From Tychonema litorale BBK16 (GTDB taxonomy: Bacteria; Cyanobacteriota; Cyanobacteriia; Cyanobacteriales; Microcoleaceae): a stretch of DNA of 43,739 nucleotides. The notes below the pieces were generated by a model that did not search any database, was not told the origin of the DNA, and saw only the letters and a list, made by a program, of their open reading frames with translations. The stretch's first letter is position 1. Each line of letters opens with the position of its first letter. The stretch spans positions 1 through 43,739 of the forward strand of contig NZ_JAKJHX010000018.1 of the NCBI RefSeq assembly GCF_021648855.1, given 5' to 3'. A program made the position numbers and the translations under genes. This document shows positions 1-43,739 of the stretch, in pieces.

Positions 1-9
1 AATCAAGAA

Positions 10-49
10 AAGCCGTCCTAAAAGGACGGGGCTTGTATCCCCTTTTTTT
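10..49 (+). terminator. Hairpin plus T-run (possible terminator or REP-like palindrome)
   Basis: AAGCCGTCCT (10-19) pairs with AGGACGGGGCTT (23-34) with a two-base bulge, and a run of seven T follows at 43-49. It could end a gene lying left of the window. The core GCCGTCC is also seen in palindromic repeats elsewhere here (near 18420 and 33010), so it may simply be a repeat copy. The nine bases between stem and T-run weaken the terminator reading. Confidence 0.35.
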
Positions 50-157
50 GGTCAAGGTTAAAAATGTGTATCTACGCCGAGTCTAGTTGCTCGAAAAAAA
101 TTGTCCCCAAGAGATAATCTCTAGTGTTTGCAATATTATAGTCAAAGGTACAGAAAA

Positions 158-895
158 ATGAAACGTTTTTTACATCTTGCTACACTTTCGGTCGCTTTAT
201 CTGCGATCGCGGCTACAGTCCCTACCTTATCCGCACCAGTACAAGCGCAATCCCAGCCAATTCTGCTGAGTCAGAATCTCAACTTCCAGCCTCCCGACGT
301 CACAGCCCCATCCAACCGACAAGGAGGGACACATCGGGGTGAAGGTAAATGTCCCCCTGGTTTATCCATCACTCCCTTAGTACCCGCGAGTAATATTGGC
401 TTAACACTCACAGATTCGCCAACATTTTTTGTTTATGTCCCTCCAACTGATGCCCAAATAGAATTCACTTTACTCAGCGAAAAAGAAGACGAATTAATCT
501 ACGAAACAGCTTTCAAAGTGGACAAACCAGGGATTGTCGAAGTGAGAGTTCCCTCTGGGGACAAAACCAAGTCTCTTGAAACTGGCAAGCGTTATGTATG
601 GTCATTTTCCATGATTTGTGACCCCCAAGATCGATCGGCAGATCTAGTAGTTAAAGGGTGGGTACAGCGAGTAGAAAAACAGGCAAACATCCAGAGTGAT
701 TTGCAAAAATCAGACCCGATGGCCAGACTGAACGTTTACGCTCAAAATGGGATTTGGTACGAGACTCTCAGCGCTCTAGCTGAACTGCGAAGACAAACAC
801 CTTCCGATTCAATTTTGACAGCAGAGTGGGATAAATTGTTGCAGTCCCAAGGACTCGATTCAATAGCTACTCAACCACTGGTTCAGTCTCTTTAA
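158..895 (+). CDS. DUF928 domain protein, secreted
   Basis: This is a 245-residue protein. The start is taken at ATG 158, because the TTG 30 bases upstream adds only ten polar residues ahead of a clean signal peptide: MKRF, then a hydrophobic stretch rich in Ala, Leu and Val, ending near the AQAQ-like VQAQSQ site. The mature part begins with the FQPPDVTAPSNRQGGTHRGE segment and a CPPGLSITPLVP motif typical of the cyanobacterial DUF928 family, whose biochemical role is unknown. Two cysteines (CPPG and MICDP) could form a disulfide in the periplasm. The gene stands alone, with a repeat element downstream. I see no catalytic motif. DUF928 genes often sit near CHAT/TPR or adenylate cyclase genes in cyanobacteria; a cyclase lies about 4 kb downstream here. 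Family assignment is confident, function is not. Confidence 0.85.
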   Translation: MKRFLHLATLSVALSAIAATVPTLSAPVQAQSQPILLSQNLNFQPPDVTAPSNRQGGTHRGEGKCPPGLSITPLVPASNIGLTLTDSPTFFVYVPPTDAQIEFTLLSEKEDELIYETAFKVDKPGIVEVRVPSGDKTKSLETGKRYVWSFSMICDPQDRSADLVVKGWVQRVEKQANIQSDLQKSDPMARLNVYAQNGIWYETLSALAELRRQTPSDSILTAEWDKLLQSQGLDSIATQPLVQSL

Positions 896-983
896 CTCTC
901 TCGATTTCCAATGTTTTTCTCAGACTTAACATTGTGTTAAAATCTACTTTTTTGTATTGTTTACCTAAAATTAAAACTCTAGG

Positions 984-1108
984 TAAGCTGTTCGGCATTT
1001 AAAAGACGATTGTAGGGTGCGTCAGTTTTAAGGCATTTCATGTATAGTCAGTGTTCTAACTGACGCACCCTACAGGCCTCCTTATTGGTTTAAATGCTCC
1101 ACAGCTTA
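984..1108. repeat. MITE-like element copy 1 with nested inverted repeats
   Basis: The outer imperfect inverted repeats are TAAGCTGTTCGGCATTTAAA (984-1003) and TTTAAATGCTCCACAGCTTA (1089-1108). The inner perfect 17-bp inverted repeat is TGTAGGGTGCGTCAGTT (1011-1027) against AACTGACGCACCCTACA (1058-1074). A second copy with the same architecture lies at 3248-3375. The element has no coding capacity. It lies just upstream of the HAD gene, so the long in-frame extension of that gene into the element is unlikely to be translated. Confidence 0.8.
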
Positions 1109-1171
1109 GACAGTACAAAAAATATGAAGTTAAGTTTAGACTGCAATCTAAAATCTCAAATCTCAAATCGA

Positions 1172-1960
1172 ATGACTGATAACTTTCCAACAATTCTAGC
1201 ACTTGATTTTGACGGCGTGATCTGCGACGGATTAATCGAATATTTTCAAACAGCTTGGCGTACCTACTGTCAAATCTGGAAACCCAGTCAAACAGTGCCA
1301 GATTCAGATTTAGCTTTAAGTTTTTACAGAGTGCGGCCAGCCATCGAAACAGGTTGGGAAATGCCCCTGCTAATTCGTGCATTGCTGACAGGAACTACCG
1401 AAGAGCAAATTTTGGTAGATTGGCCAAACATCGTACCGCAGTTAATGACCAAAAATGGTTTAAAAGCTGCGGAAGTTAGCGCAATGCTAGATGGATTGCG
1501 TGATAATTGGATTGCCGAAGACTTAGCTGGATGGCTTTCTTTGCACCGTTTTTATCCAGGGGTAGCCGAAAGTTTACAGAAATTGCAGGAGAGTTCAGTA
1601 AAAGTGACCATCGTCACTACTAAGGAAGGCCGTTTTGTGCAGGAACTTTTGCAGCTAGCCGATGTCAAAATGCCCTCAGAATTAATTTATGGCAAGGAAT
1701 ACAACAAGCCTAAACATCAAATTTTGCGGGAATTTTTGGCGGCATCTGGTGATGATTCTACGATTTGGTTTGTGGAAGACAGATTGAAAACTTTGCTGTC
1801 AGTGAAACAGCAGCCAGACTTATCTAAAGTGAAGTTATTTTTGGCTGATTGGGGTTACAATACTTTGGCAGAGCGGGAATCTGTAGCTGAAAATCCACCA
1901 ATTCAACTGCTATCTCTATCACAATTTTCGGCAGATTTCGCCGATTGGCTCCCGGACTAA
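1172..1960 (+). CDS. HAD superfamily hydrolase
   Basis: This 262-residue cytosolic protein has all four HAD motifs. Motif I is ALDFDGVICDG with nucleophile D12 and acid/base D14. Motif II is the TIVTTKE Thr, motif III the Lys in GKEYNKPKH, and motif IV the acidic WFVEDR segment. An alpha-helical cap lies between motifs I and II, so this is a phosphatase- or phosphoglycolate phosphatase-like member. The start is set at ATG 1172, because the open frame to 1094 runs into the repeat element and the HAD fold begins right after residue 5. The substrate cannot be read from sequence. It is followed by a NurA gene 65 bp downstream on the same strand, so co-transcription is possible. Confidence 0.85.
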   Translation: MTDNFPTILALDFDGVICDGLIEYFQTAWRTYCQIWKPSQTVPDSDLALSFYRVRPAIETGWEMPLLIRALLTGTTEEQILVDWPNIVPQLMTKNGLKAAEVSAMLDGLRDNWIAEDLAGWLSLHRFYPGVAESLQKLQESSVKVTIVTTKEGRFVQELLQLADVKMPSELIYGKEYNKPKHQILREFLAASGDDSTIWFVEDRLKTLLSVKQQPDLSKVKLFLADWGYNTLAERESVAENPPIQLLSLSQFSADFADWLPD

Positions 1961-1975
1961 TCCTGATGTTATTTA

Positions 1976-2017
1976 GTCAACAGTTAACAGTCAACAGTTA
2001 ACAGTCAACAGTTAACC
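1976..2017. repeat. Three tandem copies of a 14-bp repeat
   Basis: The unit GTCAACAGTTAACA occurs at 1976-1989, 1990-2003 and 2004-2017, with the last base changed in the third copy. It is the short tandemly repeated repetitive (STRR) type known from filamentous cyanobacteria. It contains the palindrome GTTAAC and ends eight bases before the NurA start codon, so it takes up the position where a Shine-Dalgarno sequence would normally lie. Confidence 0.9.
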
Positions 2018-2025
2018 AATAACAA

Positions 2026-3243
2026 ATGCTCGATTTAACTAAAGCAGCAAAAGCAATGCAGGGAATGAGCCAACATTTAACAGTGGAGGCTCTAGCGGCT
2101 CGTCAGCGTTTAGAAGTAGCTCAGAATTTGCTAGAAAAAGCGGTAGGCAAACAGGAGAAATTGGTAGAATTACAAGATAGTTGGCGCGATCGCACTTTAT
2201 TCAATTCTGCCACACCGATCGAGCCATTGGGCGATCGCACTTACATCCCAGCGCCCCCCACAGCCCACACAGTCTTTGCAACAGACGGCTCACAAATTTC
2301 ACCCAACCATCACGAAATAGCCTACTGCTACCTGCTAAACATCGGCACCGTCATGCTGCACTACGGGCAAAGCCGCCACCCAGTTTTAGACAGTGTACCC
2401 GAAGTTTTTTACAAGCCAGAAGACTTATATATTTCCCGACAATGGGGAATTAGAACCGAAGAATGGATGGGATATAAACGTGCAGTTTCCGAAGCAATTT
2501 TCCTGGCAGAAATAGGTGAAAATTGGTCGAAAGTGAACAACCATAAATTACCAGCACCAACTTTAGCAATGGTAGACGGTTCGCTGATTTTATGGTTCTT
2601 AGAAGCCTTGCCCAACGAAGCGCGGGATCAAATTTTGCAGCCAATCTTAGAAGCTTGGGACAAATTGCGTCTAGCCAAAATTCCCCTATTAGGATACTTA
2701 AGCGCTTCTCGGAGTAGTGAAAGCTTATCCTTCTTACGATTTGAAGCTTGCACCCACGAAGTACCAGATTGCATAACTAACTGCCCGAATGTCGGATTTG
2801 CCGCCACAGTTTCTTTCGCAGAAAAAGCACCTTGCCAAGTATTTGAACCCTTGCGAGATGTCATTTTATGGGCCACAATATTGTCACCAGGACAAAGAAG
2901 TCCTTTCTGGAGATCTCAATCCCGAATCCTAGATTTATACGGGCTTAATTCTGTCTATTTCTGTTACGTTCACGTCGGCACAGAAATTGCTAGAATAGAA
3001 GTCCCCGAATGGGTAGTCGAAGACTCAGCACAGTTAGATTTAGCCTTGGGAATGATGCTAGCTCAGGTACACAAAGGTGGCGGTTATCCGGTAACGCTGG
3101 CGGAAGCTCACAACCAAGCTGTCGTAAAAGGAGGAGATAGAGGTCGCTTTTTCGCTTTGTTGGAGCAGCAAATGATTAAAGCTGGTTTAAAAAATGTCGG
3201 AATTTCCTATAAAGAAACACGAAAACGCGGCAGTATTGCTTGA
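2026..3243 (+). CDS. NurA domain nuclease
   Basis: This 405-residue protein is related to NurA, the 5'-3' exonuclease that works with the HerA translocase in archaeal and bacterial DNA end resection. Visible family signatures are TVFATDGSQ with the metal-binding Asp near residue 87, a second Asp in AMVDGSLILW near residue 184, and a C-terminal GGGYPVTLAEAHNQA segment with the conserved His. The N-terminal 60 residues are helical and possibly coiled coil. Start at ATG 2026; no clear Shine-Dalgarno because a 14-bp tandem repeat lies immediately upstream. No HerA/FtsK-like ATPase is present in this window, so the partner must be elsewhere or absent. The fold assignment is good; activity is inferred from family. 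Confidence 0.85.
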   Translation: MLDLTKAAKAMQGMSQHLTVEALAARQRLEVAQNLLEKAVGKQEKLVELQDSWRDRTLFNSATPIEPLGDRTYIPAPPTAHTVFATDGSQISPNHHEIAYCYLLNIGTVMLHYGQSRHPVLDSVPEVFYKPEDLYISRQWGIRTEEWMGYKRAVSEAIFLAEIGENWSKVNNHKLPAPTLAMVDGSLILWFLEALPNEARDQILQPILEAWDKLRLAKIPLLGYLSASRSSESLSFLRFEACTHEVPDCITNCPNVGFAATVSFAEKAPCQVFEPLRDVILWATILSPGQRSPFWRSQSRILDLYGLNSVYFCYVHVGTEIARIEVPEWVVEDSAQLDLALGMMLAQVHKGGGYPVTLAEAHNQAVVKGGDRGRFFALLEQQMIKAGLKNVGISYKETRKRGSIA

Positions 3244-3247
3244 AGTA

Positions 3248-3375
3248 TAAGCTGTTACGCATTTAAAATAGTATTGTAGGGTGCGTCAGCCCTTTCTCGT
3301 TTTCCTTGCCTAGTCAGTGTTCACGAGTGACGCACCCTACAGGCCTCGTTAGTGGTTTAAATGCTCCACAGCTTA
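3248..3375. repeat. MITE-like element copy 2 with nested inverted repeats
   Basis: The outer ends TAAGCTGTTACGCATTTAAA (3248-3267) and TTTAAATGCTCCACAGCTTA (3356-3375) match copy 1 at 984-1108 almost exactly. The inner inverted repeat TGTAGGGTGCGTCA (3275-3288) / TGACGCACCCTACA (3328-3341) is also shared, while the central loop differs. It begins four bases after the NurA stop codon and could form a strong hairpin at the 3' end of that transcript. Confidence 0.8.
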
Positions 3376-3407
3376 ATATATAGTTCAACTATAGTTATAA
3401 ATTTTAT

Positions 3408-3626
3408 ATGCCAATAGAATTGATTATTTTAATTGCTTCATTACTTGTATCTTGGTTAGTGTTTAATTGGGCCGTCAAAGTTTTGAAGGCTAGCATTGGG
3501 ACGGCGATTGCTTTGGCAGTAATTGTGCTGACGATGCAGTTAATGTTTGGCATCGGGCCAAATCAGTTGTTTCAGTATATAATCCATCTGCCAGAAACAC
3601 TTTGGCAAATGACTTCTGGCAAATGA
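3408..3626 (+). CDS. Small two-helix membrane protein of unknown function
   Basis: This is a 72-residue protein. Two hydrophobic segments (about residues 3-22, and 28-47 rich in Ala, Val, Ile and Leu) are separated by a short basic turn with VKVLKAS, and a soluble tail contains HLPETLWQM. The hydrophobicity pattern and clean start at ATG 3408 fit a real inner or thylakoid membrane protein rather than a chance frame. I do not recognise a named family; small proteins of this look are common hypothetical proteins in cyanobacteria. It stands between the second MITE-like element and a palindromic repeat. Confidence 0.65.
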   Translation: MPIELIILIASLLVSWLVFNWAVKVLKASIGTAIALAVIVLTMQLMFGIGPNQLFQYIIHLPETLWQMTSGK

Positions 3627-3641
3627 TATCAACTTCAATAG

Positions 3642-3683
3642 CATCGGAATAATATAGAGGACACGGTAGTGCTGTGTCCCTAC
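3642..3683. repeat. Palindromic repeat, CGGCAGTGCCG family (copy 1)
   Basis: The segment runs CATCGGAATAATATAGAGGA, then ACACGGTAGTGCTGTGTCCCTAC, containing the inverted repeat GACACGG/CTGTGTC. It matches copies at 7619-7661, 11566-11606, 11755-11820, 24899-24925 and 38907-38971. Its last bases supply the TAG stop codon of the minus-strand methyltransferase. Confidence 0.75.
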
Positions 3684-4429
3684 TTAACAAATCCCCCAAA
3701 CACCGCCATACCGTAATATTTCCAAGGAACTGCGATCGCCTCAAATCCAGCTTGTGCTAGCATTTCTAAATGAGCATAAAGTGTTGCTAGGCGATCGGGA
3801 TTAGAATACCCATAAGATACACTCGTCCCCACACTTCCCCGAATTGCAGCCAATGTTTCCCCCTGACTCGCCGCCCACTCTTCCCGCGCTACTTGATAAA
3901 CCTTCTGCATTTTTGCAGATTCTGCTAACATCGGATCAGCATTCCAAAAACAGCCATCAGGATTTAAACTTTCACAAATTCTTTCAAACAACTTCAACTT
4001 CATTTCATCATCCAGATGATGAATTGCCAGAGATGAAATACAACCATCAAACTTATCACGCAAACCCGAAAAATTTGGATTATTCGCCCATTCTCCAAAA
4101 TCCAACTCGATTCCAGTCCACCTAGCTCCATATCCTGCTGACTCTACTTTAGCACGAGCAAAATCAAGCATTCGTGGCGAATAATCCAAAGCCACTATTT
4201 CCGCAGATGGGTAGCGTTGCAGAACTTTCAAACTAAGTTCCCCCGTACCGCAACCCAGTTCCAAAATACGGTGGTTTGTGCCACTAATACAACCAACTAA
4301 CACATCCAGCATTTCATCATACTTAGGCAAAAGTCGCCGAATGCCACTATCAAAATCCGCAGTATTGATAAAAACTTCTCCCGGCAATATCTCCTTGTTT
4401 TCGGGTGAGGCAGTAGAATGAGAATTCAC
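3680..4429 (-). CDS. Class I SAM-dependent methyltransferase
   Basis: This 249-residue protein has a Rossmann methyltransferase core. Motif I is ILELGCGTGELSLKVL, followed by the acidic EIVALDYSPRMLDFARAK segment that binds the SAM ribose, and a motif IV-like CISSLAIHHLDDEMK. This is the general Methyltransf_11/12/25 type, with a small-molecule or lipid acceptor most likely; the substrate is unknown. The start is GTG 4429, since there is no ATG ahead of the fold in this frame. The gene is transcribed alone on the minus strand, and its TAG stop lies inside a palindromic repeat, suggesting that repeat insertion reshaped its 3' end. Confidence 0.85.
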   Translation of the reverse strand: MNSHSTASPENKEILPGEVFINTADFDSGIRRLLPKYDEMLDVLVGCISGTNHRILELGCGTGELSLKVLQRYPSAEIVALDYSPRMLDFARAKVESAGYGARWTGIELDFGEWANNPNFSGLRDKFDGCISSLAIHHLDDEMKLKLFERICESLNPDGCFWNADPMLAESAKMQKVYQVAREEWAASQGETLAAIRGSVGTSVSYGYSNPDRLATLYAHLEMLAQAGFEAIAVPWKYYGMAVFGGFVK

Positions 4430-4618
4430 GATCGCTAACCATAGACTACAATCATTATCTTAACCGATATACACCAATAACCACAACTAGCGCTATTAAG
4501 TTATGCGTATTTTTATGGAAAACTCTAGTCCTCGCCGAATGTATTGCATAAATGGCTTTAGATATGCAGGAGCAATTAGTCAAATTTAACGCGAAACATA
4601 TTAATTGGTTTATGATAA

Positions 4619-4643
4619 GAAGAAGGAAGAATCTTCCTTCTTC
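4619..4643. repeat. Perfect 12-bp palindrome with one-base centre
   Basis: GAAGAAGGAAGA (4619-4630) is followed by one A and then its exact reverse complement TCTTCCTTCTTC (4632-4643). It lies in the 5' leader of the adenylate cyclase gene, 27 bases before the ATG at 4671. A related purine-rich AGAAGGAAGAAGGAAAA tract lies upstream of lysS near 9250. In RNA it would fold as a long hairpin close to the ribosome-binding region. Confidence 0.85.
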
Positions 4644-4670
4644 CTTCTTTCTTCTGCTATAGTGAGTTTT

Positions 4671-6083
4671 ATGTCATTGCGAGTTTTATCATTCTTAGAT
4701 TTTTTCAAATCTCGGTTATCTCGGCAAATCGCCCTGTGGGTATTTGGCAGCATTCTGGTAATAGAGGCAATTATTTTAGTTCCATCTTATTTTCGGCGCG
4801 AAGATGAACTATTGTTACAACTCGAACAAGTATCTCGCGCCACTATAGATTCCCTAGTGTTTTTGCTCAAACAAGATATATCCGATCGCAATTTCTTGGA
4901 AACCAAAGTAAAAACTGCTATCAAACAATCGAAAGTCATCTTAGGATTATCTATCTATATGACCAATGGTCAGCTAGTATATACATTTGGAGAACCACCA
5001 AAAATTAGTTTAGATCAAACCAAAAATGATCGAATCTTTCGTAAACACTATCTAGATGCCAAACGCTATGATGTTGCTTGGACTAATAAATCTTTGGGTG
5101 GAAATTACATTTTAATTGTGCGCCATGATGCTTCATATGTGCAATCGGAATTATACGCATTTATCTGGCGAATTACAATTCTTGTTCTGATTATCACAAT
5201 CTTTGTAACTACTGTGACTATGCTATTTTTAGGAGGAACAGTAATTACACCTATTTTGAGACTGCGCGATGACTTGATCGCTGCGGGAGATGCTTTGAGC
5301 AAAGATCGAATACAGCCGGATTTTTACTCTCTTTCAGTCAAGCGCGATGATGAATTGGGAGAAGTAATGGTTGCTTTCAATCAAATGTTTGGCCGAGTCT
5401 ACAAAGAAATTGCCCAGCGACAAGCAGCCGAGGAAATATTGCGTGCTGAACAAGAAAAATCTGAACGTTTATTATTAAATATCTTACCAGAAACCATTGC
5501 CGATCGCCTAAAACAAGGTCAAAGCAATATTGCCGACGGATTTGCCGAAGTCACGATTCTTTTTGCTGACATTGTAGGATTTACCGAAATATCCTCCCGC
5601 ACATCTCCACAAGAATTAGTTGAACTACTTAACAAAATATTTTCAGCATTTGACCATTTGACCGATCGATATGGACTGGAAAAAATTAAAACCATCGGTG
5701 ATAATTATATGGTGGCTGGCGGTTTGCCAGTCTCCTGTGCAAATCATGCAGAATCTATTGCAGAAATGGCCCTGGAAATGCAGCAAGAAATTATGCAATT
5801 TAGTGACGAAAGTGGCAAACCCCTCCAAATCCGCATTGGGATTAATACAGGCCCTGTTGTCGCCGGTGTCATCGGTACTAAAAAGTTTATTTATGATTTA
5901 TGGGGAGATGCTGTCAATACAGCAAGCCGCATGGAATCCCAAGGACTTCCTGGTAAAATTCAAGTCAGTGATTCAACTTATCAATTGCTGTGTGATAAGT
6001 ATTTATTGGAAAGTCGCGGTACAATCTATATCAAAGGTAAAGGAGACATGAATACTTACTATCTAATTGGAAGAAAACTTTAA
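4671..6083 (+). CDS. Membrane class III adenylate cyclase with HAMP domain
   Basis: This 470-residue protein makes cAMP from ATP at the membrane. Its architecture is a transmembrane helix at about 19-40, an extracytoplasmic sensor of about 130 residues, a second helix (FIWRITILVLIITIFVTTV), HAMP, a short coiled coil (AAEEILRAEQEKSERLLL), and a class III catalytic domain. The metal aspartates are in LFADIVGFTEI and KTIGDNYMVAGG. The adenine-selecting Lys (EKIKTIGD) and Asp (LWGDAVNTASRM), and the transition-state Asn and Arg in NTASRM, are all present, so it should be an active adenylate cyclase. The start is set at ATG 4671; the TTG at 4605 would translate through a 25-bp palindrome. A methyltransferase gene begins 13 bases after the stop, suggesting co-transcription. 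Confidence 0.9.
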   Translation: MSLRVLSFLDFFKSRLSRQIALWVFGSILVIEAIILVPSYFRREDELLLQLEQVSRATIDSLVFLLKQDISDRNFLETKVKTAIKQSKVILGLSIYMTNGQLVYTFGEPPKISLDQTKNDRIFRKHYLDAKRYDVAWTNKSLGGNYILIVRHDASYVQSELYAFIWRITILVLIITIFVTTVTMLFLGGTVITPILRLRDDLIAAGDALSKDRIQPDFYSLSVKRDDELGEVMVAFNQMFGRVYKEIAQRQAAEEILRAEQEKSERLLLNILPETIADRLKQGQSNIADGFAEVTILFADIVGFTEISSRTSPQELVELLNKIFSAFDHLTDRYGLEKIKTIGDNYMVAGGLPVSCANHAESIAEMALEMQQEIMQFSDESGKPLQIRIGINTGPVVAGVIGTKKFIYDLWGDAVNTASRMESQGLPGKIQVSDSTYQLLCDKYLLESRGTIYIKGKGDMNTYYLIGRKL

Positions 6084-6096
6084 AATAGGAGAAATT

Positions 6097-6711
6097 GTGG
6101 ACAAACGTGAAGAAGTGACGATCGCAGAATATGAACTAACAGCCGAATCTTTCCGAGAAGGGACATGGCATCATGATGTCTCCCAAAATCGGGACGCACT
6201 GACGGCTGCAATGCCTCGAAAACCCGGTAAAATCTTAGATATAGGGTGCGGGCCGGGACGAGATTTGGTGGCGTTCAAGACCCAAGGACACACCGTTGTG
6301 GGTTTAGATGCAACACCAGCTTTTGTAGAGATAGCCAAAGAGTTGTCAGGATGCGAAGTTTTGCAGCAATCTTTTCTGAATTTAGATTTGCCAAATGCAG
6401 AGTTTGACGGTATTTTTGCCAATGCTTCCTTGATTCATGTTCCTAGGGATAAGATGATAAAAGTGCTGAAAGATTTGCACAAAGCTCTAGTTGTTAACGG
6501 TGCAATTGTGATGTCAATGTGCCGGGGAGATTGGGAAGGCTACGATGAGCGGCCGACGGGAAAACGCTATACTACTGGATGGGAATACGATACTTTAGCG
6601 CCTGAGTTGGAACAAGCTGGATTTGAGATTGTCAATCATTACTATCGCCCACCGGGTTTACCTCGCGAAGCTCAATCTTGGGTAGTGATGGTGGGAAAAA
6701 AATTCACTTAA
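6097..6711 (+). CDS. Class I SAM-dependent methyltransferase
   Basis: About 204 residues. The start is assigned to GTG 6097, preceded at five bases by AGGAG (6087-6091); the in-frame TTG at 6067 would overlap the cyclase gene and lacks such a site. Motif I is KILDIGCGPGRDLVAFK, followed by VVGLDATPAFVEIAKE. The post-motif loop GIFANASLIHVPRDKM resembles small-molecule methyltransferases of the Methyltransf_11/25 families. The C-terminus holds the usual final beta hairpin (YYRPPGLPREAQSWVVMVGKK). It is probably in an operon with the upstream adenylate cyclase. The acceptor substrate is unknown. Confidence 0.85.
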   Translation: MDKREEVTIAEYELTAESFREGTWHHDVSQNRDALTAAMPRKPGKILDIGCGPGRDLVAFKTQGHTVVGLDATPAFVEIAKELSGCEVLQQSFLNLDLPNAEFDGIFANASLIHVPRDKMIKVLKDLHKALVVNGAIVMSMCRGDWEGYDERPTGKRYTTGWEYDTLAPELEQAGFEIVNHYYRPPGLPREAQSWVVMVGKKFT

Positions 6712-6718
6712 CAGGACT

Positions 6719-6819
6719 ATAGCAATCCTAAATGAGTTGCAAGTTTTTTACCCCACCCCAACCCTCCCCTTGAATCAGGGGAGGGAGCAAGAAATTCACA
6801 AATGATTTAGGACTGCTAT
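6719..6819. repeat. 101-bp element with terminal inverted repeats and C-rich palindrome core
   Basis: The ends are ATAGCAATCCTAAAT (6719-6733) and ATTTAGGACTGCTAT (6805-6819), inverted with one mismatch. The core 6746-6806 holds CCCTCCCC/GGGGAGGG arms (6762-6785) and is repeated almost exactly at 7552-7612 on the other side of the SDR gene. It is non-coding and MITE-like. Confidence 0.8.
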
Positions 6820-6855
6820 ATAATAGAAGTTATTGTAAATTTAGGGCAATCAATA

Positions 6856-7530
6856 ATGAGCGAGAAACTCCACGTTTTTTTGGCAGGTGCTAGTCGAGGT
6901 GTCGGTAAAGAAATTGCGAAATGTTTGACAGGACAAAATATTGAAGTAACTGCATTTATGCGATCGCCGGAAACCAGCTCAGAATTAACAGCCCTGGGCA
7001 TCAAAGTCACTCTGGGCGATGCTTTGGACTCAGCCGCCATAGAAGCAGCGATGACTGGTGGCGCACCAATTTATGCCGTAATCAGCACCATTGGCGGCCT
7101 ACCAAAAGATGGAGAAAGAGCCGATTATTTAGGCAACAAAAACTTGATTGACGCGGCTGTCAAAGCAGGTGTACAAAAGTTTATCTTAGTTTCCTCCATC
7201 GGTAGCGGTAACAGTGCGGGTGCTTTACCACCCCAAGCTTTAGAAACCTTGGGCCCAGTTTTAATTGAGAAGGAAAAAGCCGAAAATCATTTGATAGCCA
7301 GTGGGATGATTTATACTGTGATTCGTCCAGGTGGGCTCAAATCGGAACCAGCAACTGGCAATGGTATTTTAACAGAAGATTGTCGAGTTGCTGGAACAAT
7401 TCATCGGGCTGATGTCGCGCAGTTAGTTTGTCAATGTTTGGTGTCTGATGCTGCTAACAATAAAGTTTTGTCGGCGGTAGATAAACAAATGGTTTATGGT
7501 CAACCAGAGTTTGAAGTGTTAAATATGTAG
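6856..7530 (+). CDS. Atypical short-chain dehydrogenase / NAD(P)-binding protein
   Basis: This 224-residue single Rossmann-fold protein has the nucleotide loop VFLAGASRGVGKEIAK at the N-terminus, then a VTAFMRSPE segment. The Arg after the second strand favours NADP(H). VISTIGG and KFILVSSIGSGNS follow the pattern of atypical SDRs (NmrA-like, SDR_a5 group). The classic YxxxK pair is not obvious; a Lys-containing IEKEKAENHLIASG helix takes its place, so it may be a reductase of unknown substrate or a redox sensor. It starts at ATG 6856. It is flanked on both sides by copies of the same C-rich repeat (6719-6819 and 7552-7612), which may mark a small mobile segment. Confidence 0.85.
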   Translation: MSEKLHVFLAGASRGVGKEIAKCLTGQNIEVTAFMRSPETSSELTALGIKVTLGDALDSAAIEAAMTGGAPIYAVISTIGGLPKDGERADYLGNKNLIDAAVKAGVQKFILVSSIGSGNSAGALPPQALETLGPVLIEKEKAENHLIASGMIYTVIRPGGLKSEPATGNGILTEDCRVAGTIHRADVAQLVCQCLVSDAANNKVLSAVDKQMVYGQPEFEVLNM

Positions 7531-7551
7531 GGTTTGCAGGAGTCGTAAATA

Positions 7552-7612
7552 TTTTTACCCCACCCCAACCCTCCCCTTAGTAAGGGGAGGGAGTAAGAAA
7601 TTCACAAATGAT
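7552..7612. repeat. C-rich palindromic repeat, second copy
   Basis: This 61-bp segment closely matches the core of the element at 6719-6819, including CCCCACCCCAACCCTCCCC and the GAAATTCACAAATGAT tail. The outer inverted ends are not recognisable here. Together with the copy at 6719 it forms direct repeats around the SDR gene. Confidence 0.8.
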
Positions 7613-7618
7613 GATCTC

Positions 7619-7661
7619 GGTAGGGACACGGCACTGCCGTGTCCTCTATATCATTCCGATG
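7619..7661. repeat. Palindromic repeat, CGGCAGTGCCG family (copy 2)
   Basis: On the minus strand it reads CATCGGAATGATATAGAGGA then CACGGCAGTGCCGTGTCCCTA, the same layout as 3642-3683. The perfect palindrome CACGGCACTGCCGTG-type core could act as a 3' hairpin for lysS. The lysS TGA stop lies within its conserved flank. Confidence 0.8.
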
Positions 7662-9210
7662 TTTTAACAGGCCGCATTGTCGGGAACATCACCGCATCTC
7701 GGATGCTTTGAGTATTAGTTAAAAGCATCACTAATCTATCGACACCGATGCCCATCCCGGCACAATTGGGCATTCCCAAAGATAGGGCTTGGATGAAATC
7801 TTCATCCATTGGATGCGCTTCGTCGTCGCCTGCATCTTTCTGGGCTAACTGTTCCTCAAACCGCTTTCTTTGCTCTTTGGGATCGTTCAATTCTGAGAAT
7901 CCGTTCGAGTATTCCATGCCATTGATAAACAGCTCAAAACGTTCGACAAATCCCGGTTTGCTGCGGTGTCCTTTGGCGAGGGGACTGACTTCTATGGGAA
8001 AGTCAATGATGAAAGTTGGCTGAATTAGTTTGGGGACAACTAATTTGTCAAATACAGCATATAGCACATAACCTAAACTCTGTTTTTCTAGTTTAGAAAG
8101 ATGCAGTTCGAGTTTGGTTGCAGATGCGATCGCACTTTCGAGATCCAAACTGTCAAAATCCAGTCCAAACTCGTCTCTGACAGCTTCCACCATCGTTTTA
8201 ACTTCCCAGTGTTTGCCGCTAAAACTGGGATATTTTTCGCTATAGTCGAACTTGCGTTCTAAACTAATCATTAGTCCCTGATTGTCAACTTCCTTGACAT
8301 CCCCAAGTACAGCTTGAGCTGCACAACACATCACATCTTCTACAACTGCTAAAATGTCGAAGTAATCTGCGTAAGATTGGTAAACTTCCACCGAGGTGAA
8401 CTCAGGATTGTGCGTGCTATCAATACCCTCATTCCTAAAGGCTTTTCCGAGTTCAAATACTCGCTCAAAACCGCCACAAATTGCTCTTTTCAAGAACAGT
8501 TCTGGAGCAACTCGCAAATACAAGTCTACATCCAAAGCATTGTGGTGAGTGACAAATGGCTTAGCAGCAGCGCCGCCGTAAATTGCTTGCAGTGTCGGTG
8601 TTTCTATTTCATAAAAATTGGCATTCCAGAGATAGGAACGGATGCTTTGGACGATGCGGCTGCGTAGCATAAAACGATTGAGTGCGTCTTGGTTGCTGGC
8701 CAAATCCATTTCGCGGTGACGGCGGCAAACTTCGGGATCGCTAACTCCATAATAAGCATCGGGAAATTGAATTGTCGCTTTTGACAACAGCGTGAATTCT
8801 CGCACTGAAATCGAAAGTTCTCCCTTCTGAGTGCGACAGCCGATGCCTTCGACGCCGACAAAATCGCCGACATCGAGCAATTTTTTAATTTGCTGGAAGC
8901 TTAAACCAACTTCACCGGTGACGACTTTTTTCTCAATTTTGAGTTGAATTTTGTCTGTGGAGTCTTTTAAATCGATAAAACCAATGTTGCCGCTGTCGCG
9001 TTTGGAAATGATGCGTCCGCCTACTCGCAGGGAAATTTCTGCGGGGTCATTTTCTCCGTTTTGGAGTTCTTTTCCCGGCTGACTAAATATTTCGCGAACT
9101 TGTTGAGCTGTGTGCGATCGCACATAAGATTGGCTAGGATACGGTTCTATGCCTTGCGATCGCAGTTCTTCTACTTTTTGACTGCGGACTTCGGCTTCAC
9201 TGAGAGTCAT
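7651..9210 (-). CDS. lysS: Lysine--tRNA ligase, class II
   Basis: This 519-residue cytosolic enzyme charges tRNA-Lys. An N-terminal OB-fold anticodon-binding domain (about 55-160, with VGGRIISKRDSGNIGFIDL) precedes the class II catalytic core. Motif 2 is FRNEGIDSTHNPEFTSVE and motif 3 is GMGIGVDRLVMLLT with the conserved Arg. The C-terminus ends RPVKTSE, with the last codons and stop lying inside a palindromic repeat, so the tail probably differs slightly from relatives. Start at ATG 9210. It is divergent from the transketolase gene across a 259-bp gap holding a purine-rich tract but no obvious regulatory palindrome. Confidence 0.97.
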   Translation of the reverse strand: MTLSEAEVRSQKVEELRSQGIEPYPSQSYVRSHTAQQVREIFSQPGKELQNGENDPAEISLRVGGRIISKRDSGNIGFIDLKDSTDKIQLKIEKKVVTGEVGLSFQQIKKLLDVGDFVGVEGIGCRTQKGELSISVREFTLLSKATIQFPDAYYGVSDPEVCRRHREMDLASNQDALNRFMLRSRIVQSIRSYLWNANFYEIETPTLQAIYGGAAAKPFVTHHNALDVDLYLRVAPELFLKRAICGGFERVFELGKAFRNEGIDSTHNPEFTSVEVYQSYADYFDILAVVEDVMCCAAQAVLGDVKEVDNQGLMISLERKFDYSEKYPSFSGKHWEVKTMVEAVRDEFGLDFDSLDLESAIASATKLELHLSKLEKQSLGYVLYAVFDKLVVPKLIQPTFIIDFPIEVSPLAKGHRSKPGFVERFELFINGMEYSNGFSELNDPKEQRKRFEEQLAQKDAGDDEAHPMDEDFIQALSLGMPNCAGMGIGVDRLVMLLTNTQSIRDAVMFPTMRPVKTSE

Positions 9211-9469
9211 TACTTATTGCCTGGTTAAAATTGCAAATATAGCAGAAGTCAGAAGGAAGAAGGAAAACTACTCGTCAACAGCACAAAGGCGGCGAAATCT
9301 TAAAAAATTAAGTTGTCCGTCGATCGCAAGTGGTGAGATGATGTGTAGTGCAGCCTCACGGCAGTTCCAGAAAAACTGAACAGCAGAAACGATCGTCGAT
9401 CGAACTCGACTCATCGCACCTCTGGCAGAATCGACCATACACACTCCCTTACACATAAAAACCAGAATT

Positions 9470-11485
9470 ATGGCTGTTGCAACCCAATCACTCGAAGAGC
9501 TCTGCATCAACTCTATCCGCTTTCTCGCCATCGATGCGGTAGAAAAAGCAAAATCAGGTCATCCGGGACTGCCGATGGGCGCTGCCCCTATGGCCTTTGT
9601 GCTGTGGGATCGGTTCATGCGGTTCAACCCCAAAAATCCCAAGTGGTTCAATCGCGATCGCTTCGTCCTCTCCGCCGGACACGGCTGTATGCTACAGTAC
9701 GCCCTCATGCACTTGACCGGCTACGATAGCGTCAGCCTCGACGACATCAAGCAATTCCGTCAGTGGGAATCCAAAACCCCCGGACACCCCGAAAACTTCG
9801 TTACCGAAGGCATAGAAGTTACCACAGGCCCCTTGGGACAAGGCATTGCTAACGCCGTCGGTTTGGCAATGGCAGAAGCTCACCTCGCTGCAAAATTTAA
9901 CAAGCCCGACAACACAATTGTTGACCACTACACCTACGTCATCATGGGTGATGGTTGCCACATGGAAGGCATTTCTGGTGAAGCTTGTTCCTTGGCCGGA
10001 CACCTCGGACTTGGCAAATTAATTGCTCTCTACGATGACAATCACATCTCAATTGAAGGCGACACTAACTTAGCCTTTACTGAAGATGTCGGCAAGCGTT
10101 TTGAAGCCTACAACTGGCACGTTATTACTGTAGACAATACCGACCTAGACCATGATACTAGCTTGGCAGCAGTTAACAAAGCTCTTGAAGAAGCCAAGAA
10201 AGTGACGGACAAACCGTCCATGATTAAAGTTCGCACAATTATTGGCTACGGTTCTCCCAACAAGCGCAATAGTTATAGTGCTCACGGTGCTGCTTTGGGT
10301 GGCGCTGAAGTGCAAGCAACTCGCGATTTCTTGAAATGGGAATATGCGCCGTTTGAGATTCCTGCTGATGCTTTGTCACACTTCCGTAAAGCAGTGGAAC
10401 GCGGTGCTCAATCTGAGCAAGAATGGGATCAAGCTTTTGCTGATTATAAAGCAGCATATCCCGCAGAAGCAGCAGAATTTGAACGCTCAATCGGTGGTCA
10501 ACTTCCCGAAGGTTGGGATAAAGTTTTGCCTACCTACAAGCCGGAAGATAAGGCAGATTCGAGTCGGAATCACTCTGGAAAATGTTTGAATGCTTTGGCT
10601 GCTGTCTTGCCCGAATTGATCGGCGGTTCCGCTGACTTAGCTTCTTCTAACATGACTTTGCTCAAGGGCGAGAAAGATTTCCAAAAAGGTCAATACGAAG
10701 GACGTAACCTGCGGTTTGGTGTGCGAGAACATGGCATGGGCGCGATCGCCAATGGGATGCTTCTCCACGGTGGTTTAATGCCTTATTGCGCTACCTTCTT
10801 GGTATTTGCCGACTATATGCGCGGTGCAATTCGCCTGTCTGCACTCTCGGAAGCTGGTGTCATCTATGTAATGACTCACGACTCCGTAGCCTTGGGCGAA
10901 GATGGCCCGACTCACCAACCCGTAGAAACCATCGCCTCCCTGCGCGTCATTCCCAATTTGTTGGTAATGCGCCCAGCCGATGGTAACGAAACATCCGGTT
11001 CTTACAAAGTGGCAATTGAAAGCCGCACCCGCCCAACTTTGATGGCTTTGTCTCGTCAAAACTTGCCTAACTTGGCCGGAAGCTCGATCGAAGGAACAGC
11101 CAAAGGCGCTTACACTTTGTCTGACGATGGTGGCACTCCCGATATCATTTTAATCGGCACCGGTGGCGAAACATACCTCTGCGTTGATGCGGCTGAAAAA
11201 TTGCGCGCCGCAGGCAATAAAGTGCGAGTAGTTTCGATGCCTTGCTGGGAATTGTTTGACTTGCAAGATGCAGCTTACCGCGAATCTGTACTGCCAAAAG
11301 CTGTTACAAAACGCTTGGCTGTGGAAGCAGGTTGTAGCTTCGGCTGGGGACGTTATTTGGGTTCTGAAGGTGATAGCATCAGCATCGACACATTCGGCGC
11401 TTCTGCACCAGGCCCCGTTGTGTTAGAAAAGTTTGGCTACACCGTTGAGAATGTGGTGGCTAAGGCTCAGGCGCTGTTGGGTTAA
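9470..11485 (+). CDS. tkt: Transketolase
   Basis: This 671-residue thiamine diphosphate enzyme of the Calvin-Benson cycle and pentose phosphate pathway moves two-carbon ketol units between sugar phosphates. The visible catalytic and cofactor sites are the His in [10 protein letters not shown], the ThDP/Mg motif starting [13 protein letters not shown] and ending near [10 protein letters not shown], the activating Glu in [15 protein letters not shown], and the substrate-binding [17 protein letters not shown] segment. Length and domain order (PP, Pyr, C-terminal) are normal. Codon use is richer in GC than in neighbouring genes, as expected for a highly expressed cyanobacterial gene. A strong intrinsic terminator follows 22 bases after the stop. 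Confidence 0.97.
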
Positions 11486-11506
11486 TAGTGGCAGCATAAT
11501 TTTGTT

Positions 11507-11538
11507 TGGGGCGGGCTTCTGGCTTGCCCCATTTTTTT
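11507..11538 (+). terminator. Rho-independent terminator of transketolase gene
   Basis: The stem TGGGGCGGGC / GCTTGCCCCA (10 bp including two G-T pairs) closes a five-base loop TTCTG and is followed directly by seven T (11532-11538). It starts 22 bases after the stop codon. This is a textbook intrinsic terminator. Confidence 0.9.
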
Positions 11539-11565
11539 GATATATGCAGATTCCACGTTTGTGAG

Positions 11566-11606
11566 GCGCCGGAATGATATAGAGGAGGCGGCACCGTGCC
11601 CTTATT
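11566..11606. repeat. Palindromic repeat, CGGCAGTGCCG family (degenerate copy 3)
   Basis: CCGGAATGATATAGAGGA followed by GGCGGCACCGTGCCC matches the conserved flank of the family, with a changed core. It directly abuts the large inverted-repeat structure that starts at 11608. Confidence 0.6.
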
Positions 11607-11607
11607 C

Positions 11608-11943
11608 GTGTCAACTTAAGCTGTCAGTCCGCCAAATTCTCTCGCTCACCCGGCAGTCCGACAGGGGTTGAAACCCCTGTCTAATAGCTAAAGTCCTCTC
11701 AAAGAGGACTGAAGAACTCATTAGATCAATTCCGGTTGCACCGGAATAATATAGAGGAGACGGCAGTGCCGTTTCCCTACCCAAAATAATCTTGTAGGGA
11801 CTAAGGCCAAGCCGTCTCCTAATTTCGGTTAATAATAATTCCGATGCTACCGGAATTGATATTAGTCCTCTTTGAGAGGACTTTCGCTTTGAGGCAGGGG
11901 TTTCAACCCCTGCCGGACTATGAGTTGTACCTTAAGTTGACAC
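11608..11943. repeat. 336-bp nested inverted-repeat structure
   Basis: The outer perfect 13-bp arms are GTGTCAACTTAAG (11608-11620) and CTTAAGTTGACAC (11931-11943). Inside, 11655-11710 and 11874-11919 are inverted relatives; each holds AGGGGTTGAAACCCCT or its equivalent and an AGTCCTCTCAAAGAGGACT palindrome. In the centre lies a 66-bp double-palindrome unit (11755-11820) that also occurs, reversed, at 38907-38971. No open reading frame fills it. This is the main content of the 510-bp gap between tkt and the hybrid kinase gene. Confidence 0.8.
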
Positions 11944-11995
11944 CAATGCACGGTGCTGTGCGGCGCCTGTGAGGGCGGGCACGGGGGCACCGCCC

Positions 11996-14900
11996 CTACG
12001 TGAGGGCCACTATAGCTTCAGCTAACAGTTCAGGTTCCAGGGGTTTGATCAGGTGCTGTTGATAGCCACTGGCGATCGCTCGCTGGCGATCGTCTTCTGT
12101 GGCATAGGCTGTCACAGCGATCGCCGGCAACTGTCCCCCTTGTTCGGGTGGTAGAGCGCGGATCTGTTGGATCAGGGTATAGCCATCGACTTCGGGCATT
12201 CCAATATCGCTGACGAGCACGTCGGGTTGAAAGGATTTCAGGCTTGTCAGCACTTCTGCCACAGAGGCAACTGTCAGCACTTCTGCTCCATATTGGGTCA
12301 GCAATGCGGTTAATAGCTCGCGGGTATCAAGTTCATCATCGACTGCAAGGACTCGAATTCCTGTGAGATCGAAGATTTGTGGTGGCAAATCGCTTGTCTG
12401 GTTGTTTTCTGGCTCAACATTCAGCAAGGGCAACAGCACCGTAAACGTGGCTCCCAACCCTTTACCGGGGCTGTCTGCCACGATCGTGCCACCGTGCCCC
12501 TCCACTAACTGACGGACGATCGTTAACCCCAACCCTAGCCCGCCATACTTACGGGTGGTTGAAGCATCTTCTTGTCGAAATGACTCAAAGATATACGGTA
12601 GAAAGTCAGGGTTGATGCCTTTACCCGCGTCGCTGACTGTAATCCGTGCCTGGTTGTCGATTTGCTCCAACCGAATGTCTACCCGTCCATGATTGGGGGT
12701 AAATTTGATCGCGTTAGACAGCAGGTTCCAAATTACTTGCTGGAGTCGAGCCGCATCGCCAGACACCAGCCCAATTTTGGGGAGCACCGGATGAATCAGG
12801 ATTGATTTGGCGACGGCTGCTGCTCTCACGGTGTCGATCGCCGATTCAATGATAAATATCAGGTTGACGGGAGCCGTATCTATGCTGAGTTTGCCGCGCA
12901 AAACTTTGGCAATGTCGAGCAAGTCCTCAATCAGTTTGGCTTGCAGTTTGGCATTACGTTCAATCGTTGCCAGTGCTTCGGCCGTTTTAGCAGGATCGAA
13001 GTTGCGAGTTTGCAGCAGTTTTGCCCAACCCAAAATTGGATTCAGGGGCGATCGCAACTCGTGGGAGAGAACGTTTAGAAACTCATCTTTGATCCGATTA
13101 GCTCGTTCGGCTTCTGCTCTGGCTGCTTGCTCCTGTTCAAACAGGCGATCGCGTTCGGTTTCAGCTTGCTTGCGATCGGTGATATCCCGTGAAATCGCCA
13201 GGACTCGTTCCACCAGCCCAGAGGCATCCAAAATTGGGCTAACAATCACTTCCCACCATTTGGGCGTGCCTTTGGCGGTTGGGCAGTAGCCGCGAAAGAG
13301 GTAGATTTCGCCTGATGCGGCCGCAGCAAATGCTTGCTCTGCCTGTTGCCGATGGTCGCCATCCCAAAAGCAGAGCCATTCGGTATTCAGGTAAGGAGCA
13401 ATGTCATCAATTTCTAGCAAACACAGCCCACCCGTATTCATATAAAGGAGCTGCCCATCCAGGCTTAGTACCTTGATGCAGTCTGGACTGCTCTCTAACA
13501 TCCGATTCTTAAATTCTTCACTCTGTCGCAACGCTTCTTGGGCTTGTTTACGATCGGTGATATCTTCAGCAATCCCGGCAAACCGATAAATCTCTCCTGC
13601 ATCGTCTCGAAGCGGAAAGCAGCGATCGTGCACCCAACGAATTTTGCCATCGCCCAAGACAAGACGGTACTCTTCATCAAATTGACCTGCGGCTGCTTTT
13701 TCCTGAAACGCTCTGGCAATCCATTCCCGATCGTCTGGATGAATATAATCGATCCAGGCTTGTCGATCGTCATATAATTCCTGCGGGTTGAGCCCCCACA
13801 AACGTTCAAAGGCTGGACTGACATAGCACACTCGGTCTTCGGGCATCTCTTTGATCCAGAACACGGCATCAATATTTTCGGCCAACTGACGGAAGCGTTC
13901 TTCACTTTCTCGCAGCACTTCGGCGATCAGTTTGCGTTCCGTGATATCGATATCCATGCCCGCCATCCGCATCGGCTGTCCGTTTTGGTCATAAAACACT
14001 TTTCCCTGAGTGAGTGTCCAGCGAATAGTGCCGTTAGGATATACCACCCGAAATTCAATGTCATAATCTTCTCCGGTGGCGATCGCACGATCGACGTTTG
14101 CCAAAACACGATCGCGATCGTCCGGGTGCAGCCGATCGACAAACATCTCAAAGGAGCCGTCAAACTCTCCTGGTTGAATTCCAAATAAGGCTTCCAGATT
14201 CTCCGACCATAAAATTTTTCCCGTCTGGAGGTTCCAGTTCCACCTTCCCATGCGAGAGGCTTGCAATGCCAAATTTAGCTGTTCTGTGCTGTCTCGTAGC
14301 TCCACTTCTACCCGTTGGCGTTCAATTAATTCATGCTGTGCCTGCTGGTAAAGTTCCGCTTGCCGCAGGGCGATGCTCACCTGAGTTGCCAGTTCTTTGA
14401 GCAGGTCAATTTCTAAGGGCTGCCACGATCGCGGTGCAGCACAGTGATGGGCAATCAGCAATCCCCAAAACTGGTTTTCATGCAGGATGGGTACGACTAG
14501 ATTGGCTTTGACTTGAAACTGAGCCAACAATTCAACGTGGCAAGGATCGATGCTGCCATCGTGAACATCAGCGATCGCCGTTACCTGACCCTGCCGGTAG
14601 CGTTCGACATAATCTTCGGCCAAGGTGGGATCGTAGGTGATTGATGGCGATCGGCTGAATCTGAGGTACTTCTGGGCGAGGCAGGGATCGTACATGGTGG
14701 AGGAGAGCAGCGATCGCCACTCTGACCCCACTGATTCTGCCACCACCGTCCCGTTGCCATCTGGTTGTAGCCGAAAAAACAGAACGCGATCGGTGTGCAG
14801 AAATTGTTGCACCTCCGTCACCGTCGTTTGCAGAATTTCCTCCAGATCCAGAGTTTGATGTATCTTCCGGGTAATCTGGGAGATTAAGCGCTCTCGTTGG

Positions 14901-15319
14901 AGAGACTGTTGCAGTTGGGTGTGAAGCTGCACTGTAGCGATCGCCCCATTCACTGCCCGATGCAACCCCGCTGGGGTAATGTGCTCCTTGACCAGATAGT
15001 CTTGTGCCCCTGATTTCATGGCTTGCACCGCGATCGCCTCATTGCCTTGCCCCGTGACCACAATCACTGGCAAGTACGGCTGCTGCGTGAAGGATTGCAG
15101 TTTGACGAGAAATTCCAGTCCATCCATGTCGGGTAATCGGTAATCAAGCAATAGGGCATCCGGTTGATGTTGCTGGCACAGCTCTAGCCCGATGCGCCCC
15201 AGACTTGCTTCTAGAATCGTGTAAGAGTAATCTCGATCGCGCAGCAGATAGCGACGATAGAGTTCCCGGTCTTCAGGAGAATCATCCACAATTAAAATAG
15301 TGCGCGAGAGTTTACCCAT
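11996..15319 (-). CDS. Hybrid sensor histidine kinase: REC-GAF-PAS3-HisKA-HATPase-REC
   Basis: A 1107-residue soluble kinase. An N-terminal receiver has acceptor D59 (LLLDYRLPD) and K111. A GAF domain at about 155-320 resembles cyanobacteriochromes: it has a Cys-His pair C260-H261 in DPCHVELLAQFQVKANLVVP and a second Cys in DPCL (C213), with about 19 extra residues between them. Three PAS domains follow (each ending in a DITDRK or DITERK box, the first with GRWNWNLQTGKILW), then HisKA with LSHELRSPLNPIL, an HATPase (NLLSNAIKF, GLGLGLTIV) and a C-terminal receiver with LVSDIGMPE. It lies 20 bases downstream of the Rcp-like regulator and probably belongs to the phytochrome operon. It lacks membrane helices. 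Whether the GAF binds a bilin is an inference. Confidence 0.92.
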   Translation of the reverse strand: MGKLSRTILIVDDSPEDRELYRRYLLRDRDYSYTILEASLGRIGLELCQQHQPDALLLDYRLPDMDGLEFLVKLQSFTQQPYLPVIVVTGQGNEAIAVQAMKSGAQDYLVKEHITPAGLHRAVNGAIATVQLHTQLQQSLQRERLISQITRKIHQTLDLEEILQTTVTEVQQFLHTDRVLFFRLQPDGNGTVVAESVGSEWRSLLSSTMYDPCLAQKYLRFSRSPSITYDPTLAEDYVERYRQGQVTAIADVHDGSIDPCHVELLAQFQVKANLVVPILHENQFWGLLIAHHCAAPRSWQPLEIDLLKELATQVSIALRQAELYQQAQHELIERQRVEVELRDSTEQLNLALQASRMGRWNWNLQTGKILWSENLEALFGIQPGEFDGSFEMFVDRLHPDDRDRVLANVDRAIATGEDYDIEFRVVYPNGTIRWTLTQGKVFYDQNGQPMRMAGMDIDITERKLIAEVLRESEERFRQLAENIDAVFWIKEMPEDRVCYVSPAFERLWGLNPQELYDDRQAWIDYIHPDDREWIARAFQEKAAAGQFDEEYRLVLGDGKIRWVHDRCFPLRDDAGEIYRFAGIAEDITDRKQAQEALRQSEEFKNRMLESSPDCIKVLSLDGQLLYMNTGGLCLLEIDDIAPYLNTEWLCFWDGDHRQQAEQAFAAAASGEIYLFRGYCPTAKGTPKWWEVIVSPILDASGLVERVLAISRDITDRKQAETERDRLFEQEQAARAEAERANRIKDEFLNVLSHELRSPLNPILGWAKLLQTRNFDPAKTAEALATIERNAKLQAKLIEDLLDIAKVLRGKLSIDTAPVNLIFIIESAIDTVRAAAVAKSILIHPVLPKIGLVSGDAARLQQVIWNLLSNAIKFTPNHGRVDIRLEQIDNQARITVSDAGKGINPDFLPYIFESFRQEDASTTRKYGGLGLGLTIVRQLVEGHGGTIVADSPGKGLGATFTVLLPLLNVEPENNQTSDLPPQIFDLTGIRVLAVDDELDTRELLTALLTQYGAEVLTVASVAEVLTSLKSFQPDVLVSDIGMPEVDGYTLIQQIRALPPEQGGQLPAIAVTAYATEDDRQRAIASGYQQHLIKPLEPELLAEAIVALT

Positions 15320-15339
15320 GATTACTATTAATTTATTAA

Positions 15340-15813
15340 TTACTTCTCTAGGCGATCGGGCAATGTTGTCACTTCAAACCAGTAATCTACGAGCAGTTGC
15401 ACATCTCGTTTCAGTTGAGCAAAGTTGATAGGTTTAATCATGTAGCTGTTGACACCATATTGGTAACAGTCTTCGATATCTTTTGGGTTATTGGAAGTTG
15501 TAAAGACTACTACCGGAATGGTTTTCAGGCTCTTATCTTGTTTGATCCGGCGCAATACTTCCCGTCCATCGGTGCCGGGCAGATTTAGATCAAGCACAAT
15601 CATACCGGGACGGGGCGCACTTTTAGGATCGACATAGCTGCCAGTTCGATAAAGAAATGCCAATGCCTGCTCGCCATTCACGCACCGCTGGATGGGAACG
15701 ACTTTGGGCGATTGCCGTAAAAATCGTTGTAATGCCTCAAAGTCTTCGTTGCTGTCTTCTACAATTAACAGCGGTGGGGTTTTTCCGATCGAGAGAGTTG
15801 AACTGTGAGTCAT
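15340..15813 (-). CDS. Rcp1-like response regulator
   Basis: This is a 157-residue single receiver domain. Acidic pocket IVEDS, phospho-acceptor D75 in IVLDLNLPG, the Thr/Ser site VFTTSNNP, and K127 in YMIKPINF fit the Rcp/CphRR family that accepts phosphate from cyanobacterial phytochromes, including the long loop FLYRTGSYVDPKSAPRPG. Its start codon overlaps the stop of the bacteriophytochrome gene by four bases (ATGA), indicating translational coupling and a cognate kinase-regulator pair. No DNA-binding output domain is present, so it acts by protein contact or as a phosphate shuttle. Confidence 0.93.
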   Translation of the reverse strand: MTHSSTLSIGKTPPLLIVEDSNEDFEALQRFLRQSPKVVPIQRCVNGEQALAFLYRTGSYVDPKSAPRPGMIVLDLNLPGTDGREVLRRIKQDKSLKTIPVVVFTTSNNPKDIEDCYQYGVNSYMIKPINFAQLKRDVQLLVDYWFEVTTLPDRLEK

Positions 15814-18065
15814 GCAATTGCCCCCGCTGCCAGAGTGAAATAAAACGTACTACCTTGAGCAGGGGTAGATTCAACCCAAATTCTGCCCCCGTGCCGCTCC
15901 ACAATTTTGCGGGCGATCGTTAATCCTACCCCTGTGCCGCCACTGAAGTCATCTCGTCCATGCAAGCGGCGAAATATCTGAAAGATTTTGTCGAGATGCT
16001 CCTGCAAGATGCCAATGCCATTATCACGCACGTAGAAGGTCAGGGGGTAAAGGTCAGAATTTTCTTCATTCCCTGCGATGAAACCAATTTCGATCCACTT
16101 GGATGCTTTATCGTTGTATTTAATCGCGTTGCTGATCAGGTTGGTCAAAAGTTCATTCACCTGAGCCAGATCGCCATTAATGCTGGGCAATGGTTGGGGA
16201 ATCCGAAACTCGACTTCGTTTTGTGGGCGGGCAATAGTAAGGGTGGCGATCGTCTGATGCACCAACTCATCCAAATTCACCGTTTGCCACATCAGTTCGG
16301 TGCGACCTAACCGCGAGAAATGGAGGAGTGAATCGATCAGGTCTTCCATCCGCTGAGTCAGCCGCACCAGAGTTTGCAGTTTCGCAATCCCATCGTCGTC
16401 GATCACTTCTTCATAGTCCTCCATCAAGAAATGGGCGTAGTTGTGAATGCCCCGCAGCGGCTCTTTCAGGTCGTGGGAGGCAATGTAGGCAAACGAGTCT
16501 AGGTCTTCATTGCTCCGCTGCAATTCAAAGTTCATCGCTGACAGCTCATCTGCCTGCCGCAACACCACACCCACAATCAGGCTTCGCAGCTCAGCCACCG
16601 CTTCAATTTCACAGGGTTTCCAGGGCACGGCACAGCCTTGCACCGTTTCCTGCCACAAGTCAAAGGATTGTCGCGGAGACATCCGCAAACTGCCATCTGT
16701 CAACACTTCCACCGGCTTGTTAGGGTTGCCGGCCCACTTCACGGTTTGCATCACCTCGGGACGAAACCACAGAATGTAATTGCGGTGAACTTTAGAAATT
16801 TCTATTGCTAACACGCCACTGGCGATCGCCTTAAACGATTCGGCAGCAGGATAGTGTTTAGAGAGCGATCGGGTTTCAAACAAGCTGCGATCCAATTGAG
16901 GTTTAATCCAATCGAGCAAGGCGTGAACAGATTCCTCTGATGGCGTTTCACCCACTTGAAAATACTGATCGCCCCTGCAACTCACCACTCCGGTGGCATT
17001 CACTAGATTCAGTAGTTGAAATTTCAGTTGCACCATCCCATCCACCAAATACTCAGCCTGAGACAATGCCTCGACAAATTGAGTTTGCAAAGACTTCAAT
17101 TGCATTTTGTAGTCAATCTCCTCGCTGGCTGCTTTGTTCATTAGTTCCACAGACATCACCTGCCCAATAAACTCGCAAATAGTGCGAATATTGTAGGGAA
17201 CATATTTAGGCGACAAGTGATGGCAGGCGATCAATCCCCAGAGCTTTTGATCGTGCATTAGAGAAATGGACATAGAAGCATCCACGCCCATATTTTGCAG
17301 GTACTCTAGATGAATTGGCGACACACTTCGCAACACCGACAAACTCAAATCGAGCGGTTGATTAGTGAAGGGATTGGTCGCTGGAATTAAGGTAACGGGC
17401 TGGTAGCTGGTAGTTGGAATCAGTCGCAGCCAGTTGAGCGTGTAGAGCTGTCTGGCTTGCTTGGGAATGTCGGAGGCTGGGTAGTGCAAATTCAGATAGG
17501 ACAGTTCTTGATTGGTGTCTTCAGCAATCACGCTGCCTGTCCCGTCTGGATCGAATCGGTAAACCATGACGCGATCGAAGCCAGTGATCCGTCGGACTTC
17601 CTTAACTACGATCTGGGACATATCCAGCAACGTGGGTGCTTTTTGAATCCCAGTAATGGTTCCTTTTACCTGTTGATAAAAGTCAAAGAAGTCTGTTTTT
17701 CCCTTGGCTTTTTTCGGCTCCAATTCTAGTACAATGGCATCCTCTAAACGATGCACAATCCCATCAAAATAGATCGATTTATTCCGCCGCTTGATCGACA
17801 AATTGAGGGGATTGATGCGCTCAAAATCCTCTGCCAGACATTGTTGAATCAGCTTAATCTGCTTGGCATCCAATAAGTCTGACAACGGCTTGCCCAGCAA
17901 CTCCTCCGGTTGGCGACCCATCACTGCTTCGGTATTGCGGCTCACCTGAACGATTTCTAGGGTGGGATTCTGCAAAACCAGCAAAACCCCGTGCGGCTGA
18001 ATCAGCCCTGGAATATGAATCGGTTCGCGATCGCAGTTAGTCAAATCAATCGTCACATCAGTCAT
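15810..18065 (-). CDS. Bacteriophytochrome (biliverdin-type) histidine kinase
   Basis: This 751-residue photoreceptor has domains PAS (about 15-125), GAF (145-310), PHY (330-505) and HisKA-HATPase. C11 in LTNCDREPIHIPG is placed as the biliverdin-binding Cys of BphP-type phytochromes. The GAF site where Cph1 carries its phycocyanobilin Cys reads RSVSPIHLEYL, with no Cys but the conserved His (H252). The PASDIP motif (199-201) and the PHY tongue PRQSF (464-468) are intact. The kinase His is H531 (IASHDLKEPLR), with NLISNAIKYN, DNGIGI and GGTGVGLTI boxes. So it should be a red/far-red biliverdin sensor, similar to CphB. The start is ATG 18065; the TTG at 18143 adds an unconserved Asn-rich stretch. 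The stop overlaps the Rcp gene. Confidence 0.95.
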   Translation of the reverse strand: MTDVTIDLTNCDREPIHIPGLIQPHGVLLVLQNPTLEIVQVSRNTEAVMGRQPEELLGKPLSDLLDAKQIKLIQQCLAEDFERINPLNLSIKRRNKSIYFDGIVHRLEDAIVLELEPKKAKGKTDFFDFYQQVKGTITGIQKAPTLLDMSQIVVKEVRRITGFDRVMVYRFDPDGTGSVIAEDTNQELSYLNLHYPASDIPKQARQLYTLNWLRLIPTTSYQPVTLIPATNPFTNQPLDLSLSVLRSVSPIHLEYLQNMGVDASMSISLMHDQKLWGLIACHHLSPKYVPYNIRTICEFIGQVMSVELMNKAASEEIDYKMQLKSLQTQFVEALSQAEYLVDGMVQLKFQLLNLVNATGVVSCRGDQYFQVGETPSEESVHALLDWIKPQLDRSLFETRSLSKHYPAAESFKAIASGVLAIEISKVHRNYILWFRPEVMQTVKWAGNPNKPVEVLTDGSLRMSPRQSFDLWQETVQGCAVPWKPCEIEAVAELRSLIVGVVLRQADELSAMNFELQRSNEDLDSFAYIASHDLKEPLRGIHNYAHFLMEDYEEVIDDDGIAKLQTLVRLTQRMEDLIDSLLHFSRLGRTELMWQTVNLDELVHQTIATLTIARPQNEVEFRIPQPLPSINGDLAQVNELLTNLISNAIKYNDKASKWIEIGFIAGNEENSDLYPLTFYVRDNGIGILQEHLDKIFQIFRRLHGRDDFSGGTGVGLTIARKIVERHGGRIWVESTPAQGSTFYFTLAAGAIA

Positions 18066-18782
18066 GTTGAGGCTCTCGAATTCCTTATTCTTTTGATTGT
18101 TATTGTTTTGATTGCGCCGCCCGTGGAAATCGCGATCGAGCAAATACAGTGTATCCCAAGTTTATAAAATAAAGACTTCATCAACCTGGAATAGGCTGTA
18201 GCTTACGCCCGAACTTCAATTTTCAAGCATTCCCAACAGGGTTATGCTTAGCGACACAGCTTGTTGCATATTTTTACTCACAACTATCCTGATTCATTTT
18301 TATCAGAAAATTGGGTTGAAAACCCCGTTACTTCGGCAGAGTTTATCCTGAGCGGAGCGATGTCCTGAACCCTTCGATTTCGCTCAGGATAAACGCAGTC
18401 GAAGGGTTCAGGACATCGCCTTATAGGACGGCTTTAATTCAAGTATATACGATGGGTCACTTTCAACTTGGGGAATAGAAAGTTGAGGAGTCAATATAAT
18501 TGGTGTCTCAACTAGACATTACCTACAAAAACTTCTTTGAATGACGAGAATTTCCTAAATTCAAAAATCGGAGTAACTTTACTTCTTTTACCTTCGTAAT
18601 GGGAGTAAAAATACAAGGCAATAAAATTTACCTACCCAAACTAAGTTGGATGCGGTTTTACAACTCACGCTCAATCCCTGATGGTTTTACCATAAAGAAT
18701 TAGTAATAAGCGTCAAGCATATCAATGGAAAACTGCTAGGCTGGGGAGTGTCAATCTATTGATTACCTGTAAATCACACCTT
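18066..18782. other. 717-bp divergent intergenic region
   Basis: This gap separates the phytochrome unit (minus) from the ethylene-receptor-like unit (plus) and must hold both promoters. Positions 18342-18418 carry a double interleaved inverted repeat (listed separately). The rest is AT-rich with no convincing open frame. I could not pick out a confident -35/-10 pair or a known operator. Confidence 0.6.
18342..18418. repeat. Two interleaved perfect inverted repeats (pseudoknot-like topology)
   Basis: Arm A TTTATCCTGAGCG (18342-18354) pairs with CGCTCAGGATAAA (18381-18393). Arm B CGATGTCCTGAACCCTTCGA (18358-18377) pairs with its exact complement at 18399-18418. The order is A-B-A'-B', so both stems cannot form as one simple hairpin. 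The flanking GTTACTTCGG and CGCCTTATAGGACGGCTTT segments recur in degenerate form at 32937-33030, indicating a dispersed repeat. Confidence 0.85.
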
Positions 18783-21593
18783 ATGCTCTGGAATCTTTTA
18801 AATAACCTGTTATTCACCGGCAACTATATTCCTCACGGCCACTGTTACCTGTGGCAGCGAGAATTAGTCGGACTCCACATAGTGTCAGACTCCGCGATCG
18901 CGATCGCCTACTACTCCATACCCCTATCGCTGCTTTATGTTGTCTTTCGACGAAAAGACTTGCCTTTCCGCAACATTTTTTGGCTGTTCGGAGCCTTTAT
19001 TCTCTCCTGCGGCACTACTCATGTGATGGAAGTTTGGACACTTTGGCATCCTGTTTATTGGCTTTCAGGCATCTTGAAATTTATTACTGCTTTGATTTCT
19101 GCTTATACGGCTTTAGCATTAATTCCTTTAATTCCCCAAGCATTAGTTCTTGCAACTCCCACTCAATTAGGGATGATCAATCAAATACTGCAAACAGAAA
19201 TCGTCGAACGTCGAGAAAGTGACACTCGCTATCAAATATTAACCGAAGTTTCCCCGGTTGGAATATTTTATACTGACGCTTTAGGAAATTGTTTGTACGT
19301 CAATGAACGTTGGTGTCAAATTGCTGGAATTACTGGCGAAGCAGCTTTGGGAACAGGATGGTTACAAGCCATTCATCCTGACGATTCTCAACGAGTTTTT
19401 TCTGAATGGTATCGAGCTACAGAGGAGAAATTGCCGTTTCAATCTGAGTACCGTTTTTTAGATTTTAATCATAATCGGATCAGGTGGGTATTTGGTCAAG
19501 CTGTCGGACAAATCGATGACCATAATGAAGTTAAAGGTTATGTTGGTACTATTACTGATATTACACAACGCAAGCAAATAGAAGAGGAAAATCGACTGCT
19601 GAATGAAAGTCTGGAGCGTCGAGTTGCTGAGCGAACTGCTCAGATCGAAATTTCTAACCAAAAATTGCAACAAGAAATAGCAGAACGACAACAAATTGCG
19701 ACAAGTTTATTAGAATTAACTCAACTCCAAAATGCAATTCTTAACAGTGCTAACTACACAATTATTTCCACTAATCCTGATGGTATAATTAAAACTTTTA
19801 ATCGAGCAGCACAGCAACTTTTAGGCTATTCTGTCGAAGAAGTAGTAGGGAAGGTCACGCCAGGAATAATTCATGATCCCCTGGAAATCGCGAAAAGAGC
19901 GGAAGTTCTTTCTCAACAATTGGGAATCAAAATAGAGCCTGGATTTGAGGCTTTTAGCGCCTTGCCATCTCAGGGAATAGCTGATGAAAACGAATGGACT
20001 TATATTCGCAAAGATGGTTCCAGTTTCCCCGTGCTGCTGTCCGTGACAGCCTTATTTGGCATCAACGGAAATATCACTGGTTTTTTGGGCATTGGTCAGG
20101 ATATTCGCGATCGCAAACAAGCTGAAAAAGAGCTGCGCGAACTCAATACTGCCATGCAAAATGCGGTGGAAGGCATTTCACGACTAGATATTGAGGGACG
20201 CTACCTGAATATGAACCGGGCTTACGCTCATAAATGCGGTTACGAACCAGAAGAAATGATCGGCATGGAATGGCCGATGACCGTACATCCTGACGATGTA
20301 GAGATGTTGATATTCGCTTATCAGGAAATGCTGCAAGTCGGCAAAGTTGAAGCTGAAGCTAGAGGCGTGCGTAAAAATGGCTCGTTTTTTTACAAGCAAA
20401 TAACAATGATAACAGCTTTCGACGAAAAAGGGATATTTAACGGACATCACTGTTTTATGAAAGATATCACCGATCGCAAACTAACGGAAACAGCGTTGCA
20501 GGAAAGTGAATCAAAGTACAGACAAATAGTTGAATTAGCCGAAGAAGGTATTTGGGTGATTGACAGCAATGCTCGCACAACTTACGTGAACCGTGCTATT
20601 GCACGAATGCTCGGCTATAGTGAATTAGAAATGTTCGGGCGGTCGCTTTTTGATTTCATGGATGCAGAGGAAAAACAAAAAGCTCTTGATAATGTCGAGC
20701 GACGCAAGCAAGGTATGGGTGAAAAACACGAATTTAAATTCAAAACCAAGGACGGCAAAGATATTTGGACTTATCTGTCTACCAGTCCTGTATTGGACGA
20801 GCGGGGGAATATGGTGTCGTGTTGCGCCTTGGTTTACAACATTACCGACCGCAAAGAATCAGAACAGCAAATGCTGCAACTTACAGAAGATTTGAAGCGT
20901 TCAAATGAGGAATTAGAACAATTTGCTTATGTAGCTTCCCACGATTTACAAGAACCTCTCAGATGCGTTACCAGTTACACTCAATTGTTAGCCCAACGCT
21001 ATCAAGGTAATTTGGATGCTAAAGCAGACAAATATATTAATTATATTGTTGATGGCAGTACCAGAATGCAACAATTAATTAACGATTTGTTAGCTTATTC
21101 ACGATTGGGAACTAGGGCTCAGAAATTTGAAATGGCGGATTGCTATGCTGCTGTGGAGCAAAGTTTGTGCAATTTGCAAATTGCGATCGCCGAAAAGAAA
21201 GCTGTCATTACTTGCGACTCGATGCCAACAGTGATGGCAGATGAATTGCAACTGGTGCAACTATTCCAAAACTTGATCGGCAATGCCATCAAATTCTGCT
21301 GCCAAGATGTCCCCACAATTCATATTTCTGCTATCATACAAGATAATGAATGGCTGTTCAGTGTCCGCGATAACGGCATTGGCATCGACTCAGAGTATGC
21401 CGATCGCATTTTTATCATTTTTCAGCGCCTGCACTCCCGTCGAGAATACTTAGGCACTGGCATAGGTTTGGCGATATGCAAGCGAATTGTGGAACGCCAC
21501 AGCGGACGGATTTGGGTTGAATCTCAGTCGGGACAAGGAGCAACTTTTTACTTTACTATTCCGATCATTAACAGTTGCAGCATCAAAGTTTAA
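18783..21593 (+). CDS. Ethylene-receptor-like sensor histidine kinase (membrane domain-PAS4-HisKA-HATPase)
   Basis: 936 residues from ATG 18783; the TTG at 18759 would add eight residues. The N-terminal 125 residues hold three membrane helices matching the plant ETR1 / cyanobacterial Etr1 sensor. D36 lies in SDSAIAIAYYSIPLSLLY (aligning with ETR1 Asp25), and C76 and H80 in FGAFILSCGTTH (aligning with the Cu(I) ligands Cys65 and His69). Four PAS domains follow, at about 140-270, 310-440, 440-560 and 570-690, with coiled coil between the first two. The kinase His lies in VASHDLQEPLRC, with NLIGNAIKF, DNGIGI and GTGIGLAI boxes. Unlike Synechocystis Etr1 it has PAS instead of phytochrome-like GAF sensors. 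An Rcp-like regulator follows after 36 bases. Ethylene or copper binding is inferred from conserved residues. Confidence 0.93.
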   Translation: MLWNLLNNLLFTGNYIPHGHCYLWQRELVGLHIVSDSAIAIAYYSIPLSLLYVVFRRKDLPFRNIFWLFGAFILSCGTTHVMEVWTLWHPVYWLSGILKFITALISAYTALALIPLIPQALVLATPTQLGMINQILQTEIVERRESDTRYQILTEVSPVGIFYTDALGNCLYVNERWCQIAGITGEAALGTGWLQAIHPDDSQRVFSEWYRATEEKLPFQSEYRFLDFNHNRIRWVFGQAVGQIDDHNEVKGYVGTITDITQRKQIEEENRLLNESLERRVAERTAQIEISNQKLQQEIAERQQIATSLLELTQLQNAILNSANYTIISTNPDGIIKTFNRAAQQLLGYSVEEVVGKVTPGIIHDPLEIAKRAEVLSQQLGIKIEPGFEAFSALPSQGIADENEWTYIRKDGSSFPVLLSVTALFGINGNITGFLGIGQDIRDRKQAEKELRELNTAMQNAVEGISRLDIEGRYLNMNRAYAHKCGYEPEEMIGMEWPMTVHPDDVEMLIFAYQEMLQVGKVEAEARGVRKNGSFFYKQITMITAFDEKGIFNGHHCFMKDITDRKLTETALQESESKYRQIVELAEEGIWVIDSNARTTYVNRAIARMLGYSELEMFGRSLFDFMDAEEKQKALDNVERRKQGMGEKHEFKFKTKDGKDIWTYLSTSPVLDERGNMVSCCALVYNITDRKESEQQMLQLTEDLKRSNEELEQFAYVASHDLQEPLRCVTSYTQLLAQRYQGNLDAKADKYINYIVDGSTRMQQLINDLLAYSRLGTRAQKFEMADCYAAVEQSLCNLQIAIAEKKAVITCDSMPTVMADELQLVQLFQNLIGNAIKFCCQDVPTIHISAIIQDNEWLFSVRDNGIGIDSEYADRIFIIFQRLHSRREYLGTGIGLAICKRIVERHSGRIWVESQSGQGATFYFTIPIINSCSIKV

Positions 21594-21629
21594 ATATTTA
21601 GTTTAGATAATCACAAGGATACGCCAATT

Positions 21630-22076
21630 ATGAGCGCTCAAATCCAAGTTAAACCAGTAGAAATTTTGTTGGTTGAAGACTCTCCCAGCGATGCTGACTT
21701 GGCAATGGAAGCCCTCAGTGACGGAAAAATTTTGAATAATTTGCATTTTGTAGAGGATGGAGTCGAAGCAATCAAGTTTTTACGAAAGCAAGCACCATAT
21801 ATCAAAGTACCGCGTCCCGACTTAATTTTGCTAGATTTGAATCTGCCGAAAAAAAGCGGTATAGAAGTGCTCCAAGAAATTAAGACAGACCAAAATTTAA
21901 AAAGAATTCCTGTACTAATTCTTACCACTTCATCAGCCCAAGAGGATATTATCAAGTCCTACTCGCTGCACGCAAACTGTTACATTACGAAACCAGTAGA
22001 TTTTTTACAATTTACTAAGGTAGTTCGCTTAATTGAGGAATTCTGGCTAACAGTCGTCAAACTTCCTGTCATTTAA
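21630..22076 (+). CDS. Rcp1-like response regulator
   Basis: This 148-residue single receiver domain has acidic pocket LVEDSPSDAD, phospho-acceptor D69 in LILLDLNLP, LTTSSAQED and the conserved Lys in CYITKPVDF. The loop FLRKQAPYIKVPRPD is typical of the Rcp family paired with phytochrome-type kinases. It starts 36 bases after the ethylene-receptor-like kinase, so it is the probable phosphate acceptor of that sensor. It parallels the phytochrome-Rcp pair on the opposite strand. No output domain. Confidence 0.93.
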   Translation: MSAQIQVKPVEILLVEDSPSDADLAMEALSDGKILNNLHFVEDGVEAIKFLRKQAPYIKVPRPDLILLDLNLPKKSGIEVLQEIKTDQNLKRIPVLILTTSSAQEDIIKSYSLHANCYITKPVDFLQFTKVVRLIEEFWLTVVKLPVI

Positions 22077-22211
22077 TTGATTAAGAAGTTCTGGTGGGCT
22101 GTGATGCCCCTTGCCAAACTATAATTTTAAAGTTAAAAATAGAAGGAAAAGCCCCAAAATTTCATAGGATATTTGCAGAGTTCATATCTGAGGAGAAATA
22201 ACGTCAAAGTT

Positions 22212-23714
22212 ATGTGGATTAAAATTCTGTTGGTAGAAGACAATCCGGCTGATGCTGATTTGCTTGCAGAACTATTAGAAGTATCTGTAGGAGTCGAGTG
22301 GGAACTTGTGTCTGTTGAGTTCCTGCATTCGGCGATCGCACATCTGAGCAAACAGCCCTTTGATATCGTTTTACTCGACCTTTCTTTGCCCGACAGCCAC
22401 GGTTTGGAAACCCTAACTCGCTTGCGAGAAGTAGCGCCGGATACAGCAATGGTGGTAATGACAGGCTTGGACGATGAGGCCCTCGGACTGAAGTCAGTTC
22501 GCTTGGGCGCTCAAGATTACATAGTCAAAGGTCAAATTACTACTCAATTATTAGTACGGACAATCCGTTACGCTATAGAACGTTCTCAAACTTTTCAAAT
22601 GCTCAGGGAAAGCGAGCGACGTTTTCGGGCGATTTTCAACTCCTCGTTTCAGCTCACAAAATTGCTGACTCCCGAAGGAATTGTACTCGAAGTTAACGAG
22701 ACAGCTCTTGAGTTTACAGGAATGCAAGCGAAAAATATTATCGGCCACCCGATTTGGCAACTTCCGATTTGGGAACAGTCACCAAATGCTAAAAAACAAT
22801 TAAAAGAAGGGCTCGCCAAAGCTGCCATAGGCGAGTTTTTCCGTCACGAAATAGACTTATTAGGAAACAACGGCCAAATTGTGACAGTTGATTTCTCACT
22901 GAAGCCTGTCAAAAATGAAACAGGACAAGTTTTGCTGTTGATTGCTGAAGCGCGCGATATTAGCGATCGCAAGCGAGCTGAAATCGAAACTCTCAAAACA
23001 TTAGCACGGGAAAAGGAACTTTCAGAACTCAGAGCTAAATTTGTCACAATGGTTTCCCACGAGTTTCGCACGCCCCTGACAACTATCCAATTTTCCGCTG
23101 GATTGCTGCAAGATTACAGCTCAAATTGGTCAACCGAGAAAAAATCTACTCATTTTATGCGGATTCAACTAGCGATTCAACGAATGACAGAGTTATTAGA
23201 AGATATCCTCGTAGTTGGCAAAATCGAAGCAAACACACTACAGTTTCAACCGATTTCCTTAAACCTCGAAAAATTCTGCCGTCAAATGGTAGAAGAACAA
23301 CAACTCAACGACAGCAACCAACACCCGATCGCCTTTGTTTTCATAGGTGACAACAGCGACGCTGAAATGGATGAAAAACTGATGCGACAAATCTTAGGAA
23401 ACTTACTCTCAAATGCCCTCAAATATTCTCCCATAGGAACTTCAATTCACTTGCATCTCCAATGTCAAAAAGGACAGGCACTTTTCCAAATCAAAGACCA
23501 AGGAATCGGCATTCCCCAAGCCGACCAAGAGCGGATCTGGGAAACCTTTTACCGTGCTACAAATGTCGGTACTATTTCTGGAACAGGTCTTGGTTTAGCC
23601 ATTGTCAAAAGAGCCGTAGAACTTCACAGCGGAAAAATTGCCATCCACAGTCAAAAAGACCAAGGTACAACTTTTACAATCACCCTACCTTTAATTTGCT
23701 ATCCCAGAGAATAA
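22212..23714 (+). CDS. REC-PAS-HisKA-HATPase histidine kinase
   Basis: A 500-residue soluble kinase. The receiver comes first, with D56 in IVLLDLSLPDSHG and a conserved Lys in YIVKGQ. A PAS domain follows at about 135-255 and ends in EARDISDRKRAE. HisKA has MVSHEFRTPLTTIQF, a signature common in cyanobacterial kinases, then HATPase boxes NLLSNALKYS, DQGIGIP and GTGLGLAIV. The start is ATG 22212; the TTG at 22173 adds 13 unconserved residues. An N-terminal receiver suggests it takes phosphate from an upstream kinase in the same unit and re-issues a signal, a phosphorelay intermediate. Confidence 0.93.
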   Translation: MWIKILLVEDNPADADLLAELLEVSVGVEWELVSVEFLHSAIAHLSKQPFDIVLLDLSLPDSHGLETLTRLREVAPDTAMVVMTGLDDEALGLKSVRLGAQDYIVKGQITTQLLVRTIRYAIERSQTFQMLRESERRFRAIFNSSFQLTKLLTPEGIVLEVNETALEFTGMQAKNIIGHPIWQLPIWEQSPNAKKQLKEGLAKAAIGEFFRHEIDLLGNNGQIVTVDFSLKPVKNETGQVLLLIAEARDISDRKRAEIETLKTLAREKELSELRAKFVTMVSHEFRTPLTTIQFSAGLLQDYSSNWSTEKKSTHFMRIQLAIQRMTELLEDILVVGKIEANTLQFQPISLNLEKFCRQMVEEQQLNDSNQHPIAFVFIGDNSDAEMDEKLMRQILGNLLSNALKYSPIGTSIHLHLQCQKGQALFQIKDQGIGIPQADQERIWETFYRATNVGTISGTGLGLAIVKRAVELHSGKIAIHSQKDQGTTFTITLPLICYPRE

Positions 23715-23795
23715 GAGCTAAATCATAAATTAAACAAACATAAAAAAAACATAAAAAGCCATAATTAACATCATAAATCACCAGGAGCAATAAAC

Positions 23796-24884
23796 ATGGC
23801 AAAGATTTTGGTAATAGAAGACGAAGAAGCGATTAGAGAAAACATTTTAGAGTTGCTAGCAGCCGAGAATTTTGAATCAATAGGAGCAGCCAACGGTAAA
23901 TTAGGTATCAACATGGCGATCGCACAAATTCCAGATTTAATTTTGTGCGACATGATGATGCCGGAAATTGACGGTCACGGCGTTCTCAAAGCTTTGCGAT
24001 CGGAACCAATAACTGCCACAATTCCATTTATTTTCCTCACAGCCAAAGCCGAAAAAACTGACATTCGCCTCGGTATGGAACTCGGAGCCGACGATTACAT
24101 AACCAAGCCTTGCACCCCTCAAGAACTACTCAAAGCAGTTGTTATTCGACTTGATAAACACAAAGCAATTAGCAAAAAATCCCAAAAAACACTAGACGAA
24201 TTGCGCTCTAATATTAGTATGTCATTACCTCATGAATTGCGGACTCCTTTGAATGCAATCATGGGTTTTTCCGAGCTAATATTATCAGAATATAGCATCT
24301 TACAAGAATCGGAAATCTTAGAAATGATCGGTTATATCCAACTTTCCGGTCATCGCTTGTACCGACTGATTCAGAATTTTTTGCTATATACTGATCTGGA
24401 AATGGCCGCAACCAATCCCAAACTGCTCAAGGAGATGCAAAATAGCGAATTTAGCTGCGTAGAGTCTTTGCTATCTGAAAAAGCCAGACAGCAAGCAAAG
24501 CAGGCAAATAGATTAGACGACTTACACTTAAACTTGCAAAATTCATCGGTGGCAATTGATTCGATTAAGCTCACAAAAATTCTTGAAGAACTGCTTGATA
24601 ATGCGTTCAAATTCTCCTCAGAGGGAAGCCCAGTTCTTGTGAGCGCTTTTGTTGAAAATCAGAGGTTCATTCTGTCTGTGAAAGACCAAGGGCGTGGCAT
24701 GACAGCCGCTCAGATTGCACAACTTGAAGCTTATATGCAGTTCGATCGCCAACTTTACCAACAAGCAGGTTTGGGATTAGGCCTGGCGATTGTCAAACGT
24801 ATTACAGAATTGCACGGAGGAAGCTTAAAAATAGAATGTTCCACAGATCAAGCAACCATAGTATCCGTTTGTCTACCAGTCTAA
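23796..24884 (+). CDS. REC-HisKA-HATPase histidine kinase
   Basis: A compact 362-residue kinase with good AGGAG ribosome site twelve bases ahead of ATG 23796. The receiver has VIEDEEA, D52 in LILCDMMMPEIDG and K104 in YITKPCTPQ. HisKA follows with H146 in SLPHELRTPLNAIMGF. The ATPase domain has ELLDNAFKFS, DQGRGM and AGLGLGLAIV boxes, so it should be active. No sensory domain is present, so input must come through the receiver. It ends the plus-strand unit and is convergent with the adenylate cyclase gene, across a 73-bp gap holding a palindromic repeat. Confidence 0.93.
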   Translation: MAKILVIEDEEAIRENILELLAAENFESIGAANGKLGINMAIAQIPDLILCDMMMPEIDGHGVLKALRSEPITATIPFIFLTAKAEKTDIRLGMELGADDYITKPCTPQELLKAVVIRLDKHKAISKKSQKTLDELRSNISMSLPHELRTPLNAIMGFSELILSEYSILQESEILEMIGYIQLSGHRLYRLIQNFLLYTDLEMAATNPKLLKEMQNSEFSCVESLLSEKARQQAKQANRLDDLHLNLQNSSVAIDSIKLTKILEELLDNAFKFSSEGSPVLVSAFVENQRFILSVKDQGRGMTAAQIAQLEAYMQFDRQLYQQAGLGLGLAIVKRITELHGGSLKIECSTDQATIVSVCLPV

Positions 24885-24898
24885 TACACCAGATTAAT

Positions 24899-24947
24899 TG
24901 TAGGGACACGGCACTGCCGTGTCCTGATTTCTGCCGTGTCCTGATTT
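24899..24947. repeat. Palindromic repeat (copy of CGGCAGTGCCG family) with 17-bp tandem duplication
   Basis: GTAGGGACACGGCACTGCCG starts at 24900 and completes the usual palindrome. Then CTGCCGTGTCCTGATTT occurs twice in tandem (24914-24930, 24931-24947). The palindrome sits between convergent stop codons and could act as a two-way terminator. Confidence 0.75.
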
Positions 24948-24957
24948 CTTTCTTCAG

Positions 24958-27564
24958 TCAAGCAGTGGCAATAGTTTGTTTTAGACACCGCTGCATATAA
25001 ATTTGAGCGACATTATCCGCAGGATTCTGTTCCAAACAGGCTGAAAATAATATTGTAGCTTCTATAAACCTGTTCGCATGATAAGATACCAAAGCTTGTT
25101 CAAAGATGGTTTTTGTATCTGACTTTTTCTGGCGCAACTCCGGCAAATCAGCAGCAAATACTTCATAAACAGTTACCATTTGCGATTTACCTTTGACTTT
25201 AACGCGATCGAGCAACCTCAAATCGTAAACTTCTTCCAACTCTATAAAAGTATTGTGAGTAATTAACATCGATACTCCATACTCTTTCGTCAAATTTTCA
25301 ACTCTCGAAGATAAATTCACCGCATCACTAATCACCGTACTATCCATCCGATTTTGCCCCCCAACAGTCCCCAACATTAAAGAACCTGTATTGACCCCAA
25401 TGCCAATTTGCAACAAAGGGCGATCGGGTTGAGTATGAGTAGAATTGTATTCATTTAGTTGCTTCAGCATCGCAATTCCAGCTTTCACAGCATTGTCCGC
25501 ACTACCATCAAACAATGCCATAATTGCATCACCAATGTATTTATCAATAAAACCATGATTTTCAGCAATTACTGGTTCCATCCTCGATAAATAAGCATTA
25601 ATAAATTTAAAAGTTTCTTCGGGATTCATAGTTTCAGATAGCGTTGTGAAGTCGCGAATATCTGAAAATAGCACCGACATTTCTTTCTGTATCTGATCCC
25701 CTAATTTCACATCAAGAATACTTTCATATCCCAGAAAGTGGAGAAATTGATGTGGTACGAATCGCCCGTAAGCATCTGTTAATTTTTCTTCTGCTGCTAG
25801 AGCATTTTCTAATTCGTCTGTGAATTGGCGACGCTCTTTATCTAACTGTTGACGTTCTGTGATATCTTGAAATGCAGCGATCGCATAAACTATATTTTTC
25901 GCTTCATTGTAGATTGGCGTCGCCCAAACCTCGATCGGCACAATCCCATCTGCGCCGTGAATTTCTGCATCATCAACCCGCACAACTTCTCCCCGCAGCG
26001 CCCGAATCATCGGTTGGCGATCGATCGGATACAATTCATTAGTATCAGCGCTATAAAATTGATAAACTTCAGGCAATTGCTGATTAGCCACATCAGAAAT
26101 TAAACCTTGGGCTAGTATCCTTTCTCCACAACAATTCATGTAAAAAGGCTGGCCCTTACCATCAACAACAAATATGCCCACCGGCATCGCTTCCAGAAAT
26201 TGAGTCAATCGGCTTTCATTTTCCAACAGTGCCTCATTTAACTTCTCTTCTGCTAGTAAAGCTTTTTCTAAATCATTTGTAAACCTCACCCGTTCCACTT
26301 CCACCTGTCTTCGCAAACTAATATCCTCAGCAAAACCCTGATAGTAAAGCACTTCACCATCAGCACCATAAATTGTACGTGCATACTCAGAAATCCAGAT
26401 CATTCTACCATCTCGACAATAAACCTCAGACTCAAACTCAGACACAGTACCGTGCTGTTTAATCAGCGCCATAAACTCTTGACGGCGATGCGGTTCCACA
26501 TACAATTGATGCTGAATATCATTAACACTTTCTATCAATTCTTCGGGAGAATCATAGCCATATATTTGAGCAAGAGCAGGATTAGCACTCAGAAAATGTC
26601 CATCCTGCGTAGTCTGAAAAATACCTTCAAGAGCATTTTCAAATATCCCGCGATACTTCTCCTCAGCTTGAATTAACGCTGCTTCCACTGCCTTGCGTTC
26701 CGTAATATCAGTAAAAGCAATAATCCCACAGGAAATTTCCCCTAGAGAATCATAAATTGGAGTTGCCCAACTCTCAACAGGAATAATCTTGTTTCCCGCA
26801 CGAATTTCTACATCTTCAGTCCGCAAAACTTCACCCCGGAGTGCCCGCATAATTGGCAGTTCTTCAACAGGACATCTCTGATTAGTTCCTGATTTATAAA
26901 ATTGATAAATTGCTGCTTTTTGCTCAGAATTAATATGAGGTACAGTGCCTCTACCAAATATCTCCCGCGCTTTCTGATTTGCATAAAAAGATTGACCACT
27001 CGCATCAAGCACGCACACACCCAACGGCATCGCTTCCAAATATTGCGTCAAGCGACTTTCGTTTTCATGGAATTTCGCAATCAGCATCGCCTGTTTGCGG
27101 TTTAATTTTGCTAATTCCTGATTCATCTCCTGAAGTTCTACTTGTTTTTCCGCAAGTTGCTTATCCTGAAAATACCTATATATTGCCTCTGTCACTGTTA
27201 GCTTTAAATCGTCACTCTGCCAAGGCTTAGCGATATAGCGATATAATTTGGCATAGTTAATAGCATTGGTAACCGCCGACAAATCAGCTTGCCCAGTTAG
27301 CATAATAGTCAGAGATTTCGGAGATATAGCATGAACGTTCCTTAATAGCTCGTCTCCTTTCATATTAGGCATGATATGATCGGAAATAATCAAAGGGACT
27401 TCATAATTATCTGCCAGTAAATCTGATAGTAACTCTAAGGCCTCTTTGCCACTTTCTGCCGTTTCAATTAAATATTTATCTTCAAAGGCTTTGAGCAAGT
27501 CTATTTCCAGACTATCTAGTATAGTCTGCTCGTCATCTACACAAATAATTACTGGTTTTTTCAT
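24958..27564 (-). CDS. REC-PAS3-class III adenylate cyclase
   Basis: An 868-residue soluble cyclase. The N-terminal receiver has D62 (LIISDHIMPNMKGDE) and K113 in IAKPWQSDD. Three PAS modules follow; the first (about 169-290) and third (449-571) are near duplicates, sharing SRLTQ(Y/F)LEAMP, ALRGEV and WATPIY. The catalytic domain from about 625 has metal aspartates D635 and D679, the adenine-selecting Lys K675 and the Asp in VISDAVN, and the NLSSRVE Asn/Arg. So ATP cyclase activity is expected. The C-terminal 60 residues are helical, with a TPR-like repeat (YHANRFIEATILFSACLEQNP). It overlaps the preceding REC gene by four bases (ATGA). It resembles CyaC-type phospho-regulated cyclases, but without a kinase domain of its own. 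Confidence 0.92.
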   Translation of the reverse strand: MKKPVIICVDDEQTILDSLEIDLLKAFEDKYLIETAESGKEALELLSDLLADNYEVPLIISDHIMPNMKGDELLRNVHAISPKSLTIMLTGQADLSAVTNAINYAKLYRYIAKPWQSDDLKLTVTEAIYRYFQDKQLAEKQVELQEMNQELAKLNRKQAMLIAKFHENESRLTQYLEAMPLGVCVLDASGQSFYANQKAREIFGRGTVPHINSEQKAAIYQFYKSGTNQRCPVEELPIMRALRGEVLRTEDVEIRAGNKIIPVESWATPIYDSLGEISCGIIAFTDITERKAVEAALIQAEEKYRGIFENALEGIFQTTQDGHFLSANPALAQIYGYDSPEELIESVNDIQHQLYVEPHRRQEFMALIKQHGTVSEFESEVYCRDGRMIWISEYARTIYGADGEVLYYQGFAEDISLRRQVEVERVRFTNDLEKALLAEEKLNEALLENESRLTQFLEAMPVGIFVVDGKGQPFYMNCCGERILAQGLISDVANQQLPEVYQFYSADTNELYPIDRQPMIRALRGEVVRVDDAEIHGADGIVPIEVWATPIYNEAKNIVYAIAAFQDITERQQLDKERRQFTDELENALAAEEKLTDAYGRFVPHQFLHFLGYESILDVKLGDQIQKEMSVLFSDIRDFTTLSETMNPEETFKFINAYLSRMEPVIAENHGFIDKYIGDAIMALFDGSADNAVKAGIAMLKQLNEYNSTHTQPDRPLLQIGIGVNTGSLMLGTVGGQNRMDSTVISDAVNLSSRVENLTKEYGVSMLITHNTFIELEEVYDLRLLDRVKVKGKSQMVTVYEVFAADLPELRQKKSDTKTIFEQALVSYHANRFIEATILFSACLEQNPADNVAQIYMQRCLKQTIATA

Positions 27565-27956
27565 AATTTTGCCAGACCAGATTTAATCGCTGCAATTAGT
27601 TCATCATTTTTCCAAGGTTTTTGCAAAAAAGCATGGAGGTTGGCTTGAGTTTTAGTTCGTTCAATTGCTGCTTGGTCAGCTTGTCCCGTTAGCATAACTG
27701 TAACAATTTTAGGATATTTTTGATGAATCTTAATCAGCAATTCATCTCCCTTCATTCCGGGCATGAGCCAGTCTGAGACAATCACCAGAATATTAATCTC
27801 ATCTTCACATAGCTCATCAATAATCTCCAGTGCTTCCGCAGCACTTTCAGCAAATTCGCAGAGATAATTTCCCTTAAATGCTCGTTGCAGTTCTATTTCC
27901 AGACTTTCCAAAACCGATATTTCATCGTCAACACACAAAATTGCTGGTTTAGGCAT
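27561..27956 (-). CDS. Stand-alone response regulator receiver
   Basis: This 131-residue receiver has acidic pocket CVDDEISV, phospho-acceptor Asp in LVIVSDWLMPGMKGDE, VMLTGQADQ and the conserved Lys in FLQKPWKNDE. The LTGQAD and KPW signatures are shared with the receiver at the N-terminus of the following adenylate cyclase, so the two look like duplicates of one domain. The start is set at ATG 27956, preceded by AGGAAACTAACT; ATG 27971 is possible and adds five residues. It is coupled to the cyclase gene by an ATGA overlap. Confidence 0.9.
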   Translation of the reverse strand: MPKPAILCVDDEISVLESLEIELQRAFKGNYLCEFAESAAEALEIIDELCEDEINILVIVSDWLMPGMKGDELLIKIHQKYPKIVTVMLTGQADQAAIERTKTQANLHAFLQKPWKNDELIAAIKSGLAKL

Positions 27957-28082
27957 AGTTAGTTTCCTCATTTATTCTGGCATTCTGGCAAAGCTCGGAC
28001 AATCAGCCAGATTGCATAATTTTGCAATCCATACTGCCTCTTTCTTCGATAACATAACCAGTTTACTTCTTTCTACCCCGCT

Positions 28083-29519
28083 TTACTTAATTGGTAAAGT
28101 CATCGGCAAATACACTATAAATGTAGTTTGAGCAGGCATCGAAGTCACATCAATTTTACCATCGTGTTTTTCAATTATTTTCCTAACAATATCCAATCCC
28201 AAACCACTGCCTTCTCCCATAGGTTTAGTAGTAAAGAACGGCTCAAAAATTTTCGGTAAAATCTCTGGAGCAATACCCTTGCCACTGTCGGTGACGCTTA
28301 CTTTTAACCAGCTATCTTGCTGTACTATATCAATCCTTAAAATTCCTTTATTTTCCATAGCCTGTAAGGAATTGTGAACTAAATTTGTCCAAACTTGATG
28401 AAGTTCATCAGGATAACACAATACCATCGGTACTTGGGATTGATAATTTCTGACGACTTCGACACCATGTTTAAGTTGGTTCTGATAAAGAGTTAGTACA
28501 GTTTCGATTCCTTCAACAATATTCATCTCTGATTTTTCAGCATTCAAGTCATAACGCGCATAATTTTTCAGGGCAAACACGACTTTGGCTGCACGTTCTG
28601 TAGCGGTGGCGATAGTTTTGGCGCTTTTCTGAATGCTAGAAAACTCGTAAGCTGTCTTGAGAATTTTTTCGCTATCCGGGTCTTTTAAAAGCGGTAAGAA
28701 CGATTGTACGTCTGTCTGCAAGCCGATATTGATTAAAATACTCGCAAGACTGTCAGCATTACCAATCTGTTGCAACTCTAGCTGCTGCCTCACACCTCTT
28801 TTAAATTCCCGTTTTTCTCGCGTAGATAAAGAGTAATTCTGTTGGTTAGAAGTGTGCATTAAATTAACGAAATCTTGCTGTCTTTCTGTTGACAGTTCTT
28901 TGAAAAAGACGGGTAAAGTTTCCAGATTATTATCCAAAAAATTGGTGATATTTCCGATGGAAGATCGAATTGCTCCTAGGGGCGTATTGATTTCGTGAGC
29001 AATCCCAGCAATCAGTTGTCCCAATGCTGCCATTTTTTCCGACTGTACCAACTGATTTTGAGTTTCTTTAAGTTGTTCTAAAGTGAGTGTTAATTCCTCA
29101 TTTTTTTGTTTGAGTTTATTTTGCAAATTACACATTGCCAAGTGAGTTTCTACCCGAACCAAAACCTCTTCCATTTGAAAAGGCTTGGTAATATAATCTA
29201 CACCACCTACAGCAAAAGCTTTTACCTTGTCTAGCACGTCATTAATCGCACTAATAAAAATTACTGGAATATCGCGAGTGCGTTCATCTGCTTTGATTCT
29301 TTCGCAAACTTCATACCCATTCATTTCTGGCATCATAATGTCCAGCAAAATCAAATCGGGAGGCATACCCCTAGCAGCAGAAAGTGCCAATTCGCCATTG
29401 GGGACGGGGCGGACTTTATAGCCTTTTCCGTTCAATATTCCCGCTAGCAGTCGCAAATTAGCTGGTGTATCATCAACTACTAAAATATTGCCGCGATCAG
29501 TATTTATGTCGTTATTCAT
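28083..29519 (-). CDS. REC-HisKA-HATPase histidine kinase
   Basis: A 478-residue soluble kinase. The receiver has LVVDDTPAN, DLILLDIMMPEMNGYE and YITKPFQMEE. A coiled-coil linker (NKLKQKNEELTLTLEQLKE) leads to a HisKA of the type EKMAALGQLIAGIAHEINTPLGA, then an unusually long helical insert of about 130 residues before the ATPase domain (WTNLVHNSLQAM, DSGKGI, GEGSGLGLDIV). This matches a cyanobacterial kinase family with N-box HNSLQA. The start is ATG 29519, within the sequence ATGAATAA that also ends the upstream gene, giving an eight-base overlap and likely translational coupling. Confidence 0.92.
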   Translation of the reverse strand: MNNDINTDRGNILVVDDTPANLRLLAGILNGKGYKVRPVPNGELALSAARGMPPDLILLDIMMPEMNGYEVCERIKADERTRDIPVIFISAINDVLDKVKAFAVGGVDYITKPFQMEEVLVRVETHLAMCNLQNKLKQKNEELTLTLEQLKETQNQLVQSEKMAALGQLIAGIAHEINTPLGAIRSSIGNITNFLDNNLETLPVFFKELSTERQQDFVNLMHTSNQQNYSLSTREKREFKRGVRQQLELQQIGNADSLASILINIGLQTDVQSFLPLLKDPDSEKILKTAYEFSSIQKSAKTIATATERAAKVVFALKNYARYDLNAEKSEMNIVEGIETVLTLYQNQLKHGVEVVRNYQSQVPMVLCYPDELHQVWTNLVHNSLQAMENKGILRIDIVQQDSWLKVSVTDSGKGIAPEILPKIFEPFFTTKPMGEGSGLGLDIVRKIIEKHDGKIDVTSMPAQTTFIVYLPMTLPIK

Positions 29520-32388
29520 GGTATTTTGTTTCAGCAATTAAATTCAACACTTTATCGTACTCAAAATTATCCATACAATTTGCAATCGCCCCCCCCATTA
29601 ACTGATCCTGCAAGCTAATCTTTTCGACTAAGCTGTATATTGAATCCATATCAATATTGAGTATCGACTGCTTTAACTCAGCTACTAGCTGCTGGGGCAA
29701 AGCATTGAAAGCGCTTACAGTTAGTACCTCCTGCTCGCAATTGTTTGTTTTTAATACATTAGCTTGAGTTATGTTTTCATAAATATAGCGCACTCCTATA
29801 TGTTTATGCATAGCATCAAAAATCTCGGCTTCCCGGAAAGGTTTCCGCATAAAGGCATCGCAACCCGCTGACAAAATAACTGCTCGCTCCTCTTCCAAAA
29901 CGCTAGCGGTGAGTGCAATAACCGCAGTAGCTTGACCTTTGACAGTACCTTTAATGTGTTTCGTCGCTTCGTAACCGTCCATCACGGGCATTCTCATGTC
30001 CATCCAAATTAAATGCGGTTCCCAGTTGTCCCAAATTTCAATAGCTTCTTGACCATTTATTGCTTCTTTCAGTTGAAAGCCCAGAGGATGGAGGATTTTG
30101 ACTAATAGTTGGCGATTTAGTGGTTTGTCGTCTACTATCAAAATTCGATATAAGTGTTGATTTGGTTCAAGGGCAATCACATTGCGAGTGGGTTTTTTGG
30201 TTTCAATTTCAGTACCTTCCACCGCAATAACTTGAATGTCAAACTTAAAATTTGTGCCTTGTCCTACGCAGGAACTTACACTCATTTCGCCACCCATTAA
30301 TTCTACAAATTTGCGACTGATTGGCAATCCCAATCCTGTACCTTCTTGGGATTCTTTGCCTATTTGTGTTTGCACAAAAGCTTCAAAAAGACTGTCTAAT
30401 TCTGCATCGGCAATACCGGGGCCTGTATCTTCTACTTCAAAATGAAGCAAGAAGGAAGAGTCATAAGTGGAATCATTAATGGGAATTGGGGATGTAAAAT
30501 TCGCGTTTTCATACAGACTGACTTGGGAATTTTCAATGTCATTATTGGCGGGAATTTTTAAATTTAGTAATTTTTCTGAAAGCTCAAGTTTTTCGCCGAT
30601 CGCCTCTTGGTTTCTGGATTTTACCTGCTTGCTGATTCTGACCGAAACACCCCCTTCATCAGTGAATTTAAGAGCGTTGTTGAGTAAATTAATTAAGACT
30701 TGTCGTAATTTTAATTCGTCAGTTTCCACGTATTGTGGTAAATCGGGAGCGAGGTCGAAGATCAACTGTAATTTTTGGTCATCTGCTTTTAATTGAAACA
30801 TATCTTCTACGTCGCATAGCAGGCGATAAAGGTCAACTTTTTTGGGATTGAGGGTGGTGCGTCCTGCTTCGATTTTGGATAAATCTAAAACGTTGTTAAT
30901 TAGGGTGAGCAGGTGTTCTCCGCTGCTGCTAATGATGTTCATATTTTCTTGGTCTTCTGGGGATAGAGTTTGGCTGCGAGTCATCAGTTGGGAAAAGCCG
31001 AGAATTGCATTCAAAGGCGATCGCAATTCGTGACTCATGTTGGCTAGAAAGGTACTTTTAGCTTGATTGGCTACTTCGGCTTTGTCTTTAGCTATAGCTA
31101 ATTCCGCAGTCCGCTGTTGCACTCGATGTTCCAAGGTTTCAAAAGACTGTTGTAGTTGTTGAGCCATGCTGTTAAAGGATTTTCCCAAGTCTCCCAATTC
31201 GTTGGCTCCTTCAATTTTTACTGTTTTATCCCATTCACCTTTAGCAATATTTTTGGCTGCTATGTTTAATCGCCAAATAGGATTTGTCACCCACCGAGAA
31301 GTAAGAATTCCGATAACTATAGCTACTGCTAAAGCTGCTAAACACAACCAAATTGTCATGCGGGTATTTGCATCAATTTCTTCGGTGAAGTCAGCTTCGG
31401 GAACAACCACGACAATCAGCCAGTCTAAACTTTTGCCATCTTGGAATGGCAAGACTGTTATAAATTGTCGTTTTTTTTCTATTTCAAAATTAAGGAGATA
31501 AGACTTTTTGATTTCTTTTAATTCCCGAAAATAAGCTGCTACATATTTTGCTGTAGCTTGAGTCGAAGGGTTAACGCTTTCTTGTGCTGTAAATAGTTCT
31601 TTTTTATTGTCTCTGGTACGGAACGGTTTTTCCGAAGTAGAAGTTGCCAGTAGCGTACCGTTTCTTTCGATAATAAATGCCTGTCCAGATTTACCAACTC
31701 TGAGGCTGTTTAAAAATTGACCGATGTGATCAAGGCGCAAGGCGGTAATTAACACTCCTTCGAGCTGTTTTTTGTCGTCATACACTGGTTGAAGAGCGCT
31801 GATGATTAATGTCGGTTCTAAAAAGGAAATATAAATGGAACTCCAGGTTGGTTTTCCTGCTTTAGCAGCATTTTGGTAGGAAGGATGTTGGCGGATGTCA
31901 AAGTTTTTGACAGAGGTTGCTAATGTAGTGCGATCGCCTGTATTGTTAGTATTGTAAGAATAGAAGTCAAACTCAGTAGATTTGCCTGACACATTAATCA
32001 TTAGGGAGCCATTTGACAGCTTTTCTCCGGTTCGATATTCTCCATTTTTATTGCCAATTGATGTAAAATTGATATAAGGATATAATTGTACTTGTCGCCA
32101 AAGATATTTCTCCCAACTTGACAAATCATTTATGTTTAACAGCCCCAGTTTGACTGCATCCAACTTGCTTTGATTGATTTGATGGGGAGTTGTGAGGTAA
32201 ACTTGGAGGTTTTGCTCGACGCGAGAACTAACTTCACTCATTAACTGACTGGCAAGATTATTAACTGCTTTTTGTCCATTTCTAAATGACAGATATCCTA
32301 CCAGTCCTACGGCTCCGACGATTTGCAACACAAAGGGAACTATCAGTACAGTTCGGAGTGGGAGTTTATCTAAAAGTTTAAAAACCAT
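29512..32388 (-). CDS. Transmembrane hybrid histidine kinase: dCache-HAMP-HisKA-HATPase-REC
   Basis: A 958-residue membrane sensor. Helix 1 is at about 12-34, followed by a periplasmic dCache-like domain of about 300 residues (YPYINFTSIGNKNGEYRTG, GQAFIIERNGTLLATS, WLIVVVVPEADF). Helix 2 is at about 340-362. HAMP, coiled coil, HisKA (NMSHELRSPLNAIL) and an HATPase (NLLNNALKF, GTGLGLPI) follow. The ATPase domain has an inserted polar loop of about 40 residues between the N and G1 boxes. The receiver has LIVDDKPLNRQ, LIWMDMRMPVMDGYE and MRKPFRE. The C-terminal 80 residues are helical. It is the first gene of a four-gene minus-strand unit and the likely ligand sensor that feeds the REC proteins and cyclase downstream. 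Confidence 0.93.
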   Translation of the reverse strand: MVFKLLDKLPLRTVLIVPFVLQIVGAVGLVGYLSFRNGQKAVNNLASQLMSEVSSRVEQNLQVYLTTPHQINQSKLDAVKLGLLNINDLSSWEKYLWRQVQLYPYINFTSIGNKNGEYRTGEKLSNGSLMINVSGKSTEFDFYSYNTNNTGDRTTLATSVKNFDIRQHPSYQNAAKAGKPTWSSIYISFLEPTLIISALQPVYDDKKQLEGVLITALRLDHIGQFLNSLRVGKSGQAFIIERNGTLLATSTSEKPFRTRDNKKELFTAQESVNPSTQATAKYVAAYFRELKEIKKSYLLNFEIEKKRQFITVLPFQDGKSLDWLIVVVVPEADFTEEIDANTRMTIWLCLAALAVAIVIGILTSRWVTNPIWRLNIAAKNIAKGEWDKTVKIEGANELGDLGKSFNSMAQQLQQSFETLEHRVQQRTAELAIAKDKAEVANQAKSTFLANMSHELRSPLNAILGFSQLMTRSQTLSPEDQENMNIISSSGEHLLTLINNVLDLSKIEAGRTTLNPKKVDLYRLLCDVEDMFQLKADDQKLQLIFDLAPDLPQYVETDELKLRQVLINLLNNALKFTDEGGVSVRISKQVKSRNQEAIGEKLELSEKLLNLKIPANNDIENSQVSLYENANFTSPIPINDSTYDSSFLLHFEVEDTGPGIADAELDSLFEAFVQTQIGKESQEGTGLGLPISRKFVELMGGEMSVSSCVGQGTNFKFDIQVIAVEGTEIETKKPTRNVIALEPNQHLYRILIVDDKPLNRQLLVKILHPLGFQLKEAINGQEAIEIWDNWEPHLIWMDMRMPVMDGYEATKHIKGTVKGQATAVIALTASVLEEERAVILSAGCDAFMRKPFREAEIFDAMHKHIGVRYIYENITQANVLKTNNCEQEVLTVSAFNALPQQLVAELKQSILNIDMDSIYSLVEKISLQDQLMGGAIANCMDNFEYDKVLNLIAETKYHE

Positions 32389-32839
32389 AAGATTGAGAGG
32401 TTTAGTGAACTTAATTTAGAACAGCCGTTTCACAATCAGTGTTAACAGCAGCGTCATCGACTGGCGATTACCTAGAGCTAATTGCTTGGTGTTATTCGCT
32501 GCGGTAGATACTCAAGCCCGATTAAACCTAAATCTAGTATTTGCAATGTCATAGCCTGTTATTGTATCAATTGTCCTATTGTTTTGACAATTTTAGATAT
32601 AATTTGTGGTTTTTGGCGATTAAAAATGCCTGCGATGCCTTATTTCAGGTTGTTTAAGCGTGAGTTGCTCCTACTGGGTCAACTCGATTTGGGATTTTAG
32701 ATTGAAGAATTGACCCCATGTATGAATGCGGGGGCTTGGAGCTCATTGCTTGATTGTCAAGGGATTGGGATGCTGATCGCAAATTTGATCGATCGGACTA
32801 GCCATTTTCGGCAAGACGTGTTATATTCAAAAAGTTAGA
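32389..32839. other. 451-bp intergenic region without a supported gene
   Basis: It must hold the promoter of the minus-strand kinase unit and that of the tRNA gene. A 72-codon open frame at 32482-32700 has no credible start context or recognisable composition and is not called. TATATT at 32822-32827, 12 bases before the tRNA, is a plausible -10 box, with no good -35 match. Confidence 0.5.
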
Positions 32840-32912
32840 GGGCACGTAGCTCAGTGGATAGAGCATCAGGTTCCGGTCCTGAGGGTCGGGGGTTCAAATC
32901 CCTCCGTGCTCA
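32840..32912 (+). tRNA. tRNA-Arg (anticodon CCG)
   Basis: The full cloverleaf folds: acceptor GGGCACG/CGTGCTC with one G-T pair, D stem GCTC/GAGC, anticodon stem TCAGG/CCTGA around loop TTCCGGT (anticodon CCG at 32873-32875), five-base variable region, and T arm GGGGG-TTCAAAT-CCCTC with one G-T pair. The discriminator is A; no CCA is encoded in the gene. It reads CGG codons. A T-run follows directly. Confidence 0.95.
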
Positions 32913-32936
32913 TTTTTAATAGCTTCTATCAGATAG

Positions 32937-33030
32937 ATGGGTCTAAAATCCTGTTACTTTGTCGAAGGGTCGAAGGGCTTAGGACGGCGCTCCGCTCAGC
33001 ACGTCGCCTTGTGGGACGGCTTTTTGCCAT
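32937..33030. repeat. Degenerate dispersed repeat related to 18320-18435
   Basis: GGGTCTAAAATCCTGTTACTT, GTCGAAGGG and CGCCTTGTGGGACGGCTTTTT resemble, in the same order, segments around the interleaved repeat at 18342-18418. The paired arms are broken here, so it looks like a decayed copy. It fills the first part of the 486-bp gap between the tRNA and the next gene; the rest of that gap holds the possible pseudogene relic near 33.27 kb and a short palindrome TTGATTGGTCAATCAA near 33102. Confidence 0.5.
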
Positions 33031-33271
33031 TGTTAAGTAAAATAACAAATCCATCTTCACAAAAGAAGCTCTCCCATCGCTCTGGTGGAAGAGCTTTCAC
33101 ATTGATTGGTCAATCAAAAAAGCGATTTCCGGCGCTAAATTTCCGTCGGCTTTCAAACCCTAGAGCAAAAAGCACTCGAAGTCGATCGAACGCCACACCC
33201 AAGGATCTCGCACATTCAGATCCATCAACTGATCGGCAGAACCTCCAATCACTCTTATAAGTGCAGCAGTT

Positions 33272-33328
33272 TCAGCATAGACAGCCGTCTATGCCACTGC
33301 CAATTACAATTGCATCAAAGTCTTGCAT
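33272..33328 (-). pseudogene. Possible relic of an FAD/NAD-dependent oxidoreductase N-terminus
   Basis: Read on the minus strand, ATG at 33328 encodes MQDFDAIVIGSGIDG, then TGA after 18 codons. This matches the N-terminal dinucleotide-binding strand and GxGxxG start of cyanobacterial CrtH-like FAD oxidoreductases, but the frame stops at once. A second open stretch in another frame (33160-33252, GGSADQLMDLNVRDPW) may be a further remnant. The short length means chance cannot be excluded. Confidence 0.35.
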
Positions 33329-33398
33329 CTTTCAAATGTGGTATAATTTAGTTGTTTCTTGGTAATTGTTTACAGGGTATTTTTTGGGGGGATAAACT

Positions 33399-35141
33399 AT
33401 GAAAGCTTTATCTATTTTAGATGAAGTTATTTGCGAGTTGGAACAAGATGTTAATATCTCGCGCATTAAAAGAATAATATTTTTTGCTTGTAAAGAGTTC
33501 TGGGAAAACGATGTAGGACAACTTGCGAATACAGATTTGGGTATTTTGATCGAAGAACTGTGCGCCAAATATAGCAAGTTAGAAGATATTGAAGCAGTTT
33601 TAAATAGTATAGTTTCTAAGGTTAATAAAAAAAGCGAATATGCTTTAGTAGCCGATCTAATTATCTGTCAACTTAGCAGGTTGTATGACTTTGAAGATTT
33701 CACTAATTTAGAAACAAACATATCTAGATTTGGCGGTCAGAATGCACCAGCTTTTCAAGACGAATTCAGCTCAAACATCCCAAGTAGCGAGGAAAGTGAA
33801 AGAAACCCTGGAAATTTATTTGATGTCAGACAAAAGATTTTGCAGCAAACAAATCCGCTGAGGGCAAAAATCCTTATTTTTTCGACTCTTTATCACGATT
33901 TTACTTTTAGTGATCGTGACTGGTTGCTGTTGAAGACCCAAGAACTTGATACTCTGCTGCGACAACTGTTTAACATTTGTCCCTCCCTAGGAGAACTTGA
34001 ATCTCAGTTGTACAGAACTGCGAACAATCTCGAAAACACAGATGAAAATGACTCCTCTGCGAGTGTAATTATCAAAGCGATGAGTCCTTGTTATGCTAAC
34101 ATACAACAGGAAAAACGCGATCGAGCCGAAGATGCTGTTAGGGGAGATATTGTTAGGGAAGATATTCCTAGCGAAGATATTCCTAGCGAAGATTGCGATC
34201 AAACGCGCTTAATCAACAATGTTTATGAAAAAACCAATCAGAGTGAAAGCAGAAACGATTATTTTGAAGCTGGTGATATTACTCGCATTATTCAAGCTTC
34301 TCCGGCTCACTATCATTATGACCCCCAGAACAGTTACTTAGTACCCGGAGTAGCAGAACAGTCGCAAGTTCAACAAGCAGAAATAAGTAGCAATAGTTTG
34401 ACTGATGATTTTCAAAATGAATTGCCAAAAACGGTGCAGTATGAAGAAAATCCGACAATTGTCGAAGTTTCCGTACCATCAGCAGCTACGCTAAATATTA
34501 GCGAGTCAATCAAACAAAAGTTGGGATTAGAAGAAGAAATTAAATCTTTGGTAATTGAAAGCGCTAACTCTGCCACTACCAAAATAGAAAAGATATTCAG
34601 TGATTTAGAATCTGCTTTGAATAGACAATTTTCGACGGAAAGTGCAGAGGAGCGTTTGTACTGGAAATATAAAGTTCTCAGAGATTATGTAGGAGAAGTT
34701 CAGGGATTTACTTACAAGTTAATTAAAATTTTGAGTGAACTGGAGTCAAAAGAAAGGGGACAATCCACTTTGGAAACACAGCCTAATTTTGAGCAAAATG
34801 TTTCGTCGGAAACAGAACCGAATAAATCCAGCTATAAACAACCAAACCAGCAGCAGATTCTGGCAATGGCAAAACAAGGTAATCCAAAAGCGATCGCTAT
34901 TTTGATCAATCAATTGCTACAGCCTAAAGGAATTACTGCTACAGCGGGATTTAAAGACGGTTGCCTACACGTCATTTTGGAGTCTGCCCCAGCACCAAAT
35001 CAACAGGATACGGCAACATATATTTACAAAAAACTGTGTACTTTAAAAGCTAAATTCATTAGTAATGTGAAAATTTACGGGCGAGAGTTAGGGAAGAAAC
35101 CTCTCCTTTGGACTCAAGAATTTGTAGATAAAACTAATTAA
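33399..35141 (+). CDS. Cyanobacterial protein of unknown function with conserved C-terminal domain
   Basis: A 580-residue soluble, acidic protein. The N-terminal half has two helical sections (about 1-100 and 145-230). A low-complexity linker includes four degenerate copies of a 15-base unit (34137-34196) coding for V-R-G-D-I / V-R-E-D-I / P-S-E-D-I / P-S-E-D-C. The region 360-450 looks coiled coil. The C-terminal 95 residues (QILAMAKQGNPKAIAILINQ, then LQPKGITATAGFKDGCLHVI) belong to a small domain I know from many cyanobacterial proteins of unknown role, where it caps different N-terminal partners. No catalytic motif is visible. The following pentapeptide-repeat gene is on the same strand 106 bp away. 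Confidence 0.75.
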   Translation: MKALSILDEVICELEQDVNISRIKRIIFFACKEFWENDVGQLANTDLGILIEELCAKYSKLEDIEAVLNSIVSKVNKKSEYALVADLIICQLSRLYDFEDFTNLETNISRFGGQNAPAFQDEFSSNIPSSEESERNPGNLFDVRQKILQQTNPLRAKILIFSTLYHDFTFSDRDWLLLKTQELDTLLRQLFNICPSLGELESQLYRTANNLENTDENDSSASVIIKAMSPCYANIQQEKRDRAEDAVRGDIVREDIPSEDIPSEDCDQTRLINNVYEKTNQSESRNDYFEAGDITRIIQASPAHYHYDPQNSYLVPGVAEQSQVQQAEISSNSLTDDFQNELPKTVQYEENPTIVEVSVPSAATLNISESIKQKLGLEEEIKSLVIESANSATTKIEKIFSDLESALNRQFSTESAEERLYWKYKVLRDYVGEVQGFTYKLIKILSELESKERGQSTLETQPNFEQNVSSETEPNKSSYKQPNQQQILAMAKQGNPKAIAILINQLLQPKGITATAGFKDGCLHVILESAPAPNQQDTATYIYKKLCTLKAKFISNVKIYGRELGKKPLLWTQEFVDKTN

Positions 35142-35247
35142 TTCGTGGCACTTAGTTTGGGGAATATACCAAATAAACTCGTCTGTGAAAACTAAAACTC
35201 CAGAAATAGACAAATAGCAGATTTTACTCAATTAACCACAAGAAAAT

Positions 35248-36243
35248 ATGAATGCTGGCGAACTTTTAAGGCGATATACGTTAGGAGAACTAGACTTTCA
35301 AGGTATGAATCTTAGAGGCATCTATCTTAATGGTGCAGATTTGATTGGTGTAAATTTAAGCAATGCTGACTTATCAGGTGCGAACTTAGCGATGGCATAT
35401 CTGAGTAGAAGTAACCTTCAGTGCGCGAATCTAACTAATGTAAAATTTGGCGGTGCGAACTTAAATCAGGCAAATTTAAGTTCAGCAAATTTGTCCGATG
35501 CCGACTTCCACGGAGCTACTTTACAAAATGCTGACTTTCGCAGAGCTAACATATCTTTGGCAGTCTTAATCGATGCAAATTTGACTGATGCAGATATGCG
35601 TGGTGTTAATTTACAAGGTGCAGATTTACGCGGCGCGTGCTTGCGGGGTGCAAATTTGCGGCAGGAGCAGCGGATGTTTGACGGTGCAAATTTGCGAGGT
35701 GCAAATTTGCAAGGTGCGGATTTGCGGGGCGTCAATTTGCAGGGTGCAGATTTGACTAAGGCCAATCTGAGTCGGGCAAATTTGACAGAAGCATCTCTCC
35801 GGGAGGCAAATTTGAGTCAAGCAAATTTAAGCGAAGCTATTTTGGACGGTGTATTCTTGACTCAAGCAAATTTGACTCAAACAAATTGTTCCTGGGCTGT
35901 AATGACAAATGCCAAGTTAGAAAGGGCTGTATTAATTGATGCTGAATTCGCGGGTACTAACTTGCGTGGTGCATTTCTTCCTGATGTTAAGTTGAGCAAT
36001 GCTAATTTAGTTATGGCAGACTTGAGCCGGGCTAATTTGGTGAGGGCAGATTTGAGTCGAGCTAATTTCAATCAGGCAAATTTGAGTGAAGCTGATTTGA
36101 CTGATGCTTACTTGGCGAAAACGGATTTCCGAGATGCAATTTTGCACCGCACAAGTTTGATGAGGGCTGATTTGAGCACTGCTAATTTAGTGGGGGCGAA
36201 GTTTGACGGTACAATTATGCCGAATGGAGAAATTCACGGGTAA
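35248..36243 (+). CDS. Pentapeptide-repeat protein
   Basis: A 331-residue protein made almost wholly of A(D/N)LxX repeats, expected to form a right-handed quadrilateral beta-helix of about 14-15 coils. The N-terminus NAGELLRRYTLGELDFQGMNLRG is the usual cap of cyanobacterial members. The run is interrupted once by a loop RQEQRMFDG (about residues 135-143). No signal peptide or membrane helix. Function is unknown; relatives include gyrase-protecting Qnr-like proteins and many uncharacterised cyanobacterial proteins, and nothing here points to one of these. Confidence 0.92.
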   Translation: MNAGELLRRYTLGELDFQGMNLRGIYLNGADLIGVNLSNADLSGANLAMAYLSRSNLQCANLTNVKFGGANLNQANLSSANLSDADFHGATLQNADFRRANISLAVLIDANLTDADMRGVNLQGADLRGACLRGANLRQEQRMFDGANLRGANLQGADLRGVNLQGADLTKANLSRANLTEASLREANLSQANLSEAILDGVFLTQANLTQTNCSWAVMTNAKLERAVLIDAEFAGTNLRGAFLPDVKLSNANLVMADLSRANLVRADLSRANFNQANLSEADLTDAYLAKTDFRDAILHRTSLMRADLSTANLVGAKFDGTIMPNGEIHG

Positions 36244-36269
36244 TTGGGAATTGGGGATTGGGAATTAGT

Positions 36270-36334
36270 TGTAGGGTGCGTCCCTATCAAAGATTTGATC
36301 GGTTTCATAGATTGTCGAAGGCGACGCACCCTAC
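36270..36334. repeat. Inverted repeat between convergent genes (core of the MITE-like family)
   Basis: GTAGGGTGCGTC (36271-36282) and GACGCACCCTAC (36323-36334) are perfect inverted arms. They share the GTAGGGTGCGTC core with the elements at 984-1108 and 3248-3375, but lack their outer arms. Lying between the pentapeptide gene and the ureC stop, it could serve as a bidirectional terminator. Confidence 0.75.
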
Positions 36335-36347
36335 GGTAGTAAAACCA

Positions 36348-38117
36348 TCAAAACAAAAAATATCGCTGCGCCATTGGCAAAACTGTTGCCGGTTCGCAAA
36401 TCAATAATTCCCCATCCGCCCTCACTTCATAGGTTTCTGGATCGACTTCCATTTGTGGCAAATAATCGTTGAGTTTCATGTCTCTTTTAGTGATTTGTCG
36501 CGTACCAGAAACTGCTACAGTTGGCTTTTGTAAACCTAGCTGTGCGGCAATATTGCGATCGCACGCAGCCTGAGAAACAAACGTCAGACAAGTCGCTCCG
36601 ATCGCACCGCCAAAACTCCCAAACATCGGCCGCATATGTACTGGCTGCGGTGTCGGAATGCTAGCGTTAGCGTCTCCCATCTGTGAATAGGCGATCGCAC
36701 CACCCTTAATCACCATCTCCGGTTTCACCCCAAAAAATGCCGGCCTCCACAAACATAAATCTGCCAATTTCCCCTCTTCAATGGAACCAACATACTCACT
36801 AATTCCATGAGTAATCGCCGGATTAATTGTGTATTTAGCAATGTACCGCTTCGCCCGAAAATTGTCATTATCTTCCCCTATTCCCCCCCCTTGATAAAGG
36901 GGAGTTATTTCCGATCCCCCCCCTTGCCAAGGGGGGGTTAGGGGGGGTAAATGTCCCCTTTGCACCTTCATTTTATGAGCACTTTGCCAAGTCCGAATAA
37001 TCACTTCCCCAACTCTTCCCATCGCCTGGGAATCCGAAGAAATCATGCTAAAAGCGCCTAAATCATGCAAAATATCTTCAGCAGCAATCGTCTCCCTTCT
37101 AATTCTCGATTCAGCAAAAGCCACATCTTCAGGAATACTTCGATCCAAATGGTGACACACCATCAACATATCTAAATGTTCTTCCAAAGTGTTGACTGTG
37201 TAAGGGCGAGTCGGGTTAGTTGACGAGGGCAAAACATTAGCTTGGCCACAAACTTTGATAATGTCCGGCGCGTGTCCACCCCCTGCACCTTCAGTGTGAT
37301 AAGTATGGATTGCTCTATTTTTGAAAGCGGCAATTGTAGCTTCCACAAATCCCGCTTCATTGAGAGTATCGGTGTGAATTGCAACTTGTACGTCGTACTC
37401 TTCAGCTACATTCAAACAAGTATCAATTGTGGCTGGTGTAGTCCCCCAATCTTCATGGAGTTTCAAACCCATCGCACCGGCCAATATTTGTTCGACTAAT
37501 CCTTGAGGTTGACTGGTATTTCCTTTACCTAAAAACCCTAGATTGACCGGAAAAGCGTCGGCTGCTTGTAGCATTCGGTACATATGCCAAGGGCCGGGAG
37601 TGCAGGTTGTGGCGTTAGTACCCGTTGCTGGGCCAGTACCGCCGCCGATCATGGTAGTGACACCAGATGCGATCGCCACTTCGATTTGTTGCGGACAAAT
37701 AAAGTGAATGTGAGTGTCAATTCCCCCCGCAGTTAGAATCATACCTTCCCCAGCAATGACTTCAGTACCGGGGCCGATAATAATATCTATTCTGTCTTGA
37801 ATATAAGGATTTCCGGCTTTACCAATCTTGTAAATCTTGCCTTCTTTAATCCCAACATCTGCCTTGACAATACCCCACCAATCCAAGATTAAAGCATTAG
37901 TAATTACCGTATCAACTGCACCATCAGCATTAGAAATTGGCGATTGTCCCATGCCATCGCGGATGACTTTGCCACCACCAAATTTGACTTCATCACCGTA
38001 AGTTGTGAAATCTTGTTCAACTTCAATGAATAATTCGGTATCGGCTAACCGGACGCGATCGCCCACTGTCGGCCCAAAGGTTTCCGCATAGGCGCGGCGA
38101 TCCATTCTGTAACTCAT
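36348..38117 (-). CDS. ureC: Urease alpha subunit, with an in-frame repeat-derived insertion
   Basis: A 589-residue nickel enzyme subunit that hydrolyses urea to ammonia and carbamate. All active-site residues are seen: H136 and H138 (DTHIHF), carbamylated K219 (GLKLHEDWG), H248, H274, the flap C321-H322 (MVCHHLD) and D362 (SDSQAMG). After QRG at 386-388 there is an extra segment of about 20 residues ([13 protein letters not shown] and [12 protein letters not shown]) before the conserved [13 protein letters not shown]. Known ureases have a loop of about seven residues here and total near 567-570. The frame is kept and the insert is past the catalytic residues in a surface loop, so activity is plausible. 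A good GAGGAG site precedes ATG 38117. Confidence 0.97.
36882..36953. repeat. C/G-rich palindromic repeat inserted within ureC
   Basis: The segment holds CCCCCCTTGATAAAGGGG and, close by, CCCCCCCTTGCCAAGGGGGGG, two palindromes of the same style as the C-rich repeats at 6746 and 7552. It accounts for the extra residues in the urease alpha subunit, about 60 bp net, a multiple of three, so the frame is kept. Confidence 0.8.
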
Positions 38118-38168
38118 ATTAATTAGCTCCTCAATAAATTATTTGTTATTTGCATAATATATGGTTTG

Positions 38169-38480
38169 TTATTCATCTAACTCACCATTAATCTTACCAT
38201 TAAAGCCGTAGACTTCACGACTACCGACAAAAGGTACTAATTGCACTTCCCTTTCATCTCCAGGTTCAAATCTAACTGCTGTACCTGCGGGAATATCCAA
38301 CCGCATTCCTTTTGCTTGTTTTCGATTAAATTCTAAGGCTTCGTTTGCCTCATAAAAGTGATAATGGGAACCTACTTGGATGGGTCGATCGCCTGTATTT
38401 CCTACTAATAGCCGCACTGTTTGACGACCAGCATTTAATTCTATCTCACCTTCTACAACAATCATTTCTCCTGGAATCAT
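38169..38480 (-). CDS. ureB: Urease beta subunit
   Basis: A 103-residue subunit of the urease trimer-of-trimers. Conserved segments [38 protein letters not shown] and [20 protein letters not shown] are present, and length is normal. AGGAG lies nine bases ahead of ATG 38480. It lies 32 bases after ureA and 51 before ureC on the same strand, so the three are one operon. Confidence 0.97.
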
Positions 38481-38512
38481 CTTTTGCTCCTATGATTTTA
38501 TGGGTTAATTTG

Positions 38513-38815
38513 TTAACGAATCGGATCGTGTACTGTAACGAGTTTAGTGCCATCAGGAAAAGTTGCCTCAACCTGGACTTCATGCACCATTTCTGGTATC
38601 CCCTCCATCACATCTTCTCGCGTCAGGAGAGTTGTGCCATAACTCATTAAATCCGCGACGGTGAGGCCATCTCTAGCTCCTTCTAAAATCGCGGCGGAAA
38701 TGTAGGCTAGTGCTTCTGGATAGTTTAATTTTAAACCTCTTTGTTTCCGGCGCTCTGCTACCAGGGCGGCAGTGAAAATCAATAGTTTGTCTTTTTCTTG
38801 GGGCGTGAGTTGCAT
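38513..38815 (-). CDS. ureA: Urease gamma subunit
   Basis: A 100-residue subunit with the standard start [20 protein letters not shown] and conserved [21 protein letters not shown] and [16 protein letters not shown]. Separate ureA and ureB, as here, is the usual bacterial arrangement. The upstream gap to ureD is 170 bp and carries a double palindromic repeat. Confidence 0.97.
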
Positions 38816-38906
38816 TTTTATTCTCGTAAGTGCAATGTAATTAGTTGTTTAATTTTAAACGATTATTGAATGCTTTTTTCAAGTTCAACTATCATTAGCT
38901 GAAATT

Positions 38907-38971
38907 AGGAGACGGCAGTGCCGTGTCCCTACAATGTTATTTTGGGTAGGGAAACGGCACTGCCGTCTCCT
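38907..38971. repeat. Double palindromic repeat between ureD and ureA
   Basis: AGGAGACGGCAGTGCCG (38907-38923) and CGGCACTGCCGTCTCCT (38955-38971) are inverted arms, each itself palindromic, flanking TGTCCCTACAATG and TTTTGGGTAGGGAAA. The same unit in reverse occurs at 11755-11820. It may fold as a large cruciform and could attenuate transcription between ureD and ureA. Confidence 0.85.
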
Positions 38972-38985
38972 CTATCTATGTATTC

Positions 38986-39861
38986 CTATTTTATCCAAAC
39001 GCGCGGCAAACAGCAAGGACGTTCTGAAAAAGATAAACGCAGCAAGTCCCAAATGCTGACAAACCAGTCTCTAGCTGCGGTGGTGGAAGAACCGCGATAT
39101 CGGCATAGCAAACCGTTAGGAATGCGAGTCATCCCAATGGTACAATTACCAGGATAAATTGTTGCCTCGGATGGCAAGGCACGAATTTTTTCTACAAATT
39201 CTGTGGTAACAGGTTCACCAACCCAAGCGAGAGTTGCAACTACGGGTTTTCCTGCTAAACCGTGAGGACTTTCGAGCATTTCGCCCCCGCCTATGAGCAA
39301 TTGTCTGTCAATCCATAAAGGGCTGTTTTGTTGCCAGATTTCGGTGTGCGATCGCCATTTTCCCGACAAGAATTTTTCGCCCCTAGCACTGCGTCCAAAT
39401 CTGGTAATTTCCCACAGTAAAATAGTCGCTTTTGGTGCTAATTCTACCCGCAAGTTTTGCTGATAAATTGCGCCATCAAAAACGATTGTTTCCTGGGGTA
39501 GCCATTCTAAATTAGCACCGGGTTCTAGTTGAATGTCGATATTTTGTTGTGATTCGAGTCCGCTGCTACGATAAATTTTATTAGCAGCAGCGCTGGTAAT
39601 CAAGGCTTTGGCGTTGGGTTGGAGGTGAAAATGACTCGAAAGCCGATCGCCCCCAACAACTCCCCCAGCCGTGTGTAAAATGACACTGTGACAAACCTCC
39701 TTACCTTCAGGATAGAATGGACGCTGCACTTTTAGTGGTGCTTGCATTTGATTTTCGATGATTTGAGTTGAGCCATCGCGATTAGCATAGACTAAATTGA
39801 GGCGGCCGTGCCATCCATTTTGAATATTATTTGTGGGTTTTTCAATTGAGTTTTCAATCAT
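38986..39861 (-). CDS. ureD: Urease accessory protein UreD
   Basis: A 291-residue scaffold that binds apo-urease and, with UreF and UreG, delivers nickel. Family signatures are ILHTAGGVVGGDRLSSHF, TSAAANKIYRSSGLESQQ, LEWLPQETIVFDGA and GRSARGEKFLSGKWRS. The C-terminus CRYRGSSTTAARDWFVSIWDLLR is also typical. Order on this strand is ureD-ureA-ureB-ureC. ureE, ureF and ureG are not in the window. The TAG stop lies a few bases from the edge of a palindromic repeat. Confidence 0.95.
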   Translation of the reverse strand: MIENSIEKPTNNIQNGWHGRLNLVYANRDGSTQIIENQMQAPLKVQRPFYPEGKEVCHSVILHTAGGVVGGDRLSSHFHLQPNAKALITSAAANKIYRSSGLESQQNIDIQLEPGANLEWLPQETIVFDGAIYQQNLRVELAPKATILLWEITRFGRSARGEKFLSGKWRSHTEIWQQNSPLWIDRQLLIGGGEMLESPHGLAGKPVVATLAWVGEPVTTEFVEKIRALPSEATIYPGNCTIGMTRIPNGLLCRYRGSSTTAARDWFVSIWDLLRLSFSERPCCLPRVWIK

Positions 39862-39896
39862 GATTTTTTGGAGTTAGATATTAAAATTTACACTTT

Positions 39897-39910
39897 TTAT
39901 CAAGAGTTAC
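39897..39910 (-). promoter_or_regulatory. Weak NtcA-like site upstream of ureD
   Basis: On the minus strand GTAACTCTTGATAA matches the NtcA consensus GTA-N8-TAC at five of six defined bases. A TAATAT-type -10 lies about 14 bases downstream, closer than the usual 22. Nitrogen control of urea use makes the position sensible, but the match is imperfect. Confidence 0.25.
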
Positions 39911-39924
39911 TAGATATATTTCTA

Positions 39925-41238
39925 TCACTTTTTTGCTAATATCACATAGTCATCAACTGCATAATTTAAGTCATAGGGTAACTTAAAGTGCTGACGAAAA
40001 AGTGGACTAATGAATTCCTGAGTTGGTAAGTTTTCTCTAGCAAACTTTCCAAAGTTAGGATGGGATGTCCTGCTACCGCTTGATTTTAAATATTTATACC
40101 ACACCAAGTTTAAGCCCAGGTCAGCAACAAATTGTTTGACTATACCTAATTCTTGTTGGTAATCATCAACTCGACGAACCCTGTACGGTTTAAGCAACTT
40201 TCTTTCTTGAATTATTAGCAAAACATGACCAGAATCTGTCAGACTGTTGGTAAATATATCCTGATAAATTTTATGGGATTTTTCTCTACTCTCCTCATCG
40301 TTAAAAAAACAGTGAGAAATCACAATAAAATCAAAGAATTTTTTCGGAAGTCTCTGAGATTGACTGTCCCTATCAAAGATACTAGAAGTGTCAAAGCGAA
40401 AGTAAGCATTCATCGCCTGGGGTTCCATGTACTGTCGCCAAAACTGGAGTCCCCGATATTGAAATGCTTTTTGTTGTTCCAGAGAGTAGTAGGATATGTG
40501 CATTGGCGGCATGGCAAAAAATTCGCTACTGCTTTGCAGCAACAAACCTAGTCCGTAAGCAACAGTACCCGGCCCAGCCGCAATGTCAAGGATATTAACT
40601 TTAGTTGGTAATAGCCCAGCCTTGTAAATCAGGAACCAAGCTAGATATGTACAATAGACATTATCTAAGAAATATCTCATCAAATAGATGTGAGGACTTA
40701 GTTCAAAACTGTATTGAGGATCTTGTCCTTCTTTCAATTTTTGAATATCGTCAACAGCTTGTTCAAGTAAAGAATCAATATTATTTTTTTCACGACTCAA
40801 CTTGTTAAGATCATTCTTAATGAAACCTGACAAATGTTGTTCAAAGTTATTAAATATTTTGTCATCAATTCCAGTGCATTGAATCATACTTTCATCGCAT
40901 TCTATCAGTTTGAAACATTTTGAAATATATTCAATAAACTTTTTGTCGGGAAACAACTTTAATTCATCCATCTGCGCCAGAGAATCGTTAAGTTCTCCGA
41001 AGCTTAGTTGCATTTTTAATTCTGCTAAATGCCGATCGCCTTCTTTGATACGATTATCTTTTTTGTGCAATAATTTCTCAAGCTGTAGCCGATCTTTAAA
41101 TAGCTTCTCTTGCCATGAGAGTTTTGCCCCAGAATTTTGGATCTCTTTTAAGAGTTTTTTAGCAAGTCCATGGTTTTGAGTCTTAACAGCTTTATTAAAC
41201 TTCAGGGAACGCCACCAGTTAGCTAGCGGATTATTCAT
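39925..41238 (-). CDS. Methyltransferase-like protein coupled to a radical SAM gene
   Basis: 437 residues, not a family I can name. The N-terminal 170 residues are helical and charged, probably coiled coil (KLLHKKDNRIKEGDRH, LNKLSREKNNIDSLLE). Next is SPHIYLMRYFLDNVYCTYLAW, then a SAM-binding motif I KVNILDIAAGPGTVAYGLG at 213-231, an acidic strand (YYSLEQQ) and DFIVISHCFFNDEE in the motif IV place. This recalls Rsm22-like methyltransferases but without their Cys cluster. The C-terminus ends YAVDDYVILAKK, a typical final strand. The start ATG 41238 lies in ATGAATAA, overlapping the end of the radical SAM gene by eight bases, so the two are translationally coupled. Confidence 0.75.
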   Translation of the reverse strand: MNNPLANWWRSLKFNKAVKTQNHGLAKKLLKEIQNSGAKLSWQEKLFKDRLQLEKLLHKKDNRIKEGDRHLAELKMQLSFGELNDSLAQMDELKLFPDKKFIEYISKCFKLIECDESMIQCTGIDDKIFNNFEQHLSGFIKNDLNKLSREKNNIDSLLEQAVDDIQKLKEGQDPQYSFELSPHIYLMRYFLDNVYCTYLAWFLIYKAGLLPTKVNILDIAAGPGTVAYGLGLLLQSSSEFFAMPPMHISYYSLEQQKAFQYRGLQFWRQYMEPQAMNAYFRFDTSSIFDRDSQSQRLPKKFFDFIVISHCFFNDEESREKSHKIYQDIFTNSLTDSGHVLLIIQERKLLKPYRVRRVDDYQQELGIVKQFVADLGLNLVWYKYLKSSGSRTSHPNFGKFARENLPTQEFISPLFRQHFKLPYDLNYAVDDYVILAKK

Positions 41239-42151
41239 AGCCAAATCCTTCTTTACCTTCCATAATCTCAACCGCCGGAAGCATCGCAATTAATTTATTT
41301 TTAAACTTGCGATAACTCTGTTGTTCGCTATTATACCACCAAGCGTACTTTTGTTTCAGATCCAATGCTTCCTCACGGGTTGACGCAATTAGCGATCTGC
41401 CATTGCTAGCATGAAAATCCTGAATCACCACCCGATCTACAATTTCCAGCTTGTTAATAAAATTAGCTTCATCTTCCGGTAATGTAGGGAGTAGTGGAGT
41501 CACAGTTATCGAAAATCTAGTATCACAATTTTCTAGATAAGGAAAGCTATATCTCAGTTTGGCAATGGCTTTGAGTCTTGCAGGAATACTCGGCGATTTT
41601 GGTTCAAAATCTTTCCTCACTTTTTCGCTACCAGTGGGAATGCTCATGTTAATTCGCAACCGCTGAAATTGCTGTAAAATATCAATATCTCTAGTTATCA
41701 TAGGACTACGAGTTTGGATAACCAGCGTCGGTTGATAGACAACCATCACTTCTAATAAGTGCCTAGTTAGTTGTTCTTTGGATTCTATTGGCTGATAGGG
41801 ATCGGTGACACTACTCATGTAAATGCTAGGTGGTTTATCTGGATTTTTTTTGTACCAACTTTGCAGCTCTTTTTTTAAAACTTCCGCTGCATTTTGCTTG
41901 ATAATTACCCAATTCCCCCAATCCTGTCGCATCTGTGAATTAGGACTAAAAGCAGCAGCATAACAATAGCTGCATCCGTACTGACAGCCGCGATAAGGAT
42001 TTAGAGTAAAATCGTAAGCACTAATAAATCCAGTCGCTTTGTTAAGCACTGACTGTGCATTTTGTGCATACACCTTAGCGGTTCCAAAGTTTTCTCGGAG
42101 TCGGATATTTTGTTTTCCACTACAATATCCTTCATACTTATATTTTACCAT
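41231..42151 (-). CDS. Radical SAM protein, SPL / Rv2578c-like family
   Basis: 306 residues from ATG 42151; the longer frame to 42244 would run back into the CHAT gene. The 4Fe-4S/SAM motif is C56-x3-C60-x2-C63 in NPYRGCQYGCSYCYA. The pattern FTLNPYRGCQYGCSYCYA and the downstream SSVTDPYQPIESKEQLTR and RLRINMSIPTGSEKVRKDFEPKSPS segments match the spore photoproduct lyase-like / Rv2578c-PA0069 group, whose reactions are mostly unknown. It should form a 5'-deoxyadenosyl radical. The stop codon overlaps the start of the methyltransferase-like gene. Cys-rich C-terminal extensions of other radical SAM groups are absent. Confidence 0.88.
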   Translation of the reverse strand: MVKYKYEGYCSGKQNIRLRENFGTAKVYAQNAQSVLNKATGFISAYDFTLNPYRGCQYGCSYCYAAAFSPNSQMRQDWGNWVIIKQNAAEVLKKELQSWYKKNPDKPPSIYMSSVTDPYQPIESKEQLTRHLLEVMVVYQPTLVIQTRSPMITRDIDILQQFQRLRINMSIPTGSEKVRKDFEPKSPSIPARLKAIAKLRYSFPYLENCDTRFSITVTPLLPTLPEDEANFINKLEIVDRVVIQDFHASNGRSLIASTREEALDLKQKYAWWYNSEQQSYRKFKNKLIAMLPAVEIMEGKEGFGYE

Positions 42152-42207
42152 GATTAAAGCTGCTGCTACAGTATTCAAACAGAAAATATTTGGGAATTTG
42201 TACCCAA

Positions 42208-43739
42208 TTACCAAGGACTTCCAACCATCACAAAAGCCGACCAATAAAAAGGATGGGACAACTTTATATCCTCAAAACCTTGCAGCGATGGTGGCAATTC
42301 CACCCCTCCACCCCGACTCGAACCCCGCAATCGGCCATTCTCTAAACGCACATCTCCTCGCAACATTGCAATTTGCGCTTTTCGCAGCGCCGCCGCCTTA
42401 ATTGGTGCCGTCTTCAACTGTTGATAAAATTCGGTCATCAATCCCAAAGTACCTTCATCACTGACATACCACAAACTTGCCAAGGCTGTTTGTACACCAG
42501 ATTGTACTGCAAACCCCCCAAAACCTAACTCTGCTTCGTCATCTCCCACCGCAGTGCGACAAGCACTCAAAACTAACAAACTCACCTGGGGATTATTCAA
42601 TCTCAACTTTCGCAAGTCATGGAATTGTAGCTTACTATTCCACAATTGAATAAAAGAATTACCAGTTTTAAATTCGCCGTGAGTAGCTAAGTGAATAATC
42701 CCAAAAGGTTTAGTGAGATGTTGTCGCCTCAAATTCTCGAAAGTAAAGCCTTCATTGAGAAAACTAATTCCACCCCAATCTCTGGCAATAGTCGCTATTT
42801 CAACAGGAACTGCGGGCAAAGGTTGTAAGTTAGAAAATTGCGATGCACCCATTGCTAAAACCTGAACGTTTCTAAGATCGGTGTAACGAGTATCGGTTAA
42901 AGTAATGCTAGGAACTAGACTAATATTGTAATTTTCAACCAAGAATTGCTGTCCGTCGTGCAAAGCGGCAAAAGGAAATCCTCGCAAACCTTTATCTGCA
43001 ATGAATGAGATTGTATCAATTCCTCGCTCTTTTAAACTTGGTTCTAAAGGAGTTATCAACCATTGGTAAAGTTGCTTGGCATAGGGAAGATAACTCGTGG
43101 TTCCCCGCGCTCCAGGTTTGGTAATTTCCTCCCTGAATTTAGTTACAACTTTCATTAGTTCTTTGCGGTTTGCTTCGGGGACTTTTTGGTAAACGACGGA
43201 ACCTGAAGCTGTGATTAAAACTAAGTCTAATTGTTCTGGTCTAGAGAACAGATAAATAAAACAGGGTTTAGTAGCGGTTTCTGCGGACAGGGTTGCTAAC
43301 TTTTTTTGAATAGCTTCTATTGATAGCAATTCGTCACCAATTTCGGGGAAGTTTAAACCAAAATGTTGTTTGTATTCTTGACTGAAAGATTTGTCTAGTA
43401 AGGATACAGCTTCTAGGATTTTGCCTCCCTCAAAGTTTCTGCCGATATTGTTGCGAAATGCTGCTTGAAAATCTGAATTTATCGGATTTGAAGTAATGAG
43501 TTTTATGAGTGCTTTGGAAGATAGAGATTTTTCGGTTCTAATAGTCATTTGTTGGGGTGTTTCTATGCCTCGCAAGATGTTGTTTTGGTTTTGAAGTTGT
43601 TCTGGTGTCAGCGGTTGGTTGGGCCCTGGAAACAGTGATGCAAGTTTATTTAATGGTGTTGGTGGTGTTGGCGTTACGGGTGTGGGTGTTGGCGTTACGG
43701 GTGTGGGTGTTGGCGTTACGGGTGTGGGTGTTGGCGTTA
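42208..43739 (-). CDS. CHAT domain caspase-like protein (5' end outside the window)
   Basis: The reading frame stays open to the right edge, so the true start lies beyond 43739. The visible part begins with a Pro/Thr-rich linker of PVTPTPT repeats, then about 90 residues of helix and a complete C-terminal CHAT domain. The catalytic dyad is His (codon 42679-42681, in IIHLATHGEF) and Cys (42559-42561, in LLVLSACRTAVGD), followed by ELGFGGFAVQSGVQTALASLW and the family ending FYWSAFVMVG. CHAT proteases are caspase-like and in cyanobacteria usually follow TPR or filamentous-haemagglutinin-type N-terminal regions. TPRs or a secretion signal may lie outside the window. It is 56 bp upstream of the radical SAM gene on the same strand. 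Confidence 0.9.
   Translation of the reverse strand, partial: TPTPTPVTPTPTPVTPTPTPVTPTPPTPLNKLASLFPGPNQPLTPEQLQNQNNILRGIETPQQMTIRTEKSLSSKALIKLITSNPINSDFQAAFRNNIGRNFEGGKILEAVSLLDKSFSQEYKQHFGLNFPEIGDELLSIEAIQKKLATLSAETATKPCFIYLFSRPEQLDLVLITASGSVVYQKVPEANRKELMKVVTKFREEITKPGARGTTSYLPYAKQLYQWLITPLEPSLKERGIDTISFIADKGLRGFPFAALHDGQQFLVENYNISLVPSITLTDTRYTDLRNVQVLAMGASQFSNLQPLPAVPVEIATIARDWGGISFLNEGFTFENLRRQHLTKPFGIIHLATHGEFKTGNSFIQLWNSKLQFHDLRKLRLNNPQVSLLVLSACRTAVGDDEAELGFGGFAVQSGVQTALASLWYVSDEGTLGLMTEFYQQLKTAPIKAAALRKAQIAMLRGDVRLENGRLRGSSRGGGVELPPSLQGFEDIKLSHPFYWSAFVMVGSPW
43670..43739. repeat. 21-bp coding tandem repeat
   Basis: The unit GGCGTTACGGGTGTGGGTGTT starts at 43670, 43691, 43712 and 43733 (the last cut by the window edge). 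On the minus strand it encodes the heptapeptide PVTPTPT. The copies are identical, which suggests recent expansion or slippage. Confidence 0.92.

Follow-up and report, generated by a model that had tools for sequence, protein, structure and literature searches.

A dense block of eleven two-component and cyclase genes in Tychonema litorale BBK16, probably composed of three separate cassettes

Introduction

Ethylene-binding-type N-termini carried on histidine kinases have been described for SynEtr1/UirS-Slr1213-Slr1214 of Synechocystis and GeiEtr1/2 of Geitlerinema, and in Synechocystis the regulator genes adjoin the kinase gene (available text of PMC6508509 and PMC6682694). The same papers and a review (PMC5812497), in their accessible portions, report ethylene receptors that alter phototaxis in both organisms, and the Geitlerinema paper groups a gene with a diguanylate cyclase domain with GeiEtr2. 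In Azospirillum, the gene of the ethylene receptor kinase AzoEtr1 is followed just downstream by that of a 135-aa REC-only regulator, AzoRRetr1; according to the available part of the report, neither REC-kinases nor a cyclase lie beside them (PMC11819568). In Anabaena, far-red light has been connected to cAMP through AphC, a phytochrome-like kinase thought to activate the class III adenylate cyclase CyaC by phosphorylation (PMC4284465, accessible text). One further paper (PMC7656254) concerns, in its accessible text, another pilus-linked system. No title on a bacterial ethylene-receptor-to-cAMP pathway has been found among the matches listed, in a search with limited reach into the subscription literature. 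In the CphB/RcpB system of filamentous cyanobacteria, a PAS-GAF-PHY kinase that has an N-terminal Cys and lacks the Cph1-type GAF Cys is followed by an RcpB-type REC protein.

The gene block described here is found in Tychonema litorale BBK16. The window, which is the whole stretch of 43,739 nucleotides that has been analysed, comes from contig C18; the genome measures 5.27 Mb, and most of its close named relatives belong to Microcoleus or Tychonema. The eleven genes, numbered g1 to g11 by position, are divided into a phytochrome unit (unit 1), an ethylene-receptor-type (ETR) unit (unit 2) and a cyclase unit (unit 3). A preliminary description of this DNA proposed that the three units could form an undescribed light-hormone-cAMP network. 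The block is real, dense, partly conserved and built of known kinds of parts, and it is probably made of three self-contained two-component cassettes rather than one network. A route from light to cAMP also has a precedent in the phytochrome-like pathway from AphC to CyaC in Anabaena, as given in the available text of PMC4284465.

Organization of the block

In the protein searches, the best 7 to 18 first-look candidates per genome have been scored, and results are given among the matches listed. Domains at fetched loci were called with HMMs built for this analysis, with a Pfam check on 30 fetched proteins.

The preliminary description of eleven consecutive two-component and cyclase genes at 11996-32388, with no unrelated gene between them, is borne out. 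All of the ORFs are present, Pfam confirms the domains that had been named, and no non-overlapping extra ORF of at least 90 aa occurs within the run, the largest gap between listed ORFs being 615 bp (18144-18758). The run is flanked by transketolase (9470-11485) and tRNA-Arg (32840). The three units lie on the minus, plus and minus strands; units 1 and 2 are divergent and units 2 and 3 convergent with a 73-bp gap, so the block is not spanned by a single operon. Probable ATG starts, taken from the translations, are at 18065 (g3), 18783 (g4), 22212 (g6) and 29519 (g10). Overlaps of 4 nt between the g3 stop and g2, and between g9 and g8, make units 1 and 3 look translationally coupled internally.

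The genome as a whole has 128 matches to REC, 29 to the class III cyclase domain and 3 to ETR1_N. A second class III cyclase gene recognized by Pfam lies in the window outside the block (4605-6083). Ten REC matches fall within the 20.4 kb of the block against 0.5 expected from 128 in 5.27 Mb, a Poisson probability of 1.6e-10 that treats the matches as independent, though REC domains come several per gene or operon. A 20.4-kb stretch of contig C6 in the same genome also contains 10 REC matches; ten signalling ORFs follow one another there, separated by less than 300 nt. The clustering is far beyond independent scatter, yet the block is not unique, and the C6 run indicates that such islands are a habit of the Tychonema litorale BBK16 genome.

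Scans of the window for promoters (35 against 33.1, sd 6.1, in shuffles; no clear excess) and terminators (20 against 13.6, sd 3.9) have been left unused. A match to the Rfam model 5_ureB_sRNA (116 bits; 37676-37962, plus strand) has been rejected; it lies antisense inside ureC and is probably the model meeting conserved coding sequence.

The phytochrome unit

Unit 1 is encoded on the minus strand. It comprises the bacteriophytochrome histidine kinase g3 (15810-18065; PAS_2-GAF-PHY-HK by Pfam and solved structures), the single-domain RcpB-type response regulator g2 (15340-15813; REC by Pfam, RcpB by structure match) and the hybrid kinase g1 (11996-15319; REC-GAF-PASx3-HisKA-HATPase-REC by Pfam). 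The best match of g3 to the solved bacteriophytochromes has E 1e-180. Its PAS-GAF-PHY sensor sits on a histidine kinase and has a Cys near the N-terminus, in the motif LTNCDREP, and an Ile where the Cph1-type GAF Cys would stand; the significance of these two positions is assumed here. The best solved-structure match of g2 is RcpB (1k66, E 2e-55), and by these features g3 is a predicted biliverdin-type bacteriophytochrome with an RcpB-type partner beside it and putative photoconversion. The unit resembles CphB/RcpB, with the difference that a REC-GAF-PAS-HK-REC hybrid kinase comes next. We take g3 to be like CphB itself, the tool match being to RcpB only. From gene order and similarity, on which the partner assignments in all three units rest, g3 would phosphorylate g2 and, together with g1, report red/far-red light.

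The phytochrome unit looks like a local extra and a likely later arrival at this site. When the gap between transketolase and the ETR gene in six relatives (L005, L008, L011, L012, L020 and L022) is aligned to the window by blastn, the left alignment ends at 11537-11538 in five of them and at 11545 in L022, and the right alignment restarts at 18755-18783. The window therefore has ~7.2 kb extra, a segment at 11540-18755 that holds unit 1. Transketolase and the ETR gene are both present at 17 loci, of which 15 lack unit 1 between them; the distance from transketolase to the aligned ETR stretch is 0.3-1.5 kb in 15, and the exceptions are L004, with g1 and g2, and L025, with other genes. Eleven of the 28 same-genus genomes encode a phytochrome that matches g3 at 66-94% identity across most of the protein, and only one of them (G006) has it on the ETR contig. 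This is also the only one of the 28 in which g3 adjoins g4, on a contig that ends before g2. G011, on the other hand, has g1 and g2 at the ETR site without the phytochrome.

Other genus members, and one genome from a different family, have relatives of unit 1 at other sites. Bacteriophytochrome and Rcp genes with a g1-like kinase have been found elsewhere at seven loci (G001, G004, G007, G008, G017, G023 and G049; the kinase is a partial match only in G008 and lies 1.6 kb away in G004). Three loci have them without such a kinase (G011, G018 and G026), and one is cut by a contig end (G025).

Four-fold sites suggest that g1 and g2 in G011 have a history unlike that of their neighbours, with horizontal exchange between lineages. 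Between the window and G011, g1 (93% aa identity) differs at 7.4% and g2 at 16.4% of these sites, and the values in transketolase, lysyl-tRNA synthetase and g4-g11 are 26-52%; rows of g1, g2 and g3 that match paralogues only (27-43% identity, partial length), including g3 of G011, are dropped from the comparison. In G006 the difference of g3 (10.7%) is in line with that of the other block genes (6.9-33%), so there is no sign of transfer and ordinary descent fits. The GC content is 51.9% in g1, 46.0% in g2 and 49.0% in g3, against 39.7-42.1% in g4-g11; that of transketolase is 50.4%. Unit 1 was thus probably added at the site in this lineage, with parts that moved between lineages.

These observations make it very improbable that all three units form the light-hormone-cAMP network that had been proposed. 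The idea draws on the adjacency of the units in the Tychonema genome and of g3-g11 in G006, again with the contig ending before g2, and on the kinases of g3 and g4, which are mutual best matches (42%) among the proteins compared. A genome of another family (G068) likewise has a phytochrome unit divergent from an ETR unit, but at one of 60 ETR loci, and the pairing of g3 with g4 in a single genus genome, the 15 gaps without unit 1 and the separate history of g1 and g2 in G011 all weigh the other way.

A 23-base element occurs four times in the window (3646, 7635, 11571 and 11743; 0-2 mismatches), where none is expected by chance; the copies sit in or at the edges of intergenic stretches, two of them close to the left end of the extra segment that holds unit 1. 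On contig C45 of G011 (L174:1-8398), genes for a phytochrome-REC hybrid kinase, a REC-GGDEF-EAL protein, a REC-HK and a Cache-like-HAMP-PAS-cyclase lie on the same strand.

The ethylene receptor-type unit

Unit 2 lies on the plus strand and comprises the ETR-type histidine kinase g4 (18783-21593; ETR1_N-PASx4-HK), the single-domain Rcp-type response regulator g5 (21630-22076; REC by Pfam, with structure matches) and, by Pfam, the kinases g6 (22212-23714; REC-PAS-HK) and g7 (23796-24884; REC-HK). The ETR1_N domain of g4 is recognized on a histidine kinase with E 7e-42 (PF25487). It has no match among the solved structures. Equivalents of AtETR1 D25, Y32, I35, P36, C65 and H69 are present, and these six are the residues scored out of seven; apart from C65 and D25, these numbers are mostly the ones we presume for the binding residues. 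In the accessible text of the two papers concerned, seven residues are needed for ethylene binding in AtETR1 (PMC6682694), and C65 and D25 are named (PMC11819568). By domain and residues, g4 is a putative bacterial ethylene receptor of the SynEtr1 type. The best structure match of g5 is 5te9, followed by RcpA (1k68) and Rcp1 (1jlk/1i3c).

The unit is like the Synechocystis system in that regulator genes adjoin the receptor kinase gene, and like the Azospirillum pair in the REC-only regulator just downstream. As far as the available descriptions go, g4 differs from SynEtr1/UirS in having four PAS domains instead of a phytochrome-like photosensory domain, and the place of its transcription-factor-type regulators is taken in unit 2 by a single REC of the Rcp type and two REC-kinases. 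In the proposed mechanism, g4 would pass phosphate to g5, and g6 and g7 would be tuned downstream kinases. As no enzyme output is encoded in unit 2, it probably acts by protein contact, one conceivable partner being the motility machinery.

The key residues scored in g4-g11 are kept, apart from the Cys that matches the copper ligand of the ETR domain, which is absent in 3 of 24 g4 orthologue loci. It is replaced by Ser in L008 and by Asn in L025, and in L014 a Ser stands at its place with a Cys one place earlier. Unit 2 persists and g8 is kept in all three. According to the accessible text of PMC11819568, AtETR1 and SynEtr1 no longer bind ethylene once this Cys is mutated. With the loss in 3 of 24 orthologues, ethylene cannot safely be assumed as the ligand throughout the g4 family. 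An early indication of stops inside many g4 orthologues has been discarded; in the named loci these are the genes' own terminal stops.

The cyclase unit

Unit 3 is encoded on the minus strand and comprises g8 (24958-27564), a REC-PASx3 class III nucleotidyl cyclase of the Lys/Thr (adenylate) type by Pfam and alignment to CyaB; g9 (27561-27971), a stand-alone REC, and g10 (28083-29519), a REC-HK, both identified by Pfam and paralogues; and g11 (29512-32388), a dCache-HAMP-HK-REC membrane hybrid kinase by Pfam. The cyclase domain of g8 aligns to Pseudomonas aeruginosa CyaB (3r5g). All 28 distinct sequences aligned, a set that includes the window's own and may include one gene cut two ways, retain the metal Asp residues and the Lys, Thr, Asn and Arg. 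With two metal Asp residues and the Lys, Thr, Asn and Arg, in the roles that we take these residues to have, g8 is a predicted class III adenylate cyclase of the Lys/Thr type. It is not a CyaC-type hybrid cyclase, since Pfam finds a single REC and three PAS domains but no kinase domain, and CyaC presumably has a kinase domain between its REC domains and the cyclase in one polypeptide. The window also differs from AphC-CyaC, as the available text presents that system, in the single N-terminal REC and the PAS domains of its cyclase and in a phytochrome unit that is not conserved beside the cyclase.

A cassette of the unit 3 type occurs five times in the genome, in the window and on contigs C25, C52, C106 and C6, and it is duplicated without an ETR gene. 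In the four other copies, the g10-type kinase is 51-62%, the g9-type REC 54-67% and the REC of the g8 type 58-64% identical to its counterpart. In the window, C52 and C106 the g8-type REC is joined to a cyclase effector, in C25 and C6 to a hybrid kinase. The C25 copy repeats the order of unit 3, with a hybrid kinase (62% to g11), a REC-kinase, a REC and a REC-effector, and ends with a REC-GAF-cyclase.

Of 19 loci outside the genus, 13 have a g9-type REC next to a g10-type kinase and 14 contain a protein with a g8-type REC; leaving out L318 and L319, which were chosen for their g8-type REC, gives 13 of 17 and 12 of 17. L310, counted among the 14, shows only a cut 175-aa REC, and in L301 another kinase intervenes. 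Five of the non-genus effectors are, by Pfam, GGDEF (L303) or GGDEF-EAL (L306, L309, L311 and L316) proteins. Across the copies in the own genome and these loci (L301-L319), which span several cyanobacterial families, the output of the cassette appears exchangeable between cyclase, GGDEF or GGDEF-EAL, and kinase.

As unit 3 is a recurrent kinase/short REC/REC-effector cassette, the cyclase has likely kinases of its own, which weakens the earlier suggestion that REC domains tie the block into a phosphorelay mesh. The g8 cyclase most likely obeys the kinases of unit 3, and the simplest wiring is local, from g11 and g10 to g9 and g8. The dCache hybrid kinase g11 and g10 would phosphorylate g9 and the REC of g8 and so set cAMP synthesis, while g9 may serve as a phosphate sink or adaptor.

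Conservation of units 2 and 3

Within the genus, units 2 and 3 are inherited side by side. In 24 of the 28 same-genus genomes a single contig carries the orthologues of g4 and g8, no more than ~8.5 kb from each other; the other four are contig-broken or missing a part. G003 (74% complete) has no g8 orthologue among the matches listed, G023 has pieces of g8 on contigs other than that of g4, and G024 has g4 and g8 on different contigs. In G025, g8-g11 are present on a contig that starts at g8, and nothing matches g4 at E 1e-100. At the 24 named loci with a g4 orthologue, g8 follows unit 2 in 20, and three of the four misses are contigs of 3.5-6.3 kb. L035, without g8 beside g7, has not been counted as a loss; the translated ORF there runs into undefined residues. 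Conservation of the neighbourhood in relatives, which the preliminary description named as a test of its network, thus holds for units 2 and 3 together and fails for unit 1, with g3 beside g4 in one of 28 genomes, and this leaves the three-input network unlikely overall.

Outside the genus, no full-length g8 has been found among the matches listed (59 relatives and 126 class genomes, the own genome counted in both), and no linkage of units 2 and 3 has been seen in the genomes and loci examined. Relatives of single units are found there without one another.

Thirteen relatives whose right flank spans at least 8 kb lack the window's urease side there, whereas G025 has it; six further right flanks are too short, and the flanks have been compared with the window, not among themselves. 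The left flank, with lysyl-tRNA synthetase and transketolase, is common to the genus loci. In L018 a 5-kb stretch of other genes lies between g7 and g8, and insertions at the left edge or in the middle of the block (L018, L025) have not scattered g4-g11. On the right side of the window, an ORF of 580 aa without a Pfam match (33399-35141) adjoins a pentapeptide-repeat gene and has an 84% relative in G025 only, among 20 flank loci.

A reading with a slightly better than even chance, which is compatible with separate cassettes, is plain genomic clustering, in which two-component genes form islands and the linkage of units 2 and 3 reflects shared ancestry in the genus. The second run of signalling ORFs on C6, the shared left flank and the restriction of the linkage to the genus agree with it, whereas the retention of g4-g11 beside a right flank not common to 13 relatives, and the insertions that left the block unscattered, are less readily explained in this way. 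That 24 of 28 genomes keep units 2 and 3 together, although the window's right flank is missing in 13 relatives, also counts against fully separate cassettes and could mean that the two units are coupled.

ETR-type kinases beside cyclases

Another locus of the same genome bears on such a coupling. On C6 (L201:8305-12519), Pfam finds a gene for an ETR-PAS-GAF-HK-REC kinase directly upstream of one for a REC-class III cyclase. An orthologue of the kinase is present in 22 of 29 genus genomes, the own included, with no close match listed in the other seven. The two genes form a pair on one strand in 19 of 20 fetched genus loci (L182-L201), which represent 20 of the 22 genomes with the orthologue, G015 and G027 being left out. 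In L194, the twentieth, the contig ends inside the second gene. A further ETR kinase immediately precedes the pair in 10 of the 20 loci. Of all the observations, the C6 pair points most directly, by its gene order, to an ETR-type input to cAMP, and it is a firmer candidate link from receptor to cyclase than units 2 and 3.

Sixty non-genus ETR loci, which are high-scoring places among the matches listed and not a random draw, contain 61 ETR genes, and the neighbour counts cover these genes alone. Sixteen of the 61 have a REC-PAS-HK or REC-HK gene within 1.5 kb on the same strand. The nearest same-strand neighbour is a REC-GGDEF(-EAL) gene in 7 cases, a REC-cyclase in 1, a lone REC or similar in 7, another two-component gene in 17 and none in 29; REC-GGDEF or REC-cyclase genes thus adjoin 8 of the 61 sampled. 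A general association of ETR kinases with cyclases outside the genus has been discarded, as a class III cyclase lies within ~8 kb at 2 of the 60 loci only (L241 and L261), and L261 alone has the two genes adjacent on the same strand. G068 of another family (L251:106-10456) shares with the window the divergent arrangement of a phytochrome-Rcp-hybrid kinase unit and an ETR-kinase unit, but has a REC-REC-REC-GGDEF gene before the ETR gene.

If units 2 and 3 were one pathway, g4 or g6 and g7 would feed the RECs of unit 3, and a gas and an external ligand would jointly set cAMP. We consider this unlikely, though the genus-wide linkage beside a right flank not common to 13 relatives and the ETR kinase-cyclase pair of the same genome (19 of 20 genus loci) favour it. 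The units are convergent and share no operon, class III cyclases are near only 2 of the 60 non-genus ETR loci, and unit 3 has its own kinases in a cassette duplicated without ETR. Moreover, g8 is still present in all three loci where the copper Cys is lost, and G025 has g8-g11, with g8 at a contig start, and no g4 match at E 1e-100. The reading as three separate cassettes is preferred, with a coupling of units 2 and 3 as a possible addition to it.

Implications

The conserved part of the block, which is the ETR unit with the REC-cyclase unit, the latter an exchangeable cassette, can now be separated from a local phytochrome unit, and the C6 pair of ETR hybrid kinase and REC-cyclase is the better place to test a link from ethylene to cAMP. 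It is doubtful, on present evidence, that ethylene or another copper-type ETR ligand acts on cAMP in Microcoleus-type cyanobacteria through the C6 pair and a coupling of units 2 and 3, and that bacterial ETR kinases widely act on second messengers. If this were true, a gas sensor and a dCache ligand sensor would jointly gate the REC-cyclase g8, and bacterial ETR kinases would feed second-messenger regulators, of cAMP here and of c-di-GMP elsewhere.
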